Below are positions 1 to 64,000 of a stretch of 64,000 nucleotides of DNA, one piece after another; positions within the stretch are counted from its first letter, which is position 1; each line of letters begins with the position of its first letter. Under the pieces are notes generated by a model. It searched no databases. It worked only from the letters and a program-made list of their open reading frames with translations, and was not told where the DNA came from. The DNA lies in the NCBI RefSeq assembly GCF_000378505.1, contig NZ_KB899991.1, forward strand, positions 244,824-308,823. The letters are read 5' to 3'. Source of the DNA: Modicisalibacter luteus DSM 23508 (GTDB taxonomy: Bacteria > Pseudomonadota > Gammaproteobacteria > Pseudomonadales > Halomonadaceae). Both the position numbers and the translations under genes were made by a program.

Positions 1-203
1 CCTACCTGACCCAATATGATTTCTCTCGCAATTCCTTGAATTAGGTATACCCCTCTGAGACGTTCTACACGGCAAAAGATCATTGACAGACCTGTTACGG
101 GAACTATTTTTCGGAATGAAGCGGATAAAAACACGCACTGTTTAGTCCCTCAGGAAGCAATTTCCGCTACGTTATTTAACGTTATGAAACATGGAGGTGT
201 CAT

Positions 204-722
204 ATGATCAACCCGGAAACCCGCGCTAACCCAAGCTTACCTGTTAATGACAACGGGCCTGCTGGAGGTAGCGGTTCTGCGGCGTCTGGAAGTGGATCGT
301 CGCAACGTGACGATTTCAAGCAGCGTGGGCGTGAAACAGCGCAAGAGATCAAGGGCGCAGCGCGTCAACAAGCTGAAGGCCTATTCAGCCAGCAGCGGGA
401 TGCGGCGGCTGAGCAGGCGGAAAAGATTTCATCGGCATTTCGCAAGATGGCAGATGAGTTTGATGAGCAGGAACAGCCCCTCTTTTCTGGCTACGCTAAA
501 AATGTGGCGAGCTGCACCGACGATATTTCCCATCGGCTGCGCGAAAAGGACCTGGGCGGGCTGATCGAGCAGGCTCAGGACTATAGCCGCCGCCAACCTG
601 GCCTATACTTCGGTGGCGCAGTAGCTGCTGGCTTCCTGTTGGCGCGTTTCCTGCGCAGCTCGAACGAGCGGCAGACGCAACAGCAACAGCAACCTCGCCC
701 CCAGGAGCCGACTCCCTACTGA
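204..722 (+). CDS. YqjD/ElaB-like membrane-anchored stress protein
   Basis: A 172-residue protein with a Gly/Ser-rich N-terminus (about 1-35), a charged Gln/Glu/Arg-rich helical middle (about 35-130) and one C-terminal hydrophobic segment (about 134-150) followed by a Gln/Pro tail. This layout resembles the DUF883/YqjD/ElaB family, inner-membrane tail-anchored proteins linked to stress or stationary phase, some of which bind ribosomes. The ATG at 204 has a strong GGAGGT at 193-198. It is followed by a YqjE-like and a DUF3618 gene, the usual neighbours of this family in halophilic and pseudomonad genomes. The family match is by architecture; no catalytic motif is expected. Confidence 0.7.
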   Translation: MINPETRANPSLPVNDNGPAGGSGSAASGSGSSQRDDFKQRGRETAQEIKGAARQQAEGLFSQQRDAAAEQAEKISSAFRKMADEFDEQEQPLFSGYAKNVASCTDDISHRLREKDLGGLIEQAQDYSRRQPGLYFGGAVAAGFLLARFLRSSNERQTQQQQQPRPQEPTPY

Positions 723-757
723 CCATGCCAGCCCGTCACGGCTTGGCACGGTAATTT

Positions 758-786
758 GCCTGAATTTTTATCGCTTCAGGCCCTTT
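758..786 (+). terminator. Intergenic stem-loop after the YqjD-like gene
   Basis: GCCTGAA (758-764) pairs with TTCAGGC (775-781) around a 10-nt T-rich loop and is followed by CCTTTT. It lies between the first and second genes and could act as a weak terminator or attenuator. A second imperfect hairpin (TGCCA at 726-730 with TGGCA at 744-748) sits just upstream. Confidence 0.4.
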
Positions 787-814
787 TCACTGCATTCTTA
801 GGGAGACTGCTATC

Positions 815-1249
815 ATGGACGAAGAAAACAGAAACAGAACGGGAAGTGCTTCGTTGGGCTCGCTCCTGTCGAGCCTGACCCATGAAGTCACCTCCCTCGT
901 CCGGAAGGAAATCGAGCTAGCCAAGGCAGAAATGGGCGAGAAAGGCTCACAAGCCGCAAGCGGTGTCGGCTCCATAGCCGCTGCCGGCGCTATCCTGCTC
1001 AGCGGTTTCCTGGTTCTGCTCGCAGCTGCTGTCTTCGGTTTGAATACCGTTCTGCCACCAGAAACCACCCCGTGGCTGTCCGCCCTTATCGTAGGCGGTG
1101 TGGTGGTCATCATCGGCTTTATCATGCTGCAGAGTGGGCGCAAGAAGCTGAAAGCGCAGAATCTCATGCCCAACAGAACCATGGCCAGCTTCCGCAACGA
1201 TAAAGAGCTCGCCAACCAGCATGAGCAACGGGCCAAGGAGCAAGTGTAA
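815..1249 (+). CDS. Phage-holin-superfamily membrane protein (YqjE-like)
   Basis: A 144-residue inner-membrane protein with an amphipathic N-terminal helix (about 16-45, ending in the charged ELAKAEMGEK stretch), two hydrophobic segments (about 52-76 and 86-107) and a basic C-terminal tail. This matches the family annotated as phage holin 3.6 / YqjE (PF07332-like), despite the name usually a chromosomal accessory of YqjD-type proteins rather than a lysis protein. The stop codon overlaps the next start (TAATG at 1247-1251), so the two genes are translationally coupled. AGGGAGA lies upstream of the start at 815. Confidence 0.75.
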   Translation: MDEENRNRTGSASLGSLLSSLTHEVTSLVRKEIELAKAEMGEKGSQAASGVGSIAAAGAILLSGFLVLLAAAVFGLNTVLPPETTPWLSALIVGGVVVIIGFIMLQSGRKKLKAQNLMPNRTMASFRNDKELANQHEQRAKEQV

Positions 1250-2313
1250 TGAGCGAGCACACCCCACGTCGCAGTCCCGAAGAGATCGAAACGGATATCT
1301 ACGAAACCCGGGCGCGACTCGACGATACGTTACATGAACTGGAAGCGCGGCTATCTCCACAACGTTTGGTGGATACTGCCTTCGATTATGTGCGCCAAGG
1401 AGGCGCCAACGACGTCATGGCCCGTGTCGGAAGGGTGGTAAAGCGCAACCCGTACCCAGTCGTACTGACTGGCATCGGCTTGGGCTGGCTAGCCGTGTCG
1501 CAGTACAACGCTCAACGAAAGACGGAGCAAGCCCACACCAATCTGCCTGTACGCCAGTCCGACGCGAATCTGCCTGTTGCGCAGCCATCCATGCCGGTAA
1601 CTGACGAGCCTCCTCGGCGTAGCGTTGGTGCGAGTGCCACTGGTCCTGAAACAACGGGAGCCGGCACAACATCGACAGGAAAGGATCCGGCCTCGGTTGG
1701 CGCTTCGGCCACTTACTCTTCGGCCACCCCTCCGGTGGGTGAGGCCCCTCCGGATATTGACGACTCCAGCCGCAGGAATGCTGGCAAGGAGAAAGCACGA
1801 CATATGACGGACAATGTGAAAGGGAGAGCACAGTCTATGAATAATTCGTTTCGCGAACGCGCTTCCAGCGTGCGTAATGGTTCTCAATCAGCCATGCGAA
1901 ATGCCGGTGCCAGAGCTCAGGGCGCCGGAACACAGTCATTGAACTTCATTCAGGAGCATCCCATCGTAGCAGGTGCCATTGGCGTCGCTATCGGTGCCGC
2001 CTTGGGTAGCATGTTCCCAACGACACGCGTCGAGAATGAGCGAGTTGGGCGATACCGCGACCGCGCCATGAACAAAGCTGCAGAGGCGGGTCGGCAGCAG
2101 GCAGACATGGCCCAGCACAAAGTCCATGAGAAAGCCGAGCAGGCCAAATCAGGTACCTCTTCCGACCGTGACGAGTCGACAGACAACGATACGCCTTCTT
2201 CAACGTCCTCTGATCGTTCGAGCACTACTGGTACTGGTGGCTCTACCGGTACAGGAAGTTCTGCTAATACTGGTGGTTCTGGCAGCGACCATACGCCCAC
2301 TCGAGGCGGCTGA
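1249..2313 (+). CDS. DUF3618-domain membrane protein with Ser/Thr/Gly-rich tail
   Basis: A 354-residue protein. Residues about 8-50 carry the DUF3618 signature (SPEEIETDIYETRARLDDTL). Hydrophobic segments lie at about 69-86 and 237-256. A Pro/Thr/Ser-rich linker separates them, and the last 60 residues are low-complexity Ser/Thr/Gly/Asp, probably disordered. Homologues sit beside YqjE-type genes in many proteobacteria and are thought to be part of an envelope-stress module; no enzymatic role is known. The acidic low-complexity tail fits a salt-adapted proteome. The start overlaps the upstream stop by one base. Confidence 0.75.
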   Translation: MSEHTPRRSPEEIETDIYETRARLDDTLHELEARLSPQRLVDTAFDYVRQGGANDVMARVGRVVKRNPYPVVLTGIGLGWLAVSQYNAQRKTEQAHTNLPVRQSDANLPVAQPSMPVTDEPPRRSVGASATGPETTGAGTTSTGKDPASVGASATYSSATPPVGEAPPDIDDSSRRNAGKEKARHMTDNVKGRAQSMNNSFRERASSVRNGSQSAMRNAGARAQGAGTQSLNFIQEHPIVAGAIGVAIGAALGSMFPTTRVENERVGRYRDRAMNKAAEAGRQQADMAQHKVHEKAEQAKSGTSSDRDESTDNDTPSSTSSDRSSTTGTGGSTGTGSSANTGGSGSDHTPTRGG

Positions 2314-2334
2314 CCCAGCCATCTCGTCAGCCGC

Positions 2335-2364
2335 AGAAAGGCCGGTACGCCGGCCTTTCTCTTT
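2335..2364 (+). terminator. Rho-independent terminator of the stress operon
   Basis: A perfect 11-bp stem AGAAAGGCCGG / CCGGCCTTTCT (2335-2345 with 2350-2360), loop TACG, followed by CTTT. It lies 21 bp after the DUF3618 stop codon. Confidence 0.85.
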
Positions 2365-2503
2365 GCTGGGCAACACAGTATCGGAGCCGGTATGGCGCCG
2401 GCCAGGCATAACGAATGCTGCCACCGGAACGTCCCCGCCCTGACGCTCCCGTGTCGTTATATCAAGATTGAAGGAGCGGCTGCTTTATTAATCGTGAGGC
2501 AAT

Positions 2504-3457
2504 GTGATCGACTCCCCTTCAACCCCGTTAAGCCCAGGCGAATTACAGGGTCTTCTCGACACATTGGTCAAGGAGGCACCGCGCTGCTTCGGCGAAGGCC
2601 GGGTCGCCAGCTATATTCCTGCTCTGGCCGAAGTCGAACCCGATCAGTTCGGTATCGCCATCTGTCACGCCGATGGCCACGTACAATATGCTGGTGATGC
2701 AGAAACGCCTTTTTCGATTCAGTCCATTTCCAAAGTCCATGCTCTGGTGCTGGCCATGCAGCGGCTGACACCGGAGGAAATCTGGACACGAGTCGGACGC
2801 GAGCCCTCCGGCCAAGCCTTCAACTCGATCGTGCAATTGGAGGTCGAGAATGGCATCCCCCGCAATCCGTTCATCAACGCCGGCGCCCTGATGGTGACCG
2901 ATATGCTGACGTCACGCCTGGTCATGCCCCAGCATACGCTACGCGAGCAGGTACGGCGCTTAGCAGCGGATCCAACGATCGATTTCGATGAGCGAGTGGC
3001 GCGTTCCGAAATGGATCATAAGGCACGCAATGCTGCGCTCGCCTATCTGATGCAGGCTTACGGCAATATTCAGAGCGATGTCGAGCTAGTCCTCGACACC
3101 TATTTTCACAACTGCGCCCTGTCCATGAACTGTATTCAACTGGCCAGGAGCTTCGCCTTCCTGGCGAATCGCGGCACGAATCCTAATGATGGTACGCAGG
3201 TTTTCAGCGAGATCCAGACTCGCCAGATGAATGCCCTGCTGCTGACGTGCGGGCTCTATGATGCCGCCGGGGATTTTGCATGGCGCGTCGGCTTGCCCGG
3301 GAAGAGCGGCGTCGGTGGCGGTATCGTTGCTATCCTTCCACGTCGCATGAGCATCTGCGTGTGGTCGCCACGCCTAGACAGTTACGGTAACTCCATCGCC
3401 GGGCGGCATGCCCTCGAGGGGCTGGTGTCAGGCCTGCGCTTCACTCCCATGGGATGA
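2504..3457 (+). CDS. glsA: Glutaminase
   Basis: Glutaminase A family, hydrolysing L-glutamine to L-glutamate and ammonia in the cytosol. The 317 residues match the usual length of about 305-315. The serine-beta-lactamase-like fold motif is visible as FSIQSISK, with S74 and K77 forming the SxxK catalytic pair. The family motifs NPFINAGAL (121-129) and a Gly-rich C-terminal PGKSGVGGGI are also present. The GTG start at 2504 has GAGG at 2496-2499. Its own terminator-flanked position suggests independent transcription. In halophiles glutamate is both nitrogen carrier and compatible solute, a plausible context, but no linked gene proves it. Confidence 0.9.
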   Translation: MIDSPSTPLSPGELQGLLDTLVKEAPRCFGEGRVASYIPALAEVEPDQFGIAICHADGHVQYAGDAETPFSIQSISKVHALVLAMQRLTPEEIWTRVGREPSGQAFNSIVQLEVENGIPRNPFINAGALMVTDMLTSRLVMPQHTLREQVRRLAADPTIDFDERVARSEMDHKARNAALAYLMQAYGNIQSDVELVLDTYFHNCALSMNCIQLARSFAFLANRGTNPNDGTQVFSEIQTRQMNALLLTCGLYDAAGDFAWRVGLPGKSGVGGGIVAILPRRMSICVWSPRLDSYGNSIAGRHALEGLVSGLRFTPMG

Positions 3458-3575
3458 CAGCAAGGGCATCATGTAATCATGCATTACCGAAGCACAAACA
3501 TTGCTTACCTGACGCAGACGTACCCTGAACTATGGTGAGAATGGTTATCTGAGATTCATACAAGGAGGTGGAGCG

Positions 3576-4745
3576 ATGAAAGCGCTTTGTTGGCATGGAA
3601 AGAACGACATTCGCTACGAGACCGTACCCGATCCGGAAATCGAAGATCCTCGCGACGCTATCATCAACGTCAGTAGTTGCGCCATTTGCGGTTCCGATCT
3701 GCATCTCTTCCACCATTTCATGCCCAGCATGAAGTCCGGCGACATCGTCGGCCACGAGTTCATGGGCGAAGTGATGGAAGTCGGCAGCGATGTAAAGAAG
3801 CTCAAGGTCGGTGACCGGGTCGTCGTTCCGTTTACCATCACCTGCGGGGAATGCGATCAGTGCCGTCGGGGCAATTTTTCTCTGTGTGAGCGCTCCAACC
3901 GCAACAAGGCCATGGCGGATAAAGTGTTCGGTCATGCTGGGGCCGGGCTATTCGGTTACTCCCACCTGACTGGTGGATATGCTGGGGGGCAGGCCGAATA
4001 CGTTCGTGTTCCGTTTGCTGATGAAACGCATATTCAGGTTCCCGACACACTGACCGATGAACAGGTCCTGTTCCTTGGCGACATCTTCCCGACCGGCTGG
4101 CAGGCTGCCGTGCAGTGCGACATCGAGCCAACGGATACCGTGGTGATCTGGGGTGCCGGACCGGTAGGCCAATTCTGTGTACGTAGCGCCGTGCTTTTAG
4201 GGGCCCAGCAGGTCGTCGTTATCGATAACGTCCCCGAACGCTTGTCCATGGCCCAGGCCGGTGGTGCTATTCCCATCAATTTCGATGAAGAGAGCGTCCT
4301 CGGCCGGCTTCAGGAACTTACCCATGGCAAGGGGCCCGAGAAATGCATCGATGCCGTTGGCCTTGAGTCGCATGTGCCCCGCTCTCCCGACTCCGTCTAC
4401 GATCGCGTCAAGCAGTCCCTATGGATGGAAAACGACCGGGCCCATGTATTGCGCGAGATGATCTATGTCTGCCGCCCGGGCGGTGTGCTGTCGATTCCGG
4501 GCGTTTACAGCGGCATGGTCGACAAGATTCCCATGGGTCAGTTGATGAACAAGGCGCTTAGCGTGCGCTCCGGCCAGACCCACGTCAGACGCTGGTCTGA
4601 TGATCTGGTACGACGTATCGATGATGGCCAGATCGACCCTTCTTTCGTCATTACTCACAGCGTGAGCCTTGAGGATGGGCCGGAAATGTACAACGTGTTC
4701 AGGAACAAGCAGGACGGTTGCGTCAAGGTCGTACTCAAACCGTAA
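3576..4745 (+). CDS. Zinc-dependent alcohol dehydrogenase, formaldehyde-dehydrogenase-like
   Basis: A 389-residue medium-chain dehydrogenase/reductase. The catalytic zinc site is suggested by C38 (AICGSD) and H60-E61 (VGHEF). The structural zinc lobe has C90, C93, C96 and C104. The NAD-binding fingerprint GAGPVG spans 193-198. The length and insert pattern match the glutathione-independent formaldehyde dehydrogenase/FdhA-like subgroup common in soil and marine bacteria. The true substrate may be another alcohol or aldehyde. AAGGAGGTGG precedes the ATG at 3576. A small membrane protein follows 29 bp downstream, probably in the same transcript. Confidence 0.85.
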   Translation: MKALCWHGKNDIRYETVPDPEIEDPRDAIINVSSCAICGSDLHLFHHFMPSMKSGDIVGHEFMGEVMEVGSDVKKLKVGDRVVVPFTITCGECDQCRRGNFSLCERSNRNKAMADKVFGHAGAGLFGYSHLTGGYAGGQAEYVRVPFADETHIQVPDTLTDEQVLFLGDIFPTGWQAAVQCDIEPTDTVVIWGAGPVGQFCVRSAVLLGAQQVVVIDNVPERLSMAQAGGAIPINFDEESVLGRLQELTHGKGPEKCIDAVGLESHVPRSPDSVYDRVKQSLWMENDRAHVLREMIYVCRPGGVLSIPGVYSGMVDKIPMGQLMNKALSVRSGQTHVRRWSDDLVRRIDDGQIDPSFVITHSVSLEDGPEMYNVFRNKQDGCVKVVLKP

Positions 4746-4774
4746 CCGCACAAGGCTCAGGGAGGAAAGAAAGC

Positions 4775-5347
4775 ATGAACAGATCACATTCGTACATGTC
4801 ACATTCGTTGCATGGTTCGGATCGTCTTGCGCGCGGCCTGGGCTGGTTCAGCCTTGGGCTGGGGTTATGCCAGGTTCTGGCACCACGCAAGTTGACGAAG
4901 CCCTTGGGCATGGAAGGCTTCGAGCCGATGGTAATGGCCTGTGGTGCCCGCGAGATCGCGTGCGGTATTGGCGCACTGTCGACAAATCCAACCTTGGCCA
5001 TCTGGTCTCGTGTAGGTGGAGATGCTCTTGATCTCGCCGCGTTGGCTGCGGCGTTGCGTGACAAGCACAACCCCAAGAAAGAGAACGTTGGGGTTGCCAT
5101 GGCGGCGCTAGGTGCAGTCACTGCCCTGGACCTGTACTGTGCGACGAAGCTCCAGAAGCGCTACGCCTATCAGGCCGGCCCCACGCCTGACTACAGCGAC
5201 CGCAGCGGCTTTCCGCACCCTGTCGACTCCATGCGCGGTGCTGCTAGCGATTTCGAAACGCCCAAGGACATGCGAGCGGCACTACCCTCCCCGGCCAAGT
5301 CACCGGGTCCGCGCGTTACCCCTACGACTCGTAGCCCGATTGAGTAA
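4775..5347 (+). CDS. Small membrane protein resembling the N-terminal part of 'cyclase/dehydrase' proteins
   Basis: A 190-residue protein starting at the ATG at 4775, chosen because GGAGG lies at 4761-4765; upstream in-frame codons have no ribosome site. Hydrophobic segments (around GWFSLGLGLCQVLAP, REIACGIGALS, GVAMAALGAVTALDLY) precede a Pro-rich hydrophilic tail. The membrane part resembles the N-terminal half of larger proteins annotated as cyclase/dehydrase in Pseudomonas and rhizobia, but the SRPBCC half is absent here. Function is unknown. Position suggests co-transcription with the upstream alcohol dehydrogenase. Confidence 0.6.
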   Translation: MNRSHSYMSHSLHGSDRLARGLGWFSLGLGLCQVLAPRKLTKPLGMEGFEPMVMACGAREIACGIGALSTNPTLAIWSRVGGDALDLAALAAALRDKHNPKKENVGVAMAALGAVTALDLYCATKLQKRYAYQAGPTPDYSDRSGFPHPVDSMRGAASDFETPKDMRAALPSPAKSPGPRVTPTTRSPIE

Positions 5348-5368
5348 CGTTCCGGTCGCAAAAAACAC

Positions 5369-5392
5369 AGGAGCCGGCGAATGCCGGCTCCT
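5369..5392. terminator. Bidirectional terminator between convergent genes
   Basis: A perfect 10-bp stem AGGAGCCGGC / GCCGGCTCCT (5369-5378 with 5383-5392), loop GAAT. An A-run at 5360-5365 provides the U-tract for the leftward transcript. Confidence 0.8.
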
Positions 5393-5427
5393 ATTAGCTT
5401 CTCGATTATGCCAATTGTCATTGATCA

Positions 5428-6030
5428 TCACACGGAACCGGTCAGCCAACGAGCCCCGTAGCCCCAAAGCAGAACCGTCATTCCCAGCAGGACCTCAAGT
5501 ACCAAAACCCCTATGCCAAGTGTCGATCCCGTAACAATGAAACCCTCCTCATGGCTGATGCCAAGAAAGGCTGGAATACCAAGATAAAGCAGATAGGCGC
5601 TGTAACAGAGCCCGATGGTACCTGCCAGCAAGCATAGCCAGACCAGCGGATATACCGCGACCAACCCTGCCAGAAACATGGGGGTAGCCACATACCCGGC
5701 GAAAATGATGCAGCACCGCCGGTCCGGATGGCTCGAATAGCGCCTGGCCAACCAGTAAATGACATTACCCATCAGCCCAACAGCAGCGAGAATGGTGATA
5801 TAGAAAGCGATTCCCGCCCCCAGCGCATCCAAAGGGGACAGCAGGATCAGCCGGGTGTCGCCAATGCGCCATCCCACCGTAGTGGTGCCGATAAAGGCAC
5901 AGATGACGGGTACCGCTGCCATCAGGAGAACATGATGAGCGTAGAGGTGTGTCACCGTCTCCCTCTCGCTCTGGATTTGCTTCCATTCCCGATTTGGGTG
6001 AGCCATCAAACCCCAGACGTGAGCCAGCAT
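5428..6030 (-). CDS. YIP1-family integral membrane protein
   Basis: A 200-residue protein with about five hydrophobic segments and the N-terminal LMAHPNREWKQIQSE motif typical of bacterial YIP1-family proteins. The start at 6030 is supported by GGAGG immediately upstream on this strand (complement of 6039-6043); the longer in-frame extension to 6102 lacks one. Bacterial YIP1 proteins are inner-membrane proteins of unknown function. It converges on the preceding gene across a shared terminator. Confidence 0.75.
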   Translation of the reverse strand: MLAHVWGLMAHPNREWKQIQSERETVTHLYAHHVLLMAAVPVICAFIGTTTVGWRIGDTRLILLSPLDALGAGIAFYITILAAVGLMGNVIYWLARRYSSHPDRRCCIIFAGYVATPMFLAGLVAVYPLVWLCLLAGTIGLCYSAYLLYLGIPAFLGISHEEGFIVTGSTLGIGVLVLEVLLGMTVLLWGYGARWLTGSV

Positions 6031-6172
6031 ACTAATCCACCTCCTGTCGCCTATGTCTGGACAGTTGGCTGCCGCCTCTGCCCCTAACGGCAGTATAGGC
6101 AATGGGGCTCCGGGTGTGGCAAATTGTCACATTTGGCAGTATTCGTTTCTGTCAGGTCGGCGTTATCCAGGA

Positions 6173-6568
6173 TCAGCTCGCCAGATAATCATCGAGATCC
6201 TCTATTTTTTGTGGATCTACGCTGCTGAAAATCACTCCGAGTTCTTTTAGGGCGGATAGTGTACCGGCATCGAAAACTGCCAGGTCAGTTTCCGAGTGAA
6301 ACAATACCCTCGTAACGCCGTGCCGTCTGACCAATGATGAGGCTTCGCTCGGATAGTAGACCCGCACACCGTTGACCAAGGTGCCATGGTTCCACGGAAA
6401 GTCATTAATTAGCGCCAGCAGCTCGTAGCGTCTCGATTGCTTCACCAATGCCTGAATCCGATAGTGCTCATAATCCAGGCCGCAGATGATCACTAGCTGG
6501 CGGGGCCGATGGTTCCACTGCCCGGTAATGCGCCGCCACGGCGCCAGAAATCGTTTCATCTGTTTCAC
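6173..6568 (-). CDS. Small Rossmann-like (CoA-binding-type) protein
   Basis: A 131-residue protein with a predicted beta-alpha-beta start (RQLVIICGLDYEHYRI) followed by a nucleotide-binding-like pattern (ELLALINDFPW, NGVRVYYPSEASSLV, VTRVLFH). The pattern resembles the CoA/NAD-binding N-terminal domain of WbpM/CapD-type polysaccharide biosynthesis proteins, where a sensor-like Rossmann domain stands before the catalytic part. Here it stands alone and the glycine-rich loop is weak, so binding cannot be assumed. An ATG (MKQMKR) opens it. Confidence 0.5.
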   Translation of the reverse strand: MKQMKRFLAPWRRITGQWNHRPRQLVIICGLDYEHYRIQALVKQSRRYELLALINDFPWNHGTLVNGVRVYYPSEASSLVRRHGVTRVLFHSETDLAVFDAGTLSALKELGVIFSSVDPQKIEDLDDYLAS

Positions 6569-6747
6569 GAATCTTCACTTCCGTTGGCTACGCTTTAGCC
6601 CTCTGCCACTGGTCAGTAATGCCGGTTCAACGCCTGCTTGCTACTGAGTAAGTTCAATCTTTAAGGCTGAATTTATATCTATAAGATAACGGTATAATCC
6701 CTTGCGAACTCTAGTGGCGTTCTCCCTTGCCGATTGTCTCGCCAGCT

Positions 6748-8259
6748 TCAAGAGCGAGGCCCGGCGGGCGCCTCTTGACGGGAGGCCTTGTTCGCTACTG
6801 CCTGATAGCGGCTTGCCTCAGTCATGAATTCCGTCGCTCTGTCGACTGGTGCGCTTGTCATCAGGCTAACTACGACGAAAAGCAACGTCGCGACAGGAAT
6901 GCCCCAGACGCCAGCCGGTAGGCCCAGAACCGAATTGCCGTTGAGATAGACAACTATCACGAAGGTGCCGGCGCCCAGCATACTCACCAAGGCACCGCTT
7001 GCCGTGCCCCGCCGCCAGTAGAACGCGCCGATGATGGCTGGGACCATGACGGCCAGACCGGACGATGCCACCACGGACAACACGGCAATCAGACCCAGTT
7101 CCAGCTCCGCAAAGCCGAAGGCCACCAGCGCAATCAGCGGGATGACCAGCTTACCGATCAGCAGTTGGCGACGCTCGGTGACCTTCGCTCCGAGATTGGC
7201 ATAGACGTCACGCGCCAGCATCGAGGACAACGTCAGCAGGATCGAGTCGATGGTGGACACCGCCGCTGCCATGATACCGACCATGACGATCACTCCCAGC
7301 ACTGGCGGCACATACGACGATGCCAGCAATGCCGGTGTTGCCAGGTCGGCCGTTTCGAGGTCCGGAAAAGCCACCAGCGAAGAAAACCCCCACAGGACCG
7401 ACACCAGAGTGTAAATGAATCCGAAGCCCAGGAACCCCAACAGCATCTGACGCAACGCGCGCAGTGAGGAAGGCATGTAGAGACGTTGGCTGACCTGCGG
7501 ATTGGAGAGGCTGAAGAAGAACCAGGGGATCGTCAGCCCCAGAAAGGTCACGAAATTGAAAAAGCCACCTCCGCCCGGTACCGAAAGCGACTCGGGGTGT
7601 TCGCGAGCCAGCGTGCCGAACAGTTCGCTAAAGCCGCCTAACTCGTGGATAACCAGCAACGCCACGAGCGTCGAGGCGATCACCATCATGATCGCCTGCA
7701 GCGAATCGGTCCACATCACCGACCGGATACCGGCCACCTGGGAGAAGACGATGGCCAGCACCGTGGCAAGCACCACACCCGTGGTGAACGATATCGCTCC
7801 GTCGGTCATGCCCTGCAGCAGATAACCGATACCTGACAGCTGGACCGCGGCGTAGGGTATCAGGAATAGACAACTCGCTAGCGAGACCACCACTGCGACC
7901 ATGCTACTGGCGTAACGATGGCCAAGCATTTCACTAGGCGTGACATAACCGTAGCGCTTGCCCACCGCCCAGAAGCGCGGACCGAATATGGCGACCAGCG
8001 ACACGCCGGCAAAATAGATGATCTCGAAACCAAGTGCACCGACACCACCGGCGTAGGTCAACCCGGCCAACCCGACCATCATGAATGCACTATAGGTCGT
8101 GGCGCTATAGCTCAATGCCGAGACAAAGCCATTCATTTGACGGTTGCCGAGAAAATATCCCGACATGTCAGTCACCCCACGCTGGCGGGACAGTACGGCA
8201 ATGATCAGCGCCACCAGCAGGTAGCTGACAATGGCGATCCAGATCAACGTTTCGCTCAC
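6748..8259 (-). CDS. Sodium:solute symporter family transporter
   Basis: A 503-residue SSS-family (PF00474-type) secondary transporter with about 13 hydrophobic segments. Family landmarks are the N-terminal FLGNRQMNGFVSALSYSA and the helix pair around SQVAGIRSVMWTDSLQAIMM. It is expected to couple Na+ entry to import of an organic solute. The GTG at 8259 is preferred because AGGAGG (complement of 8265-8270) lies 5 nt upstream; the GTG at 8265 overlaps this site. It follows a 56-residue membrane protein with a 10-bp gap, the usual symporter plus small-partner arrangement. Substrate is not deducible; the nearby GntR regulator and gamma-glutamyl enzyme suggest an amino or organic acid. Confidence 0.85.
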   Translation of the reverse strand: MSETLIWIAIVSYLLVALIIAVLSRQRGVTDMSGYFLGNRQMNGFVSALSYSATTYSAFMMVGLAGLTYAGGVGALGFEIIYFAGVSLVAIFGPRFWAVGKRYGYVTPSEMLGHRYASSMVAVVVSLASCLFLIPYAAVQLSGIGYLLQGMTDGAISFTTGVVLATVLAIVFSQVAGIRSVMWTDSLQAIMMVIASTLVALLVIHELGGFSELFGTLAREHPESLSVPGGGGFFNFVTFLGLTIPWFFFSLSNPQVSQRLYMPSSLRALRQMLLGFLGFGFIYTLVSVLWGFSSLVAFPDLETADLATPALLASSYVPPVLGVIVMVGIMAAAVSTIDSILLTLSSMLARDVYANLGAKVTERRQLLIGKLVIPLIALVAFGFAELELGLIAVLSVVASSGLAVMVPAIIGAFYWRRGTASGALVSMLGAGTFVIVVYLNGNSVLGLPAGVWGIPVATLLFVVVSLMTSAPVDRATEFMTEASRYQAVANKASRQEAPAGPRS

Positions 8260-8269
8260 TATCACCTCC

Positions 8270-8440
8270 TCAGAATCGACGCGTCATTACGACGTTGAGG
8301 ACGATCACCAGCAAGCCGACCAGCGTCCAGAACAGGAAGCTTCCGTACCAGGCATGTATGCCACGGAGCAATGTGTAGGGCACGACATAACTGAGAAGTA
8401 AAAGTAACCAGACCAGCCAGATTGCATGCTTTCCCTGCAT
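8270..8440 (-). CDS. Symporter-associated small membrane protein (DUF3311-like)
   Basis: A 56-residue protein with two hydrophobic helices (about 7-22 and 33-51) separated by GIHAWYGSFLFW, a layout seen in small DUF3311-type proteins encoded just before SSS transporters. The start at 8440 is the first ATG after a GGAGGG; the longer in-frame extension has no hydrophobic or conserved content. It probably assists or stabilises the symporter translated from the same mRNA. Confidence 0.65.
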   Translation of the reverse strand: MQGKHAIWLVWLLLLLSYVVPYTLLRGIHAWYGSFLFWTLVGLLVIVLNVVMTRRF

Positions 8441-8579
8441 GAAGCGTCTTCCCTCCAAGCGCCGAGCGTGACGGGAAGCTGTCCGTCGCCAGGCAGTGTT
8501 GCATGAATGAGTCACCTTCAGCGTAGACAACGTTGCCTGGGTTTCTACGTAATGCCTGATCTTGGCTCTTCAACAGGTA

Positions 8580-9248
8580 TTACGTAGTTTGCTCACCGCA
8601 GCTACCCAAGGCAACCCGGTAGGATAGTTGGATATGATCGTCCAGCAGTTCACGCGCCCCTTCGACACTTCGCTCAAGTGCCAGTGTCATCAACTCGCCA
8701 TGTTGGCGATCCAGTTCACAACGTATCTCAGGGATCGCCGGGGCCAACCGCCGGTAGCGATCGAACTGGTCATGCAATTGCGCGATGAAGCGTAACAACC
8801 AGACCGAGCCACACGGTCGCACCAATGTATGGTGAAACTCTGCATGCAGGGCCTCCCATTCATTCCCCGTCAGGCCCGCTTCGTCAGCCCGCTTGAGCCG
8901 ATGCGCCGCGGCAAGTAAATGCGACTCCCATTCGGCATCGCCCTGCAGGATGGCCCGCTCGAGGGCCATGCCCTCCAGAGCCTTGCGCATCGTCATGATG
9001 TCATCAAGCTCTTCGCGGGAGAGACGAGGCACGCGGAAACCGCGCTGGTTCTCCTGCTCCAATAGCCCATACGCGGCCAATCGGTTCAGGGCCTCACGCA
9101 GCGGGCTCAAACTGACATCGTAATGATCCCTGAGTGCACTGATGGCGAGCTTGTCCCCTGCCGCAAACCGACCGTCCAGCAGATCCTGTCGCAGCATGTC
9201 GAAGATTCGACTGGCCCCCGTCACGCCCACGTTACGGCTCTCTGCCAT
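8580..9248 (-). CDS. GntR-family regulator with FCD domain
   Basis: A 222-residue transcription factor. A winged helix-turn-helix lies at about 8-75 (VSLSPLREALNRLAAYGLLE is the recognition region). A C-terminal all-helical FCD ligand domain follows, with metal or ligand residues suggested by EFHHTLV and the final QHGEL...DHI. GAGAGGTGA precedes the ATG. It is divergent from the CHR transporter gene, so it most likely controls the CHR-Tct-GGT transcript and perhaps the symporter pair. FCD regulators generally sense carboxylic acids. Confidence 0.88.
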   Translation of the reverse strand: MAESRNVGVTGASRIFDMLRQDLLDGRFAAGDKLAISALRDHYDVSLSPLREALNRLAAYGLLEQENQRGFRVPRLSREELDDIMTMRKALEGMALERAILQGDAEWESHLLAAAHRLKRADEAGLTGNEWEALHAEFHHTLVRPCGSVWLLRFIAQLHDQFDRYRRLAPAIPEIRCELDRQHGELMTLALERSVEGARELLDDHIQLSYRVALGSCGEQTT

Positions 9249-9358
9249 GGTTCACCTCTCCGCTTCGTCAAGCAACAAGCCTTGACGTGTTTTTCATTCA
9301 CAATCTATAGTCGAAAAATAATCGATTTTTTAATAAATAACGATCACATGATGAAAAA
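9249..9358. promoter_or_regulatory. Divergent promoter/operator region, GntR regulator and CHR genes
   Basis: This 110-bp gap separates divergent genes. It contains a very AT-rich stretch with the inverted repeat AAAAAT-AATCG-ATTTTT (9314-9319 / 9325-9330), a candidate operator for the adjacent GntR regulator. Just before the CHR start is the string ATGATGAAAAAATGATG (9348-9364), a four-codon mini-ORF whose TGA overlaps the CHR start. Confidence 0.45.
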
Positions 9359-9928
9359 ATGATGTTTGCCACTCAACGTATTCTATTCATGGCCTTCCTG
9401 CGTATTGGCCTTCTCGGCTTCGGCGGTGGGCCCGCCATGATCCCCTTGATCGACCAGGAGGTCGTCAAGCGTCATCGCTGGCTCGAAGAAGAAGAATTCG
9501 CAGACATCCTGGCAATTGCGAACACCCTGCCAGGACCGATCGCCACCAAGATGCCCGGGTATATCGGTTACCGGGTAGGCGGTGCGCTGGGCTGCATCAA
9601 TGCCGTCATCGCAGTGATTCTACCGATGATTCTGGTAATGACCCTGATGCTCGGCCTATTCAGTCGCTATCGGGACATTGGCTGGATCCATGGCATGGGC
9701 CAAGCCGTCGTCCCCGTCGTCATGGTGATGATGGCGCAACTCACCTGGGACTTCTGGAGCAAGTCGCGGAGTGCGCTGGGGTGGATGATCAGCCTGGGCA
9801 TGATCATCGTTACCGGCGGGCTGATCTACTGGCTGGGCGTGCATCCGGCCCTGGTGGTTGGCGTCCTGCTGGTCACCGCATTGGCCCTGCCCGTGTCGGC
9901 CTTTCGCAGGAAGGAGGCCACGCGATGA
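9359..9928 (+). CDS. CHR-family (chromate) transporter, first half-size subunit
   Basis: A 189-residue short-chain CHR protein. Family motifs are FGGGPAMIPL near the N-terminus and LPGPIATKMPGYIGYRVGG after the first loop, plus about six hydrophobic segments. Short-chain CHR proteins occur as adjacent pairs that form a heteromeric transporter with antiparallel halves, and the next gene is the second half. CHR members export chromate or transport sulfate-like oxyanions; being linked to TctCBA and a gamma-glutamyl enzyme, this one may serve another substrate. The ATG at 9359 lacks a clear ribosome site, and ATG 9362 is an alternative. Confidence 0.85.
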   Translation: MMFATQRILFMAFLRIGLLGFGGGPAMIPLIDQEVVKRHRWLEEEEFADILAIANTLPGPIATKMPGYIGYRVGGALGCINAVIAVILPMILVMTLMLGLFSRYRDIGWIHGMGQAVVPVVMVMMAQLTWDFWSKSRSALGWMISLGMIIVTGGLIYWLGVHPALVVGVLLVTALALPVSAFRRKEATR

Positions 9929-10455
9929 TCTACTGGCATCTCTTCGTCGCCTTTTTCGTGCCCAACATTGTCGGCTATGGCGGCGGCCCGGCCATCATTC
10001 CCCTTATCGAAGCCGAAGTGGTGGGCCGTTACGGCTGGATGACTTCACAGGAATTCGCAGAAACCCTTGCCCTGGGCAATGCGCTGCCAAGCCCGATCGC
10101 AACCAAGATGGCGGGTTACGTAGGCTATGACGTTGCAGGTGCCGGTGGCGCCATCATCGCGGTACTGGCCACGGTCGTCCCTACCCTGCTACTCATGCTC
10201 GGCGCGCTGGGCATCCTGTATCGCCATCGCGAATCACCTCGCGTAAAGCGCATGAGCCAGTGGGTTCGCCCGGTTATCGCATTGATGATGGCCTCGCTGA
10301 CACTCGGCTTTCTCACGGCAGGACTGGAGGGTCCCGGCCCGATACATACGGCGATTATCGCCGGCGTTGCCGCCATTGCCCTGATCCGGCTCAAGCTTCA
10401 CCCGGCACTTGTCGTCCTTGCAGCCGTGATCTACGGAGGGCTGCTTCTCGGCTAA
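9925..10455 (+). CDS. CHR-family (chromate) transporter, second half-size subunit
   Basis: A 176-residue short-chain CHR protein with GYGGGPAIIPLIEAEV and LPSPIATKMAGYVGYDVAG, colinear with but distinct from the upstream subunit. ATG at 9925 overlaps the previous stop as ATGA and has AAGGAGG 7 nt upstream, so the pair is translationally coupled. The two products are expected to pair in the inner membrane. Confidence 0.87.
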   Translation: MIYWHLFVAFFVPNIVGYGGGPAIIPLIEAEVVGRYGWMTSQEFAETLALGNALPSPIATKMAGYVGYDVAGAGGAIIAVLATVVPTLLLMLGALGILYRHRESPRVKRMSQWVRPVIALMMASLTLGFLTAGLEGPGPIHTAIIAGVAAIALIRLKLHPALVVLAAVIYGGLLLG

Positions 10456-10460
10456 CAACG

Positions 10461-10484
10461 ACCAAGACCAAGACCAAGACCAAG
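10461..10484 (+). repeat. Hexanucleotide tandem repeat (ACCAAG)x4
   Basis: Four uninterrupted ACCAAG units directly after the CHR stop codon, followed by an A-rich tract. It is non-coding and in the gap before TctC. Such repeats can vary in copy number by slippage and alter operon spacing. Confidence 0.8.
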
Positions 10485-10588
10485 AAAAAGAAACGCACGC
10501 CACGCGCTCGCATACGGCCCACGGGCCAACCGGGGATTGTCTAAAGGCAATCCAGAACAAGCAGCACCCACAACAACAGGGTACCGAC

Positions 10589-11566
10589 ATGAAGCGCAAA
10601 TTCCTGACTCTGACGTTTGCCATTGCCTCACTGGGCCTATCCAGTCTGACCACAGTTCAAGCTGCCGAAGACGATTACCCGGCCAAGGACATCAAGCTGG
10701 TGATTCCGTTTGGACCTGGCGGCGCAACCGACATCATCTTCCGCCTGGTCTCCCAGGAAGCGGAAAAGAACTTCGATCAATCCATCGTCCCGGTCAACAT
10801 GCAAGGGGCCGGCGCCACACGGGGTTCACGTGAAGTCAAGAACGCCGATCCCGATGGCTACACGCTGCTCGGCAGCCATGACACGATCGCACTGTCGAAA
10901 CTGGCAGGTATGGTCGATTACTCCTACGGCGCTTTCGAGCCCATCGCGCTGCTCACCCAGACAGTCAACATCCCCACCACCTATGCCGACCATCCGGTCG
11001 AGAATGCCGATGGCATCGCTCAGTACGTCAGCGAAAATCCCGGCGATGTTCGTGTCGGCATCATTCCCAGCTCAACGGATCATTTCTTCTGGATCCAGTT
11101 CTTCGAATCGGCCGGTATTCCACTCGAAGATGTCCGCCTCGTCAGTTACCCGGATACCGGGTCGCAAGTCTCGGCCTTGCTGGCGCATGAGATCGATTTC
11201 TCCATGCTCAACATGCCGTCTGGTGGTTCGTTCTTTGAAGAAGGCTCATTCCGTCCGCTAGGCGTCGCCTACGACGAGCGCCTTGATGCCCTGCCCGACA
11301 CACCAACCCTGAAGGAACAGGGCATCGACCTGGTCAACGCTACCAGCCGTGGACTGTTTGCCCCCAAGGGCACTCCCGATGACAAGATACAGATCATCGC
11401 CGATGCCTATGAAAAAGCGCTCGAGAACGAAACGGTCATCAGCCGTATCGAGAACGAGTTCGGCTCGGTAGTGAACTTCAAGTCACCGGAGGAGTATCAG
11501 CAGTTCCTCACTGACAACGAAGCGGCCCTGACGAAAGTCGCCGAAAATATCGACTTCTCCAAGTAA
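10589..11566 (+). CDS. Tripartite tricarboxylate transporter substrate-binding protein (TctC family)
   Basis: A 325-residue periplasmic binding protein. An N-terminal signal peptide (1 to about 25, ending TVQA before AEDD) is followed by the TctC/Bug pattern YPAKDIKLVIPFGPGGATD, and by VGIIPSSTDHFFW and TPTLKEQGIDL motifs. Bug proteins capture carboxylates or amino-acid derivatives for the TctAB permease encoded immediately downstream. A hairpin separates it from TctB, which often lets the binding protein be made in excess. Confidence 0.9.
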   Translation: MKRKFLTLTFAIASLGLSSLTTVQAAEDDYPAKDIKLVIPFGPGGATDIIFRLVSQEAEKNFDQSIVPVNMQGAGATRGSREVKNADPDGYTLLGSHDTIALSKLAGMVDYSYGAFEPIALLTQTVNIPTTYADHPVENADGIAQYVSENPGDVRVGIIPSSTDHFFWIQFFESAGIPLEDVRLVSYPDTGSQVSALLAHEIDFSMLNMPSGGSFFEEGSFRPLGVAYDERLDALPDTPTLKEQGIDLVNATSRGLFAPKGTPDDKIQIIADAYEKALENETVISRIENEFGSVVNFKSPEEYQQFLTDNEAALTKVAENIDFSK

Positions 11567-11591
11567 CTTTTCCAAGTCACATGGCTCGCCG

Positions 11592-11614
11592 GGGATGGGC
11601 AGTAGGCCCATCCC
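11592..11614 (+). terminator. Intercistronic hairpin between tctC and tctB
   Basis: A perfect 9-bp stem GGGATGGGC / GCCCATCCC (11592-11600 with 11606-11614), loop AGTAG, with no U-tract. It is better read as an mRNA-stabilising or attenuating element between binding protein and permease genes than as a full terminator. Confidence 0.75.
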
Positions 11615-11637
11615 GCTGGCCTGGAGTTCCAGAACAC

Positions 11638-12096
11638 ATGACCAAGGACCGCAGTCTCGCCACGGCCGTTTTGCTCATGGTCGCCGTCCTGTTCGTCGAA
11701 TCCGGCAACATACCCGAAAAAACCAGCTGGCAGGCCTACGGCTCTGCCATCTATCCGCAGATACTGCTGGGCTGCATCGCTGTCTTTGCCCTGCTATTAC
11801 TGCTCAATTCGTTCCGTCAGACGTCACAACCGGGTACCAAGGGAGCGACGACAGCCAAACGGCCAAGGGCCAACGTCAAGGTCGTGGGCATCTTCGTGCT
11901 GTTCGGCGCCTATGCAGCCCTGCTCCCCGTGCTGGGCTATCTGGCGTCCACCCTGGGGTTCATGGTGGCCACCCAAGCCCTCCTGCTGGGTGTCGACACG
12001 CGCAGGAAATGGATTATCAACCTGACCACCGCTGGCATTCTGGTGCCGCTGGTGTACGTCATCTTCGAGTACGGGCTTAACGTCTGGCTGCCGTAA
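11638..12096 (+). CDS. Tripartite tricarboxylate transporter small permease (TctB family)
   Basis: A 152-residue membrane protein with four hydrophobic segments (around ATAVLLMVAVLFVES, AIYPQILLGCIAVFALLLLL, VVGIFVLFGAYAALLPVLGY, NLTTAGILVPLVYVIF), the TctB layout. The start at 11638 is preferred over an upstream in-frame ATG at 11581, which lies inside the hairpin region and encodes a non-hydrophobic leader. TctA follows 16 bp downstream. Confidence 0.85.
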   Translation: MTKDRSLATAVLLMVAVLFVESGNIPEKTSWQAYGSAIYPQILLGCIAVFALLLLLNSFRQTSQPGTKGATTAKRPRANVKVVGIFVLFGAYAALLPVLGYLASTLGFMVATQALLLGVDTRRKWIINLTTAGILVPLVYVIFEYGLNVWLP

Positions 12097-12112
12097 TTTC
12101 AGGAGCGCAACC

Positions 12113-13618
12113 ATGGGTGAATCATTTCTTCAGGCGCTAACCGAAGTCGGCGATGTGTATACGCTGTCGTTGATAGTGGCCGGTGTCCTGTTCGGCATTG
12201 TCGGAGGCAGCATTCCCGGCTTCACCGTGACCATGGCCATTCTGGTCGTATTCCCGTTCACCTTCGCCATGGATCCGGTCAGCGGGATTGCGCTGATGGT
12301 CGGAGTCTTCGTGGGTGGCTATTCGGGCGGTATCGTCTCGGGGGTCATGCTGGGTATCCCCGGTACTCCGTCTTCCATCACCACCGTCTATGACGGATAT
12401 CCGATGGCCAAGAACGGCGAGCCGGGGCGCGCGTTGGGCATTGGTATGCTGGCGTCGTTCTTCGGCACACTGATCAGTATCATCATGCTGATTTTCTTCG
12501 GCCCCTTGATTGCCAAATTCAGTATGAATTTTCGTCCCTGGGAGATCACGGCACTGATCGTGTTCGCCCTGACGCTGGTGGCCGGGCTATCCAACGGGGC
12601 ACTGATCAAGGGGCTCATGGCAGCCGCCATCGGGCTGTTCATCACTACGGTGGGCTTCGACCGAAACAGTAACCTGCGATTCGACTTCGAGCTGGATGTC
12701 CTGACCTCCGGGTTCGAAATCCTGCCGGTGATGATCGGCATCTTTGCCTTCTCGCAACTGATGAACAACATCGAGGATCTCCAGGCCCAGGGTGACGCCA
12801 AGAAGGTCGACACCAACGTTACGATTCCCTACCGCAAGATCTTCAGCGACATCTCGAGGCAGAAACTCAACACGCTGCGCTCCTCCTTGATCGGCGGGCT
12901 GGTCGGCGCCCTGCCGGGTACGGGCGGCACGGTGGCCAACTTCCTGAGCTACGACCAGGCCAAGAAGTTCTCGCGGCATCCGGAGCGGTTCGGCACGGGG
13001 ATTCCCGACGGTATCATCGCGTCAGAGGCGTCCAACAGCGCGGTTGCTGGCGGTGCATTCATTCCCACGCTCGCGCTGGGTATCCCCGGCGACCTGCCCA
13101 TGGCCATCATGATGGGCGTACTGATCCTGCATGGCATTACTCCTGGCCCCCTCATGTTCGAACAGAACCCGGTACTGGTGGGCAGCATCTACGTCAGCCT
13201 GCTGATCGGCGCATTCATCATGGTGGCCTGCCAGATCGTGCTGGTGCGCTGGTTCGCCCGCGTCTCGAACATTCCCCAGCAGATCCTGGTCCCGGCCGTG
13301 CTCATGCTGTGTGCCGTCGGCTCCTTTGCATTGAACAACAACCTGTTCGATGTCTGGGTTCTGTTCGTCTTCGGCATCATCGGCTATCTGCTGTGGAAAG
13401 CCGGCGTGCCTCTGACCCCGCTGATTCTGGGCGTCGTGCTGGGCGAGAATCTGGAAAACCAGTTATTCCGCGCGCTCGAACTCGACCCGGACTGGACCAC
13501 GTTCCTCACGCGCCCGTTCTCGGCCTTATTCCTTGCACTTGCGCTTGCCTCGATCGTGTTTTCGATCCTTCAGAACCGCAAGATTACCCGTACTCTCAAA
13601 CCTCAGGGCGGCACCTGA
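12113..13618 (+). CDS. Tripartite tricarboxylate transporter large permease (TctA family)
   Basis: A 501-residue inner-membrane protein with about 12 hydrophobic segments. Both TctA signature loops are present: GIPGTPSSITTVYDGYPM near residue 80 and GALPGTGGTVANFLSY followed by ASNSAVAGGAFIPTLALGIPGD. It forms the transport channel of the TTT system and is normally driven by the ion gradient. The gene order C-B-A is the standard one. It is followed by the gamma-glutamyltransferase-family gene after 23 bp, implying a shared transcript. Confidence 0.92.
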   Translation: MGESFLQALTEVGDVYTLSLIVAGVLFGIVGGSIPGFTVTMAILVVFPFTFAMDPVSGIALMVGVFVGGYSGGIVSGVMLGIPGTPSSITTVYDGYPMAKNGEPGRALGIGMLASFFGTLISIIMLIFFGPLIAKFSMNFRPWEITALIVFALTLVAGLSNGALIKGLMAAAIGLFITTVGFDRNSNLRFDFELDVLTSGFEILPVMIGIFAFSQLMNNIEDLQAQGDAKKVDTNVTIPYRKIFSDISRQKLNTLRSSLIGGLVGALPGTGGTVANFLSYDQAKKFSRHPERFGTGIPDGIIASEASNSAVAGGAFIPTLALGIPGDLPMAIMMGVLILHGITPGPLMFEQNPVLVGSIYVSLLIGAFIMVACQIVLVRWFARVSNIPQQILVPAVLMLCAVGSFALNNNLFDVWVLFVFGIIGYLLWKAGVPLTPLILGVVLGENLENQLFRALELDPDWTTFLTRPFSALFLALALASIVFSILQNRKITRTLKPQGGT

Positions 13619-13641
13619 CCCCCCATCACAGGAGTTTCTCG

Positions 13642-15246
13642 ATGCAACACGATGCGCTCTACTACCCATCGCCTTCGCGACGCATGGTGACCTTCGGTCA
13701 GCGTGGCATGGTCGTTACGTCGCAAGGGTTGGCCTCCCAGGTGGGGATGGACATCCTCAAACAGGGCGGCAATGCCGTCGATGCCGCTATTGCGACAGCT
13801 GCCGCCCTGACCGTGGTCGAACCGACCTCAAACGGTATTGGCAGCGATGCCTTCGCCATCGTCTGGATCGATGGCAAACTGCACGGGCTCAATGCGAGCG
13901 GCCCCGCACCGCAGAGCATTTCGCGTGACGCCGTTCGTGCGCTGGGCCATGAGCAGATGCCCCAGCATGGCTGGATTCCCGTCACCGTGCCGGGCGCCCC
14001 AGCGGCCTGGGCCGCCCTGTCCGAACGCTTCGGCAAATTACCGTTCAAGGACCTGCTGGCCCCGGCCATCGATATCGCCGAACAGGGGTATCCGATCTCG
14101 CCGGTGGTTCACCAGATGTGGGCCGAGGCGCATGATACCTATAGCGCGTATGAGGATCGGGTATTCAAGCCGTGGTTCGACACGTTCGCCATCGATGGTC
14201 GCGCGCCTCACATAGGCGAAGTATGGAAAGCCCCGGACCACGCCCGGACCCTGCGCGCCATTGCCGACAGCGATGCCAAAGCCTTCTATCAGGGCGAATT
14301 GGCCGAGCGCATGGCGGCCTATGCTGCCGAGCATGGCGGCTTCCTGAGCCAGGAAGACTTGAGCAGCTTCACTCCCGAATGGGTCGATCCCATCAGCGTG
14401 CGTTACCGCGGTTACGATATCTGGGAAATCCCCCCGAATGGGGCGGGCATGATCGCCTTGATGGCGCTGAACACGCTGGAGGGCTTCGAGGCCACATCCG
14501 ATGCAGTGGAAACCCTGCATCGGCGCATCGAGGCGACCAAGCTGGCGTATGTGGATGGCTTCCAGTACATCAGCGAGCGCCAGCACATGAAGGTCGACGT
14601 GAGGGAGCTGCTCTCTTCCGAGTATGCCGCCCAGCGTCGTGCCGAGATTGGTGAAAAAGCCTTGGATCCCAAGCCCGGCGATCCGGTCCGTGGCGGTACC
14701 GTCTATCTGGCCACGGCCGATGCCGACGGCAACATGGTGTCGTTCATCCAGAGCAACTTCAAGAATTTCGGTTCCGGTGTCGTCGTGCCCGGGACGGGCA
14801 TCAGCCTGCAGAATCGGGGCTGGTCCTTCTCGCTGGACCCGGAGCATGTCAACTGCCTCGCGCCGGGCAAACGCACCTACCACACCATTATTCCCGGGTT
14901 CATTACCCAGGGCGACCAGGCCATCGGCCCGTTTGGTGTCATGGGCGGCTTCATGCAGCCCCAAGGACACGTGCAGGTGATCACCGGCATGCTCGACGAG
15001 CAACTCAACCCCCAGGCGGTACTCGACGCGCCACGCTGGAAGTGGACGGCCGGACGTACCATCGAGGTCGAACCGCACTTTCCCGAGCACCTTGCCCAAG
15101 CCCTCATGCGCCGCGGGCATGAAGTGGTCATGCGTACCGACGCGCTAAGCTTCGGGCGTGGCCAGATCATCCTACGCGATCCGAAAACAGGCACGCTCAG
15201 CGCCGGTACCGAGCCACGTACCGACGGGTCCGCAGTCGCCTGGTAG
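13642..15246 (+). CDS. Gamma-glutamyltransferase-family hydrolase (YwrD-like, cytoplasmic)
   Basis: A 534-residue Ntn-hydrolase proenzyme. The conserved N-terminal LKQGGNAVDAAIATA block and the autoprocessing site before T353 (GGTVYLATADADGN) are visible, so the predicted large subunit is about 352 and the small subunit about 182 residues. No signal peptide is seen, placing it in the cytosol with YwrD-type members rather than secreted GGT. GGAG at 13631-13634 supports the ATG at 13642. Linked to TctCBA, it may cleave an imported gamma-glutamyl or amide compound; this is inference. Confidence 0.85.
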   Translation: MQHDALYYPSPSRRMVTFGQRGMVVTSQGLASQVGMDILKQGGNAVDAAIATAAALTVVEPTSNGIGSDAFAIVWIDGKLHGLNASGPAPQSISRDAVRALGHEQMPQHGWIPVTVPGAPAAWAALSERFGKLPFKDLLAPAIDIAEQGYPISPVVHQMWAEAHDTYSAYEDRVFKPWFDTFAIDGRAPHIGEVWKAPDHARTLRAIADSDAKAFYQGELAERMAAYAAEHGGFLSQEDLSSFTPEWVDPISVRYRGYDIWEIPPNGAGMIALMALNTLEGFEATSDAVETLHRRIEATKLAYVDGFQYISERQHMKVDVRELLSSEYAAQRRAEIGEKALDPKPGDPVRGGTVYLATADADGNMVSFIQSNFKNFGSGVVVPGTGISLQNRGWSFSLDPEHVNCLAPGKRTYHTIIPGFITQGDQAIGPFGVMGGFMQPQGHVQVITGMLDEQLNPQAVLDAPRWKWTAGRTIEVEPHFPEHLAQALMRRGHEVVMRTDALSFGRGQIILRDPKTGTLSAGTEPRTDGSAVAW

Positions 15247-15283
15247 CCAATCCTGGCTTCTCGCTAATATTCACTAAACGCAC

Positions 15284-15316
15284 AGCGCCCCGGCATGGTC
15301 GGGGCGCTGCTGTTTC
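15284..15316 (+). terminator. Rho-independent terminator of the CHR-Tct-GGT operon
   Basis: A perfect 9-bp GC-rich stem AGCGCCCCG / CGGGGCGCT (15284-15292 with 15300-15308), loop GCATGGT, then GCTGTTTCT. It ends the transcript 37 bp after the GGT stop. Confidence 0.8.
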
Positions 15317-15319
15317 TGA

Positions 15320-15523
15320 TCACCAACGCTGCGCCCTGCGGCACTGGCGCTGAATGTGCTGACGCTGCAGCCGCACCCAGCCTTTCTCGGGCAGTCCTGC
15401 CTGGACTAGTGCGTCTCGCAAGCGTTCGGAGTCACCCAGCTCCTGTAACTTGACGGCAATCTGGCGCTTGACGAAGGGGTAGCTGAGGCGACATTCCAAT
15501 GCAAACCACGGTGCTCGGCGCAC
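15320..15523 (-). CDS. Small basic hypothetical protein
   Basis: A 67-residue Arg/Gln/Leu-rich open frame without a recognised domain or clear ribosome site. It sits at the beginning of a gene-poor stretch and could be the C-terminal remnant of a larger gene. I cannot assign a function, and it may be non-coding. Confidence 0.25.
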   Translation of the reverse strand: MRRAPWFALECRLSYPFVKRQIAVKLQELGDSERLRDALVQAGLPEKGWVRLQRQHIQRQCRRAQRW

Positions 15524-15903
15524 TACCCAGATGACTGGCGGTGGCCCAGATCGAATGGGTGGCTCGCATCATCAGGATGACAGCTCGGCCTTCAGCAGTG
15601 AGATAGAGATATAATGAGTCATGGCAACACGGTACCTGGTGGCTCAGGCGTTGCACTTGGCCATTGAGACCGCCCCTCTTCGGGGGACCGCGAAAATCTT
15701 AATTAGCGGTTCCAGACTATTATCCCTCGATTTGTGAGTTAGTGTTTGGAAGCGCATGCCCAAGCGTGCAATCACTGGCTCGCCTGCTACTCTTAATTCT
15801 ATCAAAAAATAAGCTGTAGGAAGCCTATTGAACTTTCCGGCAATATCGTTCAACGCCAAAGTGGGCCGCTACTCACTGTTGGATGATAATGAGGAAAATT
15901 ACA
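15524..15903. other. Gene-poor AT-rich stretch before the methyltransferase
   Basis: I see no convincing gene. A leftward open frame (15644-15859, 71 codons, TTG start) has plausible protein-like composition but no ribosome site or known family. Base composition shifts to AT-rich here, marking the edge of the accessory patch that continues to about 17.37 kb. Confidence 0.4.
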
Positions 15904-16707
15904 ATGAATAAACTAAATACCCGACAGCTTGAGACTGTCGCGAAAGCTTATGACACCCTCCTTGTCCCAGTATTATGTGAAAAATGGGCATATCGGTTAG
16001 CAGATGTAGCGAGCATTCAGAAAGGCCAACGCATACTGGATGTAGCTTGTGGCACCGGGATTCTCGCGCGAGTCATCGCTGAGCGGGTTGGCTCTGAAGG
16101 GTTGGTGTGGGGAATGGATGCAAATCCAAGCATGTTGGCCGTAGCGAACCGCATCGCTCCAGACATTGAATGGCATGAAGGAAGCGCTGAGGCATTGTCC
16201 TACGAAAATGACAGCTTCGATGCTGTCCACTGTCAGTTTGGGTTGATGTTCTTTTCGTCCCCCAAGGCCGCTCTACAAGAAATGATGCGTGTTTTAAAGC
16301 CCGGCGGTCATTTGGCGGTAGCGGTATTTGGTCCTCTGGACGATATCCCTGCCTATGCAGCTATCGCTGACGTGTATGAGCGCTTGGTCGATAAATCAGT
16401 GGGGGACGCGCTTCGTATGCCATTCTCGATGGGAGATACGGACATGCTTGCGTCAACGTTTGCGAACGCTGGGGTTCATTCCGCAAAAATCACGACGGAG
16501 AAGGAGGCGGCCTGTTTTTCAAGCGTAAGGAATATGGTGCTTTCGGATGTGAAAGGATGGTTTCCATTCGCCGAGATTCATCTGGGCGAGGATAAGATCG
16601 AAGCCGTTACCGAAGAAGCTAAAACAGCACTTCAGGCGTTTCAAACCCCTGATGGAGCCGTAGAGTTTCAGGTTCCTGTACATATCGTGCAGGCAATTAA
16701 ACCATGA
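15904..16707 (+). CDS. Class I SAM-dependent methyltransferase (UbiE/Methyltransf_11 type)
   Basis: A 267-residue protein. SAM-binding motif I is LDVACGTG (45-52), followed by an acidic residue in GMDANPSM, motif II-like FDAVHCQFGLMFF and LKPGGHLAVAVFG. The substrate is not deducible; the overall architecture is that of UbiE/ArsM-like small-molecule methyltransferases. GAGG at 15891-15894 supports the ATG at 15904 over the upstream ATG at 15883. AT-rich codon use and lonely placement beside a decayed hipBA module suggest horizontal acquisition. Confidence 0.8.
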   Translation: MNKLNTRQLETVAKAYDTLLVPVLCEKWAYRLADVASIQKGQRILDVACGTGILARVIAERVGSEGLVWGMDANPSMLAVANRIAPDIEWHEGSAEALSYENDSFDAVHCQFGLMFFSSPKAALQEMMRVLKPGGHLAVAVFGPLDDIPAYAAIADVYERLVDKSVGDALRMPFSMGDTDMLASTFANAGVHSAKITTEKEAACFSSVRNMVLSDVKGWFPFAEIHLGEDKIEAVTEEAKTALQAFQTPDGAVEFQVPVHIVQAIKP

Positions 16708-16849
16708 CCCTATAGGAAGCCTTCGACAGCGCAGGCCGTGTGAAAGCTCGCAAGCCGTGCTGTAAACACCCTTCGTACACAAAGCTGGGGAAAGTTTGGC
16801 ATGCGACTGCTTCAGAATCAGCGAGAGAGCACGAGTCTTGATCAATGTT

Positions 16850-16930
16850 CGAGCGCCAAAGGTTGCCTCGCCAAAGCGTGCCGACACGGCTTTCCCCCTT
16901 CCAGACGATAAGCTCATCACGTCGATTCAT
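16850..16930 (-). pseudogene. hipA remnant (N-terminal stub of a HipA-like kinase toxin)
   Basis: Starting at ATG 16930, which overlaps the hipB stop as ATGA, the frame encodes MNRRDELIVWKGESRVGTLW, the typical HipA N-terminus (about 20 residues). After that, similarity stops and the frame runs into unrelated sequence; the kinase core is absent. HipA is a serine/threonine kinase toxin neutralised by HipB. The fragment is therefore non-functional. The 3' limit given is approximate. Confidence 0.6.
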
Positions 16931-17187
16931 GATGAGATGCCCTCTGGCGGGTTGGCGTACAGCTCGACCCCGAGCGTGTCGAGTACCCGCATGATGCGCA
17001 CGAAACTGCACGTCTCACGCCCGTTTTCCAATTCGCTCAGAAAGCGAATGCTCAACCCGCAGAGGCCCGCCAGTGTCTCCAAGGTCAGCCCCTAGTACTT
17101 ACGAACGCGGCGCACAAGCCTTCCCAGGCTCAGCGCATCATCCAACCGCAACAACGCAACATCATGCTCTATCGTGTTCGGGTTCAT
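16927..17187 (-). pseudogene. hipB-like XRE antitoxin with in-frame stop
   Basis: Read from ATG 17187, 87 codons encode a Cro/C1-type helix-turn-helix (LVRRVRKY, stop, then GLTLETLAGLCGLSIRFLSE, LENGRETCSFVRIMRVLD). An in-frame TAG at codon 32 (complement of 17092-17094) interrupts it just before the recognition helices. The rest is well conserved, so the stop is probably recent. The stop codon overlaps a hipA start (ATGA), the classic hipBA arrangement, but hipA is truncated. This gene is not annotated by simple ORF calling because of the stop. Confidence 0.75.
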
Positions 17188-17257
17188 AATCTTTGCCCAG
17201 CTACTATAGTATTTTCTTGATAAGGAAAAATTATCATCAGACCACCCCGCAACCAAT

Positions 17258-17326
17258 CTTTCCCTTTAGGGAAAGAAACTGCTCTGGCCGAAGATATCTT
17301 GCTTTTTATCCCTCTAGGGATAAAAA
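17258..17326. promoter_or_regulatory. Two HipB-operator-like palindromes
   Basis: Palindrome 1 is CTTTCCCT-TT-AGGGAAAG (17258-17275, 8-bp arms). Palindrome 2 is TTTTTATCCCT-CT-AGGGATAAAAA (17303-17326, 11-bp arms). They share TCCCT-NT-AGGGA, lie 48 bp centre to centre, and flank a third perfect palindrome AAGATATCTT (17291-17300). TATCC...GGATA is the known HipB operator core in E. coli (spacer 8 there, 6 here). They sit between the hipB remnant and the rightward quinone reductase-prenyltransferase gene and could affect either promoter. Confidence 0.6.
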
Positions 17327-17372
17327 AAAGCGTAAGAGAATGACAGCCCCAGGTTCCAAGGAAGGTTAAGTG

Positions 17373-18887
17373 ATGCGAGTCTTAATCATTGTGGGACATC
17401 CACGCCACGACAGTTTCTGCGGGGCGTTGGCGCAGGCATACCGGGAAGGCGCGGAACAGGCCGGTGTCGAAGTGCGCTTACTGCGGCTCGGCGGGTTGAA
17501 CTTCGACCCGCACGTACACGTCGAGTCTCCTGAGGAACAGCCTCTCGAACCCGACCTGGAACACGCCAAACAGTGGCTGATCTGGGCAGAGCATCTGGTC
17601 TTCGTATACCCGACCTGGTGGGGCACGATGCCCGCTCTTTTGAAAGGCTTTCTGGATCGGCTGGTGATGCCGGGATTCGCCTTTCGCTTCTACGGGCCGG
17701 GTACCACGCAATGGGAAGGGCTATGGCAAGGCAAGACGGCTCAACTGATCACCACGATGGATACCCCACCGGCAGTCTACCGCTGGCTCTTTCGCGCCCC
17801 CGGCACGCATGCCATGCGCAATGCCACACTGGGCTTCTGTGGCGTCAAACCGGTCCATACTCTGATCGCGGGCTCGATTCGGACCTCGACTCAGCAACAG
17901 CGCCATCAATGGCTGGAGCAGGCCCGGGCACGAGGATTCGCTTTGCGCCATGGCGTACACGGCCTTGCAGGACGACTCTGGCAAAGGGCCAGGCCCTGGC
18001 TGAAAGCACTTCGGCTGCAGTTCTATCCCATGACCTGGGCGGCCTACACCCTGGGTGCGCTGGCCGCCATGGCGAACAGCCTGGCTTGGGACCCCTACCT
18101 CTGGGGCTACCTGTGCCTATTCTTTCTCGAAGCGGCGACGGTTTTCTTCAACGACTATTACGACTACCCGAGTGACAGCCAAAACCGTCATTACGGACCG
18201 TTCAATGGCGGTTCACGGGTTCTGGTCGATGGCCTCATCAGTTTCGCGTCGATGCGCCGGGCCATAGGCCTTACGCTCATCGTTGCCCTGGCTGCGGCCG
18301 GTCTGGTCCTCAAGACAACGACGGCACCACTTGCCTCGGCGCTCTGGTTGCTGATCGCAGCCATCCTGACACTGGGCTACACCTTGCCTCCCCTGAAACT
18401 GAGTTATCGCAGCTTAGGCGAGCTCGATGTGGCCTTTACGCACAGTGCCATGGTGTTATGGCTCGGCTTCGTCTTTCAGGGCGGATCCCTCGGCGCCTCG
18501 CTGCCCTGGTTGTTGGCGCTTCCGCTGTTCTTCGCCATCCTGCCCGCGATCATTCTCTCTGGCGTGCCCGATCGTGCCGCGGATGCCATCGCCGGCAAGC
18601 ACACCCTGCCCGAACGCTTCGGTAATACGGTGGCGTTAGCCTTGGCAGCGGCCTCGGTCGGTATTGCATCCGTGCTGGCGCTGGTCTTCGATCGCACCGG
18701 CATGGCGGCGGGTGCCTTCGGCGGGCTGAGTTATTTCGTTCTGCCGCATGCCGCCCTGTGCCTTGCGCTCATATGGGTCGCTTTCCAGCGCGGCGCCGAC
18801 TGTCTCAGGCGTATCGACGGATTAATGTTCGTCACGCTCAACTACATGGTGTGGTTCGTCGCGGTCCCCTTTTATAACCTGGCGTAG
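17373..18887 (+). CDS. Flavodoxin-like NAD(P)H:quinone reductase fused to UbiA-family prenyltransferase
   Basis: A 504-residue two-domain protein. Residues 1 to about 195 form an NQO1/MdaB-type flavodoxin-like reductase (VLIIVGHPRHDSFCGALA at the start, YPTWWGTMPALLKGFLDR for FMN/FAD binding). Residues about 213-504 form a polytopic UbiA/MenA-like prenyltransferase with both Asp-rich motifs: N260-D261-x-x-D264-x3-D268 and D400-R-A-A-D404. Such a fusion could prenylate an aromatic acceptor and reduce the quinone, or regenerate the acceptor; acceptor and prenyl donor are unknown. AGGAAGG 7 nt upstream favours ATG 17373 over GTG 17370. It stands alone next to hipBA remnants. Confidence 0.85.
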   Translation: MRVLIIVGHPRHDSFCGALAQAYREGAEQAGVEVRLLRLGGLNFDPHVHVESPEEQPLEPDLEHAKQWLIWAEHLVFVYPTWWGTMPALLKGFLDRLVMPGFAFRFYGPGTTQWEGLWQGKTAQLITTMDTPPAVYRWLFRAPGTHAMRNATLGFCGVKPVHTLIAGSIRTSTQQQRHQWLEQARARGFALRHGVHGLAGRLWQRARPWLKALRLQFYPMTWAAYTLGALAAMANSLAWDPYLWGYLCLFFLEAATVFFNDYYDYPSDSQNRHYGPFNGGSRVLVDGLISFASMRRAIGLTLIVALAAAGLVLKTTTAPLASALWLLIAAILTLGYTLPPLKLSYRSLGELDVAFTHSAMVLWLGFVFQGGSLGASLPWLLALPLFFAILPAIILSGVPDRAADAIAGKHTLPERFGNTVALALAAASVGIASVLALVFDRTGMAAGAFGGLSYFVLPHAALCLALIWVAFQRGADCLRRIDGLMFVTLNYMVWFVAVPFYNLA

Positions 18888-19321
18888 CCAGACGCTGAAT
18901 AAGCGTTGATGACCGCTTCAACATATTTTCCACCAGCTAGATAGCCAATCTACGTGGCTATTAGACCAAGTTCGGCGCACTTATCCTTCCGTCCAAATCC
19001 GAAATGGGACCCGGTCAGCCTAGCGACCCCTTAGACAGCACCGATGCTGACCTGAGCAGAGATCTTAAGCTGAAGCGTATTAAGGCAACCATTGAGCGGT
19101 AGCCAAGTCTGACTAAAGGCGGAGCTATTGGACTTACCAGCCTCGGACGATATGGGCTGGATTATTAAACACTGCGTGTCCTAGCCTCACTACCACGGCT
19201 GTCCTGTGCCTCCTTGTGATCTCTTCAAAAGTACCATCGGCACTGAGCAGTCTTATTACTGAATTCGGCGTGAAACTAATCAGACAGTCCGCCTAGCCAC
19301 GTGCACGCATTCTCGCCTGTA
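18888..19321. other. 434-bp gap without a recognisable gene
   Basis: Between the fusion gene and the leftward HupE gene there are only short frames with stops in all six. The sequence has the look of decayed coding DNA (periodic but interrupted), possibly a transposase remnant, but I cannot assign a family. No terminator with a U-tract was seen. Confidence 0.4.
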
Positions 19322-19918
19322 TCAACCTATGACGAACGAAGCGCCAAGCGCAGCAATAGCGACGCCTATCCCTTTAAGCAAATGCTTGTCGCGTGCTGCC
19401 ATCAATGAACCAGCGCGCCTGGCCAAATAGATGATGCCTAGAGTAGCAACAGTAAAGCCCGCCAAATAAGCCCATGGCGCGATGCCAGAAGGCATTTCGG
19501 AGCCATGTGCCTGTCCATGACAAAACAGAAACAGTACGACAATGAGTGAACCAAGCGAAGTGGGCATCCTGGCGAGGGTAATCAGCAGTAACCCCATCAG
19601 TAAAACTGACATCGCCACCCCAAACTCCATGCCGGGGATGACTAGTCCAGCCCAAGCAGACAGCGCGCCCAGCAACATACCTAGCATGGCTAGGAGCGGG
19701 ATCATAGACCGAAACTTCGGTACCTGACTCAAGCTCCACAAACCAACAGCCACCATCGCCACGATGTGATCCAATCCAAGCAAGGGGTGGGTCAACCCAG
19801 CCAGAAACCCACCGCCAACCCCCTCAAGCCCCGGATGTGCATAGACAGTTCCTGACGCCAATAAAGTTAGAGTTGCCAATGCCAGCATCCCGGCTAGGAA
19901 GTTGAAAGGCCGTTTCAT
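19322..19918 (-). CDS. hupE: HupE/UreJ-family nickel/cobalt permease
   Basis: A 198-residue protein with a signal peptide (1 to about 27, ending VYAHPG), about six further hydrophobic helices, the hallmark HPLLGLDHIVAMVAVG motif and CHGQAHGSEMP with conserved His residues. HupE proteins transport Ni2+ or Co2+ across the inner membrane, usually beside hydrogenase or urease genes. Here none is nearby; instead the adjacent island encodes the nickel-pincer cofactor enzymes LarB, LarC and LarE and a LarA homologue, which makes nickel supply to that system the likely role (inference). Confidence 0.85.
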   Translation of the reverse strand: MKRPFNFLAGMLALATLTLLASGTVYAHPGLEGVGGGFLAGLTHPLLGLDHIVAMVAVGLWSLSQVPKFRSMIPLLAMLGMLLGALSAWAGLVIPGMEFGVAMSVLLMGLLLITLARMPTSLGSLIVVLFLFCHGQAHGSEMPSGIAPWAYLAGFTVATLGIIYLARRAGSLMAARDKHLLKGIGVAIAALGASFVIG

Positions 19919-19983
19919 AATATTCCCCTTGTCATTATTCGATACCAGAAGTTGGCGATGCTCTTCAGTAGCGGCAGATATAC

Positions 19984-20709
19984 TTACTTTTCATGGCGCT
20001 GTTTCCACTTTTCGAAATCATCCTTGCTCTCCTGCTTCGTCGGAGGATAAAGGCCGATGATTGAGCGACCCGCCAGCACCTCCTCAGTGACAAAGTCTTC
20101 GAAGGCCGTCATCTCAACGGCTTCATCTGCAATGTCATCGGCCAGATGCGCCGGTATAACGACCACTCCCTCGCCATCGCCGACGATTACATCCCCGGGA
20201 AAAACGGGTACATCGCCACAGCCAATCGGCACATTGATGTCGACCGCTTGATGGAGCGTCAAGTTAGTCGGTGCGGAAGGACGCTTGTGATACGCCGGGA
20301 TGTCCAATTTAGCAATCTCAGGTGAGTCGCGAAAACCACCATCCGTCACGACCCCAGCCACACCTCGCACCATCATCCTTGAAACAAGAATGGACCCAGC
20401 AGAAGCCGCTCGAGGATCACGACGGCTATCTATAACCATTACCGCACCTGCAGGACACTGCTCGACAGCGGCTCGTTGCGGATGCTGGGGATCCTGAAAA
20501 ACTGAGATGGGGTTGAGGTCCTCCCGGGCGGGAATATAACGAAGCGTGAACGCTTCCCCCACCATATTGGGTTTCTCAGGATCGAGAGGACTCACTTCCT
20601 GAATAAACTGATTGCGCAAACCACGCTTGAATAGCGCAGTACTCAAGGTTGCTGTACTGACTCTCTTCAACTTTTCACGTGTCTGTGCGTTAAGAGTAGT
20701 TTCTGACAT
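19984..20709 (-). CDS. RraA-family protein (HMG/CHA-aldolase-like)
   Basis: A 241-residue RraA/MenG-like fold protein. Conserved features are AGAVMVIDSRRDPRAASAGS, the GVVTDGGFRDSPEI loop (substrate- and metal-binding Arg/Asp) and GDVIVGDGEGVVVIP. Members labelled RNase regulator RraA are often 4-hydroxy-4-methyl-2-oxoglutarate/oxaloacetate aldolase-decarboxylases. The longer length (241 versus about 160) and linkage to a sugar-acid dehydratase are typical of the pentonate/hexarate-associated subgroup. Last gene of the leftward operon. Confidence 0.8.
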   Translation of the reverse strand: MSETTLNAQTREKLKRVSTATLSTALFKRGLRNQFIQEVSPLDPEKPNMVGEAFTLRYIPAREDLNPISVFQDPQHPQRAAVEQCPAGAVMVIDSRRDPRAASAGSILVSRMMVRGVAGVVTDGGFRDSPEIAKLDIPAYHKRPSAPTNLTLHQAVDINVPIGCGDVPVFPGDVIVGDGEGVVVIPAHLADDIADEAVEMTAFEDFVTEEVLAGRSIIGLYPPTKQESKDDFEKWKQRHEK

Positions 20710-20865
20710 ATCAATTTTTCTCCTTATGCATTGTCCGAAACGTCAGCGAGCAATGGCCTGACAGGGTAAAATCCTGAAAACAAACGAAGTTTATGAATGC
20801 TAACTCAGCCCTTTACTCAACTAGTTGATGCGCATAACCCTGTTCAGGCGCTTGATTGCTATAAC

Positions 20866-22608
20866 CTAGTAAATGTCGGGCTCACCCACGGCAGGCCCAA
20901 AACCGGTTTCCAAAAAGTCGAAATCACAACCTTCATTCGCTTGCTTGATATGCTGAGCAAACATCCAACCATAGCCCCGGGAAAAGGCTGGTTTGGGCGG
21001 GGTCCATTCAGTGCGACGTCGTGCCAACTCGTCATCCGAGACCTCCATGGAAAGACGCCGCTCTGCGATATTGATATGAATCAAGTCTCCGGTTCTCAAA
21101 AGTGCGAGCGGCCCCCCGGCGGCGGCTTCAGGAGCGGCATGCAGTATGCAGGCGCCATAACTCGTACCGCTCATCCGAGCATCGGAGAGACGCAGCATAT
21201 CGCGTACGCCCTGTTTCACGAGCTTGGTCGGTATCGGTAGCATTCCCCACTCGGGCATCCCTGGCCCACCCAATGGCCCTACGTTGCGCAGGACCATCAC
21301 ATGGTCGGCCGTGACATCCAGGTCTTCGTCATCAATGGCGGCCTTCATTTCAGCGTAACTATCGAATACCAAGGCAGGCCCAGTATGATTATGGAACCTT
21401 GGATCGCAAGCGGCGGGCTTGATCACACAACCGTCGGGCGCCAAATTGCCTCGTAATACGGCCAATGATCCTTCCCGATACACTGGATTTGACAAAGGCC
21501 GTATCACCTCATCGTTAAAGACTTCAGCGCCCTGCAACGTCTCCCCCAAGGTCTCTCCGGTCACGGTCAAGGCATTGAGTTCCAGATAGTCCGTCAGACG
21601 GGTCATCAACGCACGCAGGCCACCCGCGTAATAGAAGTCCTCCATGAGATAGTGCTTACCACTTGGGCGTACATTGGCAATGACAGGAATATCACGGCTG
21701 GCCTGATCGAAATCCTCGAGAGTCATGTCGATACCCGCTCGGCGAGCCATGGCGATCATGTGAATGACCGCATTGGTGGAACACCCCGTCGCCATGGCCA
21801 CGGTGACGGCATTGTTGACCGCCGATGATGTGATGATTCGATCAGGAGTCAGTTCTTCCCAAACCATGGAGACTATCCGACGCCCCGAGGCCGCACACAT
21901 GCGTATATGGTTGGCGTCTGCAGCGGGAATGGAACTCGCCGCCGGCAGTGTCAAACCCATGGCTTCGGTAATGGCGGTCATCGTGCTGGCCGTTCCCATC
22001 GTCATGCAATGGCCATAGGAACGCGCAATTCCTCCCTCAATAGCAATCCAGTCGTCCCGCGAAATGTTGCCAGCACGTCGCTCATCCCAATACTTCCAGG
22101 CATCCGAGCCACTACCCAGGACATTTCCTTGCCAGTTACCACGCAGCATAGGTCCAGCCGGCACGAAGATCGCTGGAAGCCCTGCACTGACAGCCCCTAG
22201 CACCAGCCCCGGAGTGGTTTTATCGCATCCGCCCATCAATACCACGCCATCCACAGGGTGCGACCGCAGTAACTCTTCTACCTCCATAGCCAGCATATTG
22301 CGATACAGCATGGTGGTCGGTTTCACGAAGTTTTCGGCGAGGGAGAGCGCGGGTAACTCGATGGGAAAGCCGCCGGCTTCAAGAATCCCACGTCGAATAT
22401 CTTCTACGCGGTGTTTGAAATGCGTATGACATGGATTAATGTCAGACCAAGTATTGATGATGGCAATCTGTGGCCTGGCTTCCCAATCACTGGGTTCCCG
22501 CCCCATTTGCATTGCCCGTGAACGGTGTCCGAAGGCTCGTAGGTCATCGGGCGCATACCAGCGGGCGCTACGTAAGCTATCAGGACTCTTGCTCTTATTC
22601 GTTGTCAT
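20866..22608 (-). CDS. IlvD/Edd-family sugar-acid dehydratase (L-arabonate dehydratase-like)
   Basis: A 580-residue Fe-S dehydratase. The three cluster ligands are C60 (NPCHTH), C128 (GGCDKTTPG) and C201 (GHCMTMGTASTM), the IlvD/Edd pattern. Length and sequence style place it with pentonate/hexonate dehydratases (arabonate, xylonate, galactonate), which remove water to give 2-keto-3-deoxy acids, rather than with branched-chain DHAD. Substrate specificity cannot be read. It lies between the aldolase and RraA-like genes of the leftward operon. Confidence 0.85.
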   Translation of the reverse strand: MTTNKSKSPDSLRSARWYAPDDLRAFGHRSRAMQMGREPSDWEARPQIAIINTWSDINPCHTHFKHRVEDIRRGILEAGGFPIELPALSLAENFVKPTTMLYRNMLAMEVEELLRSHPVDGVVLMGGCDKTTPGLVLGAVSAGLPAIFVPAGPMLRGNWQGNVLGSGSDAWKYWDERRAGNISRDDWIAIEGGIARSYGHCMTMGTASTMTAITEAMGLTLPAASSIPAADANHIRMCAASGRRIVSMVWEELTPDRIITSSAVNNAVTVAMATGCSTNAVIHMIAMARRAGIDMTLEDFDQASRDIPVIANVRPSGKHYLMEDFYYAGGLRALMTRLTDYLELNALTVTGETLGETLQGAEVFNDEVIRPLSNPVYREGSLAVLRGNLAPDGCVIKPAACDPRFHNHTGPALVFDSYAEMKAAIDDEDLDVTADHVMVLRNVGPLGGPGMPEWGMLPIPTKLVKQGVRDMLRLSDARMSGTSYGACILHAAPEAAAGGPLALLRTGDLIHINIAERRLSMEVSDDELARRRTEWTPPKPAFSRGYGWMFAQHIKQANEGCDFDFLETGFGPAVGEPDIY

Positions 22609-22727
22609 AATATTTCCTGTGCAGCTTGGGGAAGCGACACATAGGCCTACCGACCATCCATCACATGCTGAACATGGCCAGAGTAATGTCGCTCCCTAGA
22701 AAGATTAGCTATGCAATGTCGAGAGGT

Positions 22728-23510
22728 TTATTGTTTGCCGATAAACGTTTTGAAATGTTCTGCCTTGGCATCGGCCTGGTGAGTTAGCAACCCCATATCC
22801 GAGGCCACAGCAACAAATGTAAATCCGGCCTTTAGCCAGTGTTCCGCCTGCTCCTGCACGGGAGCAAGAATGCCCGCTGGGATGCGTTGCTCTCGGCACA
22901 GTTCCAGTGCCCTGGTAATTTCTCGCTGAACGTCGGTATGAACAACTTCTCCTATATGCCCCAAATCAGCGGCGAGATCGGACGGGCCGATGAAGATCGC
23001 ATCGACCCCCTCCACCGCGGCGATTTCGGGAATATTGTCGATCGCACTTAACGTCTCGACTTGCACGATCAGGCAGAGTTCTTCATTGGCACGGTGAACA
23101 TAGTCACGAATGCGGCCATAACGGTTGGCACGATGGGCAGCCGCAACGCCGCGAATACCATGGTTAGGATACCGAACTGCCGCGACCGCGTATTCGGCAT
23201 CCTCTGCATTCTGCACAAAGGGAATCAGTAAGGTCTGTGCCCCGATGTCGAGGAAACGCTTGATGAGCACCGCATCGTTCCAAGCAGGGCGTACGACAGC
23301 CGCCGTTTCTGTCCCCGCCAGAGCCTGCAATTGTGTCAAGACGTTAGATATTTCATTCGGAGAATGTTCGGTATCGAGCAACACCCAATCGAACCCAGAA
23401 TCGCTAAGGGCATCGATCACTATGCTAGAGCACAAGGTGCTCCATATGCCGATCTGTGTCTGTTTGTTTAGCAACGACTTGAAGCGATTGTGTGGTAGCG
23501 TGGCAAGCAT
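22728..23510 (-). CDS. HpcH/HpaI-family class II aldolase, GarL-like
   Basis: A 260-residue aldolase. Catalytic H49 (DTEHSPNEI), R74 (VVRPAW), metal ligands E152 (VQVETLSAIDN) and D178 (IGPSDLAADLGH) are all present. Alignment by eye is closest to E. coli GarL (5-keto-4-deoxy-D-glucarate aldolase: pyruvate plus tartronate semialdehyde). GarD is encoded in the same island (36603-38171), supporting that assignment, though KDG-type and 4-hydroxy-2-oxoacid aldolases share these residues. The gene sits downstream of larB in the leftward operon. Confidence 0.82.
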   Translation of the reverse strand: MLATLPHNRFKSLLNKQTQIGIWSTLCSSIVIDALSDSGFDWVLLDTEHSPNEISNVLTQLQALAGTETAAVVRPAWNDAVLIKRFLDIGAQTLLIPFVQNAEDAEYAVAAVRYPNHGIRGVAAAHRANRYGRIRDYVHRANEELCLIVQVETLSAIDNIPEIAAVEGVDAIFIGPSDLAADLGHIGEVVHTDVQREITRALELCREQRIPAGILAPVQEQAEHWLKAGFTFVAVASDMGLLTHQADAKAEHFKTFIGKQ

Positions 23511-23546
23511 AGCGTCTCCTTAGATTGGTTTTGTTATTGTCATTAA

Positions 23547-24209
23547 CTAAGACTGACGTCCTAGAATCCGGATAGCGGCACAGGCGGCGCCATATCCGTT
23601 ATCAATATTGACCACGGTTACGCCCGGAGCGCAGCTGGACAACGCTGAATCCAGTGCCGCTCGTCCGCCGTCAGCCACTCCGTAGCCGACTGACGTCGGA
23701 ACCGCGATGACGCTTCCTGAGACCAAGCCCGCAAGGACACTGGGCAAGGCCGCGTCCATGCCGGCAAACACCAGTTTGATGGGGATGGCTTCCAGGCGCT
23801 CGACATGCTCAAGAAGCCGCCACAGGCCGGCCACGCCCACGTCGCTAATCACCTCGACAGCATAACCGTTATATTCCAGGGTGCGCCGCGCTTCGGCAGC
23901 GACTCGCGCATCCGCCGTACCGGCCGTCACAATGGCGATCGCCGGGGCTGCCTGGGGGGAAGGCATCTCCCCCAGTACTGCCGTACTGGAGAGAGCATCG
24001 TAATCGAGCACTTGCTTTATGCGAGAAGGTTGAGCTTCCCAGCACTCGGGGCCGATGCGCGTAATGAGCAAGCGGCGCTCTTCAGCGACGGCCTCATCGA
24101 CAATAGCGGCAATACGATCTGGCGTCTTGAACTGGGCAAAAACGGCCTCCTCCAGCCCGATGCGGGAAGCACGGTTGCGATCGAAACGGACAACTTGTTC
24201 ATCAGCCAT
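23547..24209 (-). CDS. larB: Nickel-pincer cofactor biosynthesis protein LarB
   Basis: A 220-residue LarB homologue. The C-terminal two thirds have the PurE/AIR-carboxylase-like fold (IAIVTAGTADARVAAEARRT, VFAGMDAALPSVLAGLVSG, PTSVGYGVADGGRAAL, INIDNGYGAA-type end). LarB carboxylates and hydrolyses nicotinic acid adenine dinucleotide to P2CMN, the first step of the nickel-pincer nucleotide pathway. Its start overlaps the larE stop by 8 bp, so larC-larE-larB form one translationally linked block. Confidence 0.92.
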   Translation of the reverse strand: MADEQVVRFDRNRASRIGLEEAVFAQFKTPDRIAAIVDEAVAEERRLLITRIGPECWEAQPSRIKQVLDYDALSSTAVLGEMPSPQAAPAIAIVTAGTADARVAAEARRTLEYNGYAVEVISDVGVAGLWRLLEHVERLEAIPIKLVFAGMDAALPSVLAGLVSGSVIAVPTSVGYGVADGGRAALDSALSSCAPGVTVVNIDNGYGAACAAIRILGRQS

Positions 24210-25020
24210 GAAGAAAGGCGCTCCCTTGTTGATAGGCCTCTAGGGTGACAGGCGCTTCACGCCCATGATCCGCCACGATTTGTCTGGCGTATGAAAGCAA
24301 TTGCCGCTCCGTGGCCGAGTCCAGCGACTCGAATAACGAGCTCTCCAGCTCAATACAATATCCCGAATGGCGTATCCGGCACCTAACCGTGATATTGCCC
24401 AACCGGCCACGAACGGCGTTTTCGATCGCATCGACCATCAATAGCGTGTCGGCTTCGACTGCAAGCCCCGTCTCGATACGGCTTGATAGGCAGGGCGCGG
24501 CAGGAAGGCAGGCGATGTCAGTCAAGCCAAGAGAACGCGCCAGTTCACGAACTGCCGCTTTGTCCATTCCTGCTTTTACAAATGGGTGGAAAACCCCATG
24601 CTCACTCGCAGCAATGAGACCGGGACGATAGTCCCCCAGGTCGTCGGTATTCGTTCCAGACGCCATTGTCAGCTGAGCTCCTTGATAATGCGCCTGCAGC
24701 CGCGACATGGTTTGATACAGATGGGTTTTGCAGTAATAACAGCGGTTGATGGGATTGCTGAGATAATGGGGATCGTCGAACTCTCCCGCATCGATGATTT
24801 CTAGCCGCAACTGCCACCGCTCGGCAAGGCCCCGGACCCGGGCAGTAGCATCACCCGGTACGGCTGGCGACAGCGCATGACAGAGCATTAGCCCTTCCCG
24901 CCCACGGACCTGAAAAGCTGCTGACGCCAAGGTCAAGCTATCCACGCCACCGCTGACAGCGATGACCAGCATCTCAGGAGCTCGCAATGCGGTATGAAGC
25001 TCGGCAGGTATTTTCGTCAT
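24202..25020 (-). CDS. larE: ATP-dependent sacrificial sulfur transferase LarE
   Basis: A 272-residue PP-loop enzyme. SGGVDS (23-28) is the ATP-binding PP-loop. C94 and C97 lie in NRCYYCKTHLY. C177 in AAPCLSSR is positionally the sacrificial cysteine (C176 in Lactiplantibacillus LarE), which donates its sulfur to become dehydroalanine. This enzyme thiolates P2CMN to P2TMN in the nickel-pincer pathway. The start shares one base with the larC stop. Confidence 0.93.
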   Translation of the reverse strand: MTKIPAELHTALRAPEMLVIAVSGGVDSLTLASAAFQVRGREGLMLCHALSPAVPGDATARVRGLAERWQLRLEIIDAGEFDDPHYLSNPINRCYYCKTHLYQTMSRLQAHYQGAQLTMASGTNTDDLGDYRPGLIAASEHGVFHPFVKAGMDKAAVRELARSLGLTDIACLPAAPCLSSRIETGLAVEADTLLMVDAIENAVRGRLGNITVRCRIRHSGYCIELESSLFESLDSATERQLLSYARQIVADHGREAPVTLEAYQQGSAFLHG

Positions 25021-26213
25021 TACTCCTCCCTTACCTGCTCGGCTTCAATCCTGACCTGCTGACGTTGCTGGTGAGATTCAGTGAATCGCGCGATGTCATC
25101 CGCCTCGGCTTTACGGGTTGTGCCTGTCGGTCGGGCTGCGGATTTGATGCGGACACGCCCTTGGCTTGTAGCGGCCTTGCTATGCTCTCTTGCCAAAAGC
25201 TTCCGCTCGATCTCGTGATAGCGAATGCCAAGGGTCGTGGTCTGGCGAAAACATGCTTCTAAGACATCGTCAAAATACTCGGGGATCGTGAGCAATTCGA
25301 TCTGGAAGCCAATCCGGCCCTTTTTCGATGCACGGGTAGCTTGTGTGACATCCAGCACACCGGTCATGTCACGCAGGAGGTTGACGGCAATCGCGATGTC
25401 TTCAGGCGTCTGATCATCAATATCGAACGCCGCATGTATAACCCGGTCATGTAAAAAGTCAGCGCCGTTGCCCGCCGCTTCGAGCACCAGGAGGCGCAAA
25501 GCGTTGGCTCTGTCAGGCAGTTCTCGACTTCCAAATCCCATGCCAGATTTAAGCATCCGCCCGCTACAGCGGGTATCGAAGCGGCAATCGAGATGACGGA
25601 GAATCGCAGCTCCTGTAGGAGTTATGCGCTCTCCTGACAGTCCATCGTCATGAACCGGCATCCCTGCCAAGAGCTCGGACGTAGCGGGGGCCGGAACTGG
25701 TACCCACCCATGATCGGTATGAACCTGGCCACTCCCCATGGGGAGCGAGCCACACAACCAGTCCACTTCCCCGATAGCTTCGAGCAGCGCAGCCACCGCA
25801 ACAACATCAATCACCGAGTCCCAGGCACCGACTTCATGGAACGCTACCTGTTGGCGGGTCGCCCCATGAACGGCTGCCTCGGCATCCGCAAGTAGCTCGT
25901 AGATTGCCAGTGCCCGGCCTACGACACCCTGCGATAGGCCACAATGACTGATGAGCGCCACGAGATCAGTATAGTGATGGTGGCTATGGGCCTCATGCTC
26001 GCTCTCGGCCTCGACATAGAAACGCTTACCACGAAACCCCGAAAATGCCCCTTGCTCTATGCGCCAGCTCACGGATGCCGGTAACGGCAAACGATTCAGA
26101 GAATCCCTCAGTGCTGGCTCATGCTCTGGATATATATCAAGCAGCGCGGCGACCATCATGTCTCCGGCTACCCCTCCGAGTGGATCAATCCGAATCAAGC
26201 GTTTTCGCTGCAT
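25020..26213 (-). CDS. larC: Nickel insertion protein LarC
   Basis: A 397-residue CTP-dependent cyclometallase that inserts Ni into P2TMN to form the pincer cofactor. The N-terminal DPLGGVAGDMMVAALLD motif, a His-rich patch (EHEAHSHHHYTDL, about 72-84, likely Ni handling), FHEVGAWDSVIDVV and SGERITPTGAAIL are family hallmarks. In lactobacilli larC is split as larC1/larC2 and joined by a ribosomal frameshift; here it is one uninterrupted frame. First Lar gene after the GntR regulator in the leftward operon. Confidence 0.92.
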   Translation of the reverse strand: MQRKRLIRIDPLGGVAGDMMVAALLDIYPEHEPALRDSLNRLPLPASVSWRIEQGAFSGFRGKRFYVEAESEHEAHSHHHYTDLVALISHCGLSQGVVGRALAIYELLADAEAAVHGATRQQVAFHEVGAWDSVIDVVAVAALLEAIGEVDWLCGSLPMGSGQVHTDHGWVPVPAPATSELLAGMPVHDDGLSGERITPTGAAILRHLDCRFDTRCSGRMLKSGMGFGSRELPDRANALRLLVLEAAGNGADFLHDRVIHAAFDIDDQTPEDIAIAVNLLRDMTGVLDVTQATRASKKGRIGFQIELLTIPEYFDDVLEACFRQTTTLGIRYHEIERKLLAREHSKAATSQGRVRIKSAARPTGTTRKAEADDIARFTESHQQRQQVRIEAEQVREE

Positions 26214-26249
26214 GGCAAGCTCCGTTCTTGTTATTGCGTAGGCACGCTA

Positions 26250-26984
26250 CTAATCCTTGACGTCGTAGTACGTCTGCAGACGGTGCTTATTGCACTCGAT
26301 GTGGTATCTCGCCGCAGACCGAGCGGCATCAACATCCTGATTGGTAATGGCATCGATTAGAGTCTGGTGCTCGGCGATGGGTGCCTGCCCGCCATCGACG
26401 CGAGTCGCCGCCTTACGCCGGGAAACCAGGATGGTTTCCTTGAGATAACTACTCAGGTAGTTGAAGAATTCAAGATACAACTCATTATCGGCCGCGGTGC
26501 AGACAGCTCGATGGAAGGCCATGTCCGCGTCGACCCCGGCCTGGATATCTCCCGAGGCTACCGCCTCGCGGAACGACTCCTGCGCGTCAAGCATCATCGT
26601 CAGGTCATGCCGAGTACGCCGTTCGGCGGCCAAGGCCGCGGCCTCAACCTCGAACCCCATGCGCAATTCCACCATGCGCAACACATGCTCGATGCTCTGG
26701 GCATCATGGTCACGAAGGGAGAACCCCCGATTCGGACGCGTCGATACGACGAACACCCCTCTCCCCTGCTGACTGCTCAGTAGACCATCCATTTTCAAGC
26801 GAGACACGGCTTCACGAACCACAGTGCGGCTAACCCCCAGCTCCTTGGCCAACGCACTCTCGGACGGGAGTAGCTCCCCTACCTCAAGGTCCCCGGAGGT
26901 CACCATGCTTCGGAGTTCATCTGTCACTTGATCGCTCAGACTGACGGTCTTCCGAACTGCACGGAATGCAGATGGCTCTTTCAT
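26250..26984 (-). CDS. FadR/GntR-family regulator with FCD domain
   Basis: A 244-residue regulator. The winged HTH (about 15-85) shows SLSDQVTDELRSMV, LPSESALAKELGVSRTVVREA and SRLKMDGLLSSQQGRGVFV, typical of the FadR subgroup. The FCD domain follows, with D, H and H residues in DMAFHRAV and EHQTLIDAI that usually bind a metal and a carboxylate effector. It is first in the leftward operon and divergent from larA, so it probably controls both arms of the island and responds to a hydroxy or sugar acid. Confidence 0.88.
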   Translation of the reverse strand: MKEPSAFRAVRKTVSLSDQVTDELRSMVTSGDLEVGELLPSESALAKELGVSRTVVREAVSRLKMDGLLSSQQGRGVFVVSTRPNRGFSLRDHDAQSIEHVLRMVELRMGFEVEAAALAAERRTRHDLTMMLDAQESFREAVASGDIQAGVDADMAFHRAVCTAADNELYLEFFNYLSSYLKETILVSRRKAATRVDGGQAPIAEHQTLIDAITNQDVDAARSAARYHIECNKHRLQTYYDVKD

Positions 26985-27095
26985 TCTCTCTCACTTATGA
27001 CTTACAAAACGCGATTTATATTCTTATCATACAAGATACACTCACAACAGCAAGCGCGCGATTAACGTCATCAAACAACACTAAAGGACATCGAT
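26985..27095. promoter_or_regulatory. Divergent promoter region at the centre of the Lar island
   Basis: A 111-bp AT-rich gap between the divergent GntR gene and larA homologue. It holds CTTATCATACAAG (27023-27035), an imperfect palindrome resembling FadR/UxuR-type operators, and AAAGGA shortly before the larA-homologue start. It is the most likely control point for the whole island. Confidence 0.45.
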
Positions 27096-28424
27096 ATGAG
27101 CCAGCATGCCTGCTTTCCTGCCGTCGAATTTCCCCACTTAGCCGATGTCAGGCTGCCAAGAGTCATTCCTGTTCGGCTTAATCACCGGCTGGGTACGCCA
27201 GTTACGGATATCGATCAGCGTACCCGCCAAGTGATGCGAGAGAGCAAACACGTTGCACAGCTCGCCCCCGGCAGCCGTGTGGCGGTCGGTGTGGGAAGCC
27301 GGGGCATCGCCTCGATCGTAGAAGTGGTTACAGCGGTCGTGTCAGAGCTTAAAACCCTGGGTCATGTGCCCTTTATCGTACCGGCCATGGGCAGCCATGG
27401 CGGTGGCACGGCTAATGGCCAGGAAGCTGTGCTGGCCAAGCTGGGCATCACTGAGGCCACCGTGGGTGCCCCCATTCGCGCCACGATGGACGTCGTCGAA
27501 TACGGCAAGACGGCTGAGGGCATCGAATGCAAGTTCGATCGCAATGCCGCCGAGGCGGATGGCATCATCATCATCAACCGCATCAAGTCCCATACCACGT
27601 TTGACCGCCCCATCGAAAGCGGTCTGACCAAGATGATCGCTGTCGGACTCGGCAAGGCCGAAGGCGCGCGCCGTGTGCATAAACTGGGCCCGCGCGGCCT
27701 TTCCGAGGTTCTGCCCAATCTGGCACGAATCGCTCTGGCCAATGCCCCTATCACATTGGGCATCGGTCTGGTCGAAAACGCCAACAAGGATATCGTACAT
27801 CTCGAAGGCGCCGAACCTGACCAGATCATGGCGACCGACGAATGGCTGCTCAAGGAAGCCAAATCCTATCTTCCTCGCCTTCCCATCACTCAGGCTGACG
27901 TGCTGATTGTCGAACGCAGTGGCAAGGAAATCAGCGGCACGGGGATGGATTTTGCCGTCACGGGACGCACCGATATTCGAGGCATCGATAATCCTACGAC
28001 TCCGTTCATCCATAAATTGGGGCTGCTTAACCTGACGAAGGAGACCGCAGGAAACGCCGTCGGTATTGGCATGGCCGACTTCACAACGCGGGCGGCCGCC
28101 GAAGCCATTGACTTCAAGGCCACATATATGAACGCCCTGACGGCAACGCTGGTGGAAAAGTCACGCATACCCATCGTCTTGCCAACCGAACGGGATGTGA
28201 TTGCAGCAGCAGTCACCACCTCATGGTCGCTCAATGACGAAGATGCCCGCTTTTGCATGATTGCGACCACCCTGCATCTGGATCGAATCATGGTATCTCC
28301 ATCCCTGCTGGAGGACATCCCCGAAGGTATGGCGGAACCAATAGGGCCGGCTCAGGAACTTCGGTTCAACGAACAAGGCCAACTGATGACCTCACTCTGG
28401 CTTCAGTGTTTCGAAACTCATTAG
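27096..28424 (+). CDS. LarA-family (DUF2088) nickel-pincer racemase/epimerase homologue
   Basis: A 442-residue LarA homologue. The general-base histidine region AMGSHGGGT gives H101. KSHTTF gives H166, SGLTK gives K179 (expected pincer-attachment lysine) and RRVH gives H195 (expected Ni ligand). The K-to-H spacing (16) equals that in Lactiplantibacillus LarA (K184/H200), while H166-K179 (13) is longer than H174-K184 (10). LarA-type enzymes racemise or epimerise alpha-hydroxy acids by hydride transfer. Substrate is unknown; linkage to D-hydroxyacid dehydrogenases and sugar-acid enzymes suggests a longer polyhydroxy acid than lactate. First gene of the rightward operon. Confidence 0.85.
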   Translation: MSQHACFPAVEFPHLADVRLPRVIPVRLNHRLGTPVTDIDQRTRQVMRESKHVAQLAPGSRVAVGVGSRGIASIVEVVTAVVSELKTLGHVPFIVPAMGSHGGGTANGQEAVLAKLGITEATVGAPIRATMDVVEYGKTAEGIECKFDRNAAEADGIIIINRIKSHTTFDRPIESGLTKMIAVGLGKAEGARRVHKLGPRGLSEVLPNLARIALANAPITLGIGLVENANKDIVHLEGAEPDQIMATDEWLLKEAKSYLPRLPITQADVLIVERSGKEISGTGMDFAVTGRTDIRGIDNPTTPFIHKLGLLNLTKETAGNAVGIGMADFTTRAAAEAIDFKATYMNALTATLVEKSRIPIVLPTERDVIAAAVTTSWSLNDEDARFCMIATTLHLDRIMVSPSLLEDIPEGMAEPIGPAQELRFNEQGQLMTSLWLQCFETH

Positions 28425-28470
28425 CGCTTCTTCTCTGACGACATTCACGCCTGGAAAATAAGGATAACAA

Positions 28471-29439
28471 GTGAAGACAACCTATGATCCCAAGCCTGAA
28501 ATCCTTCTGTTGCAACGCATCGCCGACCCCGGCATGGAAAGGCTCGAGAAGCACTTCAACGTAGTCGATATATGGGACAGCCCGGCACCCGAGCGCGATG
28601 TGCAGAGTCATGCGGAAACAGCCAGAGGTGTTCTGGTAGGCGCTCAAAAGGGACTAACCCCTGCACAAGTGGAGCAGATGCACTCACTTGAAATTATCTC
28701 GCTGCACGGTGTCGGTCTGGATCGGGTCGATATCGATCATGCTCGGCGCAGGGGGCTACGAATCGCTTACACCCCGGATGTACTGACAGCGGATGTCGCC
28801 GACATGGGCGTCGGACTGATGATGTCAACGCTTCGGCGTTTGCCACAAGGACATCACTTCGTCAAAGCTGGCCACTGGGCGGATGGCAATCAGCCTCCCT
28901 TGACCCGAAGCCTGACGGGCAAGCGTCTCGGTATACTCGGACTCGGCCGTATCGGCCATGCCATCGCGACGAGAGCGGAAGCCTTTGGTATGGAAATCGC
29001 CTATACCAACCGATCCCCAAGAAAGGATTTGCCCTATCGCTATGAGCCGAACCTGCATCGATTGGCCGCCTGGAGCGATGTCCTGATGGTGGCGGCAGCC
29101 AGCTCCCCCGGCATGCAGGCCTTGGTCGATGATAGCGTGCTGGCCGCCCTTGGTTCGGAAGGCGTTCTCGTTAACGTGGGACGTGGCGTCCTTGTCGATG
29201 AGAACGCGCTGATCGCCAGACTCGAACGTGACGAACTGCTAGGAGCAGGTCTCGATGTGTTTGCCAATGAGCCCCGAATCAACAATGCCCTGCTGCTACT
29301 TGATAACGTCATTTTGTCAGCTCACCAGGCGAGCGCCACCGTCGAAACACGCAATGCCATGGCCGTACAGAGCGTGGAGCACCTTATACAGCATTTCTCC
29401 GGAGCCCAGCCAGACCACTTGGCGACGCCAGAAAACTAA
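28471..29439 (+). CDS. NAD(P)-dependent D-isomer 2-hydroxyacid dehydrogenase
   Basis: A 322-residue enzyme. The Rossmann motif is GLGRIG (157-162). The catalytic triad is R238 (NVGRG), E267 (FANEP) and H285 (SAHQAS). It resembles glyoxylate/hydroxypyruvate reductase-type dehydrogenases that interconvert D-2-hydroxyacids and 2-oxoacids. GTG start at 28471 with AAGGA about 7 nt upstream. It sits directly after the LarA homologue, so it may act on the epimerised D-hydroxyacid. Confidence 0.88.
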   Translation: MKTTYDPKPEILLLQRIADPGMERLEKHFNVVDIWDSPAPERDVQSHAETARGVLVGAQKGLTPAQVEQMHSLEIISLHGVGLDRVDIDHARRRGLRIAYTPDVLTADVADMGVGLMMSTLRRLPQGHHFVKAGHWADGNQPPLTRSLTGKRLGILGLGRIGHAIATRAEAFGMEIAYTNRSPRKDLPYRYEPNLHRLAAWSDVLMVAAASSPGMQALVDDSVLAALGSEGVLVNVGRGVLVDENALIARLERDELLGAGLDVFANEPRINNALLLLDNVILSAHQASATVETRNAMAVQSVEHLIQHFSGAQPDHLATPEN

Positions 29440-29466
29440 AAATAAACTCATTTATAAACAACAGGA

Positions 29467-29478
29467 TACAAACTTGTA
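29467..29478. promoter_or_regulatory. Palindrome TACAAACTTGTA upstream of the TAXI-TRAP genes
   Basis: A perfect 12-bp inverted repeat (TACAA-AC-TTGTA) in the 174-bp gap before the TRAP binding protein gene. It shares TACAA/TTGTA halves with the candidate GntR operator at 27023-27035, so it may be a second site for the same regulator. TTGACA at 29490-29495 could be a -35 element of an internal promoter. Confidence 0.4.
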
Positions 29479-29613
29479 ATATAACCAGTTGACATGTCCT
29501 GTCAGCGTTATTACTTTGAAATTGCCTTATTCCACGAGGCTTACCGCTGCACTAACAGAGCGGCATACAAAAAGTGCAGTAACGAACTAAGACAATAAAA
29601 GAGGAATAACATC

Positions 29614-30564
29614 ATGTTAAAACTGGGTAAGCACGCCTCCCTGACAACAATAGCTACCCTCTCTGTCGCTGCGGTATCAATGGCCCAGGCCCAAGATTTT
29701 ACCCTTTCGACCGGGTCACAAGGGGGATCTTGGTACCCCATCGGAGGGGCGCTGAAAGCTGCCGTTGAGAAAAAACTCGATGATGTTTCCATTACGGTGA
29801 CTCCTGGTTCAGGCCTCGCCAATGTCCAGGGTGTGGCTGTTGGGCGCTTCCCGATTGCCTTCGCCAACTCCATCTCTACTGTGGATGGCATCAACGGCAG
29901 AGCCCCCTTTAAGAAACCCATAGATAATGTATGTAACCTTGGCACGCTCTATCCACAGTATTTCCAAGTTATGGCCCTTGACGATGCCGGCGTTGAGTCA
30001 GTGACGGATTTCGAAGGCAAGAGCCTCACCACGCAACAGAACGGTCATACAGGCGAGATGTTGACTCGGCGTCTGCTGGAAGCAAACGGCTTGAGCTACG
30101 AGGACCTTGAAAGTGTCAGTCACCTGTCATACTCCGATTCGGTCGTCGCCATGAAGGATGGCCATGCCGAAATTTTCACGCTCGGTACCGCCCTGCCCGC
30201 CGGCTCGGTCATGGATCTGGCTAACAGCCGCGACATTAGCTTTGTGCCGATAGATGACGAAACCTTCAATCAATTTAAGCAGCAGAACGCTGCCTTTCAG
30301 AAACGCATGGTCACTGCGGGCAGCTATCCGGGCGTGAATGAGGATGTGCCTGCGATCACCTATGACACGCACATGATCGCCCAATGTGATTTCGATGACG
30401 AGATCGTTACCGCCTTCCTAGAGGCCGTCGTCGAGAATACGGATTCCCTCGGCAACATCAGTCGGGCCATGAAGGACCTGACCCCTAAAGAGATGGCTAC
30501 CGACATTGGTGTGCCACTGCATCCCGCCGCGGAAGCGTTCTATCGCAAACACGATGCACTCTAA
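29614..30564 (+). CDS. TAXI-family TRAP transporter substrate-binding protein
   Basis: A 316-residue periplasmic protein. A signal peptide (1 to about 26, ending AQAQ before DFT) precedes the TAXI hallmark LSTGSQGGSWYPIGGALKAA and SANSISTVDG-like region (FANSISTVDGI). TAXI proteins deliver carboxylates to fused DctQM permeases; the next gene encodes exactly that. A strong hairpin separates the two genes. It is expected to import the island's substrate. Confidence 0.9.
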   Translation: MLKLGKHASLTTIATLSVAAVSMAQAQDFTLSTGSQGGSWYPIGGALKAAVEKKLDDVSITVTPGSGLANVQGVAVGRFPIAFANSISTVDGINGRAPFKKPIDNVCNLGTLYPQYFQVMALDDAGVESVTDFEGKSLTTQQNGHTGEMLTRRLLEANGLSYEDLESVSHLSYSDSVVAMKDGHAEIFTLGTALPAGSVMDLANSRDISFVPIDDETFNQFKQQNAAFQKRMVTAGSYPGVNEDVPAITYDTHMIAQCDFDDEIVTAFLEAVVENTDSLGNISRAMKDLTPKEMATDIGVPLHPAAEAFYRKHDAL

Positions 30565-30583
30565 CACCACCTTGCGACAGCTG

Positions 30584-30610
30584 CCCTTGTCCGGTTCAAC
30601 CGGGCAAGGG
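30584..30610 (+). terminator. Intercistronic hairpin between TAXI binding protein and permease
   Basis: A 12-bp stem CCCTTGTCCGGT / ACCGGGCAAGGG (30584-30595 with 30599-30610) with one G.T pair and loop TCA, no U-tract. It probably stabilises the upstream mRNA so the binding protein exceeds the permease. Confidence 0.75.
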
Positions 30611-30676
30611 GGCAAATTTCCCATTGGCCGATAGGCCCGTGGTGAAGAACAGTAATAATAAAATCGGGAGTTCACC

Positions 30677-32572
30677 GTGCGCCACTCCTCAACGTCGCTT
30701 TATGCTCAGGTATTCGGACTATCGATCAAGGCCGTCCTGGTCGGTATGGCCCTGTACCATATCTACATTGCTCTGGCCGGAACGCCAGGCCCTTATATAC
30801 TACGCGGCATCCATGTAGCGCTGGCCGTTACCCTGATATTCCTCACCAGCAACTATCGACGCGAGTCGGTTCGCACGCCTCATTGGTATGACATGATACT
30901 GGCGGTCTTAGGGCTGTTTTCCGCACTCTACCCCAGCCTGCACTTGGACTACATTTTCTCACGTTTCATTTATGTCGACCCTCTCACCACACGCGATATC
31001 ATCGCTTCTGTCACCCTAGTGGTTCTTGTACTGGAAGCCGCCAGAAGGGCGCTCGGGGCGGCACTGCCGATTACGGCCATCTGCTTTTTAATCTACGCCT
31101 TCACAGCAACCAATACGCTACCAACCGTTGTTCTCGAACAACTCGCCATGACCACAGAGGGCATCTTCGGTATCCCTATTGCCGTCTCGGCAACCTACAT
31201 GGTGCTGTTCATAATTTTCGGTGCACTTGTCGAACGCATGGGCATCGGTCAGTTGTTTATGGATTTTGCCGTAGCACTAACAGGCCGACAGGCCGGAGGG
31301 CCCGCCAAGGTCGCCTGTGTCACCAGCGGCATGTTCGGTTCAGTGTCTGGCTCGGCCGTTGCCAACGTTATGACCACCGGCACTTTTACCATCCCCTTAA
31401 TTAAGCGCATGGGGTTCCGTCCCGCCTTTGCTGGCGCTACAGAAGCCGTCGCATCGACAGGCGGCCAGATCATGCCACCAGTCATGGGTGCGGCTGCCTT
31501 CGTCATGGCCGAGTATCTCGGCATCGGTTATCTCAAAGTGGCGATGTATGCCATTACCCCCGCCCTTCTGTTCTATGTTGCCCTGTTCTTTGGCATCCAT
31601 TTCGCGGCCAAACGCAACAATGTCGGCAGTGTGCCTAAAGAGGATCAGGTGCCGCTGGGACGAGTTCTCAAAGAACGCGGCCACCTGTTCATTCCGCTAC
31701 TCGTCATCATCGGTGCCTTGGTACTCGGGTACTCTGCGCCTTATTCCGCCATGTGCGGTATCGCCTCGGTGATTCCCACTGCGCTTCTGCGCAAGACGAC
31801 CCGGCATTACGTCACCCTGCGCAATATCATCGATGCACTGGAAAACGGCGCCAGGAATGTATTACCAATCGCCGCAGCCTGTGCTTGTGCCGGTATCGTG
31901 GTCGGGGTGATCGATATCACTGGCATAGGCTTGAGCTTTTCCAACTTCGTCATTTCAGCCTCACAGGATATCTTGGTACTGGCTCTGCTCCTCAGTATGG
32001 TAGCGGGCATTATTCTTGGCATGGGCATGCCGACCACACCGGCCTATATAGTTCAGGTTGCTCTCTTGGTACCGGCTCTGACCAAACTCGGCGTACAAGC
32101 GGAAGCAGCTCATCTGTTCGTCTTCTACTTTGCCATCCTGTCTGCCATTACCCCGCCGGTGGCCATGGCCGTCTACGCCGCTAATACATTGTCTAAAGCC
32201 AAGATCTGGGAGTCGAGTATCGAGGCTCTCAAACTGGGCGCAGCCGGTTTTATCGTGCCATACATGTTCGTCTACGAACCGACAATCCTGCTGCAGGGCG
32301 AGCCGCTGAGAATCGTCTACGTGCTGATCCAAGCTACCCTCGGCGTTATCGTGCTGGCCGCGGCCCTACAGCGCTATCTGTTCGCGCCTCTTGCGCGCTG
32401 GCAGCAGCTTGTGTTGTTCGCCGCAGCGATCAGCTTCATCTATCCGGATTGGCGGGTCACCCTCATAGGATGCAGTTTCCTGCTTGTCAGCCAGCTGCCC
32501 GTGCTGCTCAACCGACAGCGTAACCGCTTAGCCGCCGACAAGCGCAAGCGCTACGAGTCGTCTGGCCAATGA
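30677..32572 (+). CDS. TRAP transporter permease, fused small and large (4TM/12TM) subunits
   Basis: A 631-residue inner-membrane protein with about 16-18 hydrophobic segments. The N-terminal quarter corresponds to DctQ, and the rest to DctM with VSGSAVANVMTTGTFTIPL, ASTGGQIMPPVMGAAAFVM and GMGMPTTPAYI loops. TAXI-type systems usually carry this fused form. It is a Na+- or H+-coupled secondary transporter. The GTG start at 30677 is preceded by GGGAG. Next gene follows after a hairpin. Confidence 0.9.
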   Translation: MRHSSTSLYAQVFGLSIKAVLVGMALYHIYIALAGTPGPYILRGIHVALAVTLIFLTSNYRRESVRTPHWYDMILAVLGLFSALYPSLHLDYIFSRFIYVDPLTTRDIIASVTLVVLVLEAARRALGAALPITAICFLIYAFTATNTLPTVVLEQLAMTTEGIFGIPIAVSATYMVLFIIFGALVERMGIGQLFMDFAVALTGRQAGGPAKVACVTSGMFGSVSGSAVANVMTTGTFTIPLIKRMGFRPAFAGATEAVASTGGQIMPPVMGAAAFVMAEYLGIGYLKVAMYAITPALLFYVALFFGIHFAAKRNNVGSVPKEDQVPLGRVLKERGHLFIPLLVIIGALVLGYSAPYSAMCGIASVIPTALLRKTTRHYVTLRNIIDALENGARNVLPIAAACACAGIVVGVIDITGIGLSFSNFVISASQDILVLALLLSMVAGIILGMGMPTTPAYIVQVALLVPALTKLGVQAEAAHLFVFYFAILSAITPPVAMAVYAANTLSKAKIWESSIEALKLGAAGFIVPYMFVYEPTILLQGEPLRIVYVLIQATLGVIVLAAALQRYLFAPLARWQQLVLFAAAISFIYPDWRVTLIGCSFLLVSQLPVLLNRQRNRLAADKRKRYESSGQ

Positions 32573-32579
32573 TTTCTGC

Positions 32580-32610
32580 CCCCGGACCGGTTGTGATGAC
32601 CGGCCCGGGG
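32580..32610 (+). terminator. Intercistronic hairpin between TRAP permease and ThDP enzyme genes
   Basis: Arms CCCCGGACCGGT (32580-32591) and ACCGGCCCGGGG (32599-32610) pair with a single internal A-C mismatch and a 7-nt loop. No U-tract follows. Confidence 0.65.
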
Positions 32611-32640
32611 CCAGACACTACCTTTCTCGGAGTTTCCGCC

Positions 32641-34323
32641 ATGTCCCAGCCCATCAGCCCTCGCGCTCGTTCCGGTGGCCAGATCCTGGTCGATCAATTG
32701 CTGATTCACGGTGCCGAGTGCGCCTACTGCGTTCCCGGTGAAAGTTATCTAGAGATACTCGATGCCCTGCACGACGCCCGAGATCGCTTCACGCTCTACA
32801 ATGCCCGTCATGAAGCAGGAGCGGCCAACATGGCGGAAGCCTATGGCAAGCTGACCGGCAAACCCGGCGTGTGCATGGTGACGCGCGGTCCTGGTGCCTG
32901 CCATGCTGCCATCGGCGTGCACATCGCCCAGCAGGATTCCACCCCCATGATTCTGCTGATAGGACAGGTCGACCGGCCATCGAGGGATCGCGAGGCCTTC
33001 CAGGAGATCGATTACCGCCAGATGTTCGGCAGTGTCGCCAAGTGGGTCGCCCAGATCGACGACGCCACACGCATCCCGGAATACATGGCCAGGGCCTTCC
33101 GTGTCGCGACGTCGGGCCGCGCCGGTCCGGTCGTGCTGGCCCTGCCAGAGGACATGCTCACCGATGTCGTCGAAACGACCGACGCCACGCCCTATACAGC
33201 CACGCGTCCCGACATCGGTGAGCATGACCTCGAGCGCATTCGCACCGCGCTATCAACGGCACAGCGGCCCATGCTGCTAGTCGGTGGGAGTGGTTGGGAC
33301 GATGAGGCATGCCGTGCCATCACCACCTTCGCCGAAACGAACGATTTGCCGGTGGCGTGCTCGTTCCGCCGCCAAGATATCGTGGATAACCGCTCCGAGG
33401 TCTATATCGGCGACTTCGGAACCGTGAGCTCACCCAAGTTGATTCAGCGTATCGCCACGGCGGACCTACTGCTCGTGATTGGCGCACGACTCGGGGAAAT
33501 GACCACAAAAACCTACACGACCCTGACGCCACCCGTTGCCAGCCAGCAACTGATACATATTCATAGCGACGCCGATGAAATCGGACGCGTCTACAGTCCT
33601 GAGAACGGGATAGCGGCAGCGCCTGAACGGGTTGCTCGCGCGCTGGAACGTTGCCAGTGGGATCTTTCGGGGCGTTGGAGCGACTGGCGTCAACAAGCTC
33701 GCCAAGAATATCTAGACGATATCAACGCCTCGGATGAAGATAGCGCGCTCAATATCGGTCAGGCTTTGATGGACATGCGTGATCGGCTCCCAGCCGACGC
33801 GATCGTCACCCTAGACGCTGGCAACCATACCGGCTGGGCACAGCGATATCTGCGATACGGCCGTCCCGGACGTCAACTGGGGTCCACGTGCGGTGCGATG
33901 GGCTACTCGGTACCGGCCGCAGTTTCGGCCTCACTGCACGATCCTGAACGGGTAGTTCTTTCCTTCGTCGGCGATGGCGGGTTCATGATGAGCGGTCAGG
34001 AACTGGCAACCGCCATACAACATGGTGGGCGCCCGATCGTGCTGCTCTTTAATAACGGCACATATGGCACCATCCGAATGCATCAGGAGCGCGAACATCC
34101 CGAACGTGTGGTCGGCACCGACCTGGTCAACCCCGATTTCCTGGGTATGGCCCAAGCCCTGGGCGCCCATACCGAATCCGTTACCCGCACCGAGGAACTC
34201 GGTCCCGCGCTGACCCGCGCCATCGAGTCCCGGCGGCCCGCGGTGATTGTGCTGAAAACCGATCCCGAACGCATCTCGACGAGAACCACCATCGCCCAAC
34301 TGCGCCTCAGCAAGCGCGGCTGA
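32641..34323 (+). CDS. ThDP-dependent enzyme, acetolactate-synthase-like (copy 1)
   Basis: A 560-residue three-domain ThDP enzyme. Catalytic E58 lies in NARHEAG. The ThDP/Mg motif begins G444-D445-G446 and ends N471-N472. The central domain has GGSGWDDEACRAI. It is not a glyoxylate carboligase because the catalytic Glu is retained. Reaction is unknown; it may decarboxylate or ligate the 2-oxoacid formed by the neighbouring hydroxyacid dehydrogenases. GGAG near 32629 supports ATG 32641. A colinear paralogue lies at 43864-45564. Confidence 0.85.
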   Translation: MSQPISPRARSGGQILVDQLLIHGAECAYCVPGESYLEILDALHDARDRFTLYNARHEAGAANMAEAYGKLTGKPGVCMVTRGPGACHAAIGVHIAQQDSTPMILLIGQVDRPSRDREAFQEIDYRQMFGSVAKWVAQIDDATRIPEYMARAFRVATSGRAGPVVLALPEDMLTDVVETTDATPYTATRPDIGEHDLERIRTALSTAQRPMLLVGGSGWDDEACRAITTFAETNDLPVACSFRRQDIVDNRSEVYIGDFGTVSSPKLIQRIATADLLLVIGARLGEMTTKTYTTLTPPVASQQLIHIHSDADEIGRVYSPENGIAAAPERVARALERCQWDLSGRWSDWRQQARQEYLDDINASDEDSALNIGQALMDMRDRLPADAIVTLDAGNHTGWAQRYLRYGRPGRQLGSTCGAMGYSVPAAVSASLHDPERVVLSFVGDGGFMMSGQELATAIQHGGRPIVLLFNNGTYGTIRMHQEREHPERVVGTDLVNPDFLGMAQALGAHTESVTRTEELGPALTRAIESRRPAVIVLKTDPERISTRTTIAQLRLSKRG

Positions 34324-34359
34324 CCTCATGTATTGATCACTCACCCATTGGAGCTTGAT

Positions 34360-35787
34360 ATGCCCGATGCCCTGAACCGACAACCAATCGCTGAAGAATT
34401 GCTCGACACGCTGGTTTATCGACTCGGGGCAGACTACGTACTGACCGAGGCATCAGACATGCTTCCCTACGTCCAAGAACAGCGCAGACTGTATCCAGGC
34501 CATGCATTGGCCGTGGTGATGCCGGCGTGCACCGCTGATGTTGCCTACATCGTCAAGCAGTGTCGCCATCATGGCGTTGCGCTGGTACCCCAAGGCGGAA
34601 ACACCGGGCTGGTCGGAGGCGGTGTGCCGCATCAGAGCATCGTCGTTGCCCTGGGACGCATGAACCGCATTCGTGATATCGACCCCACCAATGCCACCAT
34701 CACAGTAGAGGCGGGCTGCATCCTCCAGGCAGTGCAGGACGCCGCCCATGACGCCGGACGCCTGTTTCCTCTGTCGCTGGCCGCAGAGGGATCGTGTCAG
34801 ATAGGGGGAAACCTGGCCACGAATGCTGGCGGCATCAATGTGCTGCGCTATGGTAATGCCCGTGACTTGGTGCTGGGGTTGGAAGTGGTACTGGCCGACG
34901 GCCGTGTCATGAACGGTTTGACCGCGTTACGCAAGGACAACACCGGCTACGATCTTAAACACCTCTTCATCGGCTCCGAGGGCACGCTGGGCATCATCAC
35001 CGCCGCCGTGCTCAAGCTGTATCCCATGCCCCGAGGCAAGGCGACTGCCCTGGTCGGTTGCGACTCGCCTCACCAGGTACTGGCATTATACGACCAGTTG
35101 CGGAGCCGACTTAGCGATACGCTGACGGCCTTCGAATTCCTGCCACGTTTTGCAATGGATGCCGTGCTTTCCCATGTTCACGGGACACGCGCCCCTTTCA
35201 ACCAGAGCTTCGCATCATACGCGTTGATTGAACTGACGACACCGGATGCCGACCTCGATCTGAATCCACGACTGGAAGCGGCCCTGGCCGATGCGTTCGA
35301 GAATAATATAGTATGCGATGCCATTATTGCGACGAGCAGCAAGCAATCCCAGGAGTTATGGCGGTTGCGTGAAGGTGTCGCGGAAGCACAAATAGCCGAA
35401 GGCGCATCGATCAAGCACGACATCTCCGTCCCGGTGTCACGTATCGCTGATTTCATCGAGGCCGCCAGTGCCGCCTGCCTATCGATCCTTCCCGCCTGCC
35501 GCATTTGCGCCTTCGGTCATGTCGGTGACGGCAACCTTCATTTCAACGTCAGCCAGCCTGTCGACATGGAGGCTAACGACTTCATGGACTTGACCCCCCG
35601 GTTCAATCGTGCCGTACACGACCTGGTCGCTGACATGAATGGCTCGATTTCGGCAGAGCATGGTATCGGGCTCGCTAAGCGGACCGAATTGCGCCGCTAC
35701 CAGGATCCCGTGGCCTTGGCCCTGATGGAAGGCATCAAGACGGCGCTGGACCCTCAAGGGCTATTCAATCCCGGCAAGCTACTGTGA
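34360..35787 (+). CDS. FAD-linked D-2-hydroxyacid dehydrogenase/oxidase (GlcD-like)
   Basis: A 475-residue VAO/PCMH-fold flavoenzyme. The FAD pyrophosphate-binding loop is VPQGGNTGLVGG (77-88), and SCQIGGNLATNAGG and GSEGTLGIIT follow. The metal-binding C-terminal motif is FGHVGDGNLHFNVS, and EHGIGLAKR ends the active-site region. Members oxidise D-lactate, D-2-hydroxyglutarate or glycolate, feeding electrons to quinone or ETF. ATG 34360 has GGAG 6 nt upstream; a TTG at 34333 is less likely. It may be the physiological oxidase for the LarA-epimerised acid. Confidence 0.87.
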   Translation: MPDALNRQPIAEELLDTLVYRLGADYVLTEASDMLPYVQEQRRLYPGHALAVVMPACTADVAYIVKQCRHHGVALVPQGGNTGLVGGGVPHQSIVVALGRMNRIRDIDPTNATITVEAGCILQAVQDAAHDAGRLFPLSLAAEGSCQIGGNLATNAGGINVLRYGNARDLVLGLEVVLADGRVMNGLTALRKDNTGYDLKHLFIGSEGTLGIITAAVLKLYPMPRGKATALVGCDSPHQVLALYDQLRSRLSDTLTAFEFLPRFAMDAVLSHVHGTRAPFNQSFASYALIELTTPDADLDLNPRLEAALADAFENNIVCDAIIATSSKQSQELWRLREGVAEAQIAEGASIKHDISVPVSRIADFIEAASAACLSILPACRICAFGHVGDGNLHFNVSQPVDMEANDFMDLTPRFNRAVHDLVADMNGSISAEHGIGLAKRTELRRYQDPVALALMEGIKTALDPQGLFNPGKLL

Positions 35788-35814
35788 GCGTGGCTGGAAG
35801 AACTGGGTGTCGTC

Positions 35815-36564
35815 TCAGCCGCGCCCGACATAGGGCATCTTGGTCGCCATCATAGTCATAAATTGCACATTCGCGTCTAATGGCAGGCTGGCCATGTGCA
35901 CGATCGCCCTTCCCACCTCCGCAGCATTCATGCGCGGCTCGGGTACGACATCACCATTGGGCTGCATAACCCCATCGACCATTCTGGCCGTCATGTCAGT
36001 ATCGGCGTTACCGATGTCTATCTGGCCGCAGGCAATGTCGAAGGGCCGGCCATCCAGAGACAGTGACCGCGTGAGCCCGGTTATTGCGTGCTTGGTGGCC
36101 GTATAGGCCACGCTTAATGGCCGGGGCACATAGGCGGATATCGAACCGTTATTGATGATCCGGCCCCCACGCGGCGACTGCTCGCGCATGAGACGAAACG
36201 CGGCTCGGGCGCATAGGAAGCTTCCGGTCAGGTTGGTGTCGACGACATCTCGCCATACAGATACCGGCAACTCATCTGGAGTAGCCGGTGGTGCGCCTCG
36301 TCCCGCATTGTTGAAAAGAAGATCTACCCGGCCCCAGGCAGCGACGACCTGATCGAATGCCGCATCCACCGAAGCCTCATCACCGACATCGGCTACCACG
36401 ACTAGCGTGGCCGTGGGGCAAGTGGCGAGACTCGCCGTTTCCTCAAGACGATCACGCCGTCTCCCCACCAACGCGACCCGGTACCCTTCCTTAACCAAAG
36501 CCAGCGTTGCCACCCGACCGATACCGCTCCCCGCTCCTGTCACTACCGCAACGCTGCCTGCCAT
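35815..36564 (-). CDS. Short-chain dehydrogenase/reductase
   Basis: A 249-residue classical SDR. The cofactor motif GAGSGIG spans 10-16, NNAG is at about 85-88, and the catalytic S141, Y154 and K158 are present. The substrate is not visible. Its orientation is opposite to the ThDP/FAD operon and the same as garD, 38 bp upstream in its transcript, so it may reduce tartronate semialdehyde or another hexarate breakdown product (inference). Confidence 0.85.
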
Positions 36565-36602
36565 GTTGTGCTCCTCAATAATTGCTCATCGCTGATGGGG
36601 TA

Positions 36603-38171
36603 TTATGTAACGGGGGCTGGATTGAACAGTGCCAGATCGTTATGGATCCCCAGCCTTTCAACCGCCGCCTGTTCACGCCCACTGGCAATATCCAAGATAA
36701 GATGGAAAAGTTCCCACCCCATCGCTTCGATCGTGTCATCGCCGGAAGCGATGCGGCCGGCATCGAGGTCGATGAGGTCATGCCAGCGTCGGCTTAACGT
36801 TGTGTTCGTCCCGACCTTGATCACCGGGACCATGGACAATCCATAAGGGGTACCGCGCCCGGTCGTGAACACATGCATGTTCATGCCCGCCGCCAACTGC
36901 AACGTGCCGCAGATAAAGTCGCTGGCCGGAGTTGCGACAAAATTCAACCCTCGCTTCCTGATCCGCTCTCCAGGCCCAAGCACATCGATGATGGGACTTG
37001 TACCTGATTTGGCGATGGAGCCCAGCGCCTTTTCGATGACATTGCTCAACCCGCCGCTCTTGTTGCCCGGTGACGGGTTGGCACTTCTATCCGCCTGGCC
37101 CTGTGCCAGATACTCGTCATACCAGGCCATTTCTCGGATCAGTTTCTCCCCCACCTCCGCATCGATGACTCGTGGCGCCAGCAGATGGATTGCGTCGCGC
37201 ACCTCCGTCACCTCCGAAAACATGACTGTACCGCCGGCCCGCACGATCAGATCCGCTGCAAAACCGACGGCCGGGTTGGCCGTGACCCCCGAGAACGCAT
37301 CACTGCCACCGCATTGCGTGCCCACCACCAGTTCCGAGACGGGACAGGACTCGCGACGCCGCTGATCTAGCTTGGCGAGATGCTGCTCGGCCATGGCCAT
37401 GATACCGGCCATCATTTCCGAAAAGCCGACAAAACGCTCGTCTTGTAAACTGAGAATGTGACCGCTGGAGTCTGCCTTTTCATTCGCGCCGTAAATCTTG
37501 ACGGGCTGCTCTGATACCAACGTCGACGGCTGTAGCTTCTCGCACCCCAGGCCAACGACCATCACCTCCCCGCCGAAGTTGGGGTTGAGCGTGATATTTT
37601 TGAGGGTACGAATAGGAATGATTGCGGCAGGCGCATTGATGGCAACACCGCAGCCATAGGTATGCGTCAGCCCAACGACGTCATCGACATTAGGATACTT
37701 GGGTAACAATTCCGCCTTGATACGTTTGACGGCATGCTCAACGGTACCAGCGACGCATTGCACGCTTGTCGTGATTCCAAGCACGTTCCTTGTGCCCACA
37801 CTCCCATCGGCATTGCGATAGCCCTGAAAGGTATACTCTGCCAGCGGTTCTGCCGGCCCATATTCACGGGTAGCCACTTCAAGCTCTTGTAAAGAGGGTG
37901 GCTGGCGCAACGCGATATTCCGCTCATTGACGTGGCCACCCAATGGGATCGTCTCAGTCGCCGTACCGATGACTTCGTTATAACGAATGACCTCGGCTCC
38001 CGACGGGATATCTGACAAGGCAATTTTATGCCCTTGTGGAATATCTACGATAGCAACCAGACCGGCTTGTAGTTGCGTTCCGGCCGCCACCCCGCCTTGC
38101 CCGATGACGATGGCTACATTATCGCTGTCATGGACCTTGATTACCTTCTTGTTATCTGTGGACCGCGTCAT
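36603..38171 (-). CDS. garD: Galactarate dehydratase (UxaA family)
   Basis: A 522-residue enzyme, matching the 523 of E. coli GarD. An N-terminal SAF-type domain (about 10-95) is followed by the UxaA core with [47 protein letters not shown] and [18 protein letters not shown]. It dehydrates meso-galactarate to 5-keto-4-deoxy-glucarate using iron. AGAGGT precedes the ATG. Both possible next steps are encoded nearby: a GarL-like aldolase and a KDG-dehydratase-like enzyme. It forms an operon with the SDR. Confidence 0.88.
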
Positions 38172-38931
38172 TGTTCTACCTCTTGGATGGCCAACATAAA
38201 CCGTAGGCTTGTCCGTGATGTCTCCGAGCTACGGCTCGACAAAGGCAAAAATTTACGTGATTTGGAGCTTACGCTTGCAGTTGAGCTGAGTTGGCTGCCG
38301 CGTACTCAAGCGTAAGTGGCATCGGGCATAACCTAGGCCCGAGCGCCCTGCAGCTATCGCCTCAGCGCCTTGGAGCTCATGTACTATTGCAACATATCAT
38401 ATAACATGAGCTATTACAGAAACCGACGGCAGCAACCTCCTCCAGCGAGTCAAAGCCACTGACCTATGGCCTCATGGCCCGGTCAGGAACCGAGCACCCC
38501 GTCTCTCTGGAGTACAACCAGACGCACGACGAGCTTAGTCGCTACACCTCCCTCCCATCCGATGCATTAGCTGTGTTCGCTTGCCGGCTATTTGCATGTC
38601 TTTTGCAGTCCGTTCCCTGCTCTGGACCGGAAGTTGGCTGGGTCTGTCTTCTGCGCGGCTTGGCCTCCTGCGGCGAAAGACGAAAACACACGTAAATTTG
38701 TAATACTACTTTAGTAGCCAAGCCCCCTGCACTGGTTCATCTCGCTTGGAAGCATATCTTTGTTTTAAAAGAATAATATATGATTAGCCAACGATAGTGC
38801 AGTTTTACAACCTTGAAAATAGGTTTGACAACATTACAGGTTAATACCTAGTCTCCTAGGCAAATAAGCACTTCAGCCCACAACAAGACAAAAGCCGGTC
38901 ATTACCGGAAACACGAGAAGGAGTGTGCTTG
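38172..38931. other. 760-bp intergenic region between garD and the second island
   Basis: No convincing gene is present. Upstream of garD the DNA is GC-balanced; from about 38.7 kb it becomes AT-rich and holds palindrome CTACTTTAGTAG (38706-38717), a TTGACA-like box at 38824-38829 and AAGGAG just before the next start. It probably contains the divergent promoters of both islands. A 42-codon frame at 38187-38315 has no ribosome site and is not called. Confidence 0.4.
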
Positions 38932-39846
38932 ATGGCAATACAAGAGGCGTCTATGCGCGTCAAACAAGCCTTGCTGGGTGTATCGGGGGTACATGTTACT
39001 CCTTATCTCGCTGACGGTCGGATCAACAACGATTTGCTAGCGGAGGTCATTGATGACATCACCAACGCCGGTGTGCAAAACATCGTCACTGGCGGCAATA
39101 CCGGTGAGTTTTATGCTCTTACGCTCGGCGAAATCGAAAATATTTACAATGTTGCTGTCAATAGCGTGTCTGGCAGGACCACCGTAACGGCAGGCGTTGG
39201 TCGAAGTATCCATGAAGCGGTACATCTTACCCAAGCTGCCGAGAAGGCAGGCGTAGACGCCGTAATGGTACATCAGCCACCGGACCCCTTCGCTTCACCC
39301 CGCATGCTCTACCACTATATAGAAGAGATATCACGTAATACCGATCTGCCAGTAATCGCATATGCCCGCAATCCAGGGCTCACTCCAGAGCATTTCATCA
39401 AGTTGAGCGAAATCGACAATGTGGTGGCTGTTAAATACGCCGTGCCGGATCCACTACGCTTGGCCGAATGTATTCGTGCTACCAAAGGCTCCTCCCTACA
39501 ATGGATCTGCGGGCTCGCTGAGAGCTGGGCATTGCCGTTTTATGCCTATGGCGCACGGGGGTTCACATCTGGCCTTGTAAACATAAACGCACAACTGTCT
39601 ATGCGCTTTTATCAAGCTCTGGAACAAGCTAACTGGGAAGAAGCACGGCACTTAGTGGATCAAATCGCAGGCTTTGAAGAGATGCGTACTTTTGAGCAGA
39701 ACGGTACTAACGTGACTGTAGTAAAAGACGCGATGAGATTGAGCGGAAAGGATGTAGGCCCTGTAAGACCTCCCGGAGTCGACCGGTTAGACGACGGCAA
39801 CTTGCAGCGCCTACAACTAATTTTAGAACAATGGAAGAAGAAGTAA
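38932..39846 (+). CDS. DHDPS/KDG-dehydratase-family aldolase-dehydratase
   Basis: A 304-residue TIM-barrel lyase of the DHDPS/NAL family. The GNTGE loop is at 55-59, catalytic Y144 in VIAYARN and Schiff-base K168 in VVAVKYA. The C-terminal DVGPVRPPGVDRL is reminiscent of 5-keto-4-deoxy-glucarate dehydratases, which give 2-oxoglutarate semialdehyde. With garD upstream and a semialdehyde dehydrogenase at 46134, that reaction fits, though other DHDPS subfamilies are possible. AAGGAG at 38917-38922 fits ATG 38932 best. Confidence 0.82.
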   Translation: MAIQEASMRVKQALLGVSGVHVTPYLADGRINNDLLAEVIDDITNAGVQNIVTGGNTGEFYALTLGEIENIYNVAVNSVSGRTTVTAGVGRSIHEAVHLTQAAEKAGVDAVMVHQPPDPFASPRMLYHYIEEISRNTDLPVIAYARNPGLTPEHFIKLSEIDNVVAVKYAVPDPLRLAECIRATKGSSLQWICGLAESWALPFYAYGARGFTSGLVNINAQLSMRFYQALEQANWEEARHLVDQIAGFEEMRTFEQNGTNVTVVKDAMRLSGKDVGPVRPPGVDRLDDGNLQRLQLILEQWKKK

Positions 39847-39891
39847 TCTGCAACATATAAGCAGCTTGTCAATAAGAAAACTGGAGTCAAC

Positions 39892-40857
39892 ATGCCAATC
39901 ACAAAATTAAAGAAGAGTATGGTTGCTGCCTTGGGCGCCATGACCTTGGCGTCTAGCGTAGCAGCGGCAGACTTTCCTATGCGAGACATCCGGCTAATCG
40001 TACCGTGGCCTGCGGGAGGCGGCACCGATGCGATAGCGCGAAAAATCAGCAATCTCGCCGAAGAACAATTACCTGTTTCGATTTATGCCGAAAATATTTC
40101 TGGGGCGGTTAGCGCAACTGGGCTGATGCAAGTGATACAGTCTCGCCCAGACGGACATACATTAGGCGTCTTAACCTATGACAGCGTAATTACAGTTCCG
40201 CGTAGTGAGCTAGTGCCTGGTTATGATCTCGACAAGCTGTCATTTATCGCCCGTATTACTCAGGAGTCTGACGCTCTTGTCGTGTCGTCACGCTCAGGCT
40301 TCACGAGTTTCGAAGAACTTATCAATGCCGCAAAGGAGAATCCCGGCGAGGTGCGCATCGGGGTAATGCCCGAGGGTTCGGGTCCCTACCTTGCGGCCCT
40401 GCGTATTGAGAAGGCTACCGGGGCGGACTTCAACATTATCACCTACCCCGGCGCCGCTGCCGAAGAGGCAGAAGCCATGCTTTCGGGAGAAATAGATGGT
40501 GCTATTGCCAGTTTGGGAGATTTTGCAGGGCTGATCGAGTCGGGTGATGTCCGAGGCGTAGCCGAACTCTCATCCGAGCAGAACCCCTCTTACCCAGATG
40601 TGCCCCCGATTAGCGAGCTGGGGCATGAGCTGGAATCGGGCAGCTTTGTCGTACTTGCTACTCCTGAGGGTACGCCTGACGATTCCATACAGATTCTGGA
40701 AAATGTCTATAAGCAAGCCTTCGAAAGCGAAGAGTTCCAGAAGTGGGTGGCTCAGGTTGGCGTAACACCAAGCTGGTTGGGAGCTTCTGAAGTCGAAGGC
40801 TGGCTGAGCGAGCGGCAATCTGAAACCTATTCGCTGATGGACGAGCTCGGACTTTAA
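39892..40857 (+). CDS. Tripartite tricarboxylate transporter substrate-binding protein (TctC family)
   Basis: A 321-residue binding protein with a signal peptide (1 to about 26, ending AAA before DFP), the IRLIVPWPAGGGTDAIARK motif and GVMPEGSGPYLAALRIEKA. It is the first gene of an AT-richer tctC-tctB-tctA set and is distinct in sequence from the 10589 copy. It likely delivers a carboxylate to the adjacent permease. A perfect hairpin follows its stop. Confidence 0.9.
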   Translation: MPITKLKKSMVAALGAMTLASSVAAADFPMRDIRLIVPWPAGGGTDAIARKISNLAEEQLPVSIYAENISGAVSATGLMQVIQSRPDGHTLGVLTYDSVITVPRSELVPGYDLDKLSFIARITQESDALVVSSRSGFTSFEELINAAKENPGEVRIGVMPEGSGPYLAALRIEKATGADFNIITYPGAAAEEAEAMLSGEIDGAIASLGDFAGLIESGDVRGVAELSSEQNPSYPDVPPISELGHELESGSFVVLATPEGTPDDSIQILENVYKQAFESEEFQKWVAQVGVTPSWLGASEVEGWLSERQSETYSLMDELGL

Positions 40858-40877
40858 GTTCGAGTGGCATACCCATC

Positions 40878-40900
40878 ACCCCAGGGGTGTCCCCTGGGGT
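40878..40900 (+). terminator. Intercistronic hairpin between tctC and tctB (second island)
   Basis: A perfect 10-bp stem ACCCCAGGGG / CCCCTGGGGT (40878-40887 with 40891-40900), loop TGT, no U-tract. It is at the same position as the unrelated hairpin in the first Tct operon. Confidence 0.8.
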
Positions 40901-40918
40901 ACGGCCGAGGATAAGGTC

Positions 40919-41410
40919 ATGTCATTCATACCTATAACCAAATCAAAGAGGCTTGTCTTCCCTCTTTTCCTATTGGCGTTCTGCCTCCTTTATTTTATTT
41001 CTTCCATATCTTTAGGTGTACCCTTGGAAGATGGACGCTTAACGCCTGCCTTTTTCCCTCTTACCCTGGGAGTAATTTCGACTGCCTTTGCTGTCATTTT
41101 TCTGGTTCGCACGATACGTAAAACTCACAATGAGGAAGGAAGTGAGCCCCCCCAGAGAGAGCTGGCAGAAAAGAACATAGAAAGGCTGCGTCCTTTTTTC
41201 GTCATAGGTGCTACCACTATATACATTATTCTTTTTCCTGCCGTTGGCTACTTCTTGTCTTCACTATTTTACGTGTTCTCGATTATCGTCATCTTTTCCG
41301 ACTTTAAAAAAATATTCACTAAGTCAACTTTAACAACAGCCGTGGTGATTTTAGGGTACCTTCTATTCGAGCAGGTTTTCCGCGTTCGGCTACCGGCGTT
41401 GTGGGGATGA
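40919..41410 (+). CDS. Tripartite tricarboxylate transporter small permease (TctB family)
   Basis: A 163-residue membrane protein with four hydrophobic segments, a long charged loop (about 68-88), and the RLTPAFFPLTLGVI signature of TctB. AT-rich codon use. GAGG about 8 nt upstream of ATG 40919. It is followed by TctA after 3 bp. Confidence 0.85.
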   Translation: MSFIPITKSKRLVFPLFLLAFCLLYFISSISLGVPLEDGRLTPAFFPLTLGVISTAFAVIFLVRTIRKTHNEEGSEPPQRELAEKNIERLRPFFVIGATTIYIILFPAVGYFLSSLFYVFSIIVIFSDFKKIFTKSTLTTAVVILGYLLFEQVFRVRLPALWG

Positions 41411-41413
41411 TCC

Positions 41414-42946
41414 ATGGACTTCATATTACTTGTTATTAGTAGCTTTGAGCTGTTACTCAACCCGGTTACACTCACTTATGTAGTCTTAGGGTTTCTGATA
41501 GGGACCATATTTGCTGCTATTCCAGGCCTCACAGCCACACTGGCCTTGGCGTTGCTGCTTCCACTGACTTACAGCTTGAATGTCACTACGGCCCTCATGG
41601 CATGTGCCAGTATCTATATGGCAGGGATGTGTGGTGGGAGCATTACCGCGACGACAATTAACATACCGGGTGCCCCTTCTTCCATGATGACAGCACTCGA
41701 AGGCTATCCAATGCAGCAACGCGGACAAGGGGCCTTGGCTCTTGGTCATGCCTCGCTTGGCTCGATGCTGGGTGGCGGCTTGGGCGCCATCCTGCTAATC
41801 ATCCTTGCTCCCTTCATTGCAAAGGCATCGTTGTTGGTCCAGACACCCGGAAAGTTCTCCTTGATTGCTTTTGCGTTGATCGTAGTGGTAGCTGCGCAAC
41901 GTGGAAAAATCGTCAAGGCAGCTATTGCCGCCTGCCTTGGGCTTATGTTGGCTACCATTGGTTTGGATTCCATGGTTCCCATCGCCCGTTTAACCTTTGG
42001 GGTCCCTGCGCTTACGGCTGGCATCGACCTTATGCCAGTTATCATTGGTACTTTTGCCATCAGCGAACTATTGATACAGGCTGGCTCAATAGCCGAGCAT
42101 CGGAGAATGTCTAAAGAAATTCTCAAGGCACAGCCCATTAAACGGCGGGATTTTATCCCACCTCTGTCTTCTGTTCGTGAAATTGGGTTATGGTGCTACC
42201 TAAAATCTTCAGTTATAGGTTACCTTGTGGGCACGCTGCCTGGCGCCGGCGGATCAATGGGCAGCTTTCTCGCCTATGTCGAGGCTGTACGAACCTCAAA
42301 AAACCCAGAAAGCTTCGGCAAAGGTAATCCTAAAGGCATCGCTGCAGCAGAAAGCGCCAATAATGCGGTTTGTGGTGGCGCGTTGGTTCCCATGCTGACA
42401 TTTGGAATCCCTGGCGATCCGATCACCGCTATCGTGCTGGGCGTGCTAGTTATTAACGGCATCCAGCCAGGCCCCCAATTACTGGCCGATCAAGCAGGAT
42501 TGGTTGCTCCCATGCTTGCCTCTCTGCTCTTTAGTGCTGTGATCCTCATTCCCCTCACCTTGTTCTTGTTGGGGCCATATTTCATTAAGATTGTCTCTAT
42601 ACGTAAAGATGTTCTTTACGGCTCTATCGCCCTTCTCGCTGTTGTTGGCAGCTACGTAGCAACCTATTCAGTCTTCCAGATGTATTTAGCGATGGTATTG
42701 GGTATCTTGGCCTATTTTCTTAGAAAAAACGGCTTCCCTGTTATTACGCTATTGCTAGGCTTCATTCTCGGGCCTAATCTAGAAGACTTTTTGAGACGTT
42801 CCCTGGCGCTCTCGAATGGCAACCCGCTAACTTTTATAACGAGCCTCGACAGCCTATTCTTTATCATGCTGACGCTATTTTTTGTTTACTTCCTCGCCAT
42901 CAGGAAGCCTTTAGAAAATCCTGCGACTCCTATTAAATCCAGTTGA
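41414..42946 (+). CDS. Tripartite tricarboxylate transporter large permease (TctA family)
   Basis: A 510-residue permease with about 12 hydrophobic segments. Signatures are INIPGAPSSMMTALEGYPM and GTLPGAGGSMGSFLAYVEA followed by AAAESANNAVCGGALVPML. The three bp gap from tctB implies coupling. AT-rich third positions contrast with the GC-rich copy at 12113, arguing for a separate origin rather than local duplication. Confidence 0.92.
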   Translation: MDFILLVISSFELLLNPVTLTYVVLGFLIGTIFAAIPGLTATLALALLLPLTYSLNVTTALMACASIYMAGMCGGSITATTINIPGAPSSMMTALEGYPMQQRGQGALALGHASLGSMLGGGLGAILLIILAPFIAKASLLVQTPGKFSLIAFALIVVVAAQRGKIVKAAIAACLGLMLATIGLDSMVPIARLTFGVPALTAGIDLMPVIIGTFAISELLIQAGSIAEHRRMSKEILKAQPIKRRDFIPPLSSVREIGLWCYLKSSVIGYLVGTLPGAGGSMGSFLAYVEAVRTSKNPESFGKGNPKGIAAAESANNAVCGGALVPMLTFGIPGDPITAIVLGVLVINGIQPGPQLLADQAGLVAPMLASLLFSAVILIPLTLFLLGPYFIKIVSIRKDVLYGSIALLAVVGSYVATYSVFQMYLAMVLGILAYFLRKNGFPVITLLLGFILGPNLEDFLRRSLALSNGNPLTFITSLDSLFFIMLTLFFVYFLAIRKPLENPATPIKSS

Positions 42947-42961
42947 AAAAGTTGAGTGATT

Positions 42962-43678
42962 ATGAAATCTTTCTTGGAGGCCTCACCGAAGCGGGAAAAG
43001 CTTGCAGACCAACTTTATGGCATGCTAGCGCAAGCTATCATTGACGGTAATTATAAAAAAGGCGAGAAACTGCCTTCAGAAAATAAAATTTGTGAAATGT
43101 ATTCTGTTTCGCGGCCTGTGGTAAGGGAGGCGCTAATGCGCCTCCAGGCAGATGGGATCGTCGTTTCTCGCCAAGGGTCGGGTACGTATATTCAGCACAC
43201 CCCGCCAGCAGGGCTTACGCAGTATGCAGATGCTGCCGATATTTCCGTCCTCCTTAAAAGCTATGAGGTACGTATCGCTTTGGAGTGTGAGGCTAGTTCT
43301 TTAGCGGCCATGCGGCGTAGTGAAAAACAGCTGATACAGCTCTATCAGGCCTTAACCAAGATGGAAGAGGATGTTCTACAAGGACGCATCGCTACGGTAT
43401 CAGACTTCCAGTTTCATATGGTTATTGCCCAATCCACGGGCAATGACATGTTTCCTGAAATTCTCCAGTCCATACACATTAGCGTCGAAAAAGCTATGAC
43501 CATGGCTTTAAGCATTACAAGAAGTGCCAGCCAAGAAAGAATACAGAAAGTATTGAACGAACATCGTGTTATCTATGATGCTATCAAGCAAGGAGATCCA
43601 GAGGGGGCCCGGTTAGCCATGCGTTATCATATCAGCCGTGTCCGTCAGCGGGTCACTGATAACTTAAGTGATGCATGA
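42962..43678 (+). CDS. FadR/GntR-family regulator with FCD domain (second island)
   Basis: A 238-residue regulator. The winged HTH (about 10-85) includes LPSENKICEMYSVSRPVVREA and GIVVSRQGSGTYI; the FCD helical domain includes DFQFHMVIAQSTGN and EHRVIYDAI. Third-position AT bias matches its neighbours. It lies immediately after tctA and before the second ThDP enzyme, so it likely governs this island. The start ATG 42962 is chosen over GTG 42956; no strong ribosome site is visible. Confidence 0.85.
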   Translation: MKSFLEASPKREKLADQLYGMLAQAIIDGNYKKGEKLPSENKICEMYSVSRPVVREALMRLQADGIVVSRQGSGTYIQHTPPAGLTQYADAADISVLLKSYEVRIALECEASSLAAMRRSEKQLIQLYQALTKMEEDVLQGRIATVSDFQFHMVIAQSTGNDMFPEILQSIHISVEKAMTMALSITRSASQERIQKVLNEHRVIYDAIKQGDPEGARLAMRYHISRVRQRVTDNLSDA

Positions 43679-43863
43679 ACCACGCTGGGACTTACAAGTA
43701 TTTTTTATATATATTAGTTGGCTTTTTATTAGCGTCTGACTGAGGCTTTTTCGGCTATGGCCTTGCCATCCAGGCCATGAGCTTGGGCGCAATGCGAATG
43801 AATTAGCTCAAAGAGCCAAGATTTCCAGTTGTATAAAAGATCATAAATATCAGGAGAACTCGC

Positions 43864-45564
43864 ATGCTTCAGGCCAATAGCTTCCGCTCCCGCAGCGGTG
43901 GGCAAGCTCTAGTCGACCAGCTGCTCATTCATGGCGCGGACTGCGCATATTGTGTACCAGGCGAAAGCTACCTTGAAGTACTGGACGCACTGTATAACGT
44001 ACGCGACCGTTTTACGCTTTATAACGCCCGCCATGAGGCCGGGGCAGCTAACATGGCTGAAGCCTATGGCAAGCTAACCGGTAAACCAGGCATCTGTCTG
44101 GTGACCCGGGGCCCTGGAGCGTGCCATGCGTCCATTGGGGTTCACATCGCCTACCAAGATTCAACTCCCATGATCTTGCTGATCGGTCAGGTTGACCGTC
44201 CCTCGATGGATCGCGAGGCTTTTCAGGAAATTGATTACCGCCAAATGTTCGGCGGCATAGCAAAATGGGTCGCTCAGATCAATGATGCTACGCGGGTGCC
44301 AGAATATATGGCCCGCGCTTTTCGTATTGCCACGTCGGGCCGCCCCGGACCTGTTGTTCTAGCCCTTCCTGAAGATATGCTGACCGACATCGTGGAGGTT
44401 ACGGATGCTCCCCCCTATACATCGACTGCTCCGGATGCTTCCCTGGCTGCCATTGAAGATGTTCGGTCTCTTTTGACAACTGCTCAGCGTCCGTTAATGC
44501 TCGTGGGGGGGAGCGGATGGAGTGACGAAGCGTGCAGGGACATTACCCGTTTCGCTGAAGCGAACGGTGTGCCAGTAGCTTGCTCGTTTCGTCGGCAGGA
44601 TATCGTTGACAACCACTCAAAGGTTTATGTCGGCGATTTTGGCACTGCCGGCCCGCCACAACTCGTCAGGCGTATTAAGGAAGCAGACGTGCTTTTGGTT
44701 GTAGGGGCTCGCCTCGGGGAAATGACTACCAAGACTTATACGACTCTATGTTCGCCTGCGCCGCAACAACGCCTGATCCATATCCATGCCGATGCTAATG
44801 AAATAGGCCGTGTTTACAGCCCTGAACTCGGGCTTGCGATTGCTCCTGAGAGCTTTGCTCGCGCTGTAGCCGATTGCCGATGGGTGGATACACACCGCTG
44901 GCAGGAGTGGCTAAATGCAGCACGTCAGGACTACCTTGACGACACCAAAGCACCTGCCTATGCAGGCGAACTTGATATGGCTCAAGCGCTAATCAACGTT
45001 CAGGAAATTCTGCCGGAAGACGTCATCGTCACCCTAGATGCCGGCAACCATACTGGTTGGGGACAGCGATTCTTGCGCTATGGGCGCCCCGGCAGGCAGA
45101 TCGGCTCGACCTGCGGTGCGATGGGCTATTCCGTACCCGCGGCCGTTGCTGCTTCGCTACGCTTCCCCGAAAAGGTCGTTCTCTCTTTTGTTGGCGATGG
45201 CGGCTTCATGATGAGCGGGCAGGAAATTGCCACCGCCGTACAACATGGCGGCAAACCGATTATTCTGCTCTTCAACAACGGTTCTTACGGCACCATCCGT
45301 ATGCACCAAGAACGCGAACATCCCGAGCGCGTGGTAGGCACCGACCTTGTAAATCCTAATTTTGTCAGTATGGCAATATCGCTTGGCTTATATGCAGAAA
45401 CCATTAATCAAACTCAGGATTTCAAACCGGCACTAGAGCGCGCCATCGCCGCTAACCGCCCCGCTCTGCTCGAAATCAAAACAGACCCTGAGCTAATCTC
45501 AACCCGCACAACCATTGACGCTCTGCGCCATGCTGCGCATAGGCGCCGTAAAGCGTTAGGTTAA
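43864..45564 (+). CDS. ThDP-dependent enzyme, acetolactate-synthase-like (copy 2)
   Basis: A 566-residue paralogue of the protein at 32641. E58 and the ThDP motif starting at G444 occupy identical residue numbers in the two copies, and most motif blocks (CVPGESYLE, LYNARHEAGAANMAEAYGKL, TRGPGACHA) are identical. By eye the copies agree over roughly three quarters of positions, while codon use is more AT-rich here. CAGGAGAA precedes ATG 43864. A NIPSNAP-family gene follows 38 bp later. Function is unknown; the duplication in two catabolic islands suggests a shared chemical step. Confidence 0.85.
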   Translation: MLQANSFRSRSGGQALVDQLLIHGADCAYCVPGESYLEVLDALYNVRDRFTLYNARHEAGAANMAEAYGKLTGKPGICLVTRGPGACHASIGVHIAYQDSTPMILLIGQVDRPSMDREAFQEIDYRQMFGGIAKWVAQINDATRVPEYMARAFRIATSGRPGPVVLALPEDMLTDIVEVTDAPPYTSTAPDASLAAIEDVRSLLTTAQRPLMLVGGSGWSDEACRDITRFAEANGVPVACSFRRQDIVDNHSKVYVGDFGTAGPPQLVRRIKEADVLLVVGARLGEMTTKTYTTLCSPAPQQRLIHIHADANEIGRVYSPELGLAIAPESFARAVADCRWVDTHRWQEWLNAARQDYLDDTKAPAYAGELDMAQALINVQEILPEDVIVTLDAGNHTGWGQRFLRYGRPGRQIGSTCGAMGYSVPAAVAASLRFPEKVVLSFVGDGGFMMSGQEIATAVQHGGKPIILLFNNGSYGTIRMHQEREHPERVVGTDLVNPNFVSMAISLGLYAETINQTQDFKPALERAIAANRPALLEIKTDPELISTRTTIDALRHAAHRRRKALG

Positions 45565-45602
45565 TTGACTGTTTTCAGCCGCAACTAAAATAAGGAAAAG
45601 CC

Positions 45603-45920
45603 ATGATCGTCGATCTTCGCACCTACACCATGTTTCCTGGCCGCCTCAATACCTTTCTGGACCTTTATGAGCGTGAGGGCCTGCCAATACAGAAAAAGCA
45701 CTTGGGAGAGCCGCTGGGCTATTTCGTAACTGAGACAGGAACCCTGAACCAGGTGGTGCATATGTGGGGGTATGAAAGCGCTGCGGATCGGGAGCGTCGA
45801 CGCCAAGCGATGGAGAGCGATCCTGACTGGATTGCTTATCGCCGTAAAAGCGCAGAAGCTGGCAATGTCCAGCACCAAACCAATAAGTTGCTGCGATCGA
45901 CAAGCTTTTCTCCGCTTTGA
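45603..45920 (+). CDS. NIPSNAP-family protein
   Basis: A 105-residue ferredoxin-like fold protein with the characteristic start VDLRTYTMFPGRLNTFLDLY and the later WGYESAADRERRRQAME. Function of bacterial NIPSNAPs is not established, though they often follow catabolic enzyme genes and may be small-molecule binding or catalytic. AAGGAAAAGCC precedes ATG 45603. It is probably co-transcribed with the ThDP enzyme. Confidence 0.85.
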   Translation: MIVDLRTYTMFPGRLNTFLDLYEREGLPIQKKHLGEPLGYFVTETGTLNQVVHMWGYESAADRERRRQAMESDPDWIAYRRKSAEAGNVQHQTNKLLRSTSFSPL

Positions 45921-46133
45921 CATTAACCAGGCCAAGCAGCCTGGGTAGAACATAGTGGGCTACTCGTGAACAAGGTTGGCTCTAGGCGCTTCGAATGCGA
46001 AGCGCCTAGGCCCCACAACTGTACGTCACGCTGTAATGCTTTTACCTCAACCCCCTTGTTAATCAAGCTAGCTTCCAAGAGTAAGTCTGGTAACGCTAGC
46101 TGGCGCTCAACTACAAACATATAAGAGGTAACC

Positions 46134-47567
46134 ATGTACCCTGATGTTCAGCTTTTTATTAATGGCGAGTGGTGTAATGCGATCGCCGGCAAGACGATTC
46201 CAGTAATTAACCCGGCGACAGAGGAAACTATCGGCCATATTGCCCACGCCGAGCAGGCTGACCTCGACTTGGCGATCAACGCCGCGGAGCATGGCTTTAG
46301 CGCTTGGAAGGCAACCCCTCCCTTTGAGCGTAGCAAGGTGATGCGCCGAGCCGCGGAGCTGTTACGCGAGCGTGCTGATCAGATTTCTAAAATCATGACC
46401 ATCGAGCAGGGTAAGCCGTTGGCACAAGCGCGTATTGAGACGTTGGCGGCAGCCGATACCATTGACTGGTTCGCCGAGGAAGCGCGACGCACCTATGGGC
46501 AAATAATTCCTTCGCGGCAGACAAACGTGCAGCAATTGGCAGTAAAAGTGCCCGTGGGTCCAGTTGCTGCTTTTACACCTTGGAATTTTCCGATTAACCA
46601 GGTAGTTCGTAAGCTATCTGCTGCGCTGGCTGCGGGATGCTCCATAATCGTCAAGGCGCCGGAGGATACTCCCGCGGCTCCCGCCGAGCTGATCCGTGCC
46701 TATGTTGATGCTGGCGTGCCGGCAGGCGTGGTCAACCTGGTCTACGGCGTACCGGCTGAAATCTCGGAGTATCTGATTTCGCATCCTGCTATCCGCAAAA
46801 TCTCGTTTACTGGGTCAACCGCAGTTGGCAAGCATCTTGCGGCATTAGCGGGCCAGCATATGAAAAAGGCAACGATGGAGCTTGGCGGCCACGCGCCGGT
46901 ACTCATCTTCGAAGATGCGGATCTTGATGCTGCCGTTAAGCAGCTTGCTGGCGCTAAATTCCGCAACGCCGGCCAAGTATGCATCGCGCCGACTCGCTTA
47001 CTCATCCAAGAGAGCATCTACGAGAGTTTTATTGATAAGTTCGTTGCCGCTGCTAGCGAAATCAAAGTGGGCAATGGCCTCCATGAAGGTACGACGATGG
47101 GGCCGATAGCTCATCAACGAGGGCTTGAATCGCTAGAGCTCTTCGTGAATGACGCAATAGAAAAAGGCGCCAATGTCCGCCTTGGCGGCAAGCGCCTAGG
47201 GGGCAAGGGCTTTTTCTTCGCGCCCACCGTCCTTTCCGAGGTGCCAATGGATGCCCGTGCGATGAGCGAGGAACCCTTTGGTCCGCTGGCCCTGCTGGTA
47301 CCCTTCTCGACGTATGAACAGGCTGTTTCAGAAGCTAATCGATTGCCCTATGGTCTTGCCGCGTACGCCTATACGCGCTCCAATGCAACTGCTATGGCAC
47401 TGGGACGTGATATCGAAAGCGGTATGTTGACCATCAATCACATTGGCTTCGGTCTGCCTGAAACGCCATTTGGTGGCGTAAAAGACTCGGGCTACGGCAC
47501 CGAAGGCGGCAGCGAGGCGATAGACGCGTATCTCGATACACGCTTCATCTCGCAAGCCGGAGCTTGA
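46134..47567 (+). CDS. Aldehyde dehydrogenase, (2-oxoglutarate/succinate) semialdehyde-type
   Basis: A 477-residue NAD(P)-dependent aldehyde dehydrogenase. Catalytic base E249 (MELGGHAP) and nucleophile C283 ([11 protein letters not shown]) are 34 residues apart as expected; [12 protein letters not shown] and FTGSTAVGK are cofactor motifs. It resembles GabD/KGSADH-type enzymes. In this context it would oxidise 2-oxoglutarate semialdehyde, the predicted product of the DHDPS-family enzyme, to 2-oxoglutarate. AGAGGTAACC precedes ATG 46134. Confidence 0.88.
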
Positions 47568-47966
47568 ACAGAATGCCTGCGCGCGACTATCCCACAAGGG
47601 GGGACGAGCGGGCATTTAGCCCGTATGTTTTTTGGGAGTTTCAGCAGGCCCTTCTGAAGCGACAGCACATGCAGTAGCAAGTAACCGAAGCGGGGCCTTT
47701 GCGCCGTTTCACCAATCTGCGTTAAGGCCGCCCAGCATTGCTTGGCTACAGCGGAGGGGTTCATCGCGTAAACAAGTCTCGCCTCATAGTAGGGAGCGCG
47801 AACCCGCAATAGCCGTCGCTGGCTGGGTGTGCCCTTTCGCCATGCTATGCTGGCCACGATGGATCTCATGATGCCACCCCATTTGATTGTTCGTATAAGG
47901 GTTAGCTCGGCATTATCCCGTAAGCGGCCATGCCAGCCATTGTCTTGCCATTCCAGAGGAACCCCA

Positions 47967-48971
47967 ATGTCACCTGTCTTTCTACGTCTCAAGGAAGTTG
48001 GCTCACCTACTATCGGCTTAGGCTGCATGAACTTCTCCCACGGTTACGGAAGCCCAGTGCCTGAGTCCCAAGCACTTCGGGCGTTGGATGCAGCCTTCGA
48101 CATGGGCTATCGCCACTTCGATACAGCCACTCTCTACGGGGCTACGGCCAACGAGACCTTGCTGGGCAAGGCGCTAAGGAACAAGCGAGACCAGGTTCTG
48201 CTCGCCAGTAAGTGTGGTATGTACATCGATCCTGACCTCGGTAAGAAAGTTATTGATGGGCGCCCCGAGACAATACGGCTTCAGTGCGAGGCGAGCCTTC
48301 TACGCCTTCGGACCGACCATCTGGATATCTATTACCTGCACCGCCTGGATCGCCAGGTCCCCATCGAGGAGAGTGTCGGTGCGCTGGGGCGCTTAGTGGA
48401 GGAAGGCAAAATACGGGGGGTCGGGCTTTCCAAGGTTTCAGCGACGACGCTGCGCCGAGCCCAGGCTGAACATGCCATCGCGGCGGTACAGTCCGAATAT
48501 TCCTTATGGACGCGTAACCCTGAAATAGCCCTGATCCAGGCGTGCCGAGAGTTGGGCACGGCACTAGTGGCTTTCAGCCCGTTGGGGAGAGGCTTTCTGA
48601 CGGGAACCATCCGCGATGCCGCGAGCCTCGATGAGGGCGACATGCGTCGAGGAATGCCGCGCTTTAACGAAGAGAACTACCCCAGGAACCTGAGCCTGCT
48701 GGAAGATTTTCTAGCCATAGCGAACGAATTGGACGTTACGCCCGGCCAACTCGCCCTCGCCTGGCTAAAAGCTCAGGGAGATGATGTCATTCCCATCCCT
48801 GGCTCTCGTGACATCGAGCATATGCGGGAGAACCTGGCGGCGGATTCCCTTCATCTGGATTTGGAGACCGTGACTCGACTGAACACAATGATGACCCCAG
48901 ACCAAGTGGCCGGAGGCCGGTATAGCGAGGCCCAACAGGCAGACATCGACTCCGAGGAATTTGCTTCGTGA
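47967..48971 (+). CDS. Aldo/keto reductase
   Basis: A 334-residue AKR TIM-barrel enzyme. The catalytic tetrad is visible: D52 (FDTATLYG), Y57, K82 (LLASKCG) and H125 (YYLHRLD). The sequence LGKALRNKRDQV and PIPGSRDIEHMRENL fits the AKR11/13-type YajO-like subgroup. AGAGGA about 6 nt upstream of ATG 47967 selects this start over an upstream in-frame extension. It may reduce an aldehyde from sugar-acid metabolism, but it is not tightly linked. Confidence 0.85.
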   Translation: MSPVFLRLKEVGSPTIGLGCMNFSHGYGSPVPESQALRALDAAFDMGYRHFDTATLYGATANETLLGKALRNKRDQVLLASKCGMYIDPDLGKKVIDGRPETIRLQCEASLLRLRTDHLDIYYLHRLDRQVPIEESVGALGRLVEEGKIRGVGLSKVSATTLRRAQAEHAIAAVQSEYSLWTRNPEIALIQACRELGTALVAFSPLGRGFLTGTIRDAASLDEGDMRRGMPRFNEENYPRNLSLLEDFLAIANELDVTPGQLALAWLKAQGDDVIPIPGSRDIEHMRENLAADSLHLDLETVTRLNTMMTPDQVAGGRYSEAQQADIDSEEFAS

Positions 48972-49444
48972 CTCTCCCTTGAGGTGAGGCAATTCTTAGT
49001 GTGGCTCGCTATTCACCGGCGATGCTGGGCCCGCAGGCACCTTATGGCAGTGGTAAAACCCCGAACGATCAGGCCAAGGCATAACCAGGCTGCATTCGAC
49101 CATGCCGAAGACCCGCGCTCCTATCAAGGAGATCAGGGATACCTTGGGGGGCCCGCTAGCCAGACGACCGGCCATAGCGCTGGCAATATTTATGATGCCC
49201 TACCCCGCCCCACCGGCATTGAGCACAGCGCCAAATATCACGAGGCGTGGCTACACGCCGGCGCTGACCCGTAACAGTTACGCTCATCATAAAATATTCG
49301 GTGTTCAAGCAAACATAGCCAGATATTGTCGATGGCGGAACGGGCTATGCTATAAAGAGCAAGGCTGGCTTCTCGGCCTTGATTAGATATCCCTGATCCT
49401 AAGAAGAGCGCATTGCCTCGGCCAATGTAAAAAATAGCGCAAGG
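48972..49444. other. 473-bp gap without a recognisable gene
   Basis: Rightward open frames at 48984-49274 and 49102-49386 overlap in different phases; neither has a clear ribosome site or known domain. A partial hairpin AAGGC...GCCTT-like element lies near 49362-49382. No recognisable mobile element. Confidence 0.35.
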
Positions 49445-50437
49445 TTAACTCGCAGGCCTCACTCTCTTTAAGCGTAATTTTGCCTCAGCATTAATTGCAC
49501 CTTCAGGAATCAAGCCATTCTTTATGTCACGGACCTGCCTAACAGTTTGAAACGCTTGAAAAGCTATAGCTTCAGGAACCATGCCGCCAATATGCGGTGT
49601 GGCAAAAACATTATTTCTTGCAGCTACGCTCTTGGTCGGCAAGTTATCATGATCATTCCCCACATCTAAAGCTGCACTTGAAATATGTCCTGAGTCGAGT
49701 GCATTTATTAAAGCCTCCTCATCAACTAGCCCGCCGCGAGAAGCATTAATGAAGCATGCATTCTCTTTCATCAGCAAAAACGCATTATTGTTGAACATTT
49801 TTTCTGTTTTATCATTATAAGCAGCAAGGCATACAACGATGTCAGAGCATTTTAACAACTCATCAAAACCAGCAGTGATTACAGATGTATCAGAGACATC
49901 TACAAACGGGTCATATATCACCACTGTAACATTTAAGGCTTGCAATATGGGGCAAAGATACCTGCCTATGTTACCAAAACCTACAATTCCGACAGTCTTT
50001 CCGGATAGCTGCCTACCCATAGAAGGTTGAGGCGAAATGCCTTGGCGATAATCTATAGCATAGCGAGGGATATCACGATAAAGGTTGATCATCTGGCCGA
50101 CAATCCACTCTGATACAGCAGGTACAAATCCAGGGCCGGCTCGGGTTACTAAAATCCCATTATCAGAGGCAGCTTGAATATCTATATTCTTGGTATCCAT
50201 AGCACATCTAACAAATGCTAGAAGACGACTGCAATTATTAAAAAGCTGCGCTGGTGCAGGGGTTGAGCGATCTGACACAACCACATCGACATCACTAACA
50301 GCTTCTATCAGCTGTACTTGGCTCCATTCATCATCTGTTTCTCTTATAACCACCTCGCCTAATTTTCTTAGCTCATGAATAGCATCCTCACCATACCAAA
50401 GCCGAGCATGAGGCGTGTGCGTTAGAAGTATGCGCAT
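49445..50437 (-). CDS. 2-hydroxyacid dehydrogenase family protein, atypical active site
   Basis: A 330-residue D-isomer-specific dehydrogenase-fold protein. The Rossmann motif is VGIVGFGNIGRYL. NASRGGLVDEEAL gives the catalytic Arg and ATPHIGG the His, but the usual DVFxxEP segment with the catalytic Glu is replaced by DVGNDHDNLP. AT-rich codon use strongly differs from most of the window. AGGTGA lies about 8 nt upstream of ATG 50437; GTG 50446 overlaps it. Activity with the usual triad is uncertain. Confidence 0.8.
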   Translation of the reverse strand: MRILLTHTPHARLWYGEDAIHELRKLGEVVIRETDDEWSQVQLIEAVSDVDVVVSDRSTPAPAQLFNNCSRLLAFVRCAMDTKNIDIQAASDNGILVTRAGPGFVPAVSEWIVGQMINLYRDIPRYAIDYRQGISPQPSMGRQLSGKTVGIVGFGNIGRYLCPILQALNVTVVIYDPFVDVSDTSVITAGFDELLKCSDIVVCLAAYNDKTEKMFNNNAFLLMKENACFINASRGGLVDEEALINALDSGHISSAALDVGNDHDNLPTKSVAARNNVFATPHIGGMVPEAIAFQAFQTVRQVRDIKNGLIPEGAINAEAKLRLKRVRPAS

Positions 50438-50588
50438 GTATGTCACCTAACGTTAGCATATAAAGAATAAAACACCTTAACCAAAAACCCTACGCACCCG
50501 CCCCCCCGATCGTAGCGTCTATTTAAAAAACCGAAAACAGTATATCCAATGTTTTCAATAGGCACGAGTGCAAATTTAGTTAGCCCAA

Positions 50589-50747
50589 ATGACGTATCGC
50601 CACCAGCTCCGCTGTAATAGCATCATCCTCAGCTGCTTCCAGGACTGTAACCACAAAACTTTGAAGCAATGGAAAAACGACTTCGGGGATGAAACAGTCG
50701 AGGGTTGGCTGGTTCGGGTAGAGAAGCAGCTCGATTTCAGCTATTAA
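50589..50747 (+). CDS. Possible 52-residue small protein before a strong terminator
   Basis: ATG 50589 to TAA 50747 encodes a peptide ending KNDFGDETVEGWLVRVEKQL, rich in charged residues with protein-like composition. It stops 3 bp before a strong bidirectional terminator. No ribosome site is evident, and it may be the remnant of the C-terminal end of a larger gene. An overlapping leftward frame (50580-50792) spans the terminator and is less credible. Confidence 0.3.
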   Translation: MTYRHQLRCNSIILSCFQDCNHKTLKQWKNDFGDETVEGWLVRVEKQLDFSY

Positions 50748-50750
50748 GAT

Positions 50751-50784
50751 AAAAAACGCCCGGGAAATATCCCGGGCGTTTTTT
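50751..50784. terminator. Strong bidirectional terminator
   Basis: A perfect 15-bp stem (50751-50765 with 50770-50784): AAAAAACGCCCGGGA / TCCCGGGCGTTTTTT, loop AATA. A-runs and T-runs on both sides provide U-tracts in both directions. It ends the leftward vapBC/membrane-protein transcript. Confidence 0.92.
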
Positions 50785-50796
50785 ATCACCACTGAG

Positions 50797-50922
50797 TTAC
50801 TGGGGTGTTACTTGCTCGTCTTCTTGTACCATCATGCGAAGCGCCTGAATGGAAATGAAGCCAGCCACTGACAATACCAACAAAGCGCATGTCCCCACTG
50901 TTAGGTAGAATGCGAAACTCAT
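50797..50922 (-). CDS. 41-residue single-span membrane protein
   Basis: Starts at ATG 50922 with AAGGAGTAATACC upstream. The sequence has one hydrophobic helix (about 4-28) and a short acidic tail ending EDEQVTPQ. It is the last gene before the strong terminator, 4 bp after the preceding membrane gene. Family unknown. Confidence 0.6.
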   Translation of the reverse strand: MSFAFYLTVGTCALLVLSVAGFISIQALRMMVQEDEQVTPQ

Positions 50923-50926
50923 GGTA

Positions 50927-51288
50927 TTACTCCTTGGATTGAACCCTTTCTGCCTGCCAGTGTAGCGCAATCGCTGCGACCCAAATAGCGAACCCCAGCC
51001 CGAACAGGAACGCAGCACCGGTCAAGGTGAAGGCTCCAGTCGGATTGAAAATCGCAACCAGGCCGGCCGACATTGCGCCAAGTCCGATCTTGCGAAGGTC
51101 GTCGGCGACCACCTTGACTGTATTAGGATCAACCGATAGGCCATGAAGAACGCGCACATACCGAGGATTATTCCGAAGGGTTGCCCAGCTAGATAGGTTC
51201 CGCCCCATACCACACCCCCGGCGAGTAAAGCAGTGCCAAACGCCTTACGCACAGCCGGGGTTTTCATCCCGTGACGATAGTGACGCAC
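50927..51288 (-). pseudogene. Small polytopic membrane protein, apparently split by a frameshift
   Basis: One frame (51288 to 51022) encodes KAFGTALLAGGVVWGGTYLA and GIILGMCAFFMAY. The other (ending at 50927) encodes SVDPNTVKVVADDLRKIGLG followed by two more hydrophobic helices. Their plausible parts meet at about 51135-51145, giving a single protein of roughly 110-120 residues with four spans if one frame change occurs. Either a frameshift mutation, a sequencing error or recoding. The GTG start at 51288 overlaps the stop of the 30-codon ORF (TAGTG). Confidence 0.5.
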
Positions 51289-51380
51289 TAACGCCTGGAT
51301 TTTCTCGCCTGGTTCGCTCGCGCTTGGCGGGCCTCGGCGGCGTCATCGATTTGATGCAGGTTAGTTGGTGGTTGTGTCAT
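51288..51380 (-). CDS. Possible 30-residue peptide coupled to the membrane gene
   Basis: ATG 51380 to TAG 51288 encodes a short hydrophilic Gln/Ala/Arg-rich peptide (ending ARANQARKSRR). Its stop overlaps the GTG start of the next frame as TAGTG, suggesting translational coupling. Too short to recognise; it may be a leader. Confidence 0.4.
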   Translation of the reverse strand: MTQPPTNLHQIDDAAEARQARANQARKSRR

Positions 51381-51397
51381 AGCTTTTCCGCAATCTT

Positions 51398-51619
51398 TTA
51401 GGCGTAATGGTTAGCAATGACCCATGCGCCAAAAGCAATAGTTAGGCACGCCAGCGATACCACCTCGGCCCCCGCAAATGCTTGAGGGCCATCGATGAGT
51501 ATATGTACGCCAGTGATTGCAGTGACGGCAGAAATGGCTCGTAAAAATCCCTTTGCCTTTTCCTCAATGACACCAGTCTTCGTAAACCAGGCTCGGAACA
51601 CGGCCAAACTCACGCACAT
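51398..51619 (-). CDS. Small two-span membrane protein downstream of vapC
   Basis: Up to 73 residues, with two hydrophobic helices (FLRAISAVTAITGVHILI and AEVVSLACLTIAFGAWVIA). The 5' end overlaps vapC, and the true start is uncertain (ATG 51619, GTG 51601 or an internal codon). It begins a series of tiny leftward membrane-protein frames that ends at the 50751 terminator. Function is unknown. Confidence 0.45.
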   Translation of the reverse strand: MCVSLAVFRAWFTKTGVIEEKAKGFLRAISAVTAITGVHILIDGPQAFAGAEVVSLACLTIAFGAWVIANHYA

Positions 51620-51977
51620 TGTTAGTTACCAGCGTGCAGGCAGACGAAATCGCGTGACCTGCTATCGCTGTATCGTTCGGTCCAATGGGGGTGCCTGCAT
51701 TGCTTAGTTCCCACATAACTTTCACTGTCGCATCCACTGCCCTCTGATCCCATGGCAGGACAGCATCTAGCCGCTTCACAAATTCATCCACCAGCATCTT
51801 ATGCTTTGCTGATGCCTTCTTCCCGATCTGCCCGTAACGCATCTCTGCATAGGTGACGGCAGATACGCCTATCCGGTTGCCCAGCTCAACCTCGTCGGCC
51901 AGACGTTGAATAACCGAGGCTGGGTGCTCTCGCATAATGAAAGAGCAAATACAAGTATCGAGCATGTAGGTGGTCAC
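51564..51977 (-). CDS. vapC: VapC toxin, PIN-domain ribonuclease
   Basis: A 137-residue PIN-domain protein. D7 in MLDTCICSF, E in AEMRYG, and the D of GPNDTAIAGHA are the metal-binding acidic residues. The sequence style is that of VapC enzymes that cleave initiator tRNA(fMet) (annotated tRNA(fMet)-specific endonuclease). The GTG start at 51977 overlaps the vapB stop (GTGA). Confidence 0.92.
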   Translation of the reverse strand: MTTYMLDTCICSFIMREHPASVIQRLADEVELGNRIGVSAVTYAEMRYGQIGKKASAKHKMLVDEFVKRLDAVLPWDQRAVDATVKVMWELSNAGTPIGPNDTAIAGHAISSACTLVTNNVREFGRVPSLVYEDWCH

Positions 51978-52204
51978 AGATGGAACCTACCTTCATCGCC
52001 AATGACTGTGGGGCGCTCTTGTAGGAAGTCTTCGTCAGCCTTCGGCAGGTCATGCAGAGATAACCAGGAGGGCCGAACTGGGCGAAGAGTGATCACGTCC
52101 CCCTCCCGCGTAATTTCCAGCTCACCAATGCCTTCATAGGCCATGTCAGCGGGCAGACGGACAGCCTGATTCTTGCCGTTTTTAAAAATTGATACGGTAC
52201 GCAT
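51974..52204 (-). CDS. vapB: VapB antitoxin (AbrB/SpoVT-type DNA-binding)
   Basis: A 76-residue antitoxin starting MRTVSIFKNGKNQAVRLPAD, the canonical AbrB-like swapped-hairpin DNA-binding N-terminus, with an acidic C-terminal toxin-binding region. AGAGG lies 8 nt upstream of ATG 52204; ATG 52207 just before is an alternative. Binds its own promoter, where two large palindromes are visible at 52219-52275. Confidence 0.9.
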   Translation of the reverse strand: MRTVSIFKNGKNQAVRLPADMAYEGIGELEITREGDVITLRPVRPSWLSLHDLPKADEDFLQERPTVIGDEGRFHL

Positions 52205-52218
52205 CATTAGCACCTCTC

Positions 52219-52275
52219 ACATATGCCTTGCATATGTCAAAATAGCAGCCGTGCTTTCCATATGCAAGGCATATG
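52219..52275. promoter_or_regulatory. vapBC operator: paired 17-bp palindromic elements
   Basis: CATATGCCTTGCATATG (52220-52236) and CATATGCAAGGCATATG (52259-52275) are exact inverted copies of each other, separated by 22 bp, and each is itself an inverted repeat (CATATGC...GCATATG). They lie immediately upstream of vapB and overlap its expected promoter, the normal arrangement for VapB/VapC autorepression. Confidence 0.85.
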
Positions 52276-52283
52276 TAAGCGTT

Positions 52284-52827
52284 TCATAATGCAAGTTCAA
52301 ACGCTCTCCGTATTGGCTCTTGATCGACGGAGAGGTGCGGCTTGGTGTGGTCCAGCTCGGAATGGCCCAAGACAGCCTGCCGGTGGCAGCCAGCACCCTT
52401 GCCGCTAGTGTGCGGCGCCCACTGTGGCTCTCGACCTCAGCTTGATACCGGCCTGCCTGTATAAGCGGCTCACTGTCTGCTGGAGGGCGTCACAGGCCCG
52501 GTACTCCTTTGTCCCCGAATCGAGCTCTCGCCGCTTCACTGCCATCTCGAACGCCCGGCCCTTGTGGGTCAGCATCAGTTTGGAGTGAGGCAGGAAGCTT
52601 CGGCGTGTGCCGGCGTTGGAGATACCCCACTCACGACGACGCCGTACATCGAGCCAGGCATGTATCGCTGCGATGCACTTCGGATGAGTCAGGTGGATAT
52701 TGCGTGACCGACAGCCTTTGGTGGTTTCGGCCCGCAGATAGAGCTCATCGCGGATCGCCCCGCTCGGGTAGAGAACATCATCCACACGGAGCAACGCCAG
52801 CTCGGTAACGCGAATCAGATGGCGGAA
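52284..52827 (-). pseudogene. Degraded tyrosine recombinase (integrase)
   Basis: Read leftward from an in-frame stop at 52828-52830. Segment 1 has FRHLIRVTELALLRVDDVLY (first catalytic Arg region) through QTVSRLYRQAGIKLRSRAT. Frame then shifts to SHSGRRTLAARVLAATG (HxxR box), then again to QAVLGHSELDHTKPHLSVDQ, ending RRAFELAL. At least two frameshifts interrupt it, and the expected catalytic Tyr position (TKPxL) is His. The N-terminal domain is missing. It is a relic of the element that carried vapBC. Confidence 0.8.
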
Positions 52828-53103
52828 TTACCCCGGCCGGAGCGACGTGGCCTGGCGGCTGGGGTTGGCCATGGGAATCTCTCTGTCAGGATTGATGGGG
52901 TATCGCGAGCGATCCTGAGAGAGTTACCGCGAGGCCTCCCCACCAACCTACCACCAGCATCCACGCCCCGTTCTCGGAAAGTTGGTGATGAGCCCGAGGC
53001 GAGGCATCTGCTGGACGAAAGCGATCCCCTCGCCGTGACACGGTCTCCCATATGAGCGATATTGCCCAAATACCGCCATTTGGTGAGTAGTTAGGGGGTA
53101 GTT

Positions 53104-53505
53104 ATGGCTCTCGCACAAATGAGCGCCGACAAGCGTCGGGATATGGGCGCCGCAGCCATGCGGACATACCCCAGGATCATTCAGGACTGGGGGCTCCCGG
53201 AACAGGACGCCGCCCTGCTGCTTGGAGTGGCGGACTCCACCTATCGACGCTGGCGCAAAGACCCCAACTCTGCGCGGTTCGATGTGAACCATCTTGAGCG
53301 CATGTCGCTGATCATGGGGATCTATAAGGCGCTACAACAGCTGCTGCCGCGTAGTGACGCCGCAGATAGCTGGTTGCGTCGCCCCAACAAGAACCCGCTA
53401 TTCGCTGGCCACCCTCCCATCGAGCGTCTGCGCAGCGGGCAGGTCTCGGATCTCTATGTCGTGCGCCAGCATCTTGATGCGGCACGAGGGGGCGGCCACG
53501 CGTGA
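53104..53505 (+). CDS. Xre/MbcA/ParS-family antitoxin
   Basis: A 133-residue protein with an HTH-like region (about 35-65: DAALLLGVADSTYRRWRKDP) and the C-terminal DUF2384 toxin-binding domain (NPLFAGHPPIERLRSGQVSD). This pairs with RES-domain toxins. Its stop overlaps the toxin start (GTGA at 53502). Rightward, opposite to vapBC. Confidence 0.88.
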   Translation: MALAQMSADKRRDMGAAAMRTYPRIIQDWGLPEQDAALLLGVADSTYRRWRKDPNSARFDVNHLERMSLIMGIYKALQQLLPRSDAADSWLRRPNKNPLFAGHPPIERLRSGQVSDLYVVRQHLDAARGGGHA

Positions 53506-54183
53506 GGTTTCCAGTGACCGCCGTCAACTGGCGCCCCTGCTATCGGATAGTGCCTTCACGATTTCCGCTGATCGACCTGTTCGAGCGTGTGGCGTCACCT
53601 GATGACTGGGATTTGCTCCATGAACTTGAGGGATCGACCTCAGCACGTTTACGGGAAGAAGCCGGAGAAATTCACCTCGTACGAGAGGAAGACCGACGCT
53701 ATGGCCCCGGGTGGACTCCAGTCATGGCCGCGTTTTGTCATTTCAGTGGTATCGGCACACGGTTCACGGATGGCACATTCGGGGCCTACTACACGGCACT
53801 GAGCGAGGCGACGGCGATCGCCGAGACGCGGTATCACACGGAGCGGTTCCTACGTGAATCGGATGAGCCCCCGATGCAGGTGCAACAGCGTGTCTATCTC
53901 GCCAACCTCGCCGGCGAACTTCACGATCTACGAGGGGATCCTCCCGGCGCCGGCGCCCCTATTGGCCCCAGACGACTGGAGCGCCAGCCAGGCCTTCGGG
54001 CGCCGGGCCTGGGAGAGCCACAGCGACGGCATTGTCTACCCCAGCGTGCGTCACGCTGGCGGCGAGTGTGCCGCAGTACTGCGGCCGCCCGTGATGTCTG
54101 TCACGTGGCAGGGGCGTCACCTTGGGTACGAGTGGGACGGGCGCAAAATCCGCCATGTCCTCGAGCTGACCCTTATCGAGTGA
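53502..54183 (+). pseudogene. RES-domain toxin gene with a frameshift
   Basis: RES toxins degrade NAD+. From GTG 53502 the first frame gives WRPCYRIVPSRFP, GTRFTDGTFGAYYTALSEA and LANLAGELHDLRG. It then leaves the family, while a +1 frame resumes from about 53960 with APDDWSASQAFGRRAWESHS, GIVYPSVRHAGGECAAVLRP and ends at 54183. The shift lies in the repetitive GC tract GGCGCCGGCGCC (about 53948-53959). R, E and S signature residues all survive when the frames are joined. It could be a mutation that silenced the toxin, or a sequencing error. Confidence 0.8.
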
Positions 54184-54275
54184 CGTAAGCCCATAACCTG
54201 TCAGGCTGCAAGCATGGATTGCAACGGCCGGACTCGCTGACGTGTCATTTTCAATTCGGAAGGTGTATACGAGCA

Positions 54276-54437
54276 ATGCTGAATATTCCTCTGGGCAAGC
54301 GTATTCGTGATGCTCGCAAGGCGGTGGGAATCGCCCAAGAGAGATTGGGCATCGAGGTGGGGGTGTCTCGCCCCGCTATCGTGCAGTGGGAGTCTGGCGC
54401 CAAGCGCCCGAACTATGAGCGGCTTTGCATGCTTGGA
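54276..54437 (+). pseudogene. Truncated XRE-family HTH regulator fragment
   Basis: ATG 54276 opens a Cro/C1-type HTH: GKRIRDARKAVGIAQERLGI, VSRPAIVQWESGAKRPNYER (about 54 residues). After residue 54 the similarity ends, and the frame drifts. It is directly followed in another frame by a RES-domain fragment, so it may be an independent antitoxin fused by deletion to a toxin remnant. Confidence 0.6.
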
Positions 54438-54451
54438 ACGTATGGCGTGCT

Positions 54452-54560
54452 CTTACGATCGACACGGCGATTGCCGAGGTCCGGCATCACCAGCACAACT
54501 ACTGGCGCAACGTGCCCGATCTCAGCTATGAGCGTTTCGTGTTCCGGGGACTGACTTGCA
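54452..54560 (+). pseudogene. Fragment of a second RES-domain toxin
   Basis: In the frame through 54461 the sequence reads TAIAEVRHHQHNYWRNVPDL followed by SYERFVFRGLTC, the middle of a RES domain (compare TAIAETRYH in the gene at 53502). Both ends are missing. It suggests a second copy of the toxin-antitoxin pair lost by deletion. Confidence 0.55.
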
Positions 54561-55062
54561 TGACAAAGGTTGGGCTCGGCACTAGCGCCCGGGCTGTTTC
54601 AGCTCCGAGCTTTAAAGGCACACGCGGCCAAAAACTGGGCTAGATCAGAGCAGCTTGCCGATCAGGATGGCATTCAACGTCGGCTGACTTCGCAGCACTG
54701 AGCCATTTCTCACTGGATCCTAATTAGCAGCGTCGTTGTCGCTTCGCGCTCGCCCGTGACAGCACCGGCCGGCGCCCATGCGCAAGGACTGCCACCAGGC
54801 CGGTCAAGGTGCGCTCAGGAAACAACAAAATTTCGTGTGCCCTTTGCCCGATCCAGGCGTTCTTTGACACAGCCTGTTCAGGAAGCGAGCAGTCAGGCTG
54901 TACAGCACGCGCATAATGCGTACCATTTGCTCCGCGATCCCCAGCGCGTGCCAGCGAAGCGCCAATTAGCCACCGAAAGTGCGCGCTGAACGAAATATCG
55001 CCCCATTGGCAAATCGCCCATAATCGCAGCATCGGAACACGTACTCGGAGTGATAGATCGCC
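54561..55062. other. About 500-bp gap without a recognisable gene
   Basis: Interrupted open frames on both strands (for example rightward 54756-54989 and leftward 54724-55032) without known domains. Probably decayed element DNA. The 3' end holds the promoter of the L,D-transpeptidase gene. Confidence 0.35.
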
Positions 55063-55698
55063 ATGAAGTATATGCGCGCCCTGGCTGTCGCCGCCCTCAT
55101 GGCCTTTGGCGCCTCAACGGCCCATGCCACCCTGGAAACGCTGCCCGCCACAGCGAAAGACTCCGTTACGCTATGGTCGGAGCTGGACGCCACGGCCCTG
55201 CCGGATGTCATGCCCAACGAAGTCTGGGTTAACGTCAACCTGAACGAGCGCAAGATGGCCGTGTACCGCGGTGATACCCGAGTCTTGCTGATTCCCTACC
55301 TCGCCATCGGCAATGCGGGGGCCCAACGCATCCGCTTCGAAGGAAGTGGCCAAACGCCGATAGGGGAGTTTCATGTCGCCCGGGTCAATCGGCAAAGCGA
55401 TTTCAAGCTGTTCTTCGGTATCGATTACCCAACGCCGGATATCGCGCGGGAGGCCTGGCGGGATGGCCTCATGACGACCCAAGACTACACCTATTACCGC
55501 ACTTACCTACGCCAGCACGGGTTGCCGCCTGCTGATACGGCGCTTGGCGGCTCCATCGGCATCCATGGACTGGGCGCACGATCAGCACGTCTGCACAGTC
55601 AGATGGATTGGACCGAAGGCTGCATCGCAATCACCAATGCAGAAATCGAGGCGCTGGACCGTTGGGTTAACGTGGGCACCCGTGTGGTGATTCACTAG
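55063..55698 (+). CDS. L,D-transpeptidase (YkuD domain), secreted
   Basis: A 211-residue protein with a signal peptide (1 to about 23, ending AHA). The YkuD domain follows, with WVNVNLNERKMAVYRGD, TPIGEFHVARVN and the active site GIHGLG (H168) ... WTEGCIAITNAEI (C187). This Cys enzyme forms 3-3 peptidoglycan cross-links or attaches lipoproteins in the periplasm. GGAG lies about 12 nt before ATG 55063. GC content returns to the backbone level here. Confidence 0.9.
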   Translation: MKYMRALAVAALMAFGASTAHATLETLPATAKDSVTLWSELDATALPDVMPNEVWVNVNLNERKMAVYRGDTRVLLIPYLAIGNAGAQRIRFEGSGQTPIGEFHVARVNRQSDFKLFFGIDYPTPDIAREAWRDGLMTTQDYTYYRTYLRQHGLPPADTALGGSIGIHGLGARSARLHSQMDWTEGCIAITNAEIEALDRWVNVGTRVVIH

Positions 55699-55708
55699 AA
55701 CCTAGACC

Positions 55709-56833
55709 TCACTCCAGTGGGGACAGCCGGATTACCTTGCCATTCTGCTGATCGGTCAGTACGTAAACGTTTCCCTCGGGGCCCTGTTCGATATCCCGAA
55801 CGCGCGCCCCCATGGGAATTTGCTCCTCACCGGTGACCGACCGGCCATCGTTACTCAAGCGTATGATGGCCTCGGCCGAGAGTCCGCCGATCAGGGCGCT
55901 ACCCTGCCAGGCCTCGAACGCATCTCCATCGTAAAAGGTCATGCCTGAAGGGGATATGACCGGCGTCCAGTGCTTGATCGCATCGGCAAAGTCGGGGTGT
56001 GTCGGCGGGTCGGGAATATCGCTGCCGTCGTAATTCTTGCCCCAACTGACCACCGGCCAGCCATAGTTGCGGCCGGCCTCTGGCAGGTTGAGCTCATCGC
56101 CCCCCAGCGGCCCCATCTCGGCAATCCATAACTCGCCCGTCTCTGGGTGGATGGCGGCACTTTCGATATTGCGGTGGCCGTACGACCAGATGGCGTCTTC
56201 CGCGTCCTCCCGGTCGGCGAATGGATTGTTGTCGGGCACCGAGCCATCGCGATTCAAATGAACGATGGCACCAAGATGGTTGGATGGGTCCTGGGCGGGG
56301 TCGAACTTGAAGCGTTCTCCCAAGGTCAGAAACAGCGTGCCCTGGGGCGTGAAGACAATGCGCCCACCAAAGTGGTACCCGCCGGATACCTTGGGCTGCT
56401 GGCGAAAAATGACCTCGAAACCCTCGATCCTGTCGTTTTCCAGGCGTCCACGCCCCAGCGCAGTGGAGGCGCCACCCTTGCCGGGCTCGGCGAATGATAA
56501 ATAGATCCTACGGTTGTTCTGGAAATCCGGATCAAGCGCCACATCGAGTAGGCCGCCCTGCCCCTGGCTGAACACATCGGGAACGCCCTCGATCGGCGCC
56601 GTTAGCGAATTGTCGGTGCCAAGAATCCGAAGCCGTCCTTCTCGCTCGGTCACAAGTGCTCGACCATCCGGTAGAAACGCCATGCCCCAAGGGTGTACGA
56701 GCCCCTCAGACAATACCTCTACCTGAACGGCCCCGGCCTCTGTCTGAATGGAACTGTCCGGCTGTGCCAGCAGCAACGGAGAGATAAGCATGGCTGTCGC
56801 CACACCTGTCGATACTTTCACAGTGCGCATCAT
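55709..56833 (-). CDS. PQQ-dependent aldose sugar dehydrogenase-like protein
   Basis: A 374-residue periplasmic beta-propeller with a signal peptide (1 to about 24). Conserved blocks GLVHPWGMAFLPDGRALVTE, GQGGLLDVALDPDFQNN, SGGYHFGGRIVFTPQGTLFL, IWSYGHRNIESAAIHPETGE and EMGPLGGDELNLPEAGRNYG are those of soluble Asd/YliI-type enzymes that oxidise aldoses at C1 with PQQ. It converges on the L,D-transpeptidase gene with a 10-bp gap. Confidence 0.88.
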   Translation of the reverse strand: MMRTVKVSTGVATAMLISPLLLAQPDSSIQTEAGAVQVEVLSEGLVHPWGMAFLPDGRALVTEREGRLRILGTDNSLTAPIEGVPDVFSQGQGGLLDVALDPDFQNNRRIYLSFAEPGKGGASTALGRGRLENDRIEGFEVIFRQQPKVSGGYHFGGRIVFTPQGTLFLTLGERFKFDPAQDPSNHLGAIVHLNRDGSVPDNNPFADREDAEDAIWSYGHRNIESAAIHPETGELWIAEMGPLGGDELNLPEAGRNYGWPVVSWGKNYDGSDIPDPPTHPDFADAIKHWTPVISPSGMTFYDGDAFEAWQGSALIGGLSAEAIIRLSNDGRSVTGEEQIPMGARVRDIEQGPEGNVYVLTDQQNGKVIRLSPLE

Positions 56834-57138
56834 GGGATTATCTCGCTTGGGTCGTACCCTTCAAGGTAAATGCCTATTCGAGGTTGGCAAGCGAGCCGAT
56901 CAAGTCGAACGCTCTTCGATCAGCACTTCCTCCGTGACGCGCTCCGTCAAGGGATTGCTCTGCACCAGACGCCGTTGTTTCCTATCGCCGGTCGATATCA
57001 CCGCCTCATCTTCTGGCACGAAGAAGCGCCGCGGCTAGGGCGACTGCAGGACATTCGCCAGAATAATGAGAATCGAAAGCTTGAGTAGCGAGCCAAGGGC
57101 CGGCCCCTCCAATAGGAAACATACGCGCCCCCCTGAAC
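56834..57138. other. 305-bp gap with a possible decayed small gene
   Basis: A leftward frame ending TGA at 56900-56902 reads PRRFFVPEDEAVISTGDRKQ and continues to ERVTEEVLIEERST with protein-like composition. The same frame upstream encodes a hydrophobic LLKLSILIILANVLQSP segment, but a TAG (57035-57037) separates the two. It may be a small membrane-anchored protein interrupted by a stop. No known family. Confidence 0.3.
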
Positions 57139-57435
57139 TCATTCGCTACTGCTCAACCGCTCCCATACGCCCGCTTCCGGCTCCTCGAGGACGATGTTTA
57201 TGTGGCAGGTATTCCTGTCCGGGTAAATGGCGTTGGAATACTCGAACAAGCGGGTCTTGACGCGTCCGGTCAACGGCTTGGTGTCACCGAAGTGCTGCTG
57301 CACCTGTACGTAGTCGCCAACGTTAGGAATCAGATGCTGACCGGTCTTCTCATCCTCGCGCAGTTCGACCGTTTCGCCTTTCATCGGGCGCGCTTCACCG
57401 CGGCGAATGATCTGGTAGTTGAAGGTGTACTTCAC
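57139..57435 (-). CDS. Hypothetical 98-residue protein in the CoA-transferase/lyase cluster
   Basis: Starts at GTG 57435 with AAGGAG (complement of 57444-57449) 8 nt upstream; the longer in-frame start at 57495 has none. Predicted beta-rich (KYTFNYQIIRRGEARPMKGE, VGDYVQVQQHF, FEYSNAIYPDRNTCHINIVL). No family recognised. It follows the HMG-CoA-lyase-like gene in the same direction with an 87-bp gap, so it is probably co-transcribed. Confidence 0.6.
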   Translation of the reverse strand: MKYTFNYQIIRRGEARPMKGETVELREDEKTGQHLIPNVGDYVQVQQHFGDTKPLTGRVKTRLFEYSNAIYPDRNTCHINIVLEEPEAGVWERLSSSE

Positions 57436-57522
57436 GATCAGTGCTCCTTGCGGATCGATTTCCTGCACCTTAGCCAGCGAACCGGGGAACCGCAAAGAGC
57501 GAATCCGCGTCAGCCCCGTCTT

Positions 57523-58440
57523 CTAAACTCGAGCCGGCATCGGGTAGCGCCGGTCAGCCTTGCCGGCCTTGACCACATGCCCCGGTGTCTCGTGTCCGAC
57601 CAGCTCGGGCAGCGTTTCCGAAACCGTCATCAATGCATCCAGATCGACACCGGTATCGACACCCATCTGCTCGAACATATGCACCAAGTCCTCGCTGCAC
57701 ACATTTCCCGTGGCGCCCGGCGCGTAAGGGCATCCGCCGAGCCCGCCAAGGGACGCGTCGAAATGCATGATCCCCGCCTCCCAGGCGGCCAATGCATTGG
57801 CCAGCCCCATCCCGCGGGTGTCGTGAAAGTGCAGCGTGAATGGCACTCCAGGCCAACGGGCGACGACGTTCAGGCACAGCCGCTTGACCTGGGCAGGATT
57901 GGCCACGCCAGTGGTATCGCAGAGCGTAATCCCCTGCACGCCCGTCTCCAGGAGCCGCTCGATCAGCGAAACCACACGCTGCTCATCGACGTGCCCTTCG
58001 AATGGGCAGCCGAACGTGGTGGAGAGTGAGGCATTGATGAACACACCGGAGCCTTGGGCATAGGCCACTATCTCGGCAAACTGCGCCAGAGACTGATCGG
58101 GTGTCATGCGCAGGTTCGCCAGACTGTGGGAGTCGCTCGCCGACATCACCAGGTTGATTTCCTCTACGCCACACTCCAGCGCGCGCTGACACCCCTTGAG
58201 GTTGGGCACTAACGCCGTATAGATCACACCCGGCTGGCGCTGGATGCCTCGCATGACCTCCGCCGCATCGCGCAGGTTGGGGATCGCCTTGGGGGAAGTG
58301 AACGATGTCGCCTCGATCTTGGCCAAGCCGGTCGCCGAGAGACGGTCGATCAGGGCGATCTTGTCTGGCGTTGGTACGAATGCCGCTTCGATCTGCAGGC
58401 CATCGCGCGGCGCCACTTCATTGATGTAGATACGTGACAT
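57523..58440 (-). CDS. Hydroxymethylglutaryl-CoA lyase-like protein
   Basis: A 305-residue DRE-TIM metallolyase. R12-D13 in VAPRDGLQ, the HxH metal ligands in LHFHDTRGMG, and the catalytic Cys loop GGLGGCPYAPGATGN are all present. It cleaves HMG-CoA or a related 3-hydroxyacyl-CoA (such as citramalyl-CoA-like compounds) into acetyl-CoA and a keto acid. The adjacent CaiB/BaiF CoA-transferase 15 bp upstream would activate the free acid. Confidence 0.9.
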   Translation of the reverse strand: MSRIYINEVAPRDGLQIEAAFVPTPDKIALIDRLSATGLAKIEATSFTSPKAIPNLRDAAEVMRGIQRQPGVIYTALVPNLKGCQRALECGVEEINLVMSASDSHSLANLRMTPDQSLAQFAEIVAYAQGSGVFINASLSTTFGCPFEGHVDEQRVVSLIERLLETGVQGITLCDTTGVANPAQVKRLCLNVVARWPGVPFTLHFHDTRGMGLANALAAWEAGIMHFDASLGGLGGCPYAPGATGNVCSEDLVHMFEQMGVDTGVDLDALMTVSETLPELVGHETPGHVVKAGKADRRYPMPARV

Positions 58441-58455
58441 GCTCAGTGCTCCCGC

Positions 58456-59661
58456 TTAGATAATTCCGCCCTTGCGCAGCTTTTGCCGCGTTTCCTCATC
58501 GATGCCCAACTCATCAAGCACCTGCTCGGTATGTTGCCCCAGGTCAGGCCCACCCTGGCCAAGCCGCCCGGGAGTGGCGCTGAGTTTGGGTAACACGCCG
58601 GGGACCTTGAGCGAACGTCCGCCAGGTGTGGTAATAGTCTGAATCATTTCCCGCGCCAGGTAGTGCGGGTCATTGACGATATCAGCAGCGGTATATGGGT
58701 ACCCTGCCGGTACCCGAGCTTCATCCAGCCGCGCGAGGATCTCTTCGCGTGAATGCTGGCGGGTCCAGTCTGCAATGGCACCATCGATCAACTCCGTATG
58801 CTGGCTACGTCCATCGTTGTGTGCAAAGCGGGCATCCGTGGCCAGGTCCTGGCGACCAATCACTTCCATCAAGCGCTTGAAGATGCTGTCGCCATTACCG
58901 GCAATCAGCACGTAGTCGTCATCCCGGCAGAGATAGGCATTGGAGGGCGTGATGCCCGGCAGGGAACTTCCGCTGGGCTCACGAATCTGGCCGCTGGCAT
59001 CGTATTCCGGAATCAGGCTTTCCATCATGGCGAACACCGACTCGTATAGCGCCACATCAATGACTTGCCCCTGGCCGCTGCGGTGACGTTCCTGAAGTGC
59101 CAACAGCGTGCCAATCACGGCATACAAGGCAGACAGCGAGTCGCCGATACTGACCCCCACACGCACCGAAGGCTGCCCCGGTTGTCCGGTCAGGTAGCGC
59201 AGTCCGCCCATGGCTTCTCCGATCACACCGAAACCGGGCTTGTCGCGGTACGGGCCAGTCTGACCATAGCCCGAAATGCGCACCATGATCAGGCGCGGAT
59301 TTAGCTCGGAAAGCACGTCCCAGCCCAGCCCCCAGCCTTCCAGCGTCCCCGGGCGGAAGTTCTCGACCAGTACGTCGGCTTCCTGAACCAGCCGGCGCAC
59401 GAGTTCCTGACCTTCGGAAGAGCGCAGATCAAGCGCGACGGAACGCTTGTTTCGGGTCTGCACGTGCCACCACAGTGAGGTCCCTTCCTCAATCATTCGC
59501 CATTTGCGAAGCGGGTCCCCTGCCCCCGGCGGTTCAACCTTGATTACATCTGCGCCGAACTCACCGAGCAGCTTGGTTGCGAAAGGACCTGCGATTAACT
59601 GGCCGAGTTCCAGCACCTTGAGGTTGTCCAGAGGTAAGTTCCGGGAATCAGATAGGCTCAT
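58456..59661 (-). CDS. CaiB/BaiF-family CoA-transferase
   Basis: A 401-residue family III CoA-transferase. N-terminal LKVLELGQLIAGPFATKLLG, then VIKVEPPGAGDPLR, ENFRPGTLEGWGLGWDVL and GQTGPYRDKPGFGVIGEAMG. These enzymes transfer CoA between carboxylic acids. With the HMG-CoA lyase-like gene and an orphan TctC it suggests activation and cleavage of an imported branched hydroxy dicarboxylate. Divergent from the LysR regulator. Confidence 0.9.
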   Translation of the reverse strand: MSLSDSRNLPLDNLKVLELGQLIAGPFATKLLGEFGADVIKVEPPGAGDPLRKWRMIEEGTSLWWHVQTRNKRSVALDLRSSEGQELVRRLVQEADVLVENFRPGTLEGWGLGWDVLSELNPRLIMVRISGYGQTGPYRDKPGFGVIGEAMGGLRYLTGQPGQPSVRVGVSIGDSLSALYAVIGTLLALQERHRSGQGQVIDVALYESVFAMMESLIPEYDASGQIREPSGSSLPGITPSNAYLCRDDDYVLIAGNGDSIFKRLMEVIGRQDLATDARFAHNDGRSQHTELIDGAIADWTRQHSREEILARLDEARVPAGYPYTAADIVNDPHYLAREMIQTITTPGGRSLKVPGVLPKLSATPGRLGQGGPDLGQHTEQVLDELGIDEETRQKLRKGGII

Positions 59662-59805
59662 AGGGCGTTGCTCCTAAGCAATATATACGCAGGATGCGTG
59701 AGCCCACCGACAGGTACAATTAGGCGTTAATCAACACAGCATTCGCTTTTGACGAAGGCCTACGTAAGATGGCGTTCTGTCTGGCGTCATACCAAGGGAG
59801 CGCAT

Positions 59806-60702
59806 ATGGGACGGTTCGACTTCGTCACGCTGAAACTGTTCGTGTCGGTGGCCGATGAAGGCCGCCTCACTGCCGCCGCCGAGCGCGAACACTTGGCTCT
59901 GGCTGCCGCCAGCAAGCGTATCAGCGACCTCGAGGCGCAACTGGACACCACGCTACTGTATCGCCGCCCTCGCGGCGTCGAGCTTACCCCGGCAGGTCAT
60001 GCTTTTCTGCATCATGCGCGCAAGATTCTGGAAAACATCGAACGTCTGCAGGCCGACCTGAGTGAATACGGTACGGGCATCAAGGGGCATGTGCGTATTC
60101 ATTCGAATACCTCGGCGATCATCGCGTTTCTTCCCGAGGACCTCAGTACGTTTTCGAAGCAGTATCCCCAGATAAAGCTCGACTTGCAGGAAAGGGTCAG
60201 CGCCGAAGCCATCAGCGCCCTGCGCGAGGGTCTAACGGACATCGGCATCTTTGCCGGCCACGTGCCCTGCGACGGGCTGCAGGTGCTGCCCTATCGCAGC
60301 GATCGTCTGGTCCTCGTTACACCGCATGACCATGCCTTCGCGGAGCGCGAATCCATTTATCTTGAAGAAGCGGCCGGTAACGACTTCATCGGCCTACAGC
60401 AAGATTCCTCGTTGCAGGACTTACTGCATGAACAGGCCAGTCGTGCCGGGAAGACCCTGCACATGCGTATCCAGGTGCGCAGCTTCGATGGGATCTGCCG
60501 GATGATTCACCACGGCATGGGCATTGGCGTCTTGCCTGAGCGAACTATCTACCGTGAGCTGGGCGATCTGCAACTTTGCAGTATTCCGCTTAGTGATGAC
60601 TGGGCCACGCGGGAAACCGTCATTGGCATGCGCCAGTATGACGCCTTGCCCGTTATCGCGCGTCATCTGGTTGACCACCTGACCGGAGGCGCCAGACACT
60701 AG
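59806..60702 (+). CDS. LysR-family transcriptional regulator
   Basis: A 298-residue LTTR. HTH at the N-terminus (FDFVTLKLFVSVADEGRLTA ... HLALAAASKRISDLEAQL), then a substrate-binding domain (HVRIHSNTSAIIAFLPEDLS, IGIFAGHVP, RSFDGICRMIHHGMGIGVLP). AAGGGAG precedes ATG 59806; the upstream in-frame codon at 59749 lacks a ribosome site. Divergent from the CaiB/HMGL operon and upstream of the orphan TctC, it probably controls both. Confidence 0.9.
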   Translation: MGRFDFVTLKLFVSVADEGRLTAAAEREHLALAAASKRISDLEAQLDTTLLYRRPRGVELTPAGHAFLHHARKILENIERLQADLSEYGTGIKGHVRIHSNTSAIIAFLPEDLSTFSKQYPQIKLDLQERVSAEAISALREGLTDIGIFAGHVPCDGLQVLPYRSDRLVLVTPHDHAFAERESIYLEEAAGNDFIGLQQDSSLQDLLHEQASRAGKTLHMRIQVRSFDGICRMIHHGMGIGVLPERTIYRELGDLQLCSIPLSDDWATRETVIGMRQYDALPVIARHLVDHLTGGARH

Positions 60703-60860
60703 CCGTGGATCCTTCGTCGTTTGCGAAGCCTAGCTTTCCCAATTGCTACTTCTAGCGCCTTAAAGCTTCGGATACGGTGCAAGGCAGACACGCCTGCCAA
60801 GTTTGTTCCAGTTTTCGGGCAAAGCCGAATACGACCTATACAAAAACCAATGGAGTCGTC

Positions 60861-61844
60861 ATGAAACGAAAAAGCACAGCCCTGCTCGCCGCTGCCGGAT
60901 TCGCGCTCACCTTCGCGTCAAGCGCCATGAGTTTCGAGCTGAATGGCAAAGTGGATTGCATCGCCCCCTCCGACCCCGGCGGTGGCTGGGATTTCACGTG
61001 CCGCAGCGTGGGAAGGATTCTGCAGGAACTCGATATGGTTCCTCAGGGCGTTCAGACCATGAACATGCCTGGCGCGACAGGCGGCGTCGCCTATGCTCAC
61101 GTCATCAGCAAGCGACCTGAAGATGAGCAGTTACTGGTAGCGGCTTCCACGGTAACCTCGGCCGGCCTGGCCCAAGGCCTGTTCCAGGGCATGACTGCCG
61201 ACCAAGTCAATTGGGTGGCTGCCCTGGGCGCCGATTATGGCGTCATTGCCGTGCCCAAGGATTCGGAATTCAAAACCCTGGATGATCTGACGGCGGCCCT
61301 CAAGAAAGATCCCCGTTCCGTGATCTTTGCCGGTGGCGATGCCAAGCGCAGTTGGGACCACCTGAAGGCATTGATGTTTGCCGACAAGGCAGGCGTGGAA
61401 GATTTGAGCCAGGTCCGATACCTGGCCTATGAGGGCGGCGGCGAGGCGTTGACCCAAGTGGTCGGTGGGCACGTCGATGTGTTCTCAGGCGATATCTCCG
61501 AAGCGAAGGGCTTCAGGGAATCCGGCGATCTTCGCATCCTGGCCCTGCTTTCCGATGAGCGCCTGGAAGGCGAACTAGCGGATATCCCGACCGCGAAGGA
61601 GCAAGGCATCGATGTGCTGGCTCCCAACTGGCGCGGCTTCTACATTCCGCCCAACGTCTCGGATGAAGCCAAGCAGTTCTGGATCAGCACCATCCAGGAG
61701 CTTTCCCAGACTGACGAGTGGAAACAGGCCATGGAGAGTAACGGGCTGATGCCATTCAACCTGAAAGGCGAAAAGTTCGAACAATTCGTGCTCGATCAGG
61801 TCAAGGACATCGAGACTCTCTCGAAGCGAATGGGCACCGGCTGA
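60861..61844 (+). CDS. Orphan TctC-family substrate-binding protein
   Basis: A 327-residue Bug-type protein with a signal peptide (1 to about 23) and DCIAPSDPGGGWDFTCRSVG, NMPGATGGVAYAHV, VIFAGGDAKRSWDH motifs of the tricarboxylate-type subgroup. No TctA or TctB is adjacent, so it must share a permease elsewhere or act as a sensor. TGGAG at 60851-60855 supports ATG 60861. A perfect terminator follows at 61873. Confidence 0.88.
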   Translation: MKRKSTALLAAAGFALTFASSAMSFELNGKVDCIAPSDPGGGWDFTCRSVGRILQELDMVPQGVQTMNMPGATGGVAYAHVISKRPEDEQLLVAASTVTSAGLAQGLFQGMTADQVNWVAALGADYGVIAVPKDSEFKTLDDLTAALKKDPRSVIFAGGDAKRSWDHLKALMFADKAGVEDLSQVRYLAYEGGGEALTQVVGGHVDVFSGDISEAKGFRESGDLRILALLSDERLEGELADIPTAKEQGIDVLAPNWRGFYIPPNVSDEAKQFWISTIQELSQTDEWKQAMESNGLMPFNLKGEKFEQFVLDQVKDIETLSKRMGTG

Positions 61845-61872
61845 GCCAGTATCGACTCATTCGCTAGCCCTC

Positions 61873-61898
61873 CAATCCCGGCCACGCGCCGGGATTTT
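61873..61898 (+). terminator. Rho-independent terminator after orphan tctC
   Basis: A perfect 9-bp stem AATCCCGGC / GCCGGGATT (61873-61881 with 61887-61895), loop CACGC, ending in a T-run (61894-61898). Confidence 0.9.
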
Positions 61899-62457
61899 TA
61901 CAAATGCCAAAGGCGAACTTGTCGCAGTTATGTCTGGTGGCCTGCGGGCTCAAAAAGATAGGCATTGGCGTAGCCAGTGTCGAAGGCAAAGCATAGAGCG
62001 CAGGTGCTGTTGTAGCGGATCGCCCCATGGCCCGGGCGCGGCCCGGACTGCAGAGTTTCCTCGACTACCATGTGCTGTGTAAGAGCTTAAAATCATCTAC
62101 CTGTAACAGCCAAGGCAACAGGTGATGCGAGTTAGGCTAGCGATATCATTCTGACGATGCTGCTCCCTTTCCCCTCTTACTGCCCATCGCCGCTGGGAAC
62201 TGACATGGCATCTGGCAGACCTAATCAATCGTGCCGCCAGCCTGAGGTCAAATATATGCTTGGACAGGTTTACTTCGCTGACTGCGTTTGAAGTGAGTCG
62301 GGACTAGTGCCATAAAAGACGAGGGTAAGTTAGCGAAATAACACACGTAGGCGTCCTGGCCCCTATGCTGGCGAACCCGCCGTTTATGGCATTACTACGT
62401 GTAATTTTCCATGCGTGTCACGGCTGACCGACAACAATTATTCCGGAGAGTTTCGCT
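61899..62457. other. About 560-bp gap, no gene seen
   Basis: All frames are interrupted. The repeat TGCCATAAA (62306-62314) recurs inverted as TTTATGGCA (62383-62391), 68 bp apart. The 3' end has the promoter region of the dehalogenase-like gene. Confidence 0.35.
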
Positions 62458-63333
62458 ATGTTTGACGCTTTCATACAGCAAAATATCGACGTGAATGGAA
62501 TAAGGCTGAATTTACGTATTGGTGGCAGCGGGCCGGCCTTATTGCTACTACATGGTCATCCCCAAACGCATGTCATGTGGCATAAGGTTGCAGACGAGCT
62601 TGCACAGCATTTCACCGTAGTCGTCGCAGATCTGAGGGGCTACGGTGACAGTGATAAGCCTTCGGCATCGAGACATCATGAAGCGTATTCTAAACGTGTG
62701 ATGGCAGCGGACATGGTTTCGCTGATGAGCGCGCTAGGCCATAAGCAGTTTTCGGTCTTGGCCCATGACCGCGGCGCCAGGGTGGCTCACCGCCTCGGCA
62801 TGGACCATTCTGCAGCCGTTGAACGCATGATCCTGCTGGACATTGCCCCCACGCTCGCCATGTACGAGCAAACCAACCGAGAGTTTGCCACCGCCTACTG
62901 GCACTGGTTCTTTCTCATCCGGCCGGCTCCTTTGCCGGAAATGTTTATCGAGATGAACCCAGAACTCTACCTCCGAAGTCTCATGGGGGCGCGGAGTGCC
63001 GGCATGGAACCTTTTACCGATACAGCATTGAATGAGTACATCCGGTGCCTGCAGCTACCCGGAGCTGCCATGGCTATCTGTGAAGACTATCGGGCATCAG
63101 CCGGGCTGGATCTTGAGCATGATCGCGCCGACCTCGAAGCAGGCCGAAAACTCACATGTCCCCTGCTTGTGATGTGGGGAGCTGACGGGACGGTAGGACG
63201 ATGCTTCGACCCTTTGCAGGAATGGCGAAAAGTCGCGGTGAATGTCAGCGGCAAGGCCCTGCCGTCAGGCCATTATATCGCCGAAGAAGTACCAGCAAGG
63301 TTATTAGATGAGTCGCTCGCGTTCTTGAAATAA
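62458..63333 (+). CDS. Alpha/beta-hydrolase, predicted haloacetate (fluoroacetate) dehalogenase
   Basis: A 291-residue alpha/beta-hydrolase. The nucleophile is D104 (LAHDRGARVAHRL) with R105 and R108. H149-W150 (YWHWFF) provides the halide site together with Y211. D128 (LLDIAP) is the acid, and H272 (SGHYIAEE) the base. All these positions correspond to the fluoroacetate dehalogenase fingerprint. GGAGAG precedes ATG 62458. Epoxide hydrolases share the fold but not the HDRGxR plus HW combination. Confidence 0.82.
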   Translation: MFDAFIQQNIDVNGIRLNLRIGGSGPALLLLHGHPQTHVMWHKVADELAQHFTVVVADLRGYGDSDKPSASRHHEAYSKRVMAADMVSLMSALGHKQFSVLAHDRGARVAHRLGMDHSAAVERMILLDIAPTLAMYEQTNREFATAYWHWFFLIRPAPLPEMFIEMNPELYLRSLMGARSAGMEPFTDTALNEYIRCLQLPGAAMAICEDYRASAGLDLEHDRADLEAGRKLTCPLLVMWGADGTVGRCFDPLQEWRKVAVNVSGKALPSGHYIAEEVPARLLDESLAFLK

Positions 63334-63669
63334 GCCTGGACAAGATGCTCCTTGAGCACTCGTGGCCGCAGCCCATCTCTTGGAGCAGCATCTCCCATGA
63401 GATGTCCGAGCCAGGACGAATAGAATGCCTTTCAGGGCGGCGTGGTTCGGTGGTCATCGGCTCGATGGTTCGTCAGCGAACTGCCTGACGCAAACAGACA
63501 GGCTTGCTGAGCTGAAAAAGCCTCCTTTGCGTGCCCCGCAGTGAGGTCCGGCTTCGATTGTTCCTGGCCTGTCTTTTGCAATTCCACTGAGGCCCTGCTG
63601 TGCACAAGGATTCGGTTATTTGTTCAGTTGATATTTTGATTGGCCTAAACCCTTTATTTAATAAGAAAA
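63334..63669. other. 336-bp gap before the second CHR gene
   Basis: No gene is seen. The last 60 bp are AT-rich, as ahead of the first CHR gene, but the AAAAAT-AATCG-ATTTTT inverted repeat is not repeated. Short imperfect hairpins only. Confidence 0.35.
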
Positions 63670-64000
63670 ATGATGTTTATAGCTAACCAACGCACTCTAT
63701 TCCTCGCCTTCCTGCGTATCGGCCTGTTCGGCTTCGGCGGAGGCCCGGCGATGATTCCCTTATTATATCAAGAGGTCGTGAAGCGTTACTGCTGGCTCGA
63801 AGAAGAAGAATTCACAGACATTTTGGCTATCGGCAACGCCCTCCCCGGCTTAATCATTACAAAAATGGCAGGCTACATCGGTTATCGGGTTGGGGGCGTC
63901 CTGGGTTGCATCAATACGGTCCTCGCTGTCATTTTACCCATGCTTATGGTCATGGTGTTATTGCTTGGCCTGTTCAAACGCTATCAGGATCTAAGCTGGG
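63670..64000 (+). CDS. CHR-family (chromate) transporter, 5' part, cut by window edge
   Basis: An open frame from ATG 63670 to the window end (110 codons so far). It starts MMFIANQRTLFLAFLRIGLF and carries FGFGGGPAMIPLLYQEVVKR, LEEEEFTDILAIGNALPG and MAGYIGYRVGGVLGCINT. It is closely similar to the subunit at 9359. The normally conserved LPGPIATK is LPGLIITK here. Being truncated, its integrity and second subunit cannot be judged. Confidence 0.8.
   Translation, partial: MMFIANQRTLFLAFLRIGLFGFGGGPAMIPLLYQEVVKRYCWLEEEEFTDILAIGNALPGLIITKMAGYIGYRVGGVLGCINTVLAVILPMLMVMVLLLGLFKRYQDLSW

Follow-up and report, generated by a model that had tools for sequence, protein, structure and literature searches.

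A conserved gene island around a group-22 LarA homologue in Modicisalibacter luteus and its proposed role in sugar-acid catabolism

The breakdown of hydroxy and sugar acids by way of nickel-pincer isomerases has several described relatives with which a new locus can be compared. Twenty-five groups of LarA homologues were set out by Desguin et al. (2020; PMC7583248, available portions), where gene context is described as not always helpful for these groups. The same portions of that paper provide a known case of an epimerase placed ahead of breakdown, that of D-mannonate and D-gluconate in Thermotoga, and propose that the GntE route leads towards gluconate and the pentose phosphate pathway (PMC7583248). 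On the dehydratase side, the L-arabinonate and related sugar-acid dehydratases (RlArDHT, PuDHT) belong to routes in which dehydration is followed by aldol cleavage, and a C-terminal His is reported to be fully conserved in the sugar-acid dehydratase class of the IlvD/EDD family (PMC11316719). Dehydratases of the IlvD class accept only 2R,3S acids, according to the accessible part of PMC9314677.

The locus described here occupies positions 19322-38171 of a 64,000-nucleotide stretch of the Modicisalibacter luteus DSM 23508 genome (the window). Its 16 open reading frames were confirmed, and each of the names below is backed by family searches; three operator-like sites are listed with them.

19322-19918, minus strand: HupE/UreJ-type nickel permease (PF04955, 154.3 bits; syntenic in L010-L012 at 61-62%)
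19984-20709, minus: RraA-like protein of class II pyruvate aldolase/oxaloacetate decarboxylase type (NF006093, 364.2; cut-off 208)
20866-22608, minus: IlvD/EDD sugar-acid dehydratase (NF009559, 1082.7 bits; cut-off 882), with a C-terminal Tyr
22728-23510, minus: HpcH/HpaI (GarL/HpaI-like) pyruvate aldolase (PF03328; GarL 1dxe the best solved relative)
23547-24209, minus: LarB (NF033503, 250.1; cut-off 175)
24202-25020, minus: LarE (TIGR00268), with CXXC (C94, C97) plus C171/C177
25020-26213, minus: LarC, with LarC1 and LarC2 domains in one frame (TIGR00299, NF052512)
26250-26984, minus: GntR/FadR-type regulator with FCD domain (PF00392 and PF07729)
27025-27035, minus: operator-like CTTGTATGATA in the divergent GntR/LarA promoter
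27096-28424, plus: LarA homologue, group 22 (NF052515, 484.5, cut-off 400; Pfam Lar_N, 24.0, cut-off 23.3)
28471-29439, plus: D-2-hydroxyacid dehydrogenase (2HADH) of GhrB/glyoxylate reductase type (PF02826/PF00389)
29473-29483, plus: weaker operator-like site CTTGTAATATA, two mismatches, 5' of the TAXI gene
29614-30564, plus: TAXI-type TRAP solute receptor (TIGR02122, 215.3; cut-off 84.35)
30677-32572, plus: fused TRAP permease (TIGR02123, 615.5; cut-off 320.65)
32569-34323, plus: ThDP-dependent enzyme, PRK08199 subfamily (NF006052, 785.6; cut-off 539)
34333-35787, plus: GlcD-like FAD D-2-hydroxyacid dehydrogenase (PF01565/PF02913)
35815-36564, minus: short-chain dehydrogenase (SDR; PF00106), syntenic at 88-90% and one unit with garD
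36603-38171, minus: GarD galactarate dehydratase (TIGR03248, 871.7; cut-off 730.85)
38395-38405, minus: operator-like site GTTATATGATA, two mismatches in the window, 5' of garD

All the gene families named in the original prediction are present, as ORF coordinates and family searches show; the SDR at 35815-36564 was missing from its list. The picture of two arms driven from one GntR promoter holds for the divergent GntR and LarA arms but not for SDR and garD, which are convergent with the plus-strand arm, have their own promoter and form a third, separate transcription unit. The TAXI receptor and fused permease, both above cut-off, make up a TAXI-TRAP transporter. The aldolase announced as GarL-like is of the HpcH/HpaI family, and its best solved relatives are GarL (1dxe, 253.5 bits) and then HpaI (2v5j, 247.6), but its scores lie below both equivalog cut-offs (GarL, 293.3 against 406.75; HpaI, 308.8 against 368.8). 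Likewise, the families of the two D-hydroxyacid oxidising enzymes are supported, although 2HADH and the GlcD-like enzyme fall below every equivalog cut-off listed; the latter is closest among solved structures to an unnamed oxidoreductase (3pm9, 475.9 bits) and, among named ones, to D-2-hydroxyglutarate dehydrogenase (6lpn, 324.9 bits). The ThDP subfamily often adjoins TTT-type transporters and GudD/GarD genes, a context that gave no reaction. The RraA-like protein keeps its family name but resembles a pyruvate aldolase: R127-D128 align with the R-D pair of HMG/CHA aldolase 3noj, and since this Arg-Asp pair is kept the protein is probably an enzyme, the same pair disfavouring a role as RNase regulator. 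The Asp of this pair has a role in such aldolases. For Arg123 of the pair, a role is described in PMC5065237.

The island is not a chance grouping, because its 16 genes are collinear, with the same order and ends, in three other genomes of the family (L010, L011 and L012; 61-93% protein identity). Seventeen window proteins from outside the island gave no ortholog-like match on the flanks of these three loci, where the sole matches were one at 29% and two GntR proteins at 27-33%; a tRNA scan for an integration site gave 0 tRNA genes. In a distant alphaproteobacterium, Telmatospirillum (L017), larBEC, larA, ilvD, 2hadh, TAXI-TRAP and ThDP genes recur, and the edge of that locus holds part of a GlcD-like gene. 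GarD was not found in the L017 stretch read, and the aldolase slot there holds only a DHDPS-like protein with a very weak, below-cut-off score of 20.5 bits, which we count against our preferred explanation.

The window LarA matches the curated model NF052515, NCBIfam LarA "group 22", a nickel-pincer isomerase named without a substrate; the class is already catalogued, by this model and in the 25 groups of the available portions of PMC7583248. When its AlphaFold2 model (pLDDT 92.5) was compared with the PDB by Foldseek, LarA structures took ranks 1-18, that is, all matches at E<=0.001. The fold is common to the LarA superfamily (LarA, MAR, HGR, GntE, HHR), although identity to solved members is only 12-16%, and the group-22 profile run against PDB sequences gave chance matches only, with no LarA structure. 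R69, H101, H166, K179 and H195 are invariant in 88 of 88 group-22 sequences and align (hhalign, four canonical LarAs) with R75, H108, H174, K184 and H200 of canonical LarA; the window LarA thus has in common with the superfamily the catalytic His pair, cofactor Lys, Ni-His and phosphate Arg, as well as adjoining LarB, LarE and LarC. D72 of LarA falls in a gap of this alignment (probability 41%) and the window residues there are not Asp, an apparent difference that also counts against our explanation. K277 is invariant in group 22; the LarA alignment spans the N-terminal domain only and K298 lies in the C-terminal domain. After H166 the loop reads T167-T168, whereas lactate racemase (LAR) has F-F at the two positions and GntE has E-V after H174, and the window LarA is excluded as GntE or lactate racemase by these ill-fitting specificity residues.

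A whole-genome search returned a single Lar_N match and a single NF052515 match, hence no second LarA, so LarB, LarE and LarC should serve the window enzyme. LarB scores above cut-off in seven of 97 genomes, the source genome included, and LarA is present in all seven. The cysteines of LarE (C94, C97, C171/C177) correspond to the pattern of the [4Fe-4S] type, as given in the accessible part of PMC9283937. The window LarA is a predicted nickel-pincer isomerase of group 22.

Relatives of this LarA are widespread, being encoded by at least 568 stretches, and each of the 50 that were aligned fits the group-22 model at E<=1e-100. Gene contexts were taken from 85 group-22 loci, namely the best 80 of the at least 568 stretches plus L012-L016 (L010 and L011 were omitted because they nearly duplicate L012), a sample that leans towards relatives of the window LarA. 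"Near" denotes within 5 kb of larA; labels come from tblastn with single queries and have common ancestry with the tree, so that counts are not independent events. Sugar-acid kinases or dehydratases are near larA in 31 of the 85 loci; the remaining 54 have none of the tested sugar-acid genes, another point against our explanation. DtnK-like kinase (11 near, 0 far) and PdxA2-like (11/0) genes occur in the same 11 loci, a link that the context table of Desguin et al. (2020) may already contain. FGGY kinase follows with 10 near and 0 far. Among dehydratases IlvD is enriched (7/0), in favour of our explanation, but it is the only one (GarD 3/2, UxaA-type 3/2, enolase-type 2/2), which speaks against it. 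Two residues beyond H166, at a known specificity position, D stands in 10 of 11 rows of DtnK context, A in all 11 rows of FGGY/UxaC context and T in the five island-type rows.

The island IlvD resembles L-arabinonate and sugar-acid dehydratases (RlArDHT, PuDHT) in scoring above the NF009559 cut-off and in having Ser480 in an SGT motif, but differs from them at its end, where their C-terminal His is replaced by Tyr (window, L010, L011) or Phe (L012, L017); an L-arabinonate dehydratase in the strict sense is excluded by the absence of this His. The aromatic C-terminus in five of five island-type loci hints, as far as sequence can, at a short acid. This argument is softened by IlvD relatives in L016, L024, L053, L063 and L096, which likewise end without His; an aromatic end may be common among NF009559 members, the model aligning to its last position.

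Operator-like sites tie garD to the lar genes. The exact word CTTGTATGATA lies 5' of garD in L097 and L098, and in the genome that holds L012 and L099 the lar and garD sites both show the same C-to-G change. In the L010 island the 11-mer has two exact copies, against a mean of 0.004 in 500 random sequences (first-order Markov samples, not exact shuffles), none of which reached that number. The site before the TAXI gene has two mismatches in the window and one in L010; none within two mismatches is listed in L011 or L012. Because the garD and lar promoters have this operator-like 11-mer in common, garD is assigned by sequence to the lar island. That garD and SDR are members of the neighbouring KdgD-TctCBA cluster is disfavoured on the same ground and by the three other genomes, in which garD-SDR stays with the lar island and KdgD-TctCBA does not follow it.

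Family GarD/GudD clusters likewise contain GarD and GntR regulation, but have a GudD-like gene, a KdgD-like lyase and a transporter of TTT type, in contrast to the TAXI-TRAP system, LarA and GarL-like aldolase of the island. The source genome carries both: the island GarD is the second copy above the TIGR03248 cut-off, the other being on contig C9, accompanied by a GudD-like gene.

With a probability of about 0.58, we propose that the locus is a catabolic island under GntR control that serves the breakdown of a polyhydroxy (sugar) acid, in which LarA inverts C2 and dehydratase and aldolase follow. The acid would enter through TAXI-TRAP; LarB, LarE and LarC, with nickel supplied by HupE, would make the nickel-pincer cofactor for LarA; and LarA would yield the 2R epimer for the IlvD-type dehydratase. 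IlvD, or GarD for a six-carbon diacid, would then remove water to give a 2-keto-3-deoxy acid, which the HpaI-type and RraA-type aldolases would split into pyruvate and a small oxo fragment, to be processed by 2HADH, the GlcD-like enzyme and the ThDP enzyme. As the substrate we consider either a short acid (C4-C5) or an aldarate that has the galacto form as its C2 epimer. The sequences show the genes themselves, the conservation of their linkage, the LarA fold and residues and the common operator-like word; from these we infer every reaction, the succession of steps and the substrate. The original prediction of a nickel-pincer island for a hydroxy or sugar acid other than lactate is well supported by the residues, fold, co-located cofactor genes, family context and operator-like word, and no described pathway with this gene set was found in the open-access literature. 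Of its predicted steps (import, epimerisation, oxidation or dehydration, cleavage), the order import, C2 epimerisation, dehydration and aldol cleavage is best supported, each step being conditional. Weighing against our proposal, the ThDP enzyme, GlcD-like enzyme and SDR are left without a specific role.

A different reading would make LarA a hydroxyacid racemase acting on an L-2-hydroxy acid. The D form so obtained would be oxidised by 2HADH and the GlcD-like enzyme, and the resulting 2-keto acid decarboxylated by the ThDP enzyme, the dehydratases and aldolases serving other, parallel substrates. The 2HADH gene does begin directly behind larA (28424 to 28471), and no other catabolic gene is so frequent beside group-22 larA (12 near, 1 far); seven of these 12 loci have no sugar-acid gene near, as a plain racemase would predict. 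The affinity of the GlcD-like enzyme to D-2-hydroxyglutarate dehydrogenase and the retention of 2HADH and ThDP in L017 point the same way. Yet IlvD sits in the same L017 core and is enriched near larA, and the kinase contexts point to polyhydroxy acids, so that we regard this racemase as unlikely, if worth keeping in view. Quite unlikely, in our estimate, is the aldarate version, a special case of our proposal in which LarA would turn altrarate/talarate or a related hexarate into galactarate for GarD, and the GarL-like aldolase would give pyruvate and tartronate semialdehyde, the latter reduced by 2HADH. GarD is above its cut-off and has the operator-like word in common with lar, the aldolase is nearest to GarL, and a similar 11-mer, CTTGTATGATG, occurs in four of eight family GarD clusters used as controls; the other GarD with its GudD-like gene suggests a different entry compound for the second copy. 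Against this, GarD is neither in the L017 stretch read nor enriched near group-22 larA, and IlvD, RraA, ThDP and GlcD are left without a role.

That independent catabolic operons merely travel together, with no single pathway, agrees with the uneven occurrence of the island (none of 13 same-genus genomes, but three genomes in two other genera), with at least three transcription units and with an island GarD that is 90% identical where the other GarD is 79.5% between the same two genomes, as expected of transfer. We nevertheless think it improbable, given the operator-like word that co-varies between garD and lar and the core kept in a distant alphaproteobacterium.

Returning to C2 inversion ahead of dehydration, group 22 would be, on the best reading of the sequences, a set of sugar-acid 2-epimerases, the window enzyme supplying the 2R epimer to an IlvD-type dehydratase. 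As in the Thermotoga maritima GntE pathway, a nickel-pincer epimerase would feed a C2 epimer into breakdown, but GntE is of a different LarA group, and in the island dehydratases and aldolases follow. More tentatively, and with less than even confidence, group 22 could be a large, so far unrecognised nickel-pincer sugar-acid 2-epimerase family with substrates that differ between subclades (D-erythronate/D-threonate for those next to DtnK-PdxA2, D-mannonate/D-gluconate for those next to gluconokinase and UxaC), the island being a new pathway in which LarA acts as stereochemical adaptor to a short-acid Fe-S dehydratase with an aromatic C-terminus. If true, a nickel organometallic cofactor would render consumable acids with the wrong C2 configuration. 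Since group 22 lacks a substrate name in NCBIfam, this locus and those related to it yield predictions for three subclades that are concrete and cheap to test; the island offers a matched LarB/E/C set with a nickel permease for expression, and GntR with its candidate operator could reveal the inducer. When close relatives were sought more widely in another class, 14 of 387 genomes gave a match, the best being 52% identical.

Each open reading frame of the 16-gene island (window 19322-38171) and its family assignment was examined individually. The genes named in the original prediction are all present and their families supported, although its list lacked an SDR gene, and the proposed two arms do diverge from gntR, but SDR and garD stand apart as a unit convergent with the plus arm. 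The parts are as follows.

26250-26984, gntR, dividing the two arms of the island
minus strand, leftwards from gntR: larC, larE, larB, HpcH/HpaI aldolase, IlvD/EDD dehydratase, RraA-like gene, hupE
plus strand, rightwards from gntR: larA, D-2-hydroxyacid dehydrogenase, TAXI receptor, fused TRAP permease, ThDP enzyme, GlcD-like FAD enzyme
minus strand, convergent with the plus arm: SDR and garD

The island is one discrete unit. All 16 genes are kept in order in three genomes of the same family from two other genera (loci L010, L011 and L012), with protein identities of 61-93% and nucleotide identities of 79.8-81.9% over about 18 kb. When 17 non-island proteins of the window (six from the next cluster, 11 from the wider flanks) were used as queries on the stretches around those islands (L097-L102), no ortholog-like match was found, the matches being one at 29% and two GntR proteins at 27-33%. 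In the window garD is followed by KdgD-TctCBA genes, which are missing beside the island in the other three genomes. Five of 97 genomes, counting that of the window, have a LarA of group 22, the type encoded here; of 13 others from its genus, none has one. Between the window and genome G033 the island GarD is 90% identical vs 79.5% for the copy outside the island, a contrast from a single gene pair that fits transfer of the island. Furthermore, the core of the island extends beyond the family: Telmatospirillum sp. J64-1 (L017) has larBEC divergent from larA and from a glyoxalase-fold protein, a very weakly DHDPS-like protein, ilvD, 2hadh, TAXI, TRAP and a PRK08199-type ThDP gene, and the shared genes are 50-75% identical. 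HupE, RraA, HpaI, SDR and GarD are absent from the L017 stretch examined, which ends at a GlcD-like gene fragment at the locus edge.

Around the island, a single frame at window 17370-18887 carries both a flavodoxin-like and a UbiA prenyltransferase domain, an apparently unusual fusion. The adjoining 38923-47567 encodes a KdgD-like lyase, a TctCBA transporter, a GntR, a second PRK08199 ThDP enzyme and an aldehyde dehydrogenase, a cluster that does not adjoin the island in L010-L012; further on lie a PIN-domain toxin-like frame (51564-51977) and an Xre/ParS-type antitoxin with a RES-domain partner (53104-54188).

A shared operator-like word appears to tie garD to lar regulation. The 11-mer CTTGTATGATA lies on the minus strand of the 111-bp gntR-larA gap (27025-27035) and occurs there without mismatch in the window, L010 and L011, with GTTGTATGATA in its place in L012. 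The garD promoters in the genomes of L010 and L011 (L097 and L098) carry the exact word, and that of L099 carries GTTGTATGATA, the identical change seen at the lar site of the same genome. The L010 island holds two exact copies vs a mean of 0.004 in random sequences, a number reached in 0 of 500. The window's garD site, GTTATATGATA, has two mismatches and is no better than other two-mismatch words there. A weaker site precedes the TAXI gene, with one mismatch in L010 and two in the window; none within two mismatches is present there in L011 and L012. Since CTTGTATGATG (one mismatch) occurs in four of eight GarD clusters taken as controls, the predicted operator of the island regulator may resemble the one read by the galactarate regulator; the two proteins are about 31-32% identical.

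The window LarA scores above the NF052515 cut-off ('nickel pincer cofactor-dependent isomerase, group 22') and is remote from solved members of the family. A 50-sequence group-22 profile retrieved no LarA from PDB sequences; an AlphaFold2 model (mean pLDDT 92.5) gave 18 structure matches at E<=0.001, all LarA-family structures, with TM-scores of 0.40-0.58. When its profile was compared with that of four canonical LarAs encoded in other genomes (E 0.00028, probability 41%), R69, H101, H166, K179 and H195 aligned to LarA R75, H108, H174, K184 and H200, and no Asp aligned to D72 (LarA numbering as in PMC7583248 and PMC11770544). All 88 sequences compared, among them the window protein and its near copies, have these five residues. 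Because the genome has one Lar_N match and one NF052515 match, the island LarB, LarE and LarC should supply this LarA with cofactor. LarB is above cut-off in seven of the 97 genomes, all seven with a LarA (five group 22, two canonical, in G016 and G028). The larC gene is one frame matched by both LarC1 and LarC2, and LarE has a CXXC pair with additional cysteines, a pattern linked in parts of PMC9283937 to the catalytic [4Fe-4S] type and not the sacrificial one.

The dehydratase is an IlvD family member by score (1082.7 vs a cut-off of 882), with its SGT serine at 480. Passages of PMC9314677 and PMC11316719 state that sugar-acid dehydratases take 2R,3S acids only, that their last residue is a conserved His extending into the active site of the partner, and that changing this His to Phe in PuDHT moves activity from gluconate to short acids. 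Island-type IlvD proteins have an aromatic last residue in five of five cases, Tyr in the window, L010 and L011 and Phe in L012 and L017; five more distant relatives near larA (L016, L024, L053, L063, L096) also lack the terminal His. From the aromatic terminus and the PuDHT effect we infer that the natural substrate would be a short acid or diacid, of which LarA would make the 2R form.

Beyond dehydration, the route is a proposed one. The HpaI-type aldolase has GarL as its nearest solved structure and falls below the GarL and HpaI cut-offs. An Arg-Asp pair of the RraA-like protein aligns to that of HMG/CHA aldolase 3noj (for the role of Arg123, see passages of PMC5065237), which makes pyruvate-aldolase or oxaloacetate-decarboxylase chemistry likely. 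The GlcD-like enzyme is nearest to D-2-hydroxyglutarate dehydrogenase among named structures, the unnamed oxidoreductase 3pm9 scoring higher. The genome has three PRK08199 ThDP copies above cut-off, the other two beside TTT-type transporters; elsewhere (L163, L164, L167, L170) such enzymes stand beside TctC/TctA-type genes, some with GarD or a GudD-like protein, and without lar genes. Since a separate GarD accompanies a GudD-like gene in this genome (L168), the island is more than a plain galactarate pathway; that galactarate cluster resembles one described for Halomonas in part of PMC5507952. The claim that no described pathway has this gene set agrees with searches of the open-access literature on LarA and the nickel-pincer cofactor, which found none (subscription journals fall mostly outside this coverage), and the passages of PMC7583248, PMC11770544 and PMC12611868 consulted assign no substrate to group 22.

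Neighbourhoods were counted at 85 group-22 loci (the best 80 of at least 568 relatives plus L012-L016), comparing genes within 5 kb of larA (731 kb in total) with the rest of the same loci as far control (616 kb); each of the 50 members that were aligned matches NF052515 at E<=1e-100. In this set, of the IlvD and TAXI-TRAP genes that the original prediction would look for beside larA, IlvD (7 near/0 far) and TAXI (5/0) occurred near only, but TRAP was scantly enriched (4/2). Also confined to the near region were a DtnK-like kinase and a PdxA2-like gene (11/0 each, at the same 11 loci), FGGY kinase and sulfatase (10/0 each), and HpaI and KdgD (3/0 each). 2HADH stood at 12/1 and HIBADH at 6/1; enrichment was scant or nil for UxaC (3/1), GarD and UxaA-type (3/2 each), enolase-type (2/2), ThDP (1/1) and GlcD (2/1). 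At least one sugar-acid kinase, PdxA2, UxaC or dehydratase gene lay near larA at 31 of these 85 loci and none at 54. One representative each of the DtnK-like, PdxA-like and FGGY proteins scored below the cut-offs for D-threonate kinase (332.7 vs 450), D-threonate-phosphate dehydrogenase (380.6 vs 583) and gluconokinase (482.5 vs 648.55), so they are best regarded as relatives, not assigned orthologs.

D-threonate and D-erythronate are C2 epimers, as are D-gluconate and D-mannonate, and such pairs are what a LarA would interconvert. Contexts cluster on a tree of 86 LarAs (14 changes vs a shuffled mean of 30.1, as low in 0 of 200), and a single branch of 11 rows (SH-aLRT 95) holds 10 of the 11 DtnK rows. 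LarA papers treat the residue two places after the catalytic His (H166 here) as a specificity position. It is D in 10 of the 11 DtnK rows and A in all 11 FGGY/UxaC rows; the window, L010-L012 and L017 have T there, and the other dehydratase rows have S, A or D. We predict that LarAs in the DtnK/PdxA2 context are D-erythronate/D-threonate 2-epimerases. The loci with larA beside both genes (L013, L025, L026, L027, L033, L035, L043, L050, L055, L076 and L086) are mostly from Bacillota and Rubrobacter. In Poribacteria (L051, L056, L072, L075, L085, L087, L089) larA is followed, in near-identical order, by UbiA-like, NCBIfam-unmatched, sulfatase-like and GT2-like genes (UbiA and GT2 labels assigned by eye), a context that is not of sugar-acid type. 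The larA clusters of L021 and L022 also encode sulfatases, a TTT-type transporter, an enolase-type dehydratase and a GarD/UxaA-like protein, and may act on sulfated sugar acids.
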